This document shows, one piece after another, positions 1-64,000 of a stretch of DNA of 64,000 bases; position 1 is the stretch's first letter, and every line of letters starts with the position of its first letter. The stretch is taken from contig NZ_CP114905.1 of assembly GCF_027497195.1 (NCBI RefSeq), positions 1,364,001 through 1,428,000 on the forward strand. Direction: 5' to 3'. A program made the position numbers and the translations under genes. Under the pieces are notes generated by a model. The model was not told where the DNA came from. It was given only the letters and a program-made list of their open reading frames with translations, and did no database searches. The DNA is from Streptomyces sp. WMMC500 (lineage in GTDB: Bacteria > Actinomycetota > Actinomycetes > Streptomycetales > Streptomycetaceae).

Positions 1-1
1 C

Positions 2-298
2 GGCGCCGGCCCGGTGCGCGTCCTCGTACGCCACATCCTGCCCAACAGCCTTGCCCCGCTCATCGTCCAGTTCACGCTCTCGGTGTCGACCGCGGTCTTC
101 ATCGAAGGCGGCATGAGCTTCGTCGGCATCGGCATCCGGCCGCCGTCCCCGTCCCTCGGCTCGCTGCTGCAGGGGAGCATGAACTTCCTCTCCCAGAACG
201 TGTGGTATGCGCTCGGACCGATGCTCGCGGTCACCCTGCTCGTGCTGGGCCTCCAGCTCATCGCCGACGGGCTCACCACGAGCCTGCTGCGCCGGTGA
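2..298 (+). CDS. ABC transporter permease, DppC/OppC type (C-terminal fragment)
   Basis: This is the 3' end of a peptide/opine-type ABC importer permease; the start lies left of the window. About 98 residues are visible. They begin inside the cytoplasmic loop that docks on the ATPase (RHILPNSLAPLIVQ, typical of the region after the EAA motif in DppC/OppC). The conserved GGMSFVGIG-RPP-PS-G stretch follows, then a last membrane helix (about residues 70-90) and a short positive tail LLRR. The stop is followed 37 bases later by the ATPase gene, so the two are almost certainly one operon. The substrate cannot be read from this fragment. Family membership is clear from these motifs; the specific cargo (dipeptide, oligopeptide, nickel or glycan) is unknown. 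Confidence 0.9.
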   Translation, partial: GAGPVRVLVRHILPNSLAPLIVQFTLSVSTAVFIEGGMSFVGIGIRPPSPSLGSLLQGSMNFLSQNVWYALGPMLAVTLLVLGLQLIADGLTTSLLRR

Positions 299-335
299 GC
301 ACGAGCCCGGCGTCCCCTCCGCAAAGGAGCCCGCC

Positions 336-2462
336 TTGACCACCCCGACCTCTTCGAACTCCGGCCACAAGGGCGGGGCCGGTCCCCTCCTGGACGTCCG
401 CGACCTCGTCACGAGCTTCCACACCGACCGTGGCGTGGTGCACGCGGTGCGCGACGTCAGCCTGAGCGTCCGGGCGGGCGAGACACTGGCCGTCGTCGGC
501 GAGTCCGGCTCCGGCAAGAGCGTCACCGCGATGAGCCTGCTGCGGATGGTGCGCTCGCCGGGCCGCATCGACAGCGGCCAGGTCCTCTTCCGAGGCCGCG
601 ACCTGCTGCGGTTGGACGAAGAGGAGATGCGTGCGGTGCGCGGCGCCGGGATCGGCATGGTCTTCCAGGACCCCATGTCGAGCCTGAACCCCCTCATGCG
701 CATCCGCGACCAGCTCGTCGAGGCGATGCGCGCACACGGCAAGTTCACCGGCGGCCAGGCCCGCGCACGTGCGGTGGACCTGATGGGACTGGTCGGCATC
801 CCGGATCCGGACGCCCGACTGGCCGACTACCCGCATGCGTTCTCCGGCGGCATGCGGCAGCGTGTGCTCATCGCCATGGCGGTGGCGAACGAGCCGGACG
901 TCCTCATCGCCGACGAGCCGACCACCGCGCTCGACGTCACTATCCAGGCGCAGGTGCTCGACCTGCTCACGTCACTGAACACCGAACTCGGCACCGCGGT
1001 CGTGCTGATCACGCACAACCTCGGGGTGGTCGCCCGCGTCTGCCGCCGCGCCGTCGTGATGTACGGCGGACGGATCGTCGAGGAAGGCCCGGTCGAGGAC
1101 CTGTTCTACGGCCCCCGCCACCCGTACACCCGCGACCTGCTGGCGGCGACGCCCCGGCTACGCGCCGACCGGAACACCCCGCTGGTACCGATCCCGGGGC
1201 GTCCGCCGGATCTTTACCTGGCCGGCGCGGGCTGCCCGTTTGCGGACCGGTGTGCGCACGCCGACGGTCGTTGTCACACCGAACGGCCGCCGCGACGCAG
1301 CGCCCACGACCGTTCCTGGGACTGCTGGCTCCCCGCTGACGGCGGCCTGCCCGACGTAGCTTCCTCCCGGAAGCGCGACGTCGGGCCGATACGCCTCCGT
1401 GCCGCCGGGCGGGACGGAGGGGAGGTGTTGTTGTGCCTCGATGACATCACCAAGTCCTTCGCGGGCCGTGGCCGCCGCTCCCCCGCGGTCAGTGCGCTCG
1501 CCGGCGTCGGTCTCGACCTGCGCCGCGGCGAGACCGTCGGGCTCGTCGGCGAGTCCGGCTGCGGCAAGTCCACGCTGGCCCGCATCGTCCTGGGGATCGA
1601 GCGGCCCACCACGGGCACCATGCACTACGCGGGCCGCGACGTCAGCCAGCTCGACCGGCGGGGACTGCGCGAGCTGCGCCGCAAGGTGCAGATCGTCTTC
1701 CAGGACCCGTACAGCTCCCTGAACCCCCGGATGACGGTCGGCCAGTCGCTCGCCGAGCCGCTGCGGCTGCACGACCGGGCCGGTGCGAAGGGCATACACG
1801 CCGCGGTCGGCGAGTTGCTGGAACTCGTCGGACTCGACCCGTCTCTCGCGCCGCGGTACGCGCACGAGTTCTCCGGTGGGCAGCGTCAGCGCGTCGCCAT
1901 CGCCCGCGCGCTGGCCGTCGGCCCCGAGATGGTCGTCTGCGACGAGGCCGTCAGCGCGCTGGACGTATCCCTGCAGGCACAGGTTCTGAACCTCCTGTCG
2001 GACCTGCAGCGGCGGCTGGGCCTGACGTATCTGTTCATCGGGCACGACCTGGCAACGGTCCGGCATGTCTCCGACCGCATCGCCGTCATGTACCTCGGCC
2101 AGATCGTCGAGGTGGGGACAGCCGAGCAGGTCACGGCCGACCCGCAGCACCCGTACACCGCCAGCCTGCTGTCGGCGGTGCCCGAGCCCGATCCGCGTCT
2201 CGAACGGGCCCGGAAGCGCATCGTGCTGGCCGGGGACGTGCCCAGCCCGACCGCGCCGCCTGCCGGCTGCCGATTCCACACCCGCTGCCCGATCGGGCCC
2301 GGGCGTCTCCCCGGCCGTGCGATCTGCCGTGACGAGCGCCCGGCCCTCCGGCCGACGGCAGGCGGCCAGTTTGCCGCTTGTCACTTTGCGGGAGAACTGC
2401 GTCTCGGGGGTCAGCCAGGGAAGGACCAGCCTACGGGCCCGGCGGTAACGGGATCGCGGTGA
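336..2462 (+). CDS. Fused dipeptide/oligopeptide ABC transporter ATP-binding protein (DppD-DppF type, two NBDs)
   Basis: This 708-residue protein carries two complete nucleotide-binding domains and would power the permease encoded just upstream. NBD1 has Walker A GESGSGKS (about residue 54), signature SGGMRQRV and Walker [15 protein letters not shown]2 has Walker A GESGCGKS (about residue 405), signature SGGQRQRV and [11 protein letters not shown]. Each NBD is followed by an oligopeptide/dipeptide C-terminal HPY element (HPYTRDLL and HPYTASLL) with a Cys-containing tail ([16 protein letters not shown]). In most bacteria these are two genes, DppD and DppF; here they are fused, a known actinobacterial arrangement. 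I chose the TTG at 336 because AAAGGAG lies 7-12 bases upstream and the residues before it look non-coding and overlap the permease. The 3' end overlaps the convergent oxidoreductase gene by 32 bases. Confidence 0.93.
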
Positions 2463-3699
2463 AGATGCCGTCGGGATCGAAACGTGCCTTGGCTGCCAGA
2501 AGCCGCTGCGCGTTCGGCCCGTAAGCGTCGGCGATCTGGTCGTGGGCGTCGGGGGCGAGCAGGTTGGGGTAGCCGCCGGGCAGCGCGTGCTGCTGCAGGA
2601 GCCCGGACGCTGTGTCGGCCCACTCGCGGTGCGGCCCGTTATCGTCCGCCCGCCAGGAAGCGATGATCTCGACCATAAAGTGCTCGCGCCGCTCTGCGAA
2701 CGCGGTGGCCGTCGCGGGCACCCGCGCCGCGGTGCCGTGCAGGTGGTGCATGGCGATGGCACTCAGCGGAGACGTGCGCGCTTCGGTCGAGGTGATCAGG
2801 GACTCGACGGCGCCCGATGTCAACGTGGGCAGCGTCCGGGTACGCAGCGCGTAGTGCCGGCCGTCGGGGGCGAACGCGTCGTCCACCCACTGCAGCAGCA
2901 TGGCGTACGGCACGGCGTTGAACACAGCGGATTCCGGCCTGCCCAGATTCTCGATCCGATGGAACCAGTGTGCGCCGTCGTGGGAATCGCCGCTCCACGT
3001 CAGGTTGACGAACAGCCGGGGCCCATCGTCCGGTGCGCTCATCAGGAGGGGCTGGGAGGTCAACGCATCGGGCGCGTCGGCAACGAGGCCCGCATAGGCG
3101 GCGAGCACGTCCGCCGCCTGCGCCCACGGAAACACGACCGAGCCCGCGAGCACCTTGGCGAAAGGGTGCAGGCGCACGCGCATCCTGGTCACCACCCCGA
3201 AGTTTCCGCCGCCGCCGCGCAGCGCCCAGAAAAGCTCGGGCTCGTGGTCCGCGTCGGCCGTCACCACCCGCCCGTCGGCGAGCACGACCTCTGCCGCGAG
3301 CAGATTGTCCAGCGCCAGTCCGGCCGTCCCCAGCAGCGGAGCGTAGCCGCCGCCCAACGTCAGCCCGGCCATGCCGACCGTGCTCGCGGTGCCGGTCGCG
3401 GGCACGAGTCCGGCGAGGGCCGAAGCCGCGATCACGTCCGCGGCGGTCGCTCCACCCTCGACGGTGGCCACGCCGTCCTTGACCACGACCTTGCGCATGC
3501 CTCGCAGGTCGATCACCAGTCCGCCGGAACGGATTGCACGCCCCGCCCAGTCGTGCCCGCCGCCCAGCACGGACACCGGCAGATCAGCCGCCCTGGCTTT
3601 CTGGAGCGCGTTCCGCACGTCATCGCTGTCGGCGCATCGGTACACCTCAACCGGCTGGTGGATTACGGCACGATTCCACACTGAGACTTGTTCTGTCAT
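2431..3699 (-). CDS. FAD-linked oxidoreductase, PCMH/BBE (berberine-bridge) family
   Basis: This 422-residue flavoenzyme has an N-terminal PCMH-type FAD-binding domain (about residues 15-190) and a C-terminal BBE element (about 375-415, with YPNLL, YG-NAQRL and DPDGIF). In GGGHDWAGR, His49 sits where this family links the 8-alpha position of FAD to histidine. The second attachment cysteine of bicovalent members is absent: the aligned motif is GTASTVGMAGLTLGGG, with Ala105 at the Cys position. This suggests singly linked FAD. Members oxidise alcohols, sugars or alkaloid-like substrates with O2; the substrate here is unknown. The gene lies 83 bases downstream of the SDR gene on the same strand, so the two oxidoreductases probably act in one pathway. 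No clear Shine-Dalgarno site precedes the ATG. The 3' end overlaps the convergent ABC ATPase. Confidence 0.9.
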   Translation of the reverse strand: MTEQVSVWNRAVIHQPVEVYRCADSDDVRNALQKARAADLPVSVLGGGHDWAGRAIRSGGLVIDLRGMRKVVVKDGVATVEGGATAADVIAASALAGLVPATGTASTVGMAGLTLGGGYAPLLGTAGLALDNLLAAEVVLADGRVVTADADHEPELFWALRGGGGNFGVVTRMRVRLHPFAKVLAGSVVFPWAQAADVLAAYAGLVADAPDALTSQPLLMSAPDDGPRLFVNLTWSGDSHDGAHWFHRIENLGRPESAVFNAVPYAMLLQWVDDAFAPDGRHYALRTRTLPTLTSGAVESLITSTEARTSPLSAIAMHHLHGTAARVPATATAFAERREHFMVEIIASWRADDNGPHREWADTASGLLQQHALPGGYPNLLAPDAHDQIADAYGPNAQRLLAAKARFDPDGIFTAIPLPPGP

Positions 3700-3742
3700 G
3701 ATTGCATCGTAATTGAGACTGCGCTTCCATCAATTTACTCCG

Positions 3743-3755
3743 ATCACCGCGTGAT
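3743..3755. promoter_or_regulatory. Small inverted repeat upstream of the FAD oxidoreductase gene
   Basis: ATCAC-CGC-GTGAT is a perfect 5-bp inverted repeat with a 3-bp centre. It lies in the AT-richer 83-bp gap between the SDR and FAD oxidoreductase genes. It could be an operator or a weak hairpin; it is short enough to be chance. Confidence 0.25.
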
Positions 3756-3782
3756 TTAATCCGGGGCACGCCCCCAAGGATG

Positions 3783-4556
3783 TCAAACCACGTGCGGATT
3801 GCCATTGGCGGAGCCGATGCCACCGTCCACCCGAAGGTGTGCGCCGTTGACGAATCGGGCGTCGTCGCTGGCCAGGAAGGCGATGACCGCAGCGATCTCG
3901 GCCGGTTCACCGGGCCGCGCCAGCGGCATCCGATTGCGGAATGCGGCCAGAGCCACCTCGTGTTCCAGGACGGGGGCGGTCATTGCGGTAGCGGTGAAGC
4001 CCGGATGCACGGCGTTTACCCGCACTCCCTCGCCGCCGTGGTCCAGAGCCATCGCGTTGGTCAGGTTGACCACCGCGGCCTTCGACGTGTCGTACGCGGC
4101 GATCCCCCAGTCCGCGCCCAACCCCGAGGTCGAGCCCACGTTGACGATGCTGCCGCCGACGGCGCGCAGATGCGGAAGTGCCGCCCGGGAGGCGAAGAAG
4201 ACACCGTCAACGTTGGTCGACATGGTGTGGCGCCAGGCATCCGTGCCCACCTGCTCGACGGTTCCCGGGCAGAGGACCGCAGCATTGTTGACGAGTGTGT
4301 CCAGCCGGCCGTGCTCATGGGCTACTTCCTCGATCAGCTTGGTGATTCCCCACTCGTCCGACACGTCGACGAGCCGGCCTATCAGTTTCGCGCCGCGTGG
4401 CGCCTCGGCCAGCACCGCGTCCAATTTCGCCTGCGTCCGCCCGGCCAGCACGACCGTGGCCCCTTCTGCACCGAAGCGATACGAGGCCGCTGCCCCGATT
4501 CCGGACCCACCGCCGGTGACCACAACGACCTTTCCCTGGAATCGCCCGTCACACAT
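3783..4556 (-). CDS. SDR-family NAD(P)-dependent oxidoreductase (classical type)
   Basis: This 257-residue protein is a full-length classical short-chain dehydrogenase/reductase. The cofactor-binding motif TGGGSGIG is at residues 14-21, the structural NNAA motif at 90-93, and the catalytic residues are Ser142, Tyr155 and Lys159 (YDTSK). The family's VNAVHPGFTATAM segment and the C-terminal VDGG end are present. It would interconvert an alcohol and a ketone using NAD(H) or NADP(H); the substrate cannot be inferred. GGGGAG lies about 8 bases before the ATG and supports this start. It is the first gene of a minus-strand pair with the FAD oxidoreductase and is divergent from two LacI-family regulator genes, which are obvious candidates for its control. 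Confidence 0.93.
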   Translation of the reverse strand: MCDGRFQGKVVVVTGGGSGIGAAASYRFGAEGATVVLAGRTQAKLDAVLAEAPRGAKLIGRLVDVSDEWGITKLIEEVAHEHGRLDTLVNNAAVLCPGTVEQVGTDAWRHTMSTNVDGVFFASRAALPHLRAVGGSIVNVGSTSGLGADWGIAAYDTSKAAVVNLTNAMALDHGGEGVRVNAVHPGFTATAMTAPVLEHEVALAAFRNRMPLARPGEPAEIAAVIAFLASDDARFVNGAHLRVDGGIGSANGNPHVV

Positions 4557-4595
4557 GCTAGGAACTCCCCACTTGCATTCGCCGACAGATCAACT

Positions 4596-4621
4596 ACGCC
4601 GATCTAATACCAAATCGGCGT
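4596..4621. promoter_or_regulatory. Inverted repeat in the SDR/LacI divergent promoter region
   Basis: ACGCCGAT and ATCGGCGT form a perfect 8-bp inverted repeat with a 10-base AT-rich spacer, 40 bases upstream of the SDR start. Its position suits an operator for a dimeric regulator such as either neighbouring LacI-family protein. The binding partner is inferred from position only. Confidence 0.35.
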
Positions 4622-4700
4622 CCCGGGCCACCACGAAAAGAGAAAAGCGGGCCGGATAAATTACCGGAATAAATGCCCGGTGCGCGGGCGACGCCGCGTA

Positions 4701-4713
4701 CTGCCGTCGGCAG
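4701..4713. promoter_or_regulatory. Candidate LacI-type operator overlapping the regulator promoter
   Basis: CTGCCG-T-CGGCAG is a perfect 6-bp palindrome with a one-base centre. It lies where a -35 element would sit for the -10-like TAGGGT at 4725-4730, upstream of the first LacI-family gene. This arrangement would suit autorepression. Assignment is by position and symmetry only. Confidence 0.35.
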
Positions 4714-4769
4714 AGCCACACGGGTAGGGTGACCGCACAGATGAGCGCACACGGAGGAGGGGAACGCGA

Positions 4770-5828
4770 TTGTCGGCAGCCCGGGAGGCCGTGACGCTGC
4801 GTGACGTGGCCGCGCTGGCGGGTGTTTCCATCCGCACCGTCTCGAACGTCGTCAACGGCAGCGTGCCGGTCCGCACGACGACTCGGACACGGGTGCAGGA
4901 CGCGATCGCGCGGCTTGGCTACCGCCCCAACATGGCCGCCAGAAGGCTGCGTTCGGGCCGGTCGCACGCCATCGGCCTGGTCCTCCCGGACGTGACCATT
5001 CCGTACTTCCGGGAACTGGCCGACGCCGTGCTGGCGGCGGCCCGGCATCGCCGGATGGCCATCGTCGTCGTGCAGACGCACGGCGATCCCGGGCGGGAAC
5101 GCGCCGTGCCGTCGAGCCCCCGGCTCAGGCACGTGGACGGCGTCATCCTGGCCGCCGTCTCCCTGACTGAAGAGGATTTCCGGGCGTTGCCGCGTTCGCT
5201 GCCGGTGGTGCTGGCCGGCGCCTCCGTACGGTCGCAGTCGATCGACTCCATCGCGGCGGACACCCATGCCGCGGGCCGCAGCGTCGCCCGGCACCTGCTC
5301 GCCCGGGGGCGGCGGTGCCCGGCGGTGATCAGGCCGGCGGACACCCACTGGCCCGCCGAGTACGACGCCCGCTACCGGGGGTTCGCCGCCGGCCTCGCGG
5401 ACGCCGGCCTCGCTCTTCCGGACCGCCACGTCATCACGACCGACGTGAACTCCTTCGCAGCGGGGGCACACGCGGCGCAGGCGCTGTACCCGGAGCTGCC
5501 GGAGGTCGACGCACTCTTCGCCCTCGGGGACTCGCTCGCTCTGGGTGCACTGCGCGGCCTGTGCGTCACGGGACGCCGTGTCCCCCGAGACGTTGCCGTC
5601 GTCGGCTTCGGCAACATCGAGCACAGCGCGCACAGTAACCCCACACTCACCACCGTCGATCCGGGCCGACTTGCGATCGCCGAGCAGGCGGTGGCCCTGA
5701 TCGCCGACCGCGTGGAGGCGAATTCCGCTGGCCAAGAGCGAGCGGGAACCCCCGACCTGAGGCCGCCGCGGCGCTTCACGGTCGACTTCCGGCTGATCGA
5801 GAGGGAGTCCACGCGTGTCGCTGGATGA
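4770..5828 (+). CDS. LacI-family transcriptional regulator (first of a tandem pair)
   Basis: This 352-residue protein has a LacI-type N-terminal helix-turn-helix and hinge (LRDVAALAGVSIRTVSNVVN, then RPNMAARRLRSGRSHAIGLV). A periplasmic-binding-protein-like sensor domain (about residues 65-345) follows, with the usual FALGDSLALGALRGL and GFGNIEHS elements. Such proteins usually bind an operator as dimers and release it on binding a sugar or related ligand. The start is a TTG preceded by GGAGGAGG about 9 bases upstream; a nearby upstream ATG at 4741 is out of frame. The gene diverges from the SDR/FAD oxidoreductase pair and overlaps the next LacI-family gene by 14 bases. The natural inference is control of the divergent pair, its own operon, or the transporter. 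The ligand is unknown. Confidence 0.92.
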   Translation: MSAAREAVTLRDVAALAGVSIRTVSNVVNGSVPVRTTTRTRVQDAIARLGYRPNMAARRLRSGRSHAIGLVLPDVTIPYFRELADAVLAAARHRRMAIVVVQTHGDPGRERAVPSSPRLRHVDGVILAAVSLTEEDFRALPRSLPVVLAGASVRSQSIDSIAADTHAAGRSVARHLLARGRRCPAVIRPADTHWPAEYDARYRGFAAGLADAGLALPDRHVITTDVNSFAAGAHAAQALYPELPEVDALFALGDSLALGALRGLCVTGRRVPRDVAVVGFGNIEHSAHSNPTLTTVDPGRLAIAEQAVALIADRVEANSAGQERAGTPDLRPPRRFTVDFRLIERESTRVAG

Positions 5829-6855
5829 GGGCGCGGCGCTGGCGCGGCGGGCTAGACCGGGGCGCGTCACGCGTATGCGCGACGTCGCCGAAGCCGCCGG
5901 GGTCTCCGTCAAGACGGTCTCCGAAGTCGCCAACGGCGTGGGACAGGTGCGGGAGAGCACGCGCCGCCGCGTGCTGGCGGCCATCGAAGAGCTCGACTAC
6001 CGGCCGAATCCGGCCGCGCGGCGGCTCAACGCCGGACGGACAGGCGTGCTGACGCTGGCGTTGCCGCAGCTCGCGTCGGGCTTCCACGCCGCCCTTGCGT
6101 CCGCGCTCATCGACATGGCGGAACGCGACGGGATGGATGTCGTCCTCGAACCGACCGGTGGCGACCCGGAGCGTGAGCTGGAGATTCTGAGCAATGACTC
6201 GGGAGTCGCCGACGGAGCGGTCTTCGAGCCGGCCGGGCTCGACGGGGGAGCGGCGCAGATCGTCCCGGCGACACCCATCGTGCTGACGGGCACCCGGACG
6301 TTGGACCTGCCCGTCGACCACGTAGTCTCCGACCGCGGCCGGATGCTCGATGCGGCCGTAACGCTGCTGCGCGGCCATGGTCGCGAACGCGTCGTCCTGC
6401 TGGGGACGGGCGAATTGCTCCGCGTGCCGTCGCCCGCCGGGCGGCCGAACTCCGGTCCGCTCACCGACGCTTACCCTCGTGTGACGACAGAGGCTCTCAC
6501 CCAAAGCGCCGGATACCGTGCGGTCGCCGACATGGTCAGCAACGGTGTGGCTTTCGACGCCCTTGTCGCGCTCGACGTCGCGCTGGCCCTGGGCGCGTTG
6601 CACGCGCTGCGGGACCGCGCCGTCACGGTGCCGGCAGACGTCCAGGTCGTCGGTGTCGGCAACGCTCTGGAGTCGCCCTTTTCGACACCGCGCCTTTCCA
6701 CGGTGGAGGCCGATGTGATGGACATGGCCCGGCAGGCGTACAAGTGGGTGCTCGACAGGATCGCCGGAAACACCGAACCGCCGCGCCGGCACGACGTGCC
6801 GTTCGCCGTCGTGGAACGCGGGTCCTCCGGTCCCCACCGGGCCGGCCACAGGTGA
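5815..6855 (+). CDS. LacI-family transcriptional regulator (second of a tandem pair)
   Basis: This 346-residue LacI-family protein is translationally coupled to the preceding regulator: its GTG start lies 14 bases inside the upstream gene, with GAGGGAG about 9 bases before it. The DNA-binding region reads MRDVAEAAGVSVKTVSEVAN, so the usual Ser-Arg of the recognition helix (TVSRV) is Ser-Glu here, and the first regulator has Ser-Asn. Operator preference may therefore differ from classical LacI sites. The sensor domain is shorter and more divergent than in the first copy, but keeps ALVALDVALALGALHAL and VVGVGNALESP. Two regulators in one overlapping pair suggest hetero- or dual-ligand control of the nearby catabolic genes. 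This is inferred from context only. Confidence 0.9.
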   Translation: MSLDEGAALARRARPGRVTRMRDVAEAAGVSVKTVSEVANGVGQVRESTRRRVLAAIEELDYRPNPAARRLNAGRTGVLTLALPQLASGFHAALASALIDMAERDGMDVVLEPTGGDPERELEILSNDSGVADGAVFEPAGLDGGAAQIVPATPIVLTGTRTLDLPVDHVVSDRGRMLDAAVTLLRGHGRERVVLLGTGELLRVPSPAGRPNSGPLTDAYPRVTTEALTQSAGYRAVADMVSNGVAFDALVALDVALALGALHALRDRAVTVPADVQVVGVGNALESPFSTPRLSTVEADVMDMARQAYKWVLDRIAGNTEPPRRHDVPFAVVERGSSGPHRAGHR

Positions 6856-7167
6856 GGCGGCATCCTGACGTCCCATCAATTACGTTTCCTTTCCCATAAC
6901 GACCCCGGGGCGGTGCGCGGTGACCGAAATCATGATGCCGGGTGACGGGTTCCGCACACCGCGTTTACACCGGGGCGTCGAAATCGCCCTTCTTCTCACT
7001 AAGCCACATCCACGCTATCGGCTCTGAGATGTTCCCGTGGTGGGCGCATTAATCCTGCCCTCGCCGGCTTGCCGCGTGTTAACGCTGCGTGAAAGAACGG
7101 AAAGCATCACCGAGAAGGCTGAGTCCCCAGTCTCTTCCGAGGCATCCGAATACGCAGGACGGTAACC
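6856..7167. other. Non-coding stretch between the LacI pair and the DUF6745-like gene
   Basis: These 312 bases hold no convincing gene on either strand. The composition is less GC-biased than the neighbouring genes. A 7-bp complementary pair (6916-6922 with 6957-6963) exists, but its 34-base loop makes it a poor terminator. The promoter of the following gene must lie here; I could not place a convincing -35/-10 pair. Confidence 0.5.
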
Positions 7168-8415
7168 GTGGATCTCCCCGAGCTGACCGACGCCCAGATC
7201 CGCGCTTTGGACGGGCTCCGAAACGTCTGGCTTGCTCACGGCCTTGCGACCGGCGCCGCCGACCGCGCCGAAGCTGAGGCGGGCGTGGCCGACGCCTACC
7301 GCACAGTGGGGTTGGAGCCCCCGGCTCGGTTCCTCTGGTTCGGCTCGCCCTCGGCCGGCGCCATGTGCGCCGGCATACTGGCCGGCACCAGGGCCCGGCC
7401 CGGAGACCGTGATCACGTCTGGGCCCGGGTCCGGGAGGTCAGAGCACAGATGGAGGCCCAGCAGGTCCCCGATCACGTGGGCGTACCGGTCGCGGATCGG
7501 CTCTGGGATCAGGACCGGCTCTGGGGCCAGGTCCAGAACCGGTTGGGCGCCGGGGTCGGGGGTCACATCACCCACGTGGCCGCGAGGGACGAGGTGTGGT
7601 TCTGGGTGTGGGAGCACGTCCGTGCCCAGGTACGGGAGGAGATGGGGACCAGGGTCCAGAAGTCCCTGGCCGGACAACAGGACGCCGAATGGCTCGCGGC
7701 CTACGACTACTTCCGCACCCACGGCTCCGTGCTGGAGGCCGAACAACTCTCCGGCATCATGCGCGTCGCCCGGTCGGCGGGGCGATGGTGGCCCTTCGAG
7801 AACGTCGCCGTCCTCACCGAGCGCCCTGTCGCGCTGCACCGCGACAGCGAGGGGCGACTTCATCACAACGGCGGCCCCGCCGTCCTCTATCCCGACGGAT
7901 TCGCCGTCTGGGCGTGGCACGGCGTGCGTCTCCCACGTCATCCAGTCCGGACGCGCCCTGCCATCAACCGCGCAGGCCGCGACTTCGAGTCCGAAGCGCT
8001 GGTCGTGCGCACCGACTACTCGGACGGCGACACCTGGCGGGAAGTGGTCAACCTATTCGAACAGCCCGACGGCGAGCGGAGGGTGGGCACACACATCGTC
8101 GACGATCCTGCCTTTGCCGGTGCGAGTCCGGATGAGGTGGTGTTGTCTGCGCTCGCCGGCGACCCGGGGCTCGAAGTGGTGTTCCTGGCCGATGCCGCCA
8201 CGATGAAGTGGGACCACACCCTGCTCGCCGTCTCGACTAGAAGGCAGGACCTGGAGGACGAGGAGGATGAGGAAGGAGAGGAGGTTCCCTCCAAGTTCCG
8301 GCTGGGATCGTCGCTTGTCAATGAGGTCCACGTGAACCTCGCTATCGGGCACCTGAGTTTCTTCGGGTTCGCGTACGAGGCGGCGCGTCACCCGGATAAC
8401 GTCCTTCGTTGGTGA
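7168..8415 (+). CDS. DUF6745-like / DUF6924-like fusion protein, unknown function
   Basis: This 415-residue soluble protein looks like two actinobacterial domains of unknown function joined together. The N-terminal part (about residues 1-265) matches what I know of DUF6745 proteins: an ADRAEAEAGVADAYR-type start, then FLWFGSPSAG, and near its end ENVAVLTERPVALHRD with GRLHHNGGPAVLYPDGFAVW. The C-terminal part (about 275-415) resembles DUF6924 proteins: VVRTDYSDGDTWREV, then VDDPAFAGASPDEV, VVFLADAATM and the final NLAIGHLSFFGFA. An acidic insert (about 360-375, mostly Asp/Glu) interrupts the second domain. The GTG start has only a weak upstream purine run (AGGACGG). It converges on the lectin gene with 13 bases between stops. 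No function is assigned; family names are from memory of conserved motifs. Confidence 0.75.
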   Translation: MDLPELTDAQIRALDGLRNVWLAHGLATGAADRAEAEAGVADAYRTVGLEPPARFLWFGSPSAGAMCAGILAGTRARPGDRDHVWARVREVRAQMEAQQVPDHVGVPVADRLWDQDRLWGQVQNRLGAGVGGHITHVAARDEVWFWVWEHVRAQVREEMGTRVQKSLAGQQDAEWLAAYDYFRTHGSVLEAEQLSGIMRVARSAGRWWPFENVAVLTERPVALHRDSEGRLHHNGGPAVLYPDGFAVWAWHGVRLPRHPVRTRPAINRAGRDFESEALVVRTDYSDGDTWREVVNLFEQPDGERRVGTHIVDDPAFAGASPDEVVLSALAGDPGLEVVFLADAATMKWDHTLLAVSTRRQDLEDEEDEEGEEVPSKFRLGSSLVNEVHVNLAIGHLSFFGFAYEAARHPDNVLRW

Positions 8416-8428
8416 TCGGGTACACGGC

Positions 8429-9433
8429 TCAGCTCCGGCGCTCGAAGTTCCAGCGCTGAGTCCGCTCGTCGTTGCATTGCCACACCCGAACGTTGGCCCC
8501 GGGCACGTCGCTGCCGCCGTCGACGTCAAGGCAGAACCCCGTGCGCTCGGACACCAGCCGGTAGTCGCCCCGGCCCACGCCCTTGAGACGCCACCGCTGG
8601 GCCGGATGGTCGTTGCAGGTCCGCATCTCCACGTTGGCGCCCTTGTTGTCCGAGCCGGCGGCCACGCACAGGTCCCTGGCGGACAGCGTGTACACGTCGT
8701 TGCCGCGGTCACGCGCGGTAAACCGCTGCCCCGTCTTGTCGTTGCACGCCCACCGGGACACGTTCGTGCCGGACGTCGTGCCGGCCCCCATGCCCAGACA
8801 TCCTCTGGGGCCGCTGTGCACCCGGTAGACCTCGCCGCTGCGCAGTACCGCCCTCGCGCCTGAGGACGTCCCGGTCAGCGGGGTCCCGGTCTGCTCGGCA
8901 GACTCGCCGCCGGCCTCTTCTTCGCCGGACTCCTCGGGAGGCGGTTCCCCGACTGTCTCCTCGCCCGGCAACGCAACGCCGGGATGCTCGGCCGCTTCCT
9001 CGCCCGGCTCGTAGACCGGCTCGGCCCCCTCGTCGGTCGGCGTGTTGCTCGGCGCGTCGGGCCACTCGTCTGTCGGTTCGCCGGTCGGCTCGTCACTCGG
9101 CGCGTCTGTCGGCGGGTCTGCCGACTCCTCAGCAGCACCTGACGGAGGCAGGGGAGCGGCGGGCAGATCCACGGCGGTCGGCCCACCGTCGTCTCCGGCG
9201 AACACGGTCGTCGCCCCCCATATGGACAGCACGACGACGCCCACCGCCGCCACGCTCCAGCCCGTCGAGGTGTACACCCGTCGGCTGGGGGTCAGCCCGC
9301 GTCGGGCCAGCAGTGGGCGGCGGGCGAATGCCTGGACGAGCCTCTGCGGCTGGCTCTGCCGGTTCTGCTGGTCGGGCCGGGTGTCGCTGGCGGGCTGCTT
9401 CGGGTCGTCTGGCTGCTTCGGGTGGTTGCGCAT
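8429..9433 (-). CDS. Single-pass membrane protein with extracellular ricin-type (beta-trefoil) lectin domain
   Basis: This protein of about 334 residues has a basic, Gln/Pro-rich cytoplasmic N-terminus (about 57 residues), one membrane helix (WSVAAVGVVVLSIWGATTVF), then an acidic Pro/Thr/Glu-rich linker of about 110 residues with short PTD/PSDEP repeats. The C-terminal domain of about 135 residues is a ricin B-type beta-trefoil. Its three subdomains end in Q-x-W or a variant (GQRF, AQRWRL, TQRWNF), each with a CLGM, LCVA or FCLDVD element. Such domains bind glycans, so the protein probably sits in the membrane with a lectin head in or beyond the wall. It is the last gene of the giant-gene operon. 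An ATG at 9448 overlaps the preceding stop as ATGA, but the ATG at 9433 has GAGGAG 6 bases upstream and is preferred; the longer form would be 339 residues. Confidence 0.88.
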   Translation of the reverse strand: MRNHPKQPDDPKQPASDTRPDQQNRQSQPQRLVQAFARRPLLARRGLTPSRRVYTSTGWSVAAVGVVVLSIWGATTVFAGDDGGPTAVDLPAAPLPPSGAAEESADPPTDAPSDEPTGEPTDEWPDAPSNTPTDEGAEPVYEPGEEAAEHPGVALPGEETVGEPPPEESGEEEAGGESAEQTGTPLTGTSSGARAVLRSGEVYRVHSGPRGCLGMGAGTTSGTNVSRWACNDKTGQRFTARDRGNDVYTLSARDLCVAAGSDNKGANVEMRTCNDHPAQRWRLKGVGRGDYRLVSERTGFCLDVDGGSDVPGANVRVWQCNDERTQRWNFERRS

Positions 9434-9444
9434 GGGTCGGCTCC

Positions 9445-11715
9445 TCATGAGGTGGGAAGGGGGAGGTCTTGTTCGTCCAGAAGCATCAGCTCGCCTGCGT
9501 CGGGCTCCGTCATCTCGGAGACGCGCAGGGCCTGGCGCTCGGTCATCTGCTGGAAGAGCTGGCGGGCGGCCCGGCCGTTGCCGAACTGCTTGCCGCGCGC
9601 GCTCGCCCCGATGAAGTCCGTGAGCGACTTCCGGGCCGCGTCGCTGAGCTGGTACCTGTGCCTACGGGCGTGGTGCTCGACGATCTGCACCAGCTCGTCG
9701 TCGGTGTAGTCCGCGAATTGCAGGGCGCGGGTGAAGCGGGAGGCCAGGCCGGGGTTCGAGCTGATGAAACGCTCCATGTCGGCGGGGTATCCGGCGGCGA
9801 TCACCACGACCTCGTCGCGGTGATCCTCCATCAGCTTCACCAGGGTGGCGATGGACTCCTGGCCGAAGTCCTGGGCCACTCCGGGCAGTGCCAGCGCGTA
9901 TGCCTCGTCGATGAACAGCACACCTCCGCGCGCCCGCTCGAACGCCTCGGTGGTCTTCGGCCCGGTATGGCCGACGTACTCGCCGACCAGGGCGCTGCGG
10001 TCCACCTCGACCAGGTGGCCCTTCCCAAGAAGGCCGAGGGCGTGCAGCAGCCGCCCGTAGAGGCGGGCCACGGTGGTCTTGCCGGTGCCGGGGTTGCCGG
10101 CGAACACCAGATGACGGCTCAGCGGCGGCGCCGGCAGCCCCGCCTGCTGCCGCAGCCGGACGGTCTGCATCAGCTTGACCATCCCGCCGACGTCCCGTTT
10201 GACGTTGTCGAGACCGACCAACTCGTCCAGCTCCGCGAGCAACTCCGGCAGCGAGGCGGGTGTGGGCTCGGGCGGGACGGAAGCCTGCCCCTCGCCCGGC
10301 CTCCCACTCGACGCCGGGACTGCTCCGTGCGGCCCGCCAACGGAGCCGGCCGGGTGGGCCTCTGCGCCCGCGTGCGGTGACTTCGCGCCCGCGAGGGGCG
10401 GTTGTGTCGGCTCGCCGCCCCCGGTGTGACCGGCGCTCCCGGTGCCCGTGCCCGCGGGTAGGCGGGAGGTGGCGACGTTCACCGAGACGCAGCTTTCGAA
10501 GACCGGCTCGGCCCCCTCCGCCACTGTGACGTCCTGGGCGGCGTTGAAGACGCGGCACCCCTGGAAGCTGGGCGCGGCGCCCCTGGCCACGTGCAGCGCC
10601 GGGAAGGCGGTGGCGGTCACGTCGCAGTGGTCGAAGGCCCCGCGCGCGGTCTCCCCGACCAGGACGCCGTGCTTGCCCGTCCTGGCGATCCGCACGGCCC
10701 GCAGCCGCGCGTCCGCGCCGGACGCCAGCTCGACGCCGTTGCCCTTGTGCCCCATGAACGAGCAGTGCAGCAGCACGGATTCCTCGGTGGACCGCAGCCG
10801 CGCACCGGTCTCTCCGCCGGTCACCCGGACGCCCCGCATCATGAGCCGGGACTGATCACGTACCTCGACGCCCGAAAGCCTGGCGTCGGCCAGCGTGCTC
10901 TCGTCAATCAGGGCCCGCGCCGTGTGGTCCAGCCGTACGCCGGACCGGGCCGCGTTCTCCACTCGGCAGTCTGTCAGCAGTGCCTCGGCGTTGTCCTGCA
11001 CCAGCACACCGTTGCGGCCCGCGCCGAACAGGCCGCTGCCGCGCAGCAGGATCCGGGAGGAGTCCCGGGCCCGCAACGCGGAGCCCGAGCCACCGTGGAC
11101 GCGCAGCAGATCGGCCCGGAGGATCGCGCTACCGGACACGGCGACGCCGATGCCCTCCACTCCCTGGATCGCGGTGTCCTCCAGGCGGGCGAGGGCATCG
11201 CCGGTCAGATGCAGTGCGGTGTGCCGGGCCGCGCGCAGGCGGCTGCGCCGGATCACCAGGACGCCGCCGGCCGTGGGGTCGGCCAGTTGGGCGGACAGGT
11301 CGTCGTCCAGGGGGATCTCGCCGACCGGCACGTCCGGAGGGGGCGTCGGGTTGCGGGAGCCCACTACCTCCACCCGGCCGCCGGTGACGGTGCACTCGGC
11401 CAGGGTCAGGCCCGCCGCGTCCTCCACCTGCAACACCGCTTCGGCCGGGTCGGCTCCGCGCACCACCAGACCCCGCAGGCGGCAGTCGGGCGCCGCCACG
11501 GTCAGCGGACCGGCCGCGGCCGGCACCGCGATGGTGACCGAGCCGTCGCCGTAGTGCGGCTTCAGAGTCACCCGCCGGACCAGGCGGAACGATTCCGCGT
11601 ACTCGCCGGGATCGATGCTGATGACCGCGCCGGTCGGGGCGGCACTCAGCGCGTCGGTGATGGTCCGGTGGGCACCCCTGCTGCGAGGCGACACGCGGAT
11701 CGGCTCAAGCGTCAT
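9445..11715 (-). CDS. Right-handed beta-helix / EccA-like AAA+ ATPase fusion, type VII secretion-associated
   Basis: The C-terminal third of this 756-residue protein is a CbxX/CfxQ-type AAA+ ATPase like the EccA proteins of ESX loci. Walker A GNPGTGKTT begins at residue 540, Walker B VLFIDEAYAL is near 600, and NPGLASRF near 655 carries the likely arginine finger. EccA proteins normally have an N-terminal TPR domain. Here residues 1-410 are instead a pectate-lyase-like right-handed beta-helix made of repeated turns (ARLEDTAIQG, ILRADLLRVHG, ALIDESTLADARLSGVEV). A Pro/Gly/Ala-rich linker (about 410-480) joins the two. The ATG overlaps the giant gene's stop as ATGA, with AAGGAG upstream. The coupling suggests that it remodels, escorts or releases the giant protein; that role is inference. 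Confidence 0.9.
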   Translation of the reverse strand: MTLEPIRVSPRSRGAHRTITDALSAAPTGAVISIDPGEYAESFRLVRRVTLKPHYGDGSVTIAVPAAAGPLTVAAPDCRLRGLVVRGADPAEAVLQVEDAAGLTLAECTVTGGRVEVVGSRNPTPPPDVPVGEIPLDDDLSAQLADPTAGGVLVIRRSRLRAARHTALHLTGDALARLEDTAIQGVEGIGVAVSGSAILRADLLRVHGGSGSALRARDSSRILLRGSGLFGAGRNGVLVQDNAEALLTDCRVENAARSGVRLDHTARALIDESTLADARLSGVEVRDQSRLMMRGVRVTGGETGARLRSTEESVLLHCSFMGHKGNGVELASGADARLRAVRIARTGKHGVLVGETARGAFDHCDVTATAFPALHVARGAAPSFQGCRVFNAAQDVTVAEGAEPVFESCVSVNVATSRLPAGTGTGSAGHTGGGEPTQPPLAGAKSPHAGAEAHPAGSVGGPHGAVPASSGRPGEGQASVPPEPTPASLPELLAELDELVGLDNVKRDVGGMVKLMQTVRLRQQAGLPAPPLSRHLVFAGNPGTGKTTVARLYGRLLHALGLLGKGHLVEVDRSALVGEYVGHTGPKTTEAFERARGGVLFIDEAYALALPGVAQDFGQESIATLVKLMEDHRDEVVVIAAGYPADMERFISSNPGLASRFTRALQFADYTDDELVQIVEHHARRHRYQLSDAARKSLTDFIGASARGKQFGNGRAARQLFQQMTERQALRVSEMTEPDAGELMLLDEQDLPLPTS

Positions 11716-13047
11716 GTGTCCTGCTCTCCTTGTTCGCCGTTCGCGTCGACTGTGCTGCCCGTCCGGGGCACGTCGCTCGTGGGCCCGAGCACGGGCAGCG
11801 TGACGGGCGGGGGCAGGGCATCTGCTTCCGTCGGGTCGACCTCGGGCGGTTTCCCGGCGCCCAGCCAGGTGAGGTTCGCCGCGTCGCGGACCGTGGGCAC
11901 GAGCACGAGAACCACCAGCGACTTGTCCCCCAGCTTGCCGAGGGCAGGGACGACCAGGATGTCGACGGGCCCTCCCCGTTGGTACCAGCGGGCGGCGGCG
12001 GTGTTCTGGAACGTGTATCTCGCGACGCCGCTGCTGACCGATCCGATCCCGGCACCGGCTGCGAACATGGACGCCAGCTTGGCCGCCTCCGCCGTCGAGA
12101 CCTCGTGCCGGTTGCCTTCGGAATCCCGCACGCCGAAGACCTCGGTGGCGGCGAAGTTGCCCACGAACGCGCTGAGCGGGCTGAGCACGAGACCGTCGCG
12201 GAGGAAGGTGTAGGTCCCGGCGCGCCAGCGAAGGGGATGGGTGCTCGCCGTCCAGTCGCCCGTCCAGCTCTCGTTGACCTGACGCACGTGGGCGGACCGG
12301 CCCATGTCCTGCTGGTTGAGTCCCGACACGAGCGTGGTGCGGTGCGCGAGAAGGCTCTGGCCGGAGATGGCGCCTCCCCTGATCCCGCCGGAGATGGCCG
12401 CCACCAGCGCGGCATAGGCGGCGTCCATGCCGGTGAGCGGCCCGGGCAGGATGCCGATGATGGCCAGGTTCATGGCGAAGTCGAGGACGAACTCCTGGAC
12501 GAAAACGAGGACGCCGTACTGGCCGCTCTTGAAGACGAACGGGGTGTAGCTCGACTCGCCGTTCACCGGCGGTCCCCAGAGCGAGCGGTGAGGCTGGGAC
12601 ATCATCTCCCAGAAGCCCCGGATCTCGGTGAGCGAGTCGATGTAGTGGGTCGAGCGGGACGAGAGCAGGAGCGGGCCATGGTACTGCTCCGCACCGGGCA
12701 CGAACGAGGCCGCGGGCCGCTCCCGGACGAATCCGACGTTCGACCGCTCGGTGACCACCCTTTGCTCCCCCGCGCTTCCGGTGACGTACCGGCGCCAGCT
12801 TCCGGTGTCGAAGGCCAGCTCCACGAGGGTCCCGTCCGGCAGTGGCCGCCTGGCGCGGAAGACCGCGCCGTCCTCAAACTCATCCCAGGCTCCGGACCGG
12901 ACGGCGCCCCCTCTTTCGTCATCGTCGAAGTCCCGGTACAGACGAACGCGGATCGGCGCGTCGTTGAGGAACCGGCGCACCCGGCCGCCGACGGGACGGG
13001 GGATCTCCTGGGCGATCTGATGCGATACGGTGCCGACCTCAGCCGCT
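11712..13047 (-). other. C-terminal hydrophobic region of the giant protein (about residues 15387-15831)
   Basis: This last part is not built from the repeats. It contains hydrophobic stretches around residues 15560-15612 (VLVFVQEFVLDFAMNLAIIG and an Ala/Gly-rich AALVAAISGG) and 15746-15775 (DKSLVVLVLVPTV), then a Pro/acidic tail. It could be a membrane-inserting or pore-like end. I recognise no nuclease, deaminase, ADP-ribosyltransferase or other toxin signature. Confidence 0.6.
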
Positions 13048-16000
13048 GCCCCGGACGACGCCGGCAGCGACTCGTACGAGACGGTTCGTGCGCCGGACGA
13101 CGGCGGCAGCGAGTCGTGTGTGATCGCTCTTGCCCCGGACGACGACGACAGCGAGCCCTCCGTGATCGCTCTTGACCCGGACGACGACGACAGCGAGCCC
13201 TGCCTGATCGCTCTCGCCTCGGACGGCGCCGACGCCTCGGAGGGACTGCGGTACCAGTCCTCCCATCGGGCACCGGGCTGCCAGCCGTCCAACTGCCGGG
13301 AGCCGTCGAACCAGACGCGCACCCTGTCGGACTGCGCGCTGCGGTCCCGGTCCGTGCCGCGGCGGTCGAGCCTGCGCCACTGCCAGTTCTCCACGACCTC
13401 GTGGTCGGCCATCCGCCATGCCTGGACGCCGAAGCCTTCACCGAGCAGCCGGTACTCGCGGATCAGCCGGCCGTCAGGCCCGAAATCCCGATACGACTCC
13501 CCGTCGTAGTAGTTGGTGTGGTCGAACTGGTTCCTGGCGGCCAGCGTCCGGGTGCCGGTGGCGTCCGTGCCCTCGACGGTCCAGGTCGCCCGGCCCTCAC
13601 CTGTCCGCACGCCGATGACCCGCACTTCGGCGAAGACCCCGGCGTCCGGCGAGGGGGACGGCCAGGTGTCAGCGCGGGCGATCACCGCGCCGCGGTGGTC
13701 GTGGAGCGTCCAGTCGCCCTCTCGGTATCCGGGTGCCAGTCCCATTACCGGCCGCCGTGGTGGCCCGGCACTGGTGGTGGCTGCGTGGCCAACGCGCATC
13801 GAATCGTGCAGCCTGTCGTCGGAATGGAGAGCTATTCCGAGGAATCGCGTCCCGGAGCGCGGGTGGTAGTCGAGGTAGGAACCGTCCTTGAATCCCATCC
13901 GGACGACGTGCCACACCTGGTTCGGGTTGGGCGTGTACCAGTCATCATGGCGCAGGTTGACCCGGTCCTGCCACAGCACGTCGTCGGAGGTCTTACCGCT
14001 GCCGGCGGGCGGTTCGACGGCGCGCAGGTCGTTCCTGTGGAAAGTCCGGTGGCCCATCAAACGCTCCCGGCCCCGCGCGGTTTCCGACCAGGGCAGGTAG
14101 CTGCGGACCCGGGCCGCTCCCGGCGGCAGGGTGACGGCTGGGCCGACCGTGAGGCGGTTCCCGTTGGCCAGCTCGCGTGTCTCCCCTTCCCAGGAAACCT
14201 CGCCCGGGGTGCGGCGGACGGATCGGGTACCGCCCGGGCCGTGGAATTCGACCCCCGACTCCTCGCCCTGCCGCCAGGTGAACGTCTGGAACCTGCTGTC
14301 CAGCGTCCAGCGGGCCCGGGGGCTTTCTCCGGCATAGCGGCTCTGACGGGGCAGCAGGAAGTCGGGCAGCAGTGCGTTGCGCCACAGCCGGGGTCCTGCC
14401 CCGATGTCGCGGAAGTCACCCGAGCTGGCCAGGCGGAACAGGATGGGCGGGCGCTGTTCGGCGTGCCGGTGAACCTCCAGGAAATCCCCGTTGGACAGAG
14501 TCTTGCCCCAACTGATCCGCTGGCCCTCGGGTGAGAGCACTTGCCAGTTGCCTGTCGGCAGACCGTCGCCGCCCAGTTCGTACGACGTGAAGCTTCGAAT
14601 ACCGTGCCGGGTCAGCGGTCCCTTCTTGATCTCAACCTCTGTGAACGTCCCCCTGCGCGGGTCGGGCATGCGGTCGACATAGCCGAGTCCGAACCGGCCC
14701 CAGGTGCGCTCGCCCTGGGCCACCAGCCGGTTGCCCTCGTCGAAGCGATACCACCCTCCCGTCGCCGGCTCCAGCATCCGACCGGTGTGCCGGGAGGCCA
14801 GGACATAGCCGCCGTCCGGCATCCGCCGGAAGTGGTGCACCGGTCCCTGATCGGCCCTGCGCAGGTGGTTGAGCTCGTGGTAGTCGAGCCAACTGTTGCG
14901 GCTGACGCCATGAATCCGGATGCCGTGGTCGACCACCTGGCCCTGCGGGGTCACCTCCGACCACCGCCTCCGCTCCGTCAGCCCCCAGGGAACGCCGGCC
15001 CGGCGGTCGACGAAGCCGACCAGGCTTCCGGCCTCGTTGGCGTCCAGCGTGTGGTAGCCGCCCGGCAGCGGCCGGCGCTCGAAGACGAAGCTGTGGTCGT
15101 ACGCCATCAGCCGCACGAACCCCTGACCCGACCCGACGGTGCTGCCCACGCCACGGTCCAGCCATGGCGCCGGCCTAGGCGGAGGTGCGCCGTCGCGCCA
15201 GCGCTCCCACGTCATGCCGTCCAGGGCCCCGTTCTCGCGGTAGCGGTAGCTGAGTTGGAAGTACTGGCCGGGCACGGGGTCTCGCCGGTGGACAGGATTG
15301 ATCCGCTGCTCCAGGAGCCGACCGTTCCCGTCGTACAGCTTGTACTCGCCGCCCCAGCCCGCGATGCGGTAGCCATCGCCCACCCGCTCGATTCCCTGAT
15401 GCGGAACTCGGCCGTCGCGCAGTTCACCGTCGAGCAGCCGTAGATCGTTCAGGTCCAGATACCGGCTTCCCCGGGCGTCCGAGAGTTCGGCGACGACGTA
15501 CCTCCGTACGAGACCTTCTGCGCCGGGTGTCCGGACGACTCGGACGCCGTCCAGCGGCCGGACGCGGCCGCGCAACGGGACGATCTCGTACTCCAGCCGG
15601 CCGTCGGGATCGTAGAGCCTGACGATGTCGGCCTTGCGCGCACGGAAGCCGCGGTCCGGTTCGCCGTTCGCGGAGCGGGGCGTGACCACGACTTGGGGGA
15701 CGACCCTGAACTCACTGTCCAGCAGTTCGTAGGAGCGGTACTCCGTGCCGTGGTGAGCCATCCTGTGGACCCGGACGTGGATGCCGGGATTCGGCTCGCC
15801 GGTGAGCCGCGTGGCGTCGTAGCGGAATGCGCCGCTGGCGCCGTCGAAGAGGGTGACGGTGTCGTCGCCGTGGCGGCGCCACAGCAGATCGCCGTTGCGG
15901 AGCTGCTGGATGGTCACGCCGTCGATCTCCTGCCCGTCCGCGCGACGCGGCGCAGGCTCAAGCCCGGGGCCGTAGATGCGCGTGTAGGCGTAGCCGACGG

Positions 16001-19000
16001 TCTGGGGAGTACCGTCGCCGTCGGGCCGGGTGAGGGTGGTGACACCGGGGCGGCTCACGCCGCCGGTACTCGGGTCGAGGACGAGGTGGACGCGGTGGTC
16101 GCGGATCCGGACCTGGACGCGCATTTCGCCATCATGCTGGGGGGTAAGGGTGACAGGACCCTCGGTTTGGCCGGTGAGGCGTGCCGGGCGGGCGGCATCG
16201 ACCGGGATGGTCAGTTCCCGGCCGTCGAGACGGCCGCCGCGGATGGTGATCTGCCACGCGGTGAGGCTGCCGTCGCTCCCGTGGATCCATGCGCGGCTGG
16301 AGAGCCAGTCGGTGACCGTGTACGAGGTTCCGTCCCAGTGGAGGTCGCGACGTGGCACCGGGCCACCGCTGACGCCGTGCAGCCTCGGCTCGCGCGAGGC
16401 GTCGCCGAAGGGCCGGAAGGCGAACTCATCGGCCGCGCCGGCTCCTCGGCCGGTCAACGGCAGCGCCGTGCCCTGGAAGTCGCCCACGGGGCTCACCACG
16501 ATGTGTGGCCGGCCTGCCTCCGCACCGATCCGGAAGCCCTTGTCCGCCTGCGTTTCGACCCCGATGTGCGACCGCTGCCCGCTCCGCGTGAGCAGGTGCG
16601 CGGTCGGCGTGCCGTCGGGATCGGACACCACCAGTCGCTGTCCGTCGACCGCGCTGCCGCCCCGGATCTCGTGCGTCGTCCGGACCAAGCTGCCGTGCAG
16701 TGCGCCCGGGCCGCCGTCGATCCGGTACTCCTTCGCGGTGCCCCCCACGGTCACCATGAACAGGTCACCGGGCTCGTCACCGTCCAGGGGGTAGCGCACC
16801 TGGGCCATGGGCACCCGCACGTCCTGGCCCGGGCGGAACTGCGCGTAGTACAGACCGTGCTCGTTTTCCGGGCTCCGCGCCAGGGTGGCGAATCCGCCCG
16901 CGCCGGCCCATAGCTGGATCGCCACGATGTCGTGGCTGAGGCGGCCGGTGTCGTCCAGCACCGCCGGGTTCCCTCCGGGCATGTCCACGCGGAAGTTGAG
17001 GTCTTCCAGCAGCCGGACCTCGACGGCCGGTACCGCCTCGCCCTGCGCATCCACTACCCGGGCGGCTTGCCGGGCGCCGGGCACCAGGAGGCGCTTCCCG
17101 TCCAGGGGCGACCCGCCCCGGATCGTGTGCACGTCGTGCAGCCAGCCGCCGTCGAGGGTGTGCACGGCCTCGGTGTGGGGCGTCTCCGCCCGGCGGATCC
17201 GGAAGGTGTCTCCGACGCGCTCGGCCTGCGCTCCCGGGCGGACCTCGCCGTTGCCGTCCCGGAGCGTGGGAGCGCCGCGGCCAAGCGGCTCGAAGATGAA
17301 GTCCTGCTCATCCGGCTCGGGTGTACCCGAACGCGGCGCCGCTTCGACGACCCGGAGGTTTGCCGTCCCGGCATCGTCGACGACGACGTGCCGCCCGTCG
17401 AGCGAGACACGGAAGGCACCCTCGTCGGCGAGCCGCGTGACGGCGTGGGTGACCGTGGTGGCGCTCCCGTCCGGCGCGACCCGCACCAGGCTCGGGATGG
17501 CCTCCGGTCGGGTCGCGTCGAACCGCAGATGTGTCCGCTCGAAACCGTGCACGGTCAGCGGAACCCATCGCTCGGAGTGGATGGTCTCCCCGTCCCGGAG
17601 CACCCGCAGCGCGTCACCCTCGCCGGCCGGCTCGTGGCGCACGGTCAGCGCTCCCGTCCCCTCGGGCGAGGTCAGCGCGGCGTCCCGCAACCGCCCCGTC
17701 TCCGGGTCGAAACGGGCCTCAAGCCGGACACCCGCCATCCGGGGCACCCCGAACGACCCCGACGCCGGCTGACGTGGAGGGGCTGCGCCGTCACGGTCGA
17801 AGTGCCAGTCGATCCTGTGCACCGCGAGGACCACGGGGTTGTACGCGCCGTCCCCGGCATCATCCGGCGCGGCCCTGACCACCGCACCCTCGCCCGCACC
17901 CACCACGAACCGATGCCCACCCGCCTCAAGAAGGAACTCCCCCCCACCCCCACGCCGCGACATCGCAACCCCCTCCACCACCCCCCCGTTCCCGTCGACC
18001 AGATACGGCCCACGCCCACCCTCACCAGCCACCACATACCAGCCATGCAACGCCTCACCCACCACCACAGAGCCATCCGCCCCGTGCACCGCCGCACTCT
18101 CACCCTCCACCACCGGCGACGCCACAAACCGATGCCCGCCGATCCCCCGCGCCTCATGCGTAAGCCGGCCCTCACCATCGACCACCACCGGATCCCGGCC
18201 CGGAACACTCACCAGATACCGGTCATCAAACTGCGCCAACCGCACCGCCGCACCACCGGGCACCGGCTCCCCATCCACCGCCCGCACCACCAGCGGCAGA
18301 TCATCCACATCCTCCGGAATCACCAGCCGTACATCACCCCACCCCTCATCCAGCCGACCACCCGACAACACCCACGACTCCCCCACCAACAACCCGTCGC
18401 CCGCATAGAAACGCACACCCCCGCCCGCACCCTCCAACCGCAACCACGCATCCGCCAACCACACCCCATCCCCCGGCCCACCCACCCCAGAACCCACCAG
18501 CCGGGCGAAGACCCGCCTCCCATCCGCCATCGTGGTCAGCTCGTGCGTAACGGTCGGCGAAACACCGGCGAAGTCCACCACCCCGCTCCGGCCATCCACG
18601 TCCACCACAAACCTGCTCTCGAACGGCTCACCCCCCAGCGGAATCACTTGCGCCTCGGCGGTACTGCCGTCCGCACCGACCACCACCGACGGGTACGCGT
18701 CGTTCTCCGCGAACACCAGCCGGTTGCCGCCGCCGATCAGGCCGTCCAGCCCTCCGCCGTCAAGGACACGGCCGACGCTGGAGACGGCGGCACCAGCGCC
18801 GGAGGCGGTTGCGAGGCTCGCCGCGTCGATGGAGGTCAGGCGGGTGTCGAAGTCCGGCCTCTCCACGGCGATCAGGTCGCCGCCGATCGTGGCCCGGCCC
18901 GGCATGTGCTCGCCGGTCCACCGGTACAGTTCTCCGTACCCCCTGCCCGACTCCCCCGGGATCAGGACGAGCAGGCTCTCGCCATCGCCTTCGACCAGGT

Positions 19001-22000
19001 CGTAGGCGACGTGCGTGTGGAGTCCGTGGCCACGGACGACGACCGACGGCTTGTCCAGCACCATCAGTACGTAGCCCAATCCCGGCAGCGGTCTCGCGCT
19101 GATCGACATCCAAAGCCCGGCTGGATCCTGCGCCTCGGCGTGCACGAGGTGCGTTGTGCGCAGGTGGATGCGCCACCCGTTCAACGGCCCGTCCGTCATC
19201 GTGAACTCGCGGCTGACCAGCCTGCCCGTCAAGTCATACGTCGAGATACGGCCGCCGGCGTTGACGACGAGCGCGAACTCGCTGAGCCGGACGGTGCGCC
19301 CGCCGTCGACGACGGGACTCTGGGCCGACTGGCCGGTGAAGTGATACAGCGTGGGTGCTCCGTTGCCGGGGGGCACGGTGAGGATCGCGTTCTCGTACTG
19401 TCCGTACTCGTCCGTGAGCCGGATCACGTCGTGCGTGTGTTGTTCTGCCCTGTTCACCACCAGCGGGCTGCGGTCGGGCAAGTCCAGCACCAGGAAGGAG
19501 TCGTCCGCCAACCGGTATGCGTGAGCTCCGGCGAGGCGTTCTCCGTCCACCGTCGTGACGAAGGGCTGTGACCCGTCGAACCGCAGGTGGTGGCCGGCGA
19601 GCGGGCCACCGGAGGGGGCGGGCTCCGAGGCCAGGGTCTCGCCGCTCCTGTCGTAGACGGTGACCGTATCCTCCTCCCGCACGACGAACCGCCTGTGCTC
19701 CAAAGTCGCCGTCACCTGGTCCGTCACAAGCTCGCCGTCGCGCCTCAGCACTCCTGCCGAGGCGGCCCCCTGCTGGCTCTGGGGCACGTAGAGGATTCTG
19801 TCGGTCTCACGCCCGTCGGCCCGTATCAGGACGACGAACACGTCTGTGTCTTCGAACCCGCGGCCGAGCAAGATCGGATCGGCATCGGGTGGCTCTACGA
19901 GGTAGCCGCGGTGCCCCAGGTCTGTCATCCGTGCCTCATGAACGCGCCCGTCAGGGTGTTCAAGGCGAGCCGGCCCGTCTCCACGCGGCTCGTAGAGCCA
20001 GACCGAGGCCGGGTCGCCCCCATCCGACAACAGCCGTGCGGTGCCCACCTGATACCCACGCTCGTCGTAGGCCGTGGCGTGGCGATCGACTAGGTGGTCC
20101 GCGTGCCAGGGGCGGACTCGGTGGGTGCCGTCGGGGGCGACCCACACGTCCGCCCGACGGATTGACACACCGGTCGGCGAGATCTCCACCACATGCCCGG
20201 TGCCTTCACCGACCGGGGCACCGACGGCCAGGGTGACGGTGCCGTCAGCGCTCTCGACCTCCCGCAGACCAGGCCCGGTCCGCAGCCTGCCGGCCGCGTC
20301 GACAAGCCCGGCACGCCCCCCGGCGTAGATCACGAAGAGATCCGCGTCCAGCTCGACCACCGACGCATCCGCCAGGGGCCTGCCACCCGTGTCCACCGGC
20401 ACCGGCCGGCCACCACCACCTCCCCGGATCACCACCGACTCCGAGAAGTAGTGCAGATCGGCCAGCAACCGGCCATCCAAGCCGTGGAACACCACCTGAC
20501 CGTTCCCCACAGCGATCCACCCCGCCTGCCGGTAGACCCTCACCTCCTCCGCCAGCAACTCACCATGGCTCGCAGCAACCCGCGGATCGTCCTGCCGCGA
20601 CACCGGCGCCACCGCCAGCCGCCCCTCAGACCCCAGCCACGCCTCCTCACCCACCCGGTACAGACCCGCCGCCTGCCCACCACCCACCGGCAACACGACC
20701 ACCCGGTCCGTCACCGCCCCACCCTCATCCCACAACCGGATGACGTGATCGCCGCTCGACACGTCGCGCCAGTGCATCATGGTCTGCCCGTCAGCGGCCC
20801 AGTAATTGTCGACGGCGTTGCCGTCGACGGACGTCAGATGGAGGAACTCACCCTCGCGCACCACCTGTTCCGGCAGCACCTCACCGTCCTCACGGAACGC
20901 CACCGCACGCCCCTCCGCACCCCGCGGCACCGCCACCGACACACCCGTATCGACCGCGTCGTGACGGGGGCCGAACGACAGCCCAACCACGGAGTGGGTA
21001 CGCATCCCCGACCCGTCCAGCACGATACGGTGACGGGCCGACTCCACCAGGAACATCCCGTCACCCAGATCCCTGACGACGACATTCGGGAATCGCTGCC
21101 CGTTGCCGTCCACCAGCCGGTGGTCCCCGTCCCGAGCTACGATCAGACGATTCCCGTCGAACGGGCCGCCGCCCCGGACGCGGGAGGCATCGTGCAGCCA
21201 GGCGCCGTCCAACTCGTGGACCGCCGCGGTGTGGGGCGTCTCGGCCCGGCGGATCTGGAAGGTGTCCCCGACGCGCTCGACTTCCGCTCCCGGGCGAACC
21301 TCGCCGCTGCCGTCCCGCAGTGTGGGGACGCCGGCGCCGGTTGGCTCGAAGATGAAGTCCCACGTGTCCGGCTCCGGCGCGCCCGCACGCGGCTCCGCGT
21401 CGACGACCCGATGGGTGAACTGTCCGGTGTCATCGACCGCGATGTGCCTGCCGTACAGCGAGACCCGGAAGCCGGCCTCGTCCACCAGCGGTGTGACAGC
21501 GTGCGGCGCGGTGTCGGTGCGACCGCCGGGTCCCGTGCGTACCAGGCTGGGAGCGGCCGTCGGGCGGCTCTCGTCGAAGCGAAGATGCATTCCGGCGAAA
21601 CCCTCGGCCGTGAGCAGGACCCAGCGCTCGTTGCCCGCGTCGTGCTCGGCGGTGCGGCCACCGGCGGCAGACTCCGCCGCGCCACCCTCACCATCGGGGT
21701 CGAAGTGCCAGTCGATCCGGTCGGCCATGAACACCACGGGGTTGTACGCGCCGTCCCCGGCATCATCCGGCGCGGCCCTGACCACCGCACCCTCGCCCGC
21801 ACCCACCACGAACCGATGCCCACCCGCCTCAAGAAGGAACTCCCCCCCACCCCCACGCCGCGACACCGCAACCCCCTCCACCACCCCCCCGTTCCCGTCG
21901 ACCAGATACGCCCCACGCCCACCCTCACCAGCCACCACATACCAGCCATGCAACGCCTCACCCACCACCACAGAGCCATCCGCCCCGTGCACCGCCGCAC

Positions 22001-25000
22001 TCTCACCCTCCACCACCGGCGACGCCACAAACCGATGCCCGCCAATGCCCCGCACCTCATGCGTAAGCCGGCCCTCACCATCGACCACCACCGGATCCCG
22101 GCCCGGAACACTCACCAGATACCGATCATCAAACTGCGCCAACCGCACCGCCGCACCACCGGGCACCGGCTCCCCATCCACCGCCCGCACCACCAGCGGC
22201 AGATCATCCACATCCTCCGGAATCACCAGCCGTACATCACCCCACCCCTCATCCAGCCGACCACCCGACAACACCCACGACTCCCCCACCAACAACCCGT
22301 CGCCCGCATAGAAACGCACACCCCCGCCCACACCCTCCAACCGCAACCACGCATCCGCCAACCACACCCCATCCCCCGGCCCACCCACCCCAGAACCCAC
22401 CAGCCGGGCGAAGACCCGCCTCCCATCCGCCATCGTGGTCAGCTCGTGCGTAACGGTCGGCGAAACACCGGCGAAGTCCACCACCCCACCACCCCGGCCA
22501 CCCACCGCCATCACCAACCTGCCCTCCGATACGTTGTCCGCCAGCGGAATCACTGGCGCCTCGGAGGTACTGCCGTCCGCACCGACCACCACCGACGGGT
22601 ACGCGTCGTTCTCCGCGAACACCAGCCGGTTGCCGCCGCCGATCAGGCCGTCCAGCCCTCCGCCGTCAAGGACACGGCCGGCGATGACGCCCTCGCCCAG
22701 CCCGGCGGCGAGGGAGTACACATGGGTGGCGAAAATCTGCTCCACGGCGAGCAGGCCGCCGCCGCTTGTGGCCCGTCCCGGCACCCGCTCCCCGGTCCAC
22801 CCGAAAAGCTCTCCGTACCCGCTGCCCGACTCCCCCGGGATCAGGACGAGCACGCTCTCGCCATCGCCTTCGGCCAGCTCGTAGACGACGTGCGTGTGGG
22901 CCCCGTCGGGACGGACGACGACCGACGGCTGGTTCTGCACCCTCACCACGTAGCCCACGCCCGGCAGCGGTCTCGCGCTCGCCGCTGTCCAATAGCCTTG
23001 CCCGTCCGCGCCCTCGGCTCGCTGGAATACCCGGGCCGGCCGGTCCCCGTCCGTGGGAACGTAGATGCGCCGTCCGTCCAACGGCCCGCCCTGCACGGGG
23101 AACTCGCGGCTGACCAGCCTGCCCGTCAAGTCATATGCGGCGGATATGGCGACTTGGCCGTGCACGCGTTGAGCAAGCTGGATCCCCTGCCGTCCGACTC
23201 TGACCTGGGCGTCGTCGGGGGCGGATCCCCACGGCCGGCCCGATGTCTGGTACAGCCTGGCCTCACCGTTGTCGAGGGGCACAACAAGGATCGCGTTCTC
23301 GTACTGTCCGTACTCGTCCGTGAGCAGGATCACGTCGTGCGTGTGTTGTTCTGCCCTGTTCACTACCAGCGGGCTGCGGTCGGGCAAGTCCAGCACCAGG
23401 AAGGAGTCGTCCGCCAACTGGAGTGCCTCAGCTCCGGCGAGGCGCTGTCCGTCCGCCGTCGTGACAAAGGGCTCCGACCCGTCGAACCGCAGGTGGTGGC
23501 CGGCGAGCGGGCCACCGGCGGGGGCGGGCTCCGAGGTCAGGGCATCGCCGTTCGCGTCGTAGACGGTGACCGTATCCTCCCCCCGCACAACAAACCGCCT
23601 GTGGCCCAAGGTCACCGTCACCTGGTCGGTCACCAGCTCACCGCTGCGGCTGAACACCGCCGTGGGGACAGGGGCTTCCAGGTCGTTCAGCGGGGTGAGG
23701 ATGAACCTGTCGGTCTCGCGCCCCTCGGCCCGGAGGGGAACGGCCAGGACGAGTTCCAGTTCGTGCGCGGGGCTCATCAAGAACGCAGGTTTGTTCCGTG
23801 TCTCCCAAATGAGCCAGCCATGGTGCCCCAGCCCTGTCACCGGCGCGTCATGAACCTCCCCGTCGAGGTACTCCAGGTGAGGCGGCCCGTCTCCACGCGG
23901 CTCGTAGAGCCAGAGCGAATCGAGTTCGTCAGCGGTCAGGTGCACCAGGCGTGTGCTGCCCACCTGACGTCCGCGCTCGTCGTAGGCCGTGGCCTCCGGC
24001 CCGATGCGGCCGTCCTGCCGGGGTTGCACCCGGGTGGTGCCGTCGGGGGCGACCCACACGTCCGCCTGACGAATGGACACACCGGTCGGCGAGATCTCCA
24101 CCACATGCCCGACGTCCTCGATCCTCGCAGCGCCGACGGCCAGGGTGACGGTGCCGTCAGCGATCTCGACCTTCTGCAGACCAGGCCCGGTCCGCAGCCT
24201 GCCGGCCGCGTCGACAAGCCCGGCACGCCCCCCGGCGTAGATCACGAAGAGATCCGCGTCCAGCTCGACCACCGACGCATCCGCCAGGGGCCTGCCACCC
24301 GTGTCCACCGGCACCGGCCGGCCACCACCACCTCCCCGGATCACCACCGACTCCGAGAAGTAGTGCAGATCGGCCAGCAACCGGCCATCCAAGCCGTGGA
24401 ACATCACCTGACCGTTCCCCACAGCGATCCACCCCGCCTGCTGGTAGACCCTCACCTCCTCCGCCAGCAACTCACCATGGCTCGCAGCAACCCGCGGATC
24501 GTCCTGCCGCGACACCGGCGCCACCGCCAGCCGCCCCTCAGACCCCAGCCACGCCTCCTCACCCACCCGGTACAGCCCAGCCGACTGCCCACCACCCACC
24601 GGCAACACGACCACCCGGTCCGTCACCGCCCCACCCTCATCCCACAACCGGATGACGTGATCGCCGCTCGACACGTCGCGCCAGTGCATCATGGTCTGCC
24701 CGTCAGCGGCCCAGTAATTGTCGACGGCGTTGCCGTCGACGGACGTCAGATGGAGGAACTCACCCTCGCGCACCACCTGTTCCGGCAGCACCTCACCGTC
24801 CTCACGGAACGCCACCGCACGCCCCTCCGCACCCCGCGGCACCGCCACCGACACACCCGTATCGACCGCGTCGTAACGCGGACCCCACCACAACCTCACC
24901 ACGGAGTGGGTACGCATCCCCGACCCGTCCAGCACGATACGGTGACGGGCCGACTCCACCAGGAACATCCCGTCACCCAGATCCCTGACGACGACATTCG

Positions 25001-28000
25001 GCAAACGCTGCCCGTTGCCGTCCACCAGCCGGTGGTCCCCGTCCCGAGCTACGATCAGACGATTCCCGTCGAATCGGCTGCCGCCCCGGATCGTGTGCTC
25101 GTTGGTGGCGTTGTCTTCGGCGGTGCGGCCACCGGCGGCAGACTCCGCCGCGCCACCCTCACCATCGGGGTCGAAGTGCCAGTCGATCCGGTCGGCCATG
25201 AACACCACGGGGTTGTACGCGCCGTCCCCGGCATCATCCGGCGCGGCCCTGACCACCGCACCCTCGCCCGCACCCACCACGAACCGATGCCCACCCGCCT
25301 CAAGAAGGAACTCCCCCCCACCCCCACGCCGCGACATCGCAACCCCCTCCACCACCCCCCCGTTCCCGTCGACCAGATACGGCCCACGCCCACCCTCACC
25401 AGCCGTCACATACCAGCCATGCAACGCCTCACCCACCACCACAGAGCCATCCGCCCCGTGCACCGCCGCACTCTCACCCTCCACCACCGGCGACGCCACA
25501 AACCGATGCCCGCCGATCCCCCGCGCCTCATGCGTAAGCCGGCCCTCACCATCGACCACCACCGGATCCCGGCCCGGAACACTCACCAGATACCGGTCAT
25601 CAGCCTGCAACAACCGCACCGCCGCACCACCGGGCACCGGCTCCCCATCCACCGCCCGCACCACCAGCGGCAGATCATCCACATCCTCCGGAATCACCAG
25701 CCGTACATCACCCCACCCCTCATCCAGCCGACCACCCGACAACACCCACGACTCCCCCACCAACAACCCGTCGCCCGCATAGAAACGCACACCCCCGCCC
25801 GCACCCTCCAACCGCAACCACGCATCCGCCAACCACACCCCATCCCCCGGCCCATCCGCCCCAGAACCCACCGGAAAGGCAGCCCAGCGCAGCCCATCGC
25901 CGTCCCCTTCCGGCAACACACTCACGCGATGCGTAACCGTCGGCAAAGCACCAGCGAAGTCCACCACCCCGCGCCGGCCATCCACCTCCACCACAAACCT
26001 GCTCTCGAACGGCTCATCCCCCAGCGCAACCACGATCGAGCGGGGCGGGACCCCGTCCAGACCTGCCACCAGCGGCCGACCGGTCGTGCCGTCGGGAAGC
26101 AGGGGAGTCACCAGACGGCGCGTGTTGCCGAGCAGGGTGTCGAGCCCGGTCGCGTTCAGGAAGCGCGCGTCCGCACGGAAGTCGCCGTTCAAGCCGTGGA
26201 ACCTGACGCTGTTCACGCGTTCCACTACGAACCCGCCCGAGGTGGCGGCTATCCGGCCGGGAATCTGCTGGAGCGTCCCGTCGGTGTTCTCCTGGAACAC
26301 ACCCCCGCCAAGAGTGCCCCGGTCCGGCACGGGCGCTGCGAGCACGAGGGACTCACCCGCAGGTCCCGTAGCGCGGACGGCGATGTGGTTGTGGAGTCCG
26401 GTCGGGCCGATGACGGTCATGCCGTGGGAGGGCACCTCCACCAGGTCGCCCAGGCCGCCCAGGGGCCGCGCAGTGGCGCCGACCGTGGTTGCGTCCCCGT
26501 CCGGCAGAAGCACACCGCGCTGCGGGGTGTCGCCGTCGCCGGACGTCGCCACACGCCAGCCGGCCAGCGGGCCGTCGACGATAGTCAGCTCACGGCTGAG
26601 CCAGCCGCCGGCGAAGTCGTGCAGGGCCTCCGACTCCCCGTCCTGGACTCGGAATGCGGTCCCGTGCAGCACAGGTGTGTCCGCAAGACGAGTCGCTTCA
26701 CCGGTATCGAGGTCCAACCGGTACAGCTCAAGATCACCGGAGCCCATCGGTACGACGATGACCCGGTCTCTGTACTCGCCGTTCGCCCCCCGCAGCCGTA
26801 CCGCGTCATGAGTCGGGGTCCCGTTATGGTTCACCACCCCGGGGCGGTGGTCGGGCACACCGACCAGGAGGTAGGTGTTCTCCCGCAGTCGGATCGCGTG
26901 CGCACCGGCCACTCGTTCCACGGCACCCGAATCCAGCACCCGCCCGACGAAGGGCTGCGTGCCGGCGTCGACGAGGTGGTAGTCGCCGAGCGGGCCGCCG
27001 GGGCGGGCGGTTTCCGACGCTCGCCGGATGCCGTAGCTGTCGTAGATCGTGACCGTGTTCGCCTCCAGGACCAGGATCCGCCTGCGGCCCATGGTGTACA
27101 GCACCTGGTCCGTCACCAGCCTGCCGTCGTCTTCGAAAACCGCCGCCGGGCGCGCGTCCATGCCCGGCCTCGGGTCGGCCAGGATCCTGCCGGTCCGTTG
27201 GCCCCGCGAGTCGGTGAGCTGCAGGACACGGTGGGTCCAGAGGTCCAGCGTGGGGTTGAGGATCGTCTGTGGCATCACACCCAGTTCGACGAGGACTCCG
27301 TAGTCTCCCTCCAGATCCGTCGTGGACGCGGCGCGGAGGGGTTGTCCCGTACCGTCCTCCAGCCGTGGCGGGTCGCCCTGTGTGGACACGCGGCGCCAGA
27401 CGGTCGGGCCGAAGCCGTCCTGCAGGCGGTGGGACCTGGCCACGAGGTAGCCTTCCCAGTCGTGGACGGCGGCGTGCGTCGGGAGTTCCCGTTCCCTCCC
27501 CGGCTGCACGACCCGGATCGTGCCTCCGGCCTCGAAGTAGACTTCTTCAGGCAACACAAAGTCCCGGTCCGCCCGCGCCGCGGCCACGTCCATGTGGAGC
27601 CCGTGTCGTTCGTCCCACACCAGACGGACGGCGACGGTCGTGCCCGGCGTGCCGTCCTCGCCCCGCAGTCGGACAGCATCGGCCGAGTACTTCCCGCTGT
27701 CCCGGATCAGCCCCGCGGCATGGCCCGTCGGTTCCACCAGGGTTCCGTGATGCCCCATGCCGGTCCAGGTCACGTCGCCAAGGACGTTCCCGTTCATGTC
27801 CATGAGTTCGAAGGTGCCGTCGTCCATGCGGCCGATCAGCAGCGAGTCGTCATCGACCGGCCCGTCACCGAAGTGGCGGAAGCCGGGCAGCGCACTTCCC
27901 TCCAGGGTATAGAACTCGGCCTCGGCACCATGCCCGACCGCCAGCCATCCTGACTCCTCGTTGACCGTCACCGGCGCGCTGAGCCGCTGCCCCCGGCCGT

Positions 28001-31000
28001 CCAGGAGGGCGGCGGGAGCGTGCTGGCCCAGCGATACGTACCGCTCGCGGCCGGTGTCCGTCTGGAGCCGGATAGTCGCCATGTTGGCGATCGCCGAAGA
28101 CGTCTCGGCAAGCGGTGGTAGGGAGGGGCGCGCGGCGAGCCGTTCGCTCAACTGCCGCAGGATCACGGACCTGTCCACCAGATCCAGCCGCCACACCTCC
28201 ACCTCATCGACAGAACCCAAACCCGCAGGAGCGCTGTCCCCGTCATCGATGAACCGGCCCGTGTCCGCCTCGAACCGCGCACGCCACCCGTCCGGCCCGT
28301 ACACCGCAAACCACCGCTCACCCCCCGGCTCCCCCTCCAACCGCACCACACGGTCATACAACCGCGAACCATCCCCAGCCCGCACCAACGGATACGGCAC
28401 ACCATCCCCACCAACCAGCACCTCCACATCCACATGACCCACACGCCCCGTCAACGACAACACCCGATGCGTCAACTCAGGCCGCCCCACCACCCCCGCC
28501 CCCTCACCACCCACACCACCGGAACCCACCGACACCGAACCCGCCGACACCGAACCCGCCGACGCATCCCGGCCAACCCCGCGCACCATCAGGACCGTCG
28601 GATCATCGGAGAGGCCCGGCTCTCCGGGGCTGCGCTGGGCCGTCTCCAGTTCGGATTGGAAGAGCTCCCGGTACCCCGCGTCGTGGTGATTCCTCAACCA
28701 CGGCACGGCCAACGCCCGCTCCTGAGCGGAGAACATCAAAAATTCCTCCACGCTGATGCGGTCGTCTCCGGCCATGCCGGGCGCCTCAGAGCGGAGTTCG
28801 CCGGACCCGGTGTCGTAAGTGATACGGCGGCCGGCGAGCTCTCCGTCGGCCTCAAACGTCGTTACCGTGTCACCTGTGGTCCGCCGCACGACCACACCGC
28901 CCACCGGTGACCCGTCCATCCGCCTCAGCAGCGGGTACAGCCCGCGGTCCGGCCGGAACGACGCCAGCACCTCCTCCCAGCCTCCCGGGCCTCGCAGAAC
29001 CAGGACGCTGTGGCTGATCACGCCGTTGCCGTTGAGCACGACGGCCCGTCCGTCGTCCTGTCTGATCAGGTAATCCCCGTTGTAGTCCAGCCGGGAGACC
29101 CCGAAGCCCAGCACGGGGTCGCCGGCCTGGTTCACCAGACGCGGCCCACCGCCCCCGGCCGGATCCGATACCCGGAACCCGACCAGCCGCTCGCCGGCCA
29201 CCAGTTCCCCCCAGCCCCTGGCGGTCACCGACCCGGCCGTAGAACTCTGGGGGAGGGAGTAGTGGAAGGTGATGGCGTCACGTCTCACCGACAGCCGACC
29301 GCCCACCGCCCTCACCTCGGCGGACAACCGCACCAGTTCACCGCCCCGGCCCTCCAGGAACAGACTTCCCGCGCCCATGCCCTCGCCCGGCCAAGCCGCC
29401 AGCAGCCTGTCCTCGCCGTCCGGCTCGCGAAGAGAAACGACGTTGGGGGCATACTCACCCGCCCGGTTCACCACACCGGGCTGCCGGCCAGGCACGCGGA
29501 GAAGGAACTCGTCCCCCCCCACCTTCCGCACCAGCGCACCGTTCACCCGCCCCCCGTCTGCGGCTACCAGCCACGGCATGCCCACCTCCGGGATCACCAG
29601 ACGATTCCGGGAACCGATCACAGGCTCAAGCAGTCCTGCACCTCCCTCGTGGACATCGGCGCGCGATAGGTGGGATCCGTTGAAGTGGAAGAAGTCGGCG
29701 CCGTCCCCCTCCCACTCCACCAGGATCCGGTCGCCGCGGCGTATTGCCCGGCCGGGTACCTGCGCGGAGACGGTGTGGTCGAACAGCAGCCCGGCTTCCG
29801 CGCCGCTTGGTGGCAGGGCAGCGACTACGGATCCGTGTTCCGAGCCGGTGAAGACGAGCAGGTCGTGCGTAAGCTCTCCCAGCCTGTTCACCGCCACGTT
29901 GCCGTCGGAGCCGAGCACTATCACCATGCCCTGCCATTCTGAAACGAACGAGTCTTCCGGCGCCGGCCCGTTCCAGTCCATCAGCCTGGGTGGGCCGTGG
30001 TCGGGAATTATCAGGAATTCTCCGAAATGGAGCACTTCGGTGATGTCATCGGTCTCGACGACGAGGGCCCCGGAGACGAAGCGGCCGGTGCGATCGTGGA
30101 GAGTGGCGACTCCATCCCGCTCCACCAGGATCCGTTCCCCATCGAACGCGGCCCTGCCGGCGGCGGGGTGCGCGGTGCCGTGCTGGAGCAGATGAGCGGC
30201 GTCCTCGTTCTGCGGCACGCTGACGTCGACGACATCGTCCTCGCCCAGACGGACCGGGACGATGGCGTGCGCCCAGCGGCCACGGTCATCCACGATCGCA
30301 CGCCCCACGCCGGGCACGTCGACGACGATCTGCTCCTCGCGCCACTGCGTCGTTCCCGTTGCATCGGTCCAATCCTCGCGCCACCATGTCGCGGTCGCGC
30401 CAGGCACCGGCTCCCCGGTGGCCGGGTCCAGCACCAGCAGCCGCTGGAGGTCGTCAGCGGCGGGAAAGATCCTGAGGGCGTACGAGGCCGCAGCGTCGTC
30501 GAATCGACCGCCCCGCAGGGTGTAGACCGTTGCTCGTACGAAGTTCGTGACGTCGCCGTCGGGTTGGGGGAAGAAGAAGGTTGCCCGGTTGCCCGCCGCG
30601 TCGTCCAGCCGCAGCTCGGCACCGAGTGGCCAGATGTTGTCGTTCGGCCTGACCCCAGCCTGCGGCAGGCCCGCCGTCTGCGCCATCCGCATCGGCATCG
30701 CGTACAGCCTGCCGTTCCACGGATATCTCTCGGTGGCGTCCAGCTCCACTACCCGGTGCGTGACCGTTCCGCTGCCGTCCACCACCAGGCTCCGGCCGTC
30801 CCTCTCGACCACCCAGATGCGCCGGCCGTCGCCTATCGGAAACACCGTGTAGTCCAGCTCAGTGAGGCTGTTGCCCTCCAGCCGCCAGATCTGGTGGCGG
30901 AGGTTCGGCGCCATCACGAGGCGGTTGTCCTGCCCGACCAGGTCGTCCAGCGAAGCATGCCGCACGACCCGGTACTGGTCGTAGTAGTGTCTGTTGAAGA

Positions 31001-34000
31001 GTCCGTACTCATCCCCGCGTCTCACCAGGAAGACGCCCTCCTCGCCGAACGGCACCGCCGAAGCAACCCAACGCCCATCCTCGAAGTCGAGCACTCGGCC
31101 GGCGCCCACGCCGTCCAGCGGCATGACCGCGATCTCGCCAGGAGTCAGTGCGAAAGCCAGGGCTGTGAGACGTCCGGCATTGTCGATCACTACGCCCCGC
31201 TCGCCGATCACGACGAGCACCCCGTCGGAGTTCCGGTCGACCTGCCTGTCGAACGTGTCACCGTGCCGGGCCAGCACGCGAGCATCGAAGGCCGGGTCAC
31301 CCTGCGGATCCCGCACCTGGGTCTGCCGCTCAAGGGCACTCTCCGGGATGAACACCCTGTAGCCGTCCAGCGAACTGCCGCCTATGTCCTGCCACCGGCC
31401 GAGCGGCTGGCCGGCCACGTCCCATTCGCGGAGTCCGTGGGGGGGCGACCAGACCGCGATCGTCTCCGGCCCCAGACGGCTCGGCACCAACTCCGCTCCC
31501 GGAGGGCCGCCGTACAGGCGCAACCGGCCGTCCCACATGACAAGGACACCGCTCGTCGCGCCCTCCGAATCCGTCAGCCGCACCATGTCCTCGACCGGCA
31601 CCCCCTCCCCGTCCGTCACGACCCACGGACGGTTCGGCGGGATCACCAGGACAGTGCCTTCGGGCATCGGCGTCACGACGGCATCCATCGGCTGCCCGTC
31701 TCCGCCCGCCAGGAACGGCGCGCCGTCCTCGGGGAAGACGAGGTGCTCGTTGTCCGCGAACGGCGAGCCGGACGGCGTCGCCTCCGTCCCCAACCAGCCA
31801 CCGCGGTTGTCGAAGATCTGGTCCGTGCCCCCGTGCCGCAGCACGAGGCGCGCCCCGCCCAGCCTGACGAGCACCTCGAACGGCAGTGGCGCGCCACCCC
31901 CGAACGAGAACACCGCCGGAGCCCCGTCACCGTCGACCGGCCGGAGCAGGAACGCTCGGGCGAGGCTGTCCGGCCCAGATCTGAGCTGGACGACGGTGTC
32001 GGCGACCCGGCCCGACTCGCTCATCGCCATCAGGTGCCGACCGGGCGCCACCAGCGCATATCCCCGCCCCTCTAGGGGCCTCACACTCGGGTACTGGAGG
32101 TGCTGCCCGGCGGGGTGTTCCAGTGTGGGGCCCTCTGTTCCGCGGTAGAGCCACCACCCGCCCATCAGATCGCTCGCGTCCTCGGGCACGCGGGCAGCCG
32201 TCGCACCCAGCGGCGCACCATCCCGCCCGTACACCTCCAGGAAGCCGTCATCCCGCGCTCCCCCCGCACGGACGGTGTCACCGACAGCCCACGCCGCCTC
32301 CCCCGTCGGCCGCAGCTCCGAACCCTCCCACAACTCCCCCCGTCCCCCACCAAACGGCACCACCGCAACCCGCTCCGACCTCTCCTGCAACCACACCACA
32401 CGGTCGGTACGAAGCCCCTCACCATCCACCACCGCGACCATGTCCCCCCGCACCCGCACCAGGAACACGCCACCGCCCAGCCCGTCTACCGACACACCCT
32501 CCGGCACCCGCCCATCCATCCCCAGCACCTCGGGATCACGCCCACCACCCAGCCGACGCACCACCAACGAGCCGGCATCCACCGGCCCCTCCCCCAGCAG
32601 ACGCAACTCAGACCGCAACACCCCGTCCAGACCGCGGAACTCGACATCCGCACCCTCCGCCAGCGTGATCCACCCGGCCTCCCGGTACACCCCCACCGGA
32701 GTGGTCACCTGCCGGCCGTCGCTCTCCGGGAACAGCAGCCCCGCGTCGTCCCCGGTCCGCGGCAGCACGACGAACGACCCGACGGGCTCCCCCGCCTCGT
32801 CGAGCACCCGGACCGCATCCTCGGCGTACCTTCCCGCCGGATCGAGCACAACCCTCGACTCGTCGGGCCGCCGCACGAGGTACAGGTTCTCGGCCTCCAC
32901 CTTCCAGGCGGTGAAATCGTCGGCCACCCAACCGCCCGGCCCCAGCACCAAAGGCGAGCCCGTATTGCCGAAGATCACGGAATGCCGACCCAGCGGCCCG
33001 CCCGCATCGGCGCCCTGCACCTCCACCGGCACACCACGCCGATACGTCCAGACCATGCCGCCAACCTGCAACGGCCCCGTCACCTTTGTGCCGTCGAGCC
33101 TGATCGCCATGGACTGGCCGCCGGGAATGACCTGGATGGCATAGAAGGCATCGGACTCGCTGCCTGTCCTGGCGCCGATCGCGTATGCCACATGGCTTGT
33201 CTCGACAAACCAGTTCATTATCCGCGCAGGCCGACCGGGCACCTCCACGAGGAGATTCCCAGTGGCCCGCATGGGCGTCACATTCACCTCTTCCACGCGC
33301 TGTCCATCGGCGCCGATCACGTGCGCATCGCGGCCTGACATGGGCACGTAGAGGAAGGTGTCGAAGCCAGGGCCGTCATCCATGAGGTACCCGCGCCCCA
33401 GCAGACTGCCGTCCTCGTGGTAGATCCTGTACTGGACGGTACTCCTGACGTGGATGGTGTCTCCGACGATCCTGGCGTGCGTACTGGTGCCGGCATCGCC
33501 TCGGACGTCTGGGGCGTTGAACACGTAGCGAGCCTCGCCCTGCCCGTGCGCCGGCACGACGACGATCTCACCGGTGGGTGTCCGGTTCTCGTGTAGCAAC
33601 GTCACTTCCCGCTGTGCCCCCGCCGCCGGGGAGTCTGCGGTCGGGGAGGTGGCGCGCTCCATGAAGGCGACGGGATCGCCGGACCCGCCAAGGGCAACCG
33701 GCGGAAGGCCGGGGCGCGCGGCGAGCCGTTCGCTCAACTGCCGCAGGATCACGGACCTGTCCACCAGATCCAGCCGCCACACCTCCACCTCATCGACAGA
33801 ACCCAAACCCGCAGGAGCGCTGTCCCCGTCATCGATGAACCGGCCCGTGTCCGCCTCGAACCGCGCACGCCACCCGTCCGGCCCGTACACCGCAAACCAC
33901 CGCTCACCCCCCGGCTCCCCCTCCAACCGCACCACACGGTCATACAACCGCGAACCATCCCCAGCCCGCACCAACGGATACGGCACACCATCCCCACCAA

Positions 34001-37000
34001 CCAGCACCTCCACATCCACATGACCCACACGCCCCGTCAACGACAACACCCGATGCGTCAACTCAGGCCGCCCCACCACCCCCGCCCCCTCACCACCCAC
34101 ACCACCGGAACCCACCGACACCGAACCCGCCGACGCACCCCGGCCAACCCCGCGCACCATGCCGACCCAGGGTTCGCCGAACCCGTCCCACTCCTCGCCG
34201 TCACGCAGGAGCGCCGCCTCCAGCGTGGCGAAACCCTCGGGGTCGACCTCCGCCTCACGGTCGAGCTGCGCCCTCTCCAGTTCGAACTCGAAGCGGTAGC
34301 GATACCCCCCGTTGGGGTACCCCTCGTCTGGGTACCGCTCAAGCCAGAGTCGAGCCAACGCCTGCTCCTCCACGGAGAACTGCAGGTACTCACTCACATT
34401 GATCCTGCTGCCGCCCGGCAGCTCGCGGGAATCCTCGGAGTGATAGCGACCGGAAACGAGGTCGTACCGGATCAGATGGCGATCGGCGGTGAACACCGTC
34501 ACGGCTTCGTCCCGGAACGCCGCCGCGCCGGCCACCGGAGTCCCGTCCATGTGCCTCAGCACCGGGAACAGCGTGCCGTCCGGCCGGAACGACGCCAGCA
34601 CGTCCTCGTGGCCTTCCCGGCCCCGCAGGACAAGGACGCCGTGGGTGACGTCCCCATCGGCGTTGATCATGAAGCGCTGCCCTGCCGTCTCGAGCAGGTA
34701 CTGTCCGCCGACGTCCAGCCGGGAAACCGACACGCCCTCCACCGGCTCGCCGGCCTCGTTCACCAGACGCGGCCCGCCACCCCCGGCCGGATCCCACATC
34801 CGGAACCCGACCAGCCGCTCGCCCACCACCACGCGACCGTCCGGCCCCCACAGCAACGGCGCGACGCCACCGGTCACCGGACTGCCCACGAACCGGCCCG
34901 TCTCCACCCGCATGTCCTGAATCGGCGCGACGTTATGGGTGTACTGTCCACCCTCGGTCACCACACCGTTGGGCACCCCGTCCACCTCGACGACGACACG
35001 GTTGTCCGCCAACTGCACCAAGTGCACATGCGCGAGCACAGCCCCGTCCGCCGACGCAGCCCACGGCGCGCCGCCGTCCTGCGGGTACACCAAACGGTTC
35101 CCGACACCGATCAGCCGGCCGAGCGCGTCGTCCTGGGCCACACGCTCAAAGACTTGCAGACGACCCTCCAGGTCGTAGCCGTAGATATTCGTGAACAACG
35201 GCCGCCGGTCCACCATCAGCCGGCCGCCGCTCGCGGTTACCTCACCCATCACCGCATGCACCTGACCGTCCCAGCCCTCCCGGAAGACCAGCCCGGGACC
35301 CGTACCACTCCTCGGCCAGGCCGCCAGGACCCCCGTGCCCGCACCGTCGAAGACGATGCGGCCCGTAAGAGGAGTGACGTTGTACGTGTGTTCGCCCGCC
35401 TGGTTCACCACGACGCGGCCCTGATCGGGACCCGAGAGAAGGAACTGTCCCGGCAACGCCCGCGGCATCCGCGCAGCCAACCGCTCCGTCCCGTCCGTGG
35501 CCACCAGCCGCGGCACGCCCCGTGCCGGAATCACCAGGCGATTCCCGGCGCCGATCAGGGCGCGGAGCGCATCTGTCTGCGCACCTTCCCCGACGGCAGA
35601 CACCCCCGTGACGAAGACGCCGTCCCGACGGTAGAAGCCGGCGCGGCTCCCCTCCTCCTCCACCAGGAGCATGTCCCCCCGCGTGGTCACCTGGCCGGGC
35701 AGCGGAGTGCCGGTGACGCTGTGGAACAGCCTCCCGACCGCCCCGCCCCCGACAGGCAGAGCGACCGTCGTCCCGTCCTGCGGAGCGCTGAGATCGACCA
35801 GGTCGTGGGTATGCCGTCCCTCTCTGTCCACCACCAGACGCCCGCGGCTGGTGAATATCACCAGGTCGTCCCCGTTGTCCACCATCCTCCCGTCCGTGCG
35901 CCCCGGGTTCCAGGTCATCAGCCGGGCGGAGCCGCGGTCCGGAACCACCAGGAAATCCTCGGGGCCGAGCACATCGTGGAGAGCGTCGGACTCGACGATG
36001 CGGGCCGGGGAGTCGAAACTGCCGTTGAAAAGGTGCAGGGCGAGTGTTCCTCCCTGCTCCTCCACCAGGATCCGCTCGTAGTCGACCGTGGCCCTGCCGG
36101 GGGCGAGTCCCCCGGCGTCACTCCGGAGCTGCGCGACGGGGAGTACACGGTCTCCGCCAGGCCGCGGCACGGTGACGGAGAAGCCGGTGGGTTCGTTCTG
36201 GCGGCCGGTCAGCGGGACGATGTCGTGCCATTCCCTGCCGTGTTCGTTCACTACCGCGTGCCCCACGCCGGGCACGTGGACCACGATCCCGTGATCTTGC
36301 CACCACGTCGCCGTCGCACCGGGCACCGGCTGCCCGCCGAGCGCGTCCACCACCTGTGCCGACGGTTCGGCTCCGAGCCGGATCGTGAGCGCGTACCGGA
36401 CCTCGCGGCCGAAGGGACCGCCCCACAGGTGGAAAACCCTTCCCAGTACGGCGTCGGAGGTGAAGAAGTCGGCACTGCGGCCCACCCTGTCGTCCACGCG
36501 CAGCCTGGCGCCCTCCATCCAGACCACATCCCGCGGCGTGACCCGCTCCCCCGGCCGGTCCACAGGAATGGCGTAGAGCCTTCCGGGCGGTTGTCCGTCC
36601 TCCGCATCCAGCTCGACGACGCGGTGGGTGATCGTGCCATCGTCGCCCAGCATGACTCCCCGGCCGTCCTCCTCGATCAGACGGATGGGCACGCCGCGCT
36701 CCCGCTCCCACGCGGTGAAGTCGACCCTGGACAGCGCCCCGTTCTCGTCCATCCGCCAGATCCCGAGGTCACGGCGTTCCGGAACCACGAGGCGGCTGTC
36801 TCGCCCGATCAGGCTCTCCAGCGAGTCATGTGCGACGACGCGCGCGGCTGTCGCGTCGTAGTGCACGTCGGCGACGATGTAGCGGCCCGCATGCTCCACC
36901 AGGAACGTGCGGTGGCTGAACGGTGTCGCCGAGCCCCGGAGCGGGTCCCCCGTCTGCACGTCGAACAACCGACCGGCGCTCGTGCCGTCCCGTGGCACGA

Positions 37001-40000
37001 CGGCGAACACGCCCCTCGTTGCGGCATCCCCCTCGATCAGGAAGGCGTCGTCGAATCGGCGTACGGGGTAGTCGACCACCACGCCCATCCGGCCCCGGAC
37101 GAGCACAGCCACCCCGGTACCTGGTCCGGCGAACTCTCGGAAGAAGCGGTGGCCGTACTGGGGCATCACGACTGCGTCGCGAACCGGGTTGCCTTCCGGG
37201 TCGAGCACCCGGGGTGCCGGCCCCTCGTCACGAACCGGGGTGAACACGCTGTGGCCGGGCAGCGGACCCTCGTCCATGTCCCACCACCGGCCGGCCAGGC
37301 GCCCGCTCACGTCCCACTCGTAGGTTGCCACGGGCGTCCGGACCGCGATCGTCTCCGGCCCGAGACGGCTCGGCACCAACTCCGCTTCCGGGGGGCCGTA
37401 GAGCCGCAACTCGCCGTCCCACATGACCAGCAGATACGGCCTTCCGCCGGCCGGGTCCGACAGCCGCACCATGTCCTCGATCGGCTCCCCCGCGGGGTCC
37501 GTCACGACCTGGGGACGATTCTCCACGCTCACCACAAGGGTGCCGTCGGGTGTCACGCTCACGCGGGAACCGGGGATCCGCTCCCCATCCGGTCCCACCA
37601 GGAGCGGCCTGCGGCCGCCCTCGAACCGCAGCGCGTTCCCCTCGAGAGGGGTGCCCGAGGGAACCGGCTCCGACCCCACCTGGACACCGGACCTGTTGTA
37701 GACCAGGTCTGCACTCGCGTCCGTGCTCTGCCAGCGCAGCACGGTCCGCAGCCCGCCCAGTTGGCTGCGTGCCTCATGCAACAGTCCCGCGCCATCCCGC
37801 CCGAGCGCAACAAGGGCCCCGTCGCCCGCGGTCGGCCGCAGCAGGAACGCCTCGGCCGACGCACCGGCATCCCGCCTGAGCGGAAGGACGACATCCTCCC
37901 CGGCGGCGTCTTGCAGTGTGGGGCCCTCTGTTCCGCGGTAGAGCCACCACCCGCCCATCAGATCGCTCGCGTCCTCGGGCACGCGGGCAGCCGTCGCACC
38001 CAGCGGCGCACCATCCCGCCCGTACACCTCCAGGAAGCCGTCATCCCGCGCTCCCCCCGCACGGACGGTGTCACCGACAGCCCACGCCGCCTCCCCCGTC
38101 GGCCGCAGCTCCGAACCCTCCCACAACTCCCCCCGTCCCCCACCAAACGGCACCACCGCAACCCGCTCCGACCTCTCCTGCAACCACACCACACGGTCGG
38201 TACGAAGCCCCTCACCATCCACCACCGCGACCATGTCCCCCCGCACCCGCACCAGGAACACGCCACCGCCCAGCCCGTCTACCGACACACCCTCCGGCAC
38301 CCGCCCATCCATCCCCAGCACCTCGGGATCACGCCCACCACCCAGCCGACGCACCACCAACGAGCCGGCATCCACCGGCCCCTCCCCCAGCAGACGCAAC
38401 TCAGACCGCAACACCCCGTCCAGACCGCGGAACTCGACATCCGCACCCTCCGCCAGCGTGATCCACCCGGCCTCCCGGTACACCCCCACCGAGACGGGCA
38501 GTTGCCCGCCGTCAGCCTCCCGGAACAGCAGCCCCGCGCCGTCCCCGGTCCGCGGCAGGAGGACGGACGCCCCGAGGGGGGCGCCGTCCTCTCCGGACAG
38601 ACGGACCGGGACGCCGGCGTATATCCCGGCCGGGTCGAGCACGGTCCATGACTGATCGGGGAGCTGCACCGGATACAGGTTCTCGCGCGCCACTCTCACA
38701 GGGGTGAAACCCGCTGCCTCCTGCCCGTCCGGCGTCCGCACAGAGGGCGAGCCCTCGGCGTCGAAGGCCAGGCGGTTCTCACCCAGCGGCCCGCCCGCGT
38801 CGGTGCCCCGCACCTCCACCGGCACGCCATCCCGATAGGTCCAGACCTCGTTCCCCCGCCGCTCCGACTCCGTACGGACTCCGCTGCCCTGTGCCGCCGG
38901 GCCCGGGGAGTCAGCGGTCGGGGGGTCGGCGGTCGGGACGACGTCACGCTCCATGTAGACGTTCTGGTCGGTGGACGTGCCACGGGCCGCGGGCAGCGGG
39001 GGCAGACCGCCACGGGCCAGGCGCCGCTCCAGGACTCCCTGCCAGACCTCAGCCCTGTCAGCCTCATACAGCCGCCAGAACTCCCCCTCATCCACCCGGT
39101 TGAGACCGGCCGTCCTCTCGCCCTCACCCAGGAACCGACCGGAATCCGGATCGAAATGCGCCCGCCCATCCGGCCCATACACCACCAACCGCCGCTGCGA
39201 CGGCGCACCCTCCAGCCGCACCACCCGGTCATACAACCGCGTACCATCCACCATCTCCACCAACGGATACGGCCCCGGCCCACCCCCATCCCGACCAACC
39301 CACACCCGCACATCCGCCTGCCCCACCCACCCCGTCAGCAACAACGGCCTGTACGTCTCCTCAAGCAACCCCACCGGCTCCGGCACACCCGCGTCCTCAA
39401 GCCACGGCAGACGACCCGCGCCAAGACCGTCCTCCCAGCCGGCGGGCAAGAGCGCGGGCATGTCCTCAGACACCCCCGCGCCCGGATCGACGTCGAACCT
39501 GACGTCGCGCGCCATCATGACCACCGGATCACCGGAGAAGGCCGAGGTCGAGGCGTCGTCCGACGAGACCGACTCCGCGCGACGGCGGAACACCTCGTGC
39601 AACTCGGAGAGGAAGCTGTCCCGGTACGCCTTGTCGTGGTGCCGCTGCACCCACGCGACGGCGAGCCGCTGCTCGGCCACGGTGGGGAATTCCATGTAGT
39701 CCGCCACGCTGATCCCGTCGCCACCGTAAGGGCCGTCGTCGCCCTGGGAACGAACACTGCCGGAGCCGGTGTCGTAGTGGGCCAGGCGGCCGCCGGCCCC
39801 GGACACCGTCAACGTGCCGTCCGGGCCCGGCCGCACCACCACGTCGTCCACCGGAGTCCCGTCCATGTGCCTCAGCAACGGGTACAGCGTGCCGTCCGGG
39901 CGGAAAGACGCCAGCAGGTGCGCCCGGCCCGACGGGCTCGGCAGCATCAGGACGCCGTATCTCACCTGACCATCGGTATTTACCAGGAAGCGCTGACCCG

Positions 40001-43000
40001 CCGCCTCGAACAGATACTCTCCGCCGACGTCCAGCCGGGAAACGGACACGCCCTCCACCGGCTCGCCGGCCTCGTTCACCAGACGCGGCCCGCCACCCCC
40101 GGCCGGATCCGACACCCGGAACCCGACCAGCCGCTCGCCCACCATCACACGACCGTCCGGCCCCCACAGCAACGACGCAGCGCTGCCGGCCACCGGCCGG
40201 ACCACGAACCGGCCCGTTCCCACCCCGTCGGCCGTCACCGGCACGACCTCCTGGGCGTACTCACCCGTACGGGTCACCAGAACAGCGCCCGCACCCTCCG
40301 CTTCAACGACGAACAGGTCTCCCGCCAGCCGGGACAGCCGCACACGCTCGAGCGCAGCCCCGTCCGCCGATTCGGCCCGCGGCAGCCCGGTGTCCGGGAG
40401 CACCAGCCGGTTCCCGGCACCGATCAGGTCACCGAGCCGGTCGTCGCCCGCAGTCCGCTCGACGGACCTGGGCCGGCCCTCCAGGTCGTGGCGGAACGTG
40501 ACACCCTCCCGCTCGACCACCAGCCGGCCACCGCTCACCGTCAGCCGGCCGGGCGCCTCCTCCAGCGCACCGTCGCCGATTTCCCGGAACAGCACTCCGG
40601 AGACGGTTTCAGCCTCACGCCTCGTCCAGACTGCCAGGACCCCCGCGCCCTCGCCGCCGACGCCTGGTTCGGCAAGCGGTACGACGTGGTAGGTGTGCTC
40701 GCCCACCCGGTTCACCACACCACGGGCTTGATCAGGCACCGAGAGAAGGAACTGCCCCTCCCCCAGCTGCGGCATCGGCACACTGTCGACCGGCACCCCG
40801 TCCGCGGTCACGACCCACGGCCGGCCCCGCTCCGGTACCACCAGGCGGCTCTCGTCACCGATGACGGCGCCGAGCGGCCATCCACGCCCGTCGAAGACAT
40901 TCGCTTCCGCGAGGAGGCGGCCATCGAGGGCGTAGACGGCGAATCCGCCCGGTTCCTCCTCTTCCACCAAGATCCTGTCGCCGCTGAATGTCACGTCACG
41001 GTCTATCCGCGCACCGCTACGCCTGTCGAACAGCAGCGCCGCCCCCGTGCCGCCCCGCGGCGGTACGGCCATCGTCTCGGCATGCACATCGCCCAGATGG
41101 ATCAGGGGTTGGGTTTGCCATGTCGCCAGGTCCACCGCCAATCGCCCGCGGCGCGAGAACGCGATCACCAGGTCGCCGTGGTCCACCACGCGCGCGTCCG
41201 GCACCCGGCTCCCCCACCAGGCCATCAGCCGGGGCGAGCCGTGTTCCGGAATCACCATGAACTCCCCGGTGCGTAGCACGGGGCGCATCATCTCGGGGTC
41301 GGCGAACCGAGTGACCCGGGAGTCGAATCGGCCGTGCACGTCGTGAAGAGTGTAAACTCGCGCCCGCTCCGCCAGGATCCGTTCCCCGTCGAAGGCGGCC
41401 ATGCCGGGATCAGCGTCCCAGGTGTCCATCCGGAGCAGCCCGACGGGCTGCCGCGCGTACCGCGGTACGGTGACGGCGATGCCGGTGGGCTCGTCCGGGC
41501 GGACGATCGGGACGATGTTGTGCGTCACCATGCCCCATTCGTTGACCACCGCACGCCCCACGTCGGGCACGTCGACCACGATCCATCGCCGGTGCCACCA
41601 CTTCGCCGTCGCACCGGGCACCTGCTCCCCGGTGGTTGCTTTCACCACCTGTGCCAGCGGGTGGTCGTCGTACTGGATCACGAGCCTGTATGCGGTCGTC
41701 TGGTCGAAGGGGCCGCCCCGCAGGACGTTGGACGCTCCGACCACCCGGTTGACGCCCGCGTCGAACCCGTAGAGGCCCAGGAAGGTGGCCCCGCCCGCCG
41801 TGTCGTCCATACGCACCCAGGCATCAAACAGCCAGACCGCGTCGGGCAGCTCGACGTCTTCGGGCGACATGTCCGCCGTCCGCTCAGCCGGCACGGCGTA
41901 GTACCTGCCGGGCAGGTGATCGATACTGTCGGCCAACTCGAAGACGTGGTGGGTGATGCGCCCCTCTCCGTTCACCAGAACACGTCCGTCGTCGGACGCG
42001 GCACTCCCGCCCTCGGTCACAGTAAGTCCGTTGTCGGACGCGGCACTTGCGTCCTCGGTCACCGTAAGTCCGTCGTCGGACGCCGCACTGCCGCCCTCCG
42101 GCACGGAACGCCCGTTGGTGGACATGTCGATCAGGCGAACGACGTTGCCGTTCACCCTCCATTCCGTGAAGTCGAGCCTGGAAAGGGCCCCGTCCCCGTC
42201 GATCCGCCACATTCCCAAGCCGAGCTCACTCGGAACCACGAGGCTGCTGTTCGGCCCGAGCAGTCTGTTCACCGCGGGCCCCTGCACGATGGATGCCTGC
42301 GGGGAGAACTGGCCATGCGGGGCGAAGAACATGTTCTCGCCCGAGCGCTCCACCAGCATCGCGCCCTCTCCGGACGCCACCGTGCCCTCAAGCCGGTCAC
42401 CGGTCCGGAAGTCGAACAGTTCACCGCCGGTCCGGCCTGCTCCGCTCGGCACGACGACGAGAAACCCTCCCCATGTCCCCTCCTGAGGGCGGTAGGTCAT
42501 GTAGTGGACGTCGTGGGTGTAGCGCCAGGTACCGTTCCGCCTCTCCATCACCACGCTGGTCCGGCCTGGGTCCACCACGAGCACCGCGTCGTCGGACTCG
42601 TCGAACCACCGGGTGAGACCGTCCTCACGCCGGGCGAACACAGTCGCGTTGACGCGCGGGTTGCCGTCCGGGTCGAGCAGCCGGGGCTCCGGCCCGTTCG
42701 CATGTATCGGGGCGAACACCGAGTAGCCGGCCAGCGGGCCCTCCTCCAGGTCGTGCCACCGGCCGGCGGGACGGCCCGCCGCATCCCATTCGAGGAGCCC
42801 GCGGTCGGATATCCACACCGAGAACGTGCCCGACTCCGTGCGCTCCCCCACCAACCGATGCCCCGCCGCCCCCGGTGGCGCGTACAGTTGCAACCGGCCG
42901 TCCCACATGACGAGCACGTGGGTCGTCTCGCCCGCCGGATCGGTCAGCCGCACCATGTCCTCGATCGGCGCACCCTGGTGGTTCGGGTTCGCCACGACCA

Positions 43001-46000
43001 GGGGACGGTCCGGCGTGAGCACCAGGAGCGGCGCACCGGGCTCCGCGATCACCGCGCTACCCCTGACAGGCCGCCCGTCCCGTCCCGCGAGGAACGGGGC
43101 GCTGCCGTCCTCGGGGAACACCAGGCGGTTGTTCTCCCCGAACGGGGCGGGGGACAGAGTCGGCTCTTCTCCTCGCAGGACGCCGAACCTGTCGTAGATC
43201 CAGTCCGTGCCGTTACTGCGCAGCACGATGCGCGCCCCGTCCAGGTGACTGCGCACGTCGAATTGCGTCAGCTCACCATCCGGCTCGTACACCTGCGGGG
43301 GCCTGTCGTCGGCGTCCGACCTGAGCAGGTACAGATAGGGGTGCGCACCGGCCTCGTCTGTGAGCGGAAGGACGACATCGGTGACCCGGCCTTCCGGATT
43401 CACGGCCACGGGCGGCTGACCGGAAGCCAGTAGCAGATATCCACGCTCAGACGTCAGATTGGTCACCGCGCCGGCGTACAGTCTCCCTCCGGTGTCCTCC
43501 AGGAAGGGTCTGCCATCAAGCCCCGTGTGGAGCCACCACCCGCCCATCGAGTGGCCCCCGTCCTCCGGCACGCGCGCAGTGGTGTCCGCCAGGATCTCCC
43601 CGTTCCGGTCGTACATGTCGAAGAAGCCGCTGGTCCGGGACTGCACCCGGATGGTGTCGTCGACCGCCCACGCCTCCAGCCCGGTCGGGCGATGCTCGGA
43701 ACCCTCGACGAGTTGGCCACGCCCCCCGAGCATCGGCACGATTGCCACCCGGTCGGGAGGGCCCAGATGCGCGTCCTGCAGCCGGATGGCGTCGTGGGTA
43801 CGGCGCCACGAACCGTCCACCATCCCGATCAGGTTGCCGTGCGCCCGCACCAGGAACATGTCGTCGCCCCACGCGGTCACCTCGGAGTCCGCCACCGGCC
43901 GGCCGTCCATGCCCAGCACCTCGGGATCACGCCCGTCAGCGTTGACGCGGATCACCATCGAGTGCTCGGTCACGGACTCGGGCTCGAACGGGTGCAGCTC
44001 GGGCCGCAGCCGGCCGTCTGCACTGCTGTGCACGGCGGGCGTCCCGTAGCCCTCTTGCACCGTCATCCAGCCGGCTTCCGGATGGACCGTGACCTCTGCG
44101 ATCGACCGCATGCCCGTGTCCTCATGCAACAGCAGCCCGGCACCTCGTCCGGACCGGGGCAGGAGGACGGACGACCCGAGGGGAGCGCCGTCCTCTCCGG
44201 ACAGACGGACCGGGTTGCTGGCGTATCTCCCGGCCGGGTCGAGCACGGCCCACGACTGGTCGGGGAGCTGCACCAGATACAGGTTCTCGGGCTCCACGCT
44301 CCGTGCGGTGAAACCCGCCGCCTCCTGCCCGTCCGGTGTCCGCACGGAGGGCGAGCCCTCGTCGTCGAAGGCCAGGCGGTTCTCACCCAGAGGCCCGCCC
44401 CGGGCGTCTTCCCGGAGACCGTCGGGGTAGGTCCAGACGGTGTCCTCCACCCTCAGCGCACCCGAGACCGGCGTGCCGTCCCACCGGAAGGCCGCGACGC
44501 TGAAGTCGAACTGCGCGTAGGTGAGGAACGCGTCGGACTCGCTGCCGCCCCCGTCGTTGACCGGCTGGACCCGGTGGGTGTCCTCCCCGGCCTCGTCCAG
44601 CACCCGCGGCATGCCGCCGTCCTCGGGAATCACCAGGCGGTTCCCCTCGCCGAGCCGCTGGACGTCCTCGACGACATGTGCAGCCGTGGTGAAGTTGCCC
44701 TGCAGGTCGTAGAGGGCGCTGTCGGTCCCCTCCCGCTCCACCAGCATCGTGCCGCGGTCGTCGTCCACCGTCGCCCGGCCGGGCACCGGCCTGCCGGAGC
44801 CGTCGAGCAGCGTCCCGATCCTCGCGCCGCTCGACGACGCGGTGAGGATCTGCCCGTCGACCATCACGTTGTCCGGCACGGCGACCACCGTGCGGGGACC
44901 CGGGCCGTTCAACTCGACCAGGTCGTAGGCGCGATCCGACTCCCTCGCGATCACGAAACGCCCGTCGGGCGAGACGACTTCCACCATGCCGTCCCCGAGT
45001 TCCCGCACGCTCGTGTGCCGCTGCCGCCCGGGCTCGGCGTCCATGAGCCGGGGCCGGCCGTGCTCGGGAATCACCAGGACTTCAGAGTCGGCGAGCACGT
45101 CGGCACGGACGATGCGGACGGGCACGGAGCTGAACTGGCCGATGAGATCGTGCAGAGAGTGGGATCCTGCATGGTGCACGAGGATCTGCCCGCCGTCGAC
45201 CGCGGCGCTGCCGGAGGCGATGTCCCACGTGCCGGTCCGGAGCTGCATGACTGCGGCTCCCTCGCGCCGCGGCACGGCGACGGCGATACCGGTGGGCCCC
45301 TCGGGGCGGGCGATCTGGACGATGTCGTGTGTGTACCTGCCCGTAGCGTCCGTCATCAACCGCCCGATGCCGGGCACGTCGACCACGAACCACGACCCCC
45401 CTGCCGGAGTTGCCGTCGAGTCCGGCACCTGCCGCCCGGTGACCGCGTCCACCACCTGTGCCGACGGGCGGTCTCCCTGCCGGGCCACCACGAGCCTGTG
45501 CCCCGGCGCGGCGTCGAAGGGGCCTCCCCGCAGGTGATGAGACGTTCCCAGCACGATGTCGTCGTTCATGAAGGTCACCCCACCTCCCGCCGCGTGCTCC
45601 AGCCGGAGCAGCGCACCCTCCATCCAGACCGCGTCCGGCGGAGTGTCTGAGGCGTGCCCGACCGGCGAGGCGTACAACCCGCCTGGCCGTTGCGGCACAT
45701 GGACAACGTGGTGGGTGACGGTGGCCGCGTCGTCCAGCACAGCGGTCCGGCCTTCCACCTCGACCAGACGAAGGCTCTGGTCGTCCACCGGCAACTCCAC
45801 CATGGAGACCCTCGCGAGGGCCCCGTTCGCGTCCACCCGCCACGTCCCGAACTCGGCCCGGGGCGGAACCACCAGGCGGCTGCCCGGCCCGACCAGGCCA
45901 TGCAGCGACTCAGCCGCCACGACGCGCACGGATGACTGGAACGAACCGCGCATGTCGAAGAGGGTGTGGTAAACCCCGCTCAGTCTTTCGCGCTCCACCA

Positions 46001-49000
46001 GGATCGCGCCGTCTCCGGACATCACCGAGCCCGCCAGCCGCTCACCCGTCCTGGCATCGAACAGCCCGCCGCCGCCGCCGTCCCGCGGCAGGACGGCGAT
46101 TACGTCGGTCCCGGCTCGTCCCTCTCTGATGGGCAGACGAACGATCTGCCCGATGTAGTGGCCGGCGTCGCTGATCACCATGCCTGCCCGGTCCGGAAGC
46201 AGCACACCCACCCCGGTGGCCCCGTCGAACTGCTCTCCGAACCCGTCACCCTGTCGAGGCAGCACGATCGGATCATTGAACGGGCGTCCCTCGGGATCGA
46301 GTACCCGAGGCGCCGGCCCGCCGCCGCGGAGGGGGACGAACACCCGGTAGCCCGCCAGCGGGCCTTCAGCCAGGGTGCGCCACCGGCCGGCCAGGCGCCC
46401 CGCCACGTCCCACTCGAAAGGCCCCTCGGCGCCTATCCGGGCCGCGATCGTCCCTGCCCCCAGACGGCTCGGCTCCCACAGCACCTCCAAAGCGCCACTC
46501 GCCTCCGCCCCGTCCTCCGGAGAGCCGTACAGCCGCATCTGGCCGTCCCACATGACGGCCAGATACGGCCGGCCGCCGGACGGGTCCTCGAGCCGCACCA
46601 TGTCCTCGATCAGCACGCCCCCGGGGTCCGTCACGACCGGCGGCCTGTCCGGCATCCCCACCAGCAGAAGTCCTTCGCCTGTCCGGATCACGTGGGATTC
46701 CGGGACAAGCTGCCCATCGCGTCCCGCCAGGAACGGAAGACGGCCGTCCGTGGGGATCACCAGGTGGTTGTTCTCGCCGAACGGATGACGGGAAGGAGTC
46801 GGCTCCCACCCCCGCTGAACGCCGAGCGTCTCGTAGATCCGGTCCGGGCCCTGCGAGCGCAGTACGATGCGTGTGCGGTCCAGTTGGCGGTGCACCGTAG
46901 CCGACACCGGCGTCCCGTCCTGCCAGCGGAAGACCAGGGGGGCCGAGTCGCCTGACTGGACCAGGAGCAGATCGGGAGATCTACCGGGCCCGGGGATGAG
47001 CGGAACGGCGGCATCGGCGACTCTGCCCGACCGGGCCAGCGCCACCGGAGGCTGACCGGGCAACCGCAGGAGGTGTCCCCACTTCGCAAGCGCCGTCACG
47101 AATGCTTCCCTGACGATGCCACCGGCGGCGTCCTCCAGGCGGGGGCTCCCGCGGCCCGGCGCGTAGATCCACATCCCGACCAGCTCGTGGCTCTCCGGCA
47201 CACGGGTAGCGGTATCGCCCGTGAACGTGCCGTTCCGGTCGTACACGCGGAATATCCCGCTGACCTCGGACTCCACGCGGATGCTGTCGCGGACGGCCCA
47301 TGCTTGCTCCGGCCGCAGGGTGGACCCCTCCCAGAGCCATCCGCGTCCTCCGCCCACCGGCGCGACGGCAACCCGCCCCAGGCCCTCGTCGGAGGCGCGC
47401 CCCGACTCCTGCAGCCCGACGGCGTCGTAGGTCCGCAGCCCGGAGCGATCCACCGCCCCGAGAGCCTGCCCCCGTGCCCGTACCAGGAACATGTCATCCC
47501 TCAGCAGGATCACCGAGGACTGCTCCCCCTGGGCTCCCAGTACCTCGGGAGCACGCCCATCTCCGAAGCCACGGATCACCAGCGAGTCTTCAGACACCGG
47601 CCCGGGCTCGAACGCGTGCAACTCGGGCCGCCGCACTCCGTTCAGGTCGTAGAACACGGCTTGCGGTCCTTGCCCCACCGCAATCCACCCGGCGTCGCGA
47701 TGTACCGTCACCGGTCTCGACGACCACTGACCCGGTTCCCAGAGCCTGGGAGCGTCGCCCTGTCCGCCGCCGAACACCACGATCCGCTCGCCGGGTGCGC
47801 CCGCCAACCGCGCCGCGCTGTACAGGTGCAGCCACGCCATGTCCATGAACACGGCACGCCTGCCGGGCAGCTCCACCACCCATCCGACATCCCCCAACCA
47901 CGTCACGGTCTGCTCGGCCACCCGGTCGGCGCTGCCCGCCGGGACGACGAACGGCCGACGACCGCCGACGGAGAGCAGCTCGACGTCCGGTGGCCCCCCG
48001 GGCAGCGCCCGCTTCAGACCGTGCCAATTCCCCATGAGCGTGAACACGTCGACCGTGCCGCTCCTCCGCGCCACCTCGAAGTGGGTGGTACGGAACTCGA
48101 CCTGGTTGGGCAGCAGTTCCCCCCGCTCCGTCAGCAGCACCGCTTCCCGCCCGGGGCTGTACGTGACGAACCGGCCCGGCGTCGCCGAGGGGAGCCCGAC
48201 GTCAACCGGCCCGGCCAACCGCACCACCGCGTATGCGTGCTCGCTCACCGCGTCCGGGCCGGCCGCCGCCAGCCGCGCCAGGTCCTCCTGCCCCGCCCGC
48301 ACCACGGACGGGCGCGGGTCTCCGGATGAGAACACCACCGCATGCCCGGCAAGCGGACCGTCCGAGAACACCCGCACATCCCGCTGCAGAACACCCTGCC
48401 GGTCATGGACGGCGACGTGATTCCCCTGCCGCACGCTGATCACGTCGTCGCCCACCGTCACCGCAGCCGACGCCGCGCCGTACCGGTCGATCAGCCTGGG
48501 CACTCCGCCCGGCGGTACCTCGACAGACGCACCGGTCGGTACGCCGTCCCGCCCCAGCAGCTCGATCCGCGGCAGCGCACGCACGTCGACGTGCCAGTCG
48601 ATGCGGTGCAACATGCGGACGATGGGGTTGTTCGCGCCACCGCCCGGCACCGGGCGGCCGGCCGGAACGGCGCCGGGGGGCACGGGATCGTCGGCGACGG
48701 CCGGGACCAGCGTGGCCAGGAACTCGTCCCTGTACCCCTCATCCGGGTGCTCCGCCACCCAAGCGCGGGCGAACCGCTGCTCCGCTGCGGAATATGTCTC
48801 GTACTCCCCCACGGGAATCCGGGTGCCGTTGTCCACCGAGTTCTGGCCGTAGAGATAGCGGCCGGTGACGGCGCTGTACCAGTCCCGGCGATCGAAGGAG
48901 TGGAACAGCCGCACCGAGCCAGGCCCGCCGAACCGCGCCACGGCGCCGGGCACGGAAGTCCCGTCCATCTGCCTCAGCAGCGGGAACAGCGTGCCGTTCG

Positions 49001-52000
49001 GCCGGAACGATGCCAGCATGTCCCCCATGTCCGGGCTGCCCGACAGCACCAGGACACTGTGACTGACCACGCCGTCGCCATCTACCAGGAAGCGCGGACC
49101 GGCCGCCTCGATCAGGTGGTGCCCGTCGACCGGCAAGCGCTGACCAGATACCTCGATCAGGTAGGGCCCGTCGTCGTCCAGTCGGGAGACCGAGACCTCC
49201 TCCACCACGTCCCCGGCCTCGTCCTCCAGCCGAGGCCCGCCGCTCCCGGGTGGATCCGACACCCGGAACCCGGTCAGCGGCTCGCCGACCACCACGCGCC
49301 CGTCCGGCCCCCACAACATCGGCGTAGCGCGAGCATCAACAGGCCGGCCCACGAACCGGCCCGTCTGCACCCCGTCGCGAAGCGTCACCGGCACGAAGTC
49401 ATGGGTGTAATCACCTGTGCCGGACACCAGAACGCGGTTCGGCCGACCCGCCATCCCGACGGCGAACCGGCCCTCCCCCACCGGCTGCACGTGCAGGCCC
49501 CGAAGCAGAGTCCCGTCCGCCGTCTCAGCCCATGGCGCACCGCCCGCCGGCGGGAACACCAGGCGGTTCCCGACACCGATCGCCGCACCGAGCCCGCCCT
49601 CCACGGCGACCTGCTCGACGGACAGCAGATCACCCTGCAGGTCGTGGACGTACGTGAGCCCCTCCCGCTTCACCGTGAGCCGGCCACCGCCCGCGGTCAC
49701 CTCGCCACTCACCGGGGTCAGCCAGTTGCGCCCGGCTCGCCTGATCAGCACACCGTCACCCGTGCCGCCCCTGGGCCAGGCCGCCAGCACCTCTGCCTCC
49801 TCGCCGCCGCCCCGGCCCGCAAGCACAACGGCGTCGTAGACGTACTCGCCCTCCCCGTTCACCAGACCAAGGCCCCGACCAGGCACCGAGATGAGATGGT
49901 GCACCCTGGGGAATGAGGGCACCGACAGCCCCACCGCCAGCACACCGTCCGCGCCCACCACCCACGGCACGCCGATCTCCGGAATCACCAGACGATTCCC
50001 GGCGCCGATCAGAAGACTGAGTTCCTCGTGCCCGGCGACCCGCCCGTTGCTGAAGAACTCGCCGCTCATGGAGTGGAAGGTGAGCTGCTCCCCGCGCTCC
50101 ACCAGCATGGCCTGGCCCCTCACCAGCACCCGGCCGGGCACCGGATCGCCGGTGAAGCTGTCGAACAGCGCCCCGCCGCCGCTGCCACTCCGCGGCATCG
50201 CGGCCAGCGTCCCGGACAGCGCCAGTTCCTCACCGACGAACCTGCCCATCGGCGCCCCCGTGTGAGCCCCGGCCCCCGGCGACGAAGCCGACGGTCCGGC
50301 AGGATCCCGTACGGGATGGTTCACGTAGCCCCCGGTAGGGATTCCGGTCCCCTCCGGCACCGAGGGAGTCCTCTGCTCTTGGCCGAGACCGATCAGGTCG
50401 TAGTGCTCCCCCGACCTGTCGATCACGAGAGGCCCGGGGTTCTCGTGATCGACAGGCCGGGGGAGCGCGGAGGCCACTATCACCAGGTCGTCTCCGAGCT
50501 CCCGCACGTGCGCCGCCGCCACCTGCCTCCGGCCCAGATCCATCAGCCGGGGCGGCCCGCCGTGTTCCGGGACCACCATGACCACCCGCGGCCCGAGCAG
50601 AGCGCGCAGTTCGTCGTTCTCGATGACGCGGACGGCGGATTCGAAGCTGCCGTCGTCCAGAAGGTGCAGGGAGGCGACTCCGTTCGCCTCCACCAGCATC
50701 CGGCTGTCGTCGACCGCGGCCCTGCCCTCGGCGCGGATCGGGCGGCCCTGCATGTCGTAGCTGTAGGCGACTGCCCCGGTGTCGATCCGGCGCACCTCGG
50801 CGGGAACACCCGCGGACCGAGGCACGGCGACGGCGAAGTCCGTGCTCTGGCCGGGCCGGCTGATCGGGACGATGCGCGGGTACATACCCGTGGGGTCCAC
50901 CATTGCCCGGCCGATGTCGGGCACGTCGAGGATGAAATGCCCGTCGCCCCACTGGGTCGCCCTCGAATGCGGCACCCGCCGCCCGCTGTCCGCGTGCACC
51001 ACCTGTGCGGCAGGGTCGTCACCGTGGCGGACGACGAGCCGGTATCCGGGCGCGTCGGCGAAAGGACCGCTGTGGAGACGATGGGACGTCGCCAGCAAGG
51101 TGTGCGAGTTGAAGAAGGCGGCCTTGTCGCCTCCCAGGTCGTCCAGCCGCAGATGGGCGCCCGGCATCCAGACCGCGTCCGGCGGCGTGTCCGACCCCTG
51201 CCCGACCGGCGACGCGTACCATCTCCGGTGTCGCTGACCGGGCACGTCAGGCAGTTGGAAGACGTCGTGGGTGCGCTGACCCCGCCCGTTCAGCACCGCC
51301 CGGCAGTCGTCCACGGTGACCAGACGGATGTCCTGGCCGTCCGCCGGCCAGCGCGTTACCGAGAGCCTGGCCACCGCCCCGTCTGCATCCACCCGCCACA
51401 TCCCGCGCACGTGCGAGATCACCAGCCGGTTGCCCTGCCCGATGAGGTCGCGCAGCGAGTCGTCCGCCACGACGTGCGCGTCCGAGTGGTGCCAGCCGTT
51501 CGCGTCGAGGATCATGTGCCGGCCGTCGTGCTCCACGACGATCACGCCCTGCCCGGACGAGACCGAGCCCTGCAGTCGTTCACCCGTCGCGTCGTGGAAC
51601 AGCCGGCCGGAGCCCGCGCCGTCCCTCGGCACGGCCACGAATACGCCTCTCGTGCGCAGGTGGATGACATGGTGGGTCTCGCGCACGGCGTCATCGAGCA
51701 TCTCGACGCCGTCCCCGCCGGCACCGTGCGAGTCGGAGGAGCCGGAGGCCGCCGCGCCGTCAGGTGGCTCACTCGCGTCGTACTTGATGTCGTGCACCAT
51801 CATGACGGTGACGTCGGGGTCCCGCCCGGCCTCCGTTGCCGACGCGAAGTCAGTGAGGGGGCGGCCCCGCATGTCGTAGCTGTATGCGACGCCGCCGCGC
51901 TCCACGACGATCCTGAGACCGTCGGTGTTCACTCGGCCGTCCAACACCCTGGCGGCACCTTCACCGATGAGCGACCCCTCTCCCTCGCCGGACCGCGGTG

Positions 52001-55000
52001 TCACGGCGAGCTCACCGGTGGGAGTCCCGTCCGAGTGGAGCAGCCGAGTGACGTCGTGGGTGTACGGACCGGGTTGCTGGAACAGGACCGAGGCTCTGCG
52101 ATACTCCGTTGGGCCTTGCGACAACCTGTGAACGCCTAGCGGCACGTGCTGGAACACGGCCACCTCGTCCCCCAGGCCGGGTATCCGCCTGACGATCACG
52201 TTTTCCACCCGGCGCCCCTTGACGTCTAGCACGTGGATCGAACCGTGCGGATCGGCGGGAAAACCCACGTGGTAGCCGTGGAGCTGCCCGCCGTCGATGG
52301 TGGTTCCTTGGCCGAGCGGCAGACCGTTCAGGCTGTAGTGGCGGACCAGGGGGCTGCGCGAAGACGACAGCGCCAGCATGTGCCCACTGACGCTCGGCCA
52401 CCATTCCTGAGCTGGCCGGCTTCCCTCGTAGAGCACGACGTGGTCCCCACGCAGGGGAGCGATGACGAACTCCTCGGCGGCCGGGTCCTGCACGCCCCCC
52501 AGAAACACCACGTCGTGGGTGTGCTTTCCCGCCGGGTCGACCACCCCAGGGCGTTGGCCGGGCACCCGCACCAGATACCCGGGGCGCTGACCCGGACTCA
52601 TCTCGGCCAACTCCGTCACCGAGGAGCCACTCACTCGCCCGCCACTCCCTGGCCGCACGAACGGCGGGCGCCCGTCGCTCGGCACGACCAGGGAGTTCCC
52701 CGCACCCAGCGGGCCGCCGGGACGAACGGGCTGCACGTCCAGCAGCCGGTGGGAGTCATAGGTCCGGGCCTCGTTCTCCGTGTGCACCACGAACCGTTTG
52801 CCGCCCATGGTGATCAGCACCTGGTCCGACAGGAGCCTGCCGTTTTCCATGTACGCGGCGGCATGGGCCCCCGGCTGGAGCGGCCTCATGAGGTGCGCCC
52901 TGTGACTCAAGTGCTGGAAGCGATCGATCTGGTGCGTGATCCGGCCCGTCTCCGTCATCAACACCGACACGTCTTCCCACACCACGTAGTAGAGGCGCTG
53001 GCCACCAGGGTTCAACATGCGGGCCGCTTGGTGAGGGACGGGCCTCACGACGGCGTCGATGTCCTCGAACGTGTGGGTCATCAGGCGCGCTTCACCGTTC
53101 AACGGGATGTAGAACCACGCGTTGCGGGCGCCGGTGATGTTGTCCCATCCCCTGAAGAGACCGTGGGATCCGCTGTATATGGCGGTTGCGTGTCCCACCA
53201 GTTCACCATTCATGTCGTAGACATCGGCGGGACCGTGCAGGTCCGATACCCGGACGTAGCTGCCGTGGAGCGAAGCCCTGTGTGTCCGGCCCCTCTCACG
53301 GCTCATGAGCCGAGCGGCCCCCGCGTCTTGCATGTCTCGCACCGGCCCGACGACCAACTCGCCGGTGGGGAGGCCGTTCCCGTCATTCAGCCGGACGATG
53401 ACGATGCCTGTCACGGCACCGCTGCCGTCGACCAGGCGCGGGGAGTGGCCCGGGACACTCAACTCGAACTGGTTCGCGCCCAGCTCCGTCACGACGGTGT
53501 CCGTCCGCGGCCGTCCGTTCATGCCCAGCACCTCGGGCGCGACACCTTCGCCACGTCCGCGGAGCACCAGCAAGTCCTCTACGGTCGACCCGCCCCCGAA
53601 CAGACGCTCCGGACGGACCCGGCCGTCCATGCCGTGGACGGGGTGCCCAGGGACATCCCCCACCGCGATCCAGCCGGACTCGTGATCCGCCGTCACCCGG
53701 GTCTTCAACCGCCCGCCGTCACTCTCGCGGAACAGCACCCCCTCGCCACGTCCGTTCCGGGGCACGACGGCGGACAGCCCGTGGGGCTGGTCCGTCTCGT
53801 CGAGCAGACGGACCGGGGCGTCGGCATACCTCCCGGCCGGGTCGAGGACGGCCCACGACCCGTCGCGCCAGTGCACCAGATAGAAGCCCTGGGTCCACAC
53901 GTACTGCAGGGTGGGGACTCTTGCCTCCCGCCCGTCCCGCGTCACCACCGAGGGCGAGCCCGCCGCATCGAATGCGACGTGCTCATAACCCAGGGGCCCG
54001 CGCCCGTCAGCGCTCGACGCCTCTCTGGGCATGCCGTCGCGATAGGTCCAGACCGTGGATTCCTGCCGCACCATCGCCGACACCAGCGTGCCGTCCTGCC
54101 TGAACGCCACTGGCAGAACGCCTGGCCGGCGCGGGACGCCGTAGAACATCCCGGGCCCGCTCTCGTCCCGGACGCCGACCGCAATGACCCGGTGGGTCAG
54201 CTCCCCAGCCTCGTTCAACACTACGTCGGCCCGACCGGGCACGTGCACGGCGAATCCCCGATCGCCCTTGAGGGCCGTCACGGTTGCATCCGCGATGCGG
54301 CTGCCGTCGTCTGCCGTCACGTAGCCGTAGCGGCCCCAGCGGGACAGGTAGGGGACGTTCCCGTCGACGGTACGGGCCACGAGATAGGCGTGATGCAGAG
54401 GTCCCACCGGCACGAAGGCCGTCTCACCGGTGACGAGGCGCTCCGCGTTCATCACCGGGAGGCCCACGTGCGTCACCGCACCGTTGCCGTCGACCAGGCG
54501 CGGGGAGTGGCCCGGTACAGTCAACGCGAACCCGTTCGCCGACCGTTCCGCGAGGACGTCGTCCTCCCGCGGCCGTCCGTTCATGCCCAGCACCTCGGGC
54601 TCGATGCCCTCGCCACGTCCGCGGAGCACCAGCAAGTCCTCTACGGTCGACCCGCCCCCGAACAGGCGCTCCGGACGGACCCGGCCGTCCATGCCGTGGA
54701 CGGGGCGCCCGGGGACATCCCCCACCGCGATCCAGCCGGACTCCTCGTCGACCATCACCCCAGTGCGCAGCAGCGTGCCGTCGTTCTCCTGGAACGCCAG
54801 CCCCTCGCCCCGGGGGCTCCGGGGTACGGCGACGATCGTCCCGAGAGGAACGTCGCCCGTGCCGAGCAGACGGACCGGGGGGACGGCGTACCTCCCGGCC
54901 GGGTCGAGCACGACCCATGCCCCGTCGCGCCGGTGCACCAAGTGCAGGTGCTCGCTCGGTACTTGCACAGCGGTGAAATCCGCCGACTCCTCCCCGTTCT

Positions 55001-58000
55001 GCCGGATCACCGAGGGCGCGGAGCCATCCGAGTCGAAGACCACGTGATGCGCACCCAGCAGTCCGTCCGTTCCATCGATCCGCGCCTCAACCGGGACACC
55101 GTCCACATAGCTCCAGACGGTGTCGTCCAGCCGCACCGTCCCCGAGATCAGCGTGCCGTCACCGCTGAACGCCATAGGGACACCCTCCTGGTGGTGCGGG
55201 ACGGCGTAGTGAAACACGCCGGGCCCGCTCCCGGGGGCGCCGTCGACCGGAATGACGCTGTGGCTCACCTCCCCTTCCTCGTCTATCACGACCGCGGCCC
55301 GGCCGCGGCTCGCGACGACGAATCCCCGATCGTCCGGCAGGACCGTCACGGACACATCCCCGTCGCGCTTTCCGTCGATGCCGAACACGTGGGCATCGCG
55401 GCCTGTCGCCGGTGCGTAGAGGTATTTACCGGCGGCCGGACCCTCAGCCATGAGGACTCCACGGGCCAGCAGATTCCCCGCGAAGTCGTAGATCCCGTGG
55501 GTGAGGTCGTCAGGTGCCAAGACATGAATGGCGTCGGCGAGGACAGCCACCTGCTCATCCCCACGCACCATGCCGGTCAGATACGGCGGCTCATCCCAAT
55601 CCGCAGGAAACACGGCGGTCACACCGACGGGTTCGCCGTCCTCGTCCAGCAGGCTCACTTCCCGGCGCACCGTCGGACCCGGGAGGTCACCGAGCGGGTC
55701 CGGCGCCGCCTCCATGTAGACGTTCTGGTCGGTGGACGTGCCACGGGCCGCGGGCAGCGGGGGCAGACCGCCACGGGCCAGGCGCCGCTCCAGGACTCCC
55801 TGCCAGACCTCAGCCCTGTCAGCCTCATACAGCCGCCAGAACTCCCCCTCATCCACCCGGTTGAGGCCCGCCGTCCTCTCGCCCTCACTCAGGAACCGAC
55901 CGGAATCCGGATCGAAATGCGCCCGCCCATCCGGCCCGTACACCACCAACCGCCGCTGCGACGGCGCACCCTCCAGCCGCACCACCCGGTCATACAACCG
56001 CGTACCATCCACCGTCTCCACCAACGGATACGGCCCCGGCCCACCCCCATCCCGACCAACCCACACCCGCACATCCGCCTGCCCCGGCCGATCGGTCAAC
56101 AACAACGGCCTGTACGTCTCCTCAAGCGGCCCCACCGGCTCCGGCACACCCGCGTCCTCAAGCCGCGGCAGACCGCCGCCGCGAGGACCGTCCAGCCCAG
56201 CGGCGGACGGACGGACGGCCAGGGGCACAGGCACAGCCTCGGACGCCCCCGCGCCCGGTGGTGAGGGAGCCGGCGCCCCCGACGCCGACGCGTGGGGCGC
56301 CGGGGGCGTCGGGGAAGTCGGGGGCGCCGGCGACGCCACCGCCGAGGAGGACGGCGGGGCGGTCTGGGTGTCGGGGGACGCGGCGGCTTCGCCGCGGGCG
56401 TGGGAGGGGGCGGCGGAAGCGTCGGCCCCCTCGGCCGGCCTGCCGACGACAGAACTGATCTTGACCGGGGGCATCCCCGGTGCATGCAGGGTGATGTCAC
56501 CCAGCGTCCCGGTGCCGCCGGTCTCTCGGACCGGCTGAGGTACGTGGGCGGCCGCACCGCCGCCTGTGGCCTGGGTAATCGGCCGCGGCGGCGCCGCGGC
56601 GGCGGCCGCGTCCGCGCCGGTCTCCGCCCGTGTCGCGGGGGTGCCGGCCACGCCGTGGCTCAGCCCTTCACCGAGGTTGACGGACACCCGCGACATCGCG
56701 CCCAGGTCCAGCTCCAGTTGGCCGGGCGCGACCTGGTTCACGGCGACGCCCTCCGGGAGCGGTGAAGGCGACGGAGTCGGGGTGCCCTGGGTGCGCGGCG
56801 ACAGGCCCGCCGCGCCGATGTCCGGGGCCAGGCGGGCGCCGGCCCCCATCTGGGCGACGTTCGGGGCGCCGATGATCATGCCCTGGTCGGCGAGGTGCAG
56901 CCGTACACCTGGGGCGCTTGCGATGTTGAGGTCGAGGGCGAGCTGTTCGACCGCGGGGGTGTTCGCCGTGGACGGGTGACCGACGGGCTGCGGCGCTGCG
57001 TGACCGGAGAGACGGGCGGGGGTGTTGAGGGCGGCGAGGTCGTGTCCGGCACGGCCTGCTCCGACGCCGGCGAGGCCCTCCAGGTTGAGCCCCTGCAGGC
57101 CGCCGAGGAGGCCGGCGTTGCGGGAGACGTCGCCGGATACCAGCTCGCCGTGGGTGAGGTTCACGCCATGCGGTGCCACCGCCGAAACGTCGCCGAGCTG
57201 CGGCATGCTCGTCACGTGCACCGGGGGCATCTGCCCAACGCCCGTCGGCGTCAGTGTCAGGCTGCCCGCGTTGTACTCCATCCGGACAGGGGCGAACGAG
57301 CCCAGGTTGATGTCCAGCGTGAGGTTGGTCATCGCTGTACCGCTGGTGCTCGCGGGTACCTGACCCGGGGCAAGAGCGTTCACCGGCACCTGGCCCGGCG
57401 CGGGGGCGTTCACGGGGACCTGCCCGGGCGCCGGGGTGTGCGCCGCCGGCTGCGTGGCAGCCGCTGCTGGTGGCGGCGGAAGCAGTGGGATCTGCACGCC
57501 GACGGTCTGGCCCTCGGGGCCCGGGACGTGCGCCACCACCGAAGGCGGCAGCGGCAGGAGGAATTCACCCTGCACGTGGGGGGCGCCCGCGGCCAGGTGG
57601 TCAGCGGAACCCAAGGAAGTGTCGGTCACCCCTACCCGCACGCCGTGGTCGGCGAAGTGCAGAGAGATCGGCGGAGCGGGGACGATCTCCGCCGGGGTGG
57701 CGATGCCTCCGCGCGAGAGGTGGGGAGGGGGGACCAGGGTGAAGGACGAGCTTGCGGACGGCAGGTTCGTCAGCGGCTCGATCCCGCTCGGCCTGACGGC
57801 CGTCTCCGGGTTTCCGTCCAGCAGGCGCGAGGCGAGAAGTGGCGAAATCGGAGCCACGCCTGCCAGGTCAAGGCCCTCCAGATTCAGGCCCCCGAGGCCG
57901 GAAGCCGGCCGGACCAGGCCGGGCGGCGGCACCCCGACGGCCCCCAGCCGGGAGAGGTCCGCCCACCTGACCACACCGGGGCGCGCCAGGGCCACCCCCG

Positions 58001-59207: not shown

Positions 59208-59212
59208 GGATA

Positions 59213-59221
59213 CCCCCTCTC
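59213..59221 (-). promoter_or_regulatory. Ribosome binding site of the giant gene
   Basis: GAGAGGGGG on the minus strand ends 5 bases before the ATG at 59207. It fixes the start against the longer in-frame extension to 59387. Confidence 0.85.
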
Positions 59222-59272
59222 CGGGTCGTCGTGATTGATTCGGGCTCGCACATTGCTCCACGTGCCTGCCCG

Positions 59273-59290
59273 CTCCGGGGTTCACCGGAG
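59273..59290. promoter_or_regulatory. Inverted repeat in the giant-gene/T7SS divergent promoter region
   Basis: CTCCGG and CCGGAG form a perfect 6-bp inverted repeat with a 6-base spacer in the 198-bp gap between the two divergent operons. Both promoters must lie in this gap, so it could be a shared operator. No convincing -10/-35 pair was placed. Confidence 0.3.
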
Positions 59291-59405
59291 ATCGTCGTTC
59301 CCGTTCCGCACGCGGTCCGTGAACCTTTTCGACCGGCCGTGCGTGGAGCGATGTGACAGGCGGTCCCGGGCCGGGCCGCAACCTCACGCCTCATCGGAGG
59401 CCACC

Positions 59406-60431
59406 ATGGCCGGTCAGCCAGATTTCGCCCTGGACTACGACAAGCTGCACGCCATGCAGAAGGGGATGCACGAGCTCATCGAACGTGCCGGCGGCGAGGC
59501 CGATACCGCGTACGACACCATGAGCACCCTGTCTACCGACGAGCACGTTTCGATCTTCGGCAACGTGGATCTCGCCATCGTCTTCGGGGTCTTCTACCGC
59601 GACTCAAGGGCGCGCTTCGCGGAGGGCGAGGAAAAGCTGACCATGTTCGGCGACATGTTCGGGGGCCTCGCCGACGCGCTCTTCCAGCAGGACGGCATGC
59701 TCGCCGCGAGCGCCGCGAGCTCGGTCGCCAACGCGAAGGCGGACGACTGGCAGGCGCAGAAGGAAGCGCACGATGACTGGGTGCAGGACAAGACCGCCTG
59801 GAACGACTATCTGGACAGCATCGGCGCCGGCGACTACTTCCGCGAGCACCCGGACGCCGACATCTACGAGGTCTGCCAGGGAGAGGACCGACCCGAGTGG
59901 TGCAAAGACTGGGAGAACGACGAGAACCCCCCGCAGCCGCCCGGTCCTGAGCCCGATGAACCGCCGGCGGAGCCGCCGAGTGAGGTGCGTTACACCGGTC
60001 CCGACGGCAGCTCGGTCAAGATCGAGCTGTCGTACGACGACCACGACAACGTCATCAAGGAGGAGACGACGGTCACCTCCGCGGGTGGGGAGGTCGTCAC
60101 CTTGAGCACCGCATACGACGGACCGCCGGAGCTCCACGAGACACCCGACGGGCGCTCCTACGACAGCCGTGACTACACCGTCGTCTCCGAGAGCCCGGAC
60201 GGCATCAGAACGGTGGACCACTTCGCGATCAACGACGACGGATCCGGCACCCGCACGACCACCGAGTCGTACGTCGAGGACGGCGAGCGCATCACCGACA
60301 AGGAGACGTATTTCCGCGAAGGACCGTTCGACAAGTGGCACAGCGACCACGGTGGCGGGGAGTCCGGCGAGGATGAGGACGATGGGGGCGCCGAGATTCC
60401 CGAGTCTCCGTGGACGACCAACAAAATATGA
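59406..60431 (+). CDS. Type VII secretion-associated protein with helical N-terminus and beta-rich C-terminus
   Basis: This 341-residue protein has a helical WXG100/LXG-like N-terminal half (about residues 1-165) and no signal peptide, as expected for a type VII partner or substrate. Two cysteines, C157 and C166 (EVCQGEDRPEWC), end the helical part. A Pro/Glu-rich linker (about 178-200) and a strand-rich C-terminal domain (about 200-320) follow, with TGPDGSSVKIELSYDD and YTVVSESPDG segments; the tail is acidic and Gly-rich. The ATG at 59406 has GGAGG 5 bases upstream; the in-frame extension to 59235 covers the promoter region and looks non-coding. It is the first gene of a three-gene operon divergent from the giant gene. 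I do not recognise an enzymatic domain; cargo adaptor or effector are both possible. Confidence 0.85.
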   Translation: MAGQPDFALDYDKLHAMQKGMHELIERAGGEADTAYDTMSTLSTDEHVSIFGNVDLAIVFGVFYRDSRARFAEGEEKLTMFGDMFGGLADALFQQDGMLAASAASSVANAKADDWQAQKEAHDDWVQDKTAWNDYLDSIGAGDYFREHPDADIYEVCQGEDRPEWCKDWENDENPPQPPGPEPDEPPAEPPSEVRYTGPDGSSVKIELSYDDHDNVIKEETTVTSAGGEVVTLSTAYDGPPELHETPDGRSYDSRDYTVVSESPDGIRTVDHFAINDDGSGTRTTTESYVEDGERITDKETYFREGPFDKWHSDHGGGESGEDEDDGGAEIPESPWTTNKI

Positions 60432-60497
60432 TCGGGTAAGAAAAACAACGAGACCCGATGCCGACCCAGCTCATGTCATGAGAGGAAGCACTGCACC

Positions 60498-60803
60498 ATG
60501 GCCAACGTCTCCATCACTTACCAGGACGTCGAAGATTGTGCTGCCGAGATGCGCAGCGTCAACCAGAACACGCTCATTCCCGCCAAGGACGCGGCCAAGG
60601 CCGCGATCGACGACGGCATCGGCACCGACCTGATCATGCCGAAGACGGGCGCTGCCATCGAGGACATGTACAACCGCGTCCATCACAGCCTGACCCTGCT
60701 GTGCGACCAGGTCGAGTCGTTCGCCCATCAATTCGTTCAGATCAAGAACGGCATGATGGAGTTCGACCAGAAGTACGCCGAGAACATTCGCCAGCCGGCC
60801 TAG
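60498..60803 (+). CDS. WXG100-like (ESAT-6/CFP-10 family) small protein
   Basis: This 101-residue all-helical protein has the length and helix-turn-helix hairpin pattern of the WXG100 family (two amphipathic helices, about residues 8-42 and 52-95). The central W-x-G is replaced by IMPKTG, so the family's hallmark tryptophan is missing. An AGAGGA site lies 11 bases before the ATG. The gene follows the 341-residue protein by 66 bases and precedes another helical protein by 33 bases, the usual paired layout of ESX partners. It probably dimerises with the next gene product and travels through the EccC-driven secretion system; this is inferred from size, fold pattern and position. Confidence 0.85.
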   Translation: MANVSITYQDVEDCAAEMRSVNQNTLIPAKDAAKAAIDDGIGTDLIMPKTGAAIEDMYNRVHHSLTLLCDQVESFAHQFVQIKNGMMEFDQKYAENIRQPA

Positions 60804-60836
60804 TGACCAGCTCGAAACGAGAATGAGGGAGGGCAG

Positions 60837-61316
60837 ATGCCCGATATATCTGCCGATTACCAGGGTATCGCCGATACCAGCCACAAGATGAGCCAGCAGT
60901 GCGACATCATCGTGCCCGCGATCTACGGTCTCATCGGCAAGGTCAGTAATTTGCTCGACAACGGGCTGTATCTGGAGCAGGCGAGCCCCGCGCTGAACAC
61001 CGCCTACACGGAGTTCAGCAAGTCCCTCCAGCAGGCGGCGTCCGCGATCCAGGTCTACGCCAACCTGCTCACCCAGATCAGCGATGCGTTCAAGACCCAG
61101 GACGCCGATATGTTCGCGGCGACCCTTTCGAGCATCGACGGCAAGGGCGGCTTCGAGACGAGCGCTGAGGAGGTGCACTCCGACAAGCCCGGCGTGCCGG
61201 ACTGGAATCCGCCTCCCGGTGCCGGGGACACCGGAAGCTGGAGCGACGACCACACGGTGTACACCCCGGGTATCTCCCAGTCGAACAACGGCGGACCACA
61301 GGCCGTGCAACCCTGA
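60837..61316 (+). CDS. WXG100-like protein with disordered C-terminal extension
   Basis: This protein is 159 residues long. The first 105 or so form a helical hairpin like WXG100 proteins (ADYQGIADTSHKMSQQCDII, then ALNTAYTEFSKSLQQAASAI); LYLEQASPAL occupies the turn where W-x-G would be. The last 50 residues are Pro/Gly/Asp-rich and probably unstructured (NPPPGAGDTGSWSDD). It has GGGAGGG just before the ATG. With the 101-residue protein upstream it resembles an EsxA/EsxB-type pair, and the tail could carry an export or effector signal. It is the last gene before a strong hairpin terminator. Assignment rests on fold pattern and context. Confidence 0.83.
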   Translation: MPDISADYQGIADTSHKMSQQCDIIVPAIYGLIGKVSNLLDNGLYLEQASPALNTAYTEFSKSLQQAASAIQVYANLLTQISDAFKTQDADMFAATLSSIDGKGGFETSAEEVHSDKPGVPDWNPPPGAGDTGSWSDDHTVYTPGISQSNNGGPQAVQP

Positions 61317-61326
61317 CCCCCCATTC

Positions 61327-61362
61327 GTGCCCGGGTGCCCAGGACGGCGGGCACCCGGGCAC
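61327..61362. terminator. Bidirectional hairpin terminator
   Basis: A perfect 14-bp GC-rich inverted repeat (GTGCCCGGGTGCCC and its complement) with an 8-base loop lies in the 103-bp gap between the convergent WXG100-like gene and the EccC gene. There is no long T-run, as is common for actinomycete terminators. Confidence 0.85.
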
Positions 61363-61419
61363 TCCTGTGCGCGGCTCCGGGTCACGGCCGCCGGGATATC
61401 CCCGGTTTCTCGATTCCGC

Positions 61420-64000
61420 TCACTCCTGGAACACGGTGTGCGGAACCTGCACCCCCACGGGGCGGCCGGCCTGGTCTGCGATCCACGCGCGCCCTGGCGC
61501 AGCCGCCGGGAGGAGGTGCTCGGGCGTCAGCCGGGCGCCGATCAGGTCTCCTTCACCCACGTGCTTCGGCCCCAGCAGGAGACCGCGCCGACCGCGCCGG
61601 GCCAGGCCGACCCAGCCGAGCGTGGTGCTCAGACCTTCGGCCGTACCGGCCGCCAGCAGCCCGAGACCGCGCTCCCGCCCGGCCGAGGCGACCGAGCGCA
61701 GCACCTGGTCCGCGCGCCCTGCCGTCATCAACTCGGCGTCGTCGACGACGAGAACCGTGGGACGCCCCTGCGCCGCCTCCAGCGCCTCGTTCACCGCCTC
61801 GGGCGGCGGATCCGGATGGTCGATGAGCCGGGCCAGGCCATGCTGGGTGAGCGCACGCAGCGGTGATTCCCTGGGGGTGAGCACGACCAGGGCGGTGCCT
61901 GCCATTGCCAGGGACAGGCACATCGCTGCCAGCGCGGTGGACCTGCCGCTGTGCGGAGGCCCGGCGACGATGTACGCGCCGCCCTTGGCGAAGTCGTGGC
62001 CCACCGCCCGTGCGTCGTCCCCGCCGATGCCGAGCAGTGCCCAGAGCGGGCGGCGGTTCTCCTCGGGGATCAGCTCCGCGGCCTCGTTGAAGCCGATCAT
62101 CGCGGGCAGTTCGTCGACCCGGAACGGCCGTCGCTCCTGCGCCACGCCGGTGTCGCGTGCCGTGGCCTGCCGGCCGATGGCAAGCAGTGCGTCGGCCTGG
62201 TCGTCGCCTTTGGCCGCGGCGTTCAGTGGCAGGGTGAGGATCTGCCCCTCCGCGCCGCCCGGCCCGTGCCAGCCCCGGCCCGGCGGCACGTGCTGCGGCA
62301 CCGCCTTGCGGTTGACGCCTATGAGGCCGAAGTCCATGCGGTCGGTCTGGCGCAGCAAGATCCGCCGGTCGTTGTGCTGTCCCGCCTGGCCGCCGAGGAG
62401 CCTGCGTTCGGAGGTGGCGATGACATGGATGCCGGCCGCGGCGCCCTCGCGTAGCAGGCGCATCAGCTCGTCCATCAGCCGGCCGCCGTCGAGCTTGTCC
62501 AGCGTCTCGTTGAGCGCGTCCCAGCCGTCGAGGAGCACCAGCAGGTGGGCGGGGCGCTCCGCGGCGGGCAGCTTGGCCCGCAGTTCCGTCAGGGAGCTGA
62601 CGTTGTGCGTGGCGAGCATGCTCTGGCGCTCGGTGAGTTCGCTGAGCAGCCGCCGTACCAGGCGGCCGATTCGTTCGGTGTCGTGACGCGAGACGACCGC
62701 GCCGCAGTGGGGCAGCGACTCCAGCGGGGTGAGGCCGCCGCCGGCCGCGTCGATGCCGTAGATGTGGAGTTGGTCGGCGGCCAGGTGCAGGGCGGCGGAG
62801 CCGGCGATGGTCCGCAGCGTCTGCGTGCGGCCGGACCGGGGCGCGCCGATCACGTAGAGGTGGCCGAAGGTGGCGAAGTCGATGCTCCCCGGCGCGCGTT
62901 GCTGCTCATGCGGCAGGTCGAAGAGGACGTACGGCACGGGCGGCAGCCGCAGGACCCCGGGCGGGGGGCTCACGGAGGGCTCGCGCAGGGCGATCTCCTC
63001 TTCGAGCGGCGGGAGCCAGGGGGGCGGCAGCGGCTCGAAGCCGGGGAGCGCCGCTGTGGCCGCGCGGATGGCCTCGACCAGGACGGACAGGTCCGTCGGC
63101 GGGTCCTCTGCGGCCTCCTTCTGCGCGGCCGGTTCCGGCCCGGCGGTCACGGTCTCCTCGGGGTCGCCGCCGGCGACGGGGGGCAGCAGAACGGGCCGGC
63201 CGAGCGTCGACCAGGTCAGCTCGGCGCCGCGCACTGTCCGGGAGGCCGGGACCGCCGCCTCCGTGGTGTCCTCGGACGCGCGTTCCGCACCGACGAAGGC
63301 GGTCTGGAACGGGACCGGCGCGCCGTCGTCGCGGCGGACCAGCGCACGGCCGGGGGTTGCGGGCGAGATGCCGGCGGCGTTGTTGGAGCCGAGGATGTCC
63401 TGGCTCTCGGTGCGGTCGGTGACGCGCAGGGCGATGCGCAGGTTGGTGTTGGCGCGGATGTCGTTGCTGACGGCGCCTGCGGGGCGCTGGGTGGCCAGCA
63501 GCAGGTGCAGGCCGAGCGAACGGCCGCGCTGGGCCAGGCTGATCAGTCCCGGCACGAACTCCACCAGCTCACGCACCAGGGTGGCGAATTCGTCGATGAT
63601 CACCAGCATGCGGGGCAGCGGCGGCAGTTCCGGCTCCCGGGCCCGCTTGGCGCGGTACTCCAGGTGGTCCTTGACGCCGACGTCGGCGAGCACCTGTTCG
63701 CGGCGGCGCAGTTCGGCGTCGAGGGAGGCCAGGGCGCGCTGCGTCAGGTGCCCGTCCAGGTCGGTGATCATGCCCAGGGTGTGCGGGAGCTTGGCGCACT
63801 CGCGGAACGCGGCGCCGCCCTTGTAGTCGATGAGCACGAAGATGAGTTCGTCGGGCCGGTTGACGGCGGCCAGTGAGGCGATCATCGTCTGGAGCAGCTC
63901 CGACTTGCCGGCGCCGGTGGTGCCGCCGATCAGGCCGTGCGGGCCGTCGGCCGCCAGGTCCAGGTGGGCCGTTCCCTCGAAGCCTGCGCCGACCACGAAG
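61420..64000 (-). CDS. eccC: Type VII secretion ATPase EccC, FtsK/SpoIIIE family (C-terminal part)
   Basis: About 860 residues are visible; the 5' end lies beyond the right edge. Three FtsK/SpoIIIE-type ATPase domains follow one another. The first is complete and canonical, with Walker A GGTTGAGKSE (about 63900), LIDYKGG, Walker B MLVIIDEFATL and LLLATQRPAGAVSNDIRAN. The second (GAPRSGRTQTL) and third (GPPHSGRSTAL) have Arg in place of the Walker Lys and are probably regulatory or substrate-binding, as described for EccC proteins, whose last domain binds the WXG100 partner's tail. It is the motor of the secretion system and is convergent with the WXG100-like genes across a terminator. The membrane-anchoring N-terminus is not seen, so whether it is a fused EccCab or EccCb alone cannot be told. 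Confidence 0.92.
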   Translation of the reverse strand, partial: FVVGAGFEGTAHLDLAADGPHGLIGGTTGAGKSELLQTMIASLAAVNRPDELIFVLIDYKGGAAFRECAKLPHTLGMITDLDGHLTQRALASLDAELRRREQVLADVGVKDHLEYRAKRAREPELPPLPRMLVIIDEFATLVRELVEFVPGLISLAQRGRSLGLHLLLATQRPAGAVSNDIRANTNLRIALRVTDRTESQDILGSNNAAGISPATPGRALVRRDDGAPVPFQTAFVGAERASEDTTEAAVPASRTVRGAELTWSTLGRPVLLPPVAGGDPEETVTAGPEPAAQKEAAEDPPTDLSVLVEAIRAATAALPGFEPLPPPWLPPLEEEIALREPSVSPPPGVLRLPPVPYVLFDLPHEQQRAPGSIDFATFGHLYVIGAPRSGRTQTLRTIAGSAALHLAADQLHIYGIDAAGGGLTPLESLPHCGAVVSRHDTERIGRLVRRLLSELTERQSMLATHNVSSLTELRAKLPAAERPAHLLVLLDGWDALNETLDKLDGGRLMDELMRLLREGAAAGIHVIATSERRLLGGQAGQHNDRRILLRQTDRMDFGLIGVNRKAVPQHVPPGRGWHGPGGAEGQILTLPLNAAAKGDDQADALLAIGRQATARDTGVAQERRPFRVDELPAMIGFNEAAELIPEENRRPLWALLGIGGDDARAVGHDFAKGGAYIVAGPPHSGRSTALAAMCLSLAMAGTALVVLTPRESPLRALTQHGLARLIDHPDPPPEAVNEALEAAQGRPTVLVVDDAELMTAGRADQVLRSVASAGRERGLGLLAAGTAEGLSTTLGWVGLARRGRRGLLLGPKHVGEGDLIGARLTPEHLLPAAAPGRAWIADQAGRPVGVQVPHTVFQE

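Follow-up and report, generated by a model that had tools for sequence, protein, structure and literature searches.

A single gene in the genome of Streptomyces sp. WMMC500 encodes a protein of 15,831 amino acids, a predicted export substrate of the flanking EccC/WXG100-type (type VII) locus and a likely effector on a very long stalk of beta repeats, which tandem duplication probably lengthened about tenfold. Drawn from sequence comparison, this reading as a whole is given a probability of roughly 0.45. The gene lies within a window of 64,000 nucleotides (contig NZ_CP114905.1, positions 1,364,001 to 1,428,000), which is the whole stretch of DNA that was analyzed and to which all coordinates below refer. 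The encoded giant appears to be an expanded member of a widespread actinobacterial family of about 2-7 kaa, and no isolated oddity; no published description of this family was found in the literature searched.

The giant gene (11712..59207, minus strand) runs for 47,496 bp from an ATG at 59207 to a TGA at 11712 without an internal stop, whereas the other five frames across the same stretch contain 29, 233, 304, 383, and 263 stops, and the longest chance frame within it reaches about 2,590 amino acids. The product would have a mass of 1.69 MDa and a pI of 5.2, and both of its ends are homologous to those of relatives. The frame is genuine and lies on the minus strand. An earlier sequence-only reading had described a single titin-scale gene of 47.5 kb and about 15,800 residues at these coordinates; its length and extent are borne out, while the strand, which it left unstated, is now fixed, as the plus frame at the same coordinates holds 29 stops. 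An alternative in-frame GTG at 59387 would extend the protein to 15,891 amino acids. The shorter start is favored because the Shine-Dalgarno-like GGAGAGGGGG precedes the ATG, in agreement with the strong Shine-Dalgarno and ATG described earlier. The overlap of the stop with the next gene, also described earlier, is confirmed: the TGA shares four nucleotides (ATGA) with the start of that gene, ahead of which lies AAGGAGAG.

Codon-position GC is coding-like and uniform along the giant, with third-position values of 0.81-0.88 in 16/16 blocks of at most 1,000 codons each. This pattern bears on the very improbable alternative that the length is an artefact, produced either by repeat expansion during assembly or by a decaying frame without a product. 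Similar long repeats are difficult to assemble, and dN/dS between copies is close to 1 in several pairs. However, the seven most similar copy pairs compared still differ in 4-11% of their DNA, which argues that the array is not one repeat assembled several times. Additionally, the host genome was assembled as a single contig of 8.61 Mb and is 99.97% complete, and neither stop nor frameshift interrupts 15,831 codons.

The predicted export domain occupies residues 1-245 (58473..59207, minus strand). It carries the R-P-P-D-W ... D-P-T-P-G-D-P pattern, matching the RPPDW...DFDPTPGDP domain named in the earlier reading, followed by a helical region with an F-x-G turn (F56-V-G58) and then by hydrophobic segments, which a Kyte-Doolittle scan placed within residues 160-235 (58503..58730, minus strand), more closely at 170-232, and which recur at a similar N-terminal position in five relatives scanned. 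The best other matches to the domain have 42-43% identity, and an alignment of 21 N-termini contains invariant columns, the G58 of the F-x-G turn among them. PF21725 (T7SS_signal) is matched at E ≤ 0.1 by 17 of these 21 homologous N-termini, with a best value of 2.8e-10, and neither this family nor any other Pfam or NCBIfam model is matched by the giant's own N-terminus. Because the giant sequence alone scores to no Pfam family, its T7SS_signal assignment comes through its relatives; judged by alignment with them, the N-terminus is homologous to the Pfam T7SS_signal family. The proposed Pfam check gave a match for 17 of the 21 aligned N-termini and none for the giant alone, and the description of a candidate type VII substrate stands through N-terminal homology and the neighboring EccC-type ATPase and WXG100-like genes, without a Pfam score of the giant's own.

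In type VII substrates, a YxxxD/E export motif follows the hairpin. A search of residues 1-250 for this motif returned one match, Y55-FVG-E59, which lies inside the turn instead of after the hairpin. No PE domain (PF00934) was found in the N-terminal 1,000 amino acids of the giant or elsewhere in the genome, by a search whose control was positive in 1 of 14 genomes only.

The genes around the giant resemble a type VII locus. An EccC/EssC-type FtsK ATPase gene accompanies it, as expected of a type VII substrate; the C-terminal 859 of its 1,562 amino acids are encoded in the window (61420..64000, minus strand; FtsK_SpoIIIE E 2e-59), and the gene extends past the window edge. The full-length ATPase has FtsK_SpoIIIE domains and hydrophobic segments at 310-350, is encoded upstream of the giant and in the same direction, and matches EssC/EccC NCBIfam models, all below cut-off. 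Three genes on the plus strand lie between the two: a divergent gene of 340 amino acids without a Pfam match (59409..60431), which is conserved at the locus and was matched in 16/17 relatives, and two genes for WXG100-like proteins of 101 amino acids (60498..60803) and 159 amino acids (60837..61316). The window's two WXG100-like proteins match PF06013 weakly or not at all: the smaller has no match on its own, and the larger scores 16.2 bits, below the cut-off of 27.3. When 18 small WXG100-like proteins were aligned (16 from ten other loci and the two from the window), ten matched PF06013 at E ≤ 0.1, the best at 1.3e-9. No EccB or EccD was found in the genome with PF05108, TIGR03920, and PF19053, for which the controls were silent in two cases and weak in the third. 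Pfam and NCBIfam searches of the neighbors gave no candidate immunity gene.

Downstream of the giant, and overlapping its stop as described above, is the gene for an AAA+ protein of 756 amino acids (9445..11715, minus strand), which combines a right-handed beta-helix with AAA and AAA_lid_6 domains. Its nearest NCBIfam models are SpoVK, CbbX, and EccA, all below curated cut-offs; against the EccA model TIGR03922 it scores 224 bits, under the cut-off of 466.65. The AAA gene is in turn overlapped by four nucleotides by a gene for a one-TM protein of 339 amino acids with a ricin-B lectin domain (8429..9448, minus strand).

This arrangement recurs in relatives. From 43 other matching genomes, 17 relatives were chosen by hand and fetched: the five with the longest frames, and twelve from among the stronger matches. 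All 17 have EccC and a gene like that of the 159-residue WXG100-like protein, and the AAA gene is present in 16/17, missing only in G133, where the contig ends. A scan of named genomes gave 47 loci, with two in some genomes, in Streptomyces, Embleya, Kitasatospora, Actinacidiphila, Nonomuraea, Sphaerisporangium, Planotetraspora, Dactylosporangium, Catenuloplanes, and Kribbella, and in one actinomycete MAG. Of these named loci, 42 continue for more than 1.5 kb past the match, and in all 42 the AAA gene lies downstream on the same strand, its nearest piece no more than 1.8 kb away; at one of these loci (L079) it was matched by a 34-residue piece only. By these comparisons, the order of the locus is fixed as EccC, WXG100-like genes, big protein, and AAA+/beta-helix protein.

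Hydrophobic segments occur at both ends of the giant, as they might in a protein that is not exported and instead, tied to a membrane, serves the secretion locus as scaffold or regulator. Such a role is improbable, given that relatives of the N-domain are annotated or modelled as secreted by type VII systems, through PF21725 and in the case of P0066 of Actinacidiphila alni, annotated as a "putative T7SS-secreted protein", and that the scabin-like ends of some members make sense outside the cell.

The census of the family places the giant at the far end of its length range. The N-domain was matched in 44/150 family genomes at E ≤ 0.001 and in 17/394 class genomes at E ≤ 1e-20, with open frames in the relatives of up to 6,476 and 3,919 amino acids, respectively, and the C-domain was matched in 28/392 genus genomes, with open frames of up to 4,238 amino acids; each count includes the giant's own genome, and the three genome sets are partly overlapping samples of larger groups. 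The protein collection added 12 proteins of 5,575-7,075 amino acids with the N-domain and at least 58 proteins of 1,836-4,546 amino acids with the C-domain, some of these entries being partial. Among 450 scored candidates, no protein of 5.5-17.5 kaa scored to the array. As the giant itself is absent from the N-domain and array protein listings, the collection may lack very long proteins.

Discussion of type VII secretion generally centers on substrates of roughly one hundred to some two thousand residues. The sequence-only reading gave a usual range of 100-2000 residues, which is already exceeded by the giant's own family at about 2-7 kaa; it ranked the giant among the largest candidate type VII substrates, and the giant is longer than every relative found. 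Homologues of more than 5,000 residues beside EccC, which it proposed to look for, do exist, as Scabin-ended members of 5.6-7.1 kaa occupy the same slot in three of the fetched relatives.

The closest homologues are proteins of 4,069 amino acids in S. sedi JCM 16909 (L080, the same as G296) and 4,067 amino acids in S. zhaozhouensis (L070, the same as G185 and identical to P0064). Residues 1-889 of the S. sedi protein correspond to residues 1-938 of the giant, 2351-3635 to 13998-15307, and 3645-4065 to 15396-15814, and residues 993-1847 match many places in the array. Windows of the relatives compared with the array gave many hits at about residues 900-1,800, one to three at 1,850-2,250, and up to eight at 2,251-2,550. 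By these counts, both S. sedi and S. zhaozhouensis carry the large module once. As the proteins of these relatives show internal similarity of their own, over 36-42% and at low identity, the description of one module is true of the large unit and false for its sub-repeats.

In the giant, a Pro/Ala-rich linker, recognized by its composition and by almost no self-match (residues 421-1000; 56208..57947, minus strand), leads into the repeat array (residues 1001-13990; 17238..56207, minus strand), which consists of diverged copies of the relatives' single module (their residues ~900-1900). At 12,990 residues, the array is 9-14 times the length of the relatives' module of about 1,000 residues, the factor depending on the choice of ends. 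The array is nearly lysine-free (22/12,990 residues). In a windowed self-comparison, 83.8% of the giant has non-self matches, rising to 97-100% in each 500-residue block from 1,001 to 14,000, and for segments of 140 residues the number of separate matching places in the giant, the segment itself counted, has a median of 8 and a maximum of 24. Offsets between near-identical copies include 1157, 1302-1304, 1862, 1931, ~2460, and 5587 residues, and long older blocks lie near 1847. The youngest visible super-repeat (residues 11373-12745 and 12677-14099; 16911..25091, minus strand) has an offset of 1304 amino acids and is up to 96% identical. The best internal match exceeds the match to the close relatives' module in 42/43 array windows (median 228 versus 47 bits), which argues for an expansion that is recent, or else homogenized, within this lineage. 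Internal repeats are likewise present in the longer relatives of 5.6-7.1 kaa, with 43-61% of the protein self-covered in the four tested, suggesting that lengthening by duplication recurs in the family.

A structure model of residues 7505-8200 is all-beta (pLDDT 80), and Foldseek gave local matches of the array to WD40 proteins. The array as modelled is all-beta, in agreement with the earlier description of mostly beta-rich repeats. No Rhs or YD repeat Pfam family was listed at E ≤ 1 for residues 1001-10000 or at E ≤ 0.5 for residues 10001-14831.

An array of many diverged module copies per chain could also be read as a polyprotein that is exported, then cut into many pieces of similar modules, and never works as one functional chain. 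This is quite unlikely: Pfam searches revealed no protease or processing domain in the giant, and the repeat offsets are unequal (1157 to 1931 amino acids and more).

Selection differs along the protein. Between S. sedi and S. zhaozhouensis, dN/dS is 0.10 in the N-part (residues 1-420), 0.51 in the linker, 0.47 in the module, 0.57-0.69 in the C-part, and 0.48 in the C-domain. By this estimate, the N-terminal part is under strong purifying selection between close relatives, and the remainder is less constrained. Such a pattern would be expected of a protein whose export address is under constraint while its other parts meet changing partners. Ten internal copy pairs of the giant gave dN/dS of 0.65-1.04, indicating weak constraint; no positive selection is claimed for the copies, because the simple method probably underestimates dS in so GC-rich a genome.

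The array is followed by a conserved C-terminal beta region, defined by homology to relatives (residues 13991-15400; 13008..17237, minus strand), and by a conserved C-terminal domain (residues 15401-15831; 11715..13007, minus strand) with 44% identity to S. sedi and long helices predicted at 15557-15776 in a low-confidence model. Over the C-terminal 1,200 amino acids, identity to 11 relatives is 29-38%, with many invariant columns. The structure model of the C-part is poor (pLDDT 54); its local Foldseek matches are to DDB1 and an Rhs core, and comparison of this poor model with an Rhs-type shell gave a probability of 0.66-0.72 at a TM of 0.05-0.06. The C-domain gave no significant result in a glycine-zipper test. 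Across all pieces of the giant, no Pfam family, and hence no Pfam enzyme domain, exceeded its cut-off, and no NCBIfam model did so in the 1,000-residue N- and C-terminal pieces. Adenylation, condensation, and ketosynthase domains had zero Pfam matches in all pieces, in keeping with the earlier statement that the gene is neither PKS nor NRPS.

Scabin, from a plant-associated Streptomyces, is a toxin with ADP-ribosylating activity. The giant's C-domain is present in 13/17 fetched relatives, and in three of the four without it (G051, G085, and G106; not G055) a Scabin-like domain over the Pfam cut-off ends the protein. The same Scabin-like family is carried by P0011 and P0012. These ends in three members suggest that the locus slot can carry an effector, and an effector role is proposed for the giant because these other members of its slot end in a scabin-like ADP-ribosyltransferase. 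Two observations count against the effector reading: the absence of a Pfam enzyme domain from the giant, and the one C-end conserved in 13/17 relatives, unlike the variable ends of classical polymorphic toxins.

The same two observations, together with the long helices predicted in the C-domain and the beta repeats, would suit a permanent cell-surface structural protein or adhesin, such as a stalk of the hyphal or spore coat, that is moved by the same export machine and is not a toxin; the repeats would serve for length or for binding, and the chain would be anchored by its C-domain. Surface proteins are one of the chief groups of very large bacterial proteins (PMC11573180), and giant open frames elsewhere are proposed to be adhesins or coats (PMC10066038). 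However, this explanation accords poorly with the scabin-like ends in three members of the slot and with a C-part that changes fast for a structural part, which would be expected to be conserved, and no known anchor motif was identified in the giant. It is considered rather unlikely.

Under the preferred reading of an exported effector on a repeat stalk, EccC would read the helical domain at the N-terminus as an address, probably with this domain paired to a WXG100-like protein, and EccC and this partner would export the chain through the N-domain. The AAA+ protein, with its start overlapping the giant's stop, may maintain the chain in soluble form or unfold it before export. An extended surface stalk would be formed by the array, and the C-terminal domain with its long predicted helices would act at a membrane. 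A further proposal, which is tentative and on balance doubtful, is that a dedicated type VII machine moves the giant as a single 1.7-MDa polypeptide, with module copy number as a length dial on the secreted stalk and the AAA+/beta-helix protein as a chaperone translated in step. If the length-dial proposal is true, type VII secretion would be without a practical size limit, and the giant would be the longest substrate known. As the same two ends bracket about 2,000 to 15,831 residues, the size limit of the machine could be tested directly in related strains. The locus would also show a surface or effector stalk lengthening through tandem duplication alone, and it would make the handling of very long cargo a likely task of the AAA+/beta-helix partner, which was matched at every named locus able to show it.

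Among known proteins, the hypothetical proteins of S. sedi and S. zhaozhouensis are the nearest in layout, with N-domain, linker, module, C-part, and C-domain in the giant's order and the same neighbors; they differ in having one module of about 1,000 amino acids where the giant has 12,990 amino acids of copies. The Scabin-ended members (5.6-7.1 kaa; the three fetched relatives, which occupy the same locus slot, and P0011 and P0012) share the giant's N-domain and differ in having another C-end and less than half its length. PF21725 proteins such as P0066 have an N-terminal domain homologous to that of the giant and, in the fetched relatives, an EccC-linked locus, whereas the giant itself falls below detection by this family and, at 15,831 amino acids, far exceeds the 2,602 of P0066. 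The downstream partner has AAA and AAA_lid_6 domains in common with EccA, SpoVK, and CbbX; it is set apart from them by its scores below curated cut-offs and by the beta-helix that forms its N-terminal part. The all-beta repeated meanders modelled for the giant recall those of Rhs/YD-repeat shells and beta-propellers, with Foldseek matches that are local.

Polymorphic toxins offer a broader comparison. WxG, LxG, and LDxD are type VII N-domains of these toxins, and giant actinobacterial proteins combining several toxin domains are mentioned in the sections drawn on here of Zhang et al. (2012; PMC3482391). Like the proteins described there, the giant is long and has repeats and, as read from its motif (LDxD), a type VII-type N-domain; unlike them, it has no recognized toxin domain or releasing protease, and its C-end is constant in 13/17 fetched relatives. 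By sequence, the giant resembles a polymorphic toxin carrier in layout, yet lacks two features of the class, a recognized toxin domain and a variable C-end. In the portions available of a paper on the type VII effectors of Firmicutes, none is stated to reach the giant's length (PMC9333272). The Omnitrophota likewise have single giant open frames with few annotated domains, including one of 39,678 amino acids in Velamenicoccus, for which the available text describes no type VII link (PMC10066038). As these frames are much longer, the giant is not the largest bacterial protein.

The array of diverged module copies in the giant protein (residues 1001-13990; window 17238-56207, minus strand) is nearly free of lysine, which accounts for 22 of its 12,990 residues (0.17%), compared with 3.3% in residues 1-420 of the same protein. 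The EccC, AAA and lectin proteins encoded by adjoining genes contain 1.4-1.6% lysine. The depletion is milder in the single module of the S. sedi homologue, at 0.53%. In addition, only two cysteines are found across the whole giant. In actinobacteria, the Pup tag is attached to lysine as its acceptor; thus, one idea is that the scarcity of this residue allows the array to evade pupylation. The giant also contains two short in-frame tandem repeats with 14-residue units, a Ser-rich repeat ahead of the C-terminal domain (window 13047-13233) and an acidic repeat in the array (window 41984-42098).

A Scabin-like ADP-ribosyltransferase lies at the end of, or within, proteins of 5.6-7.1 kaa that share the giant's N-terminal domain, in genomes G051, G085 and G106 and in collection proteins P0011 and P0012. 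In these three genomes, the Scabin-like proteins occupy the same locus slot as the giant. Precomputed annotation lists PF05547, an M6 peptidase family, for five long members (P0003, P0004, P0007, P0008 and P0012), and P0044 is named Tox-PL domain-containing by one source; long family members may thus carry enzymes in their middle.

Elsewhere in the window, two overlapping LacI-type regulator frames (4770-5828 and 5815-6855, plus strand) were assigned by eye, the former containing no lysine. PKS and NRPS genes start about 11 kb past the window's right end (locus L001, 10599-17400; G000:C1, the genome's own contig, about 1438600-1445400).

The same genome encodes two additional EccC-type ATPases (G000:C1 5488205, L059, followed by two Esx-size genes; and 6650966, L060). 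At least four additional genes, of about 1.5 kaa each, encode an N-terminus related to that of the giant (G000:C1 7451215, L055; 6663668, L056; 3965917, L057; and 4286566). Among the three compared, L055, L056 and L057, the last C-terminal residues differ, as do the ends of polymorphic toxins.
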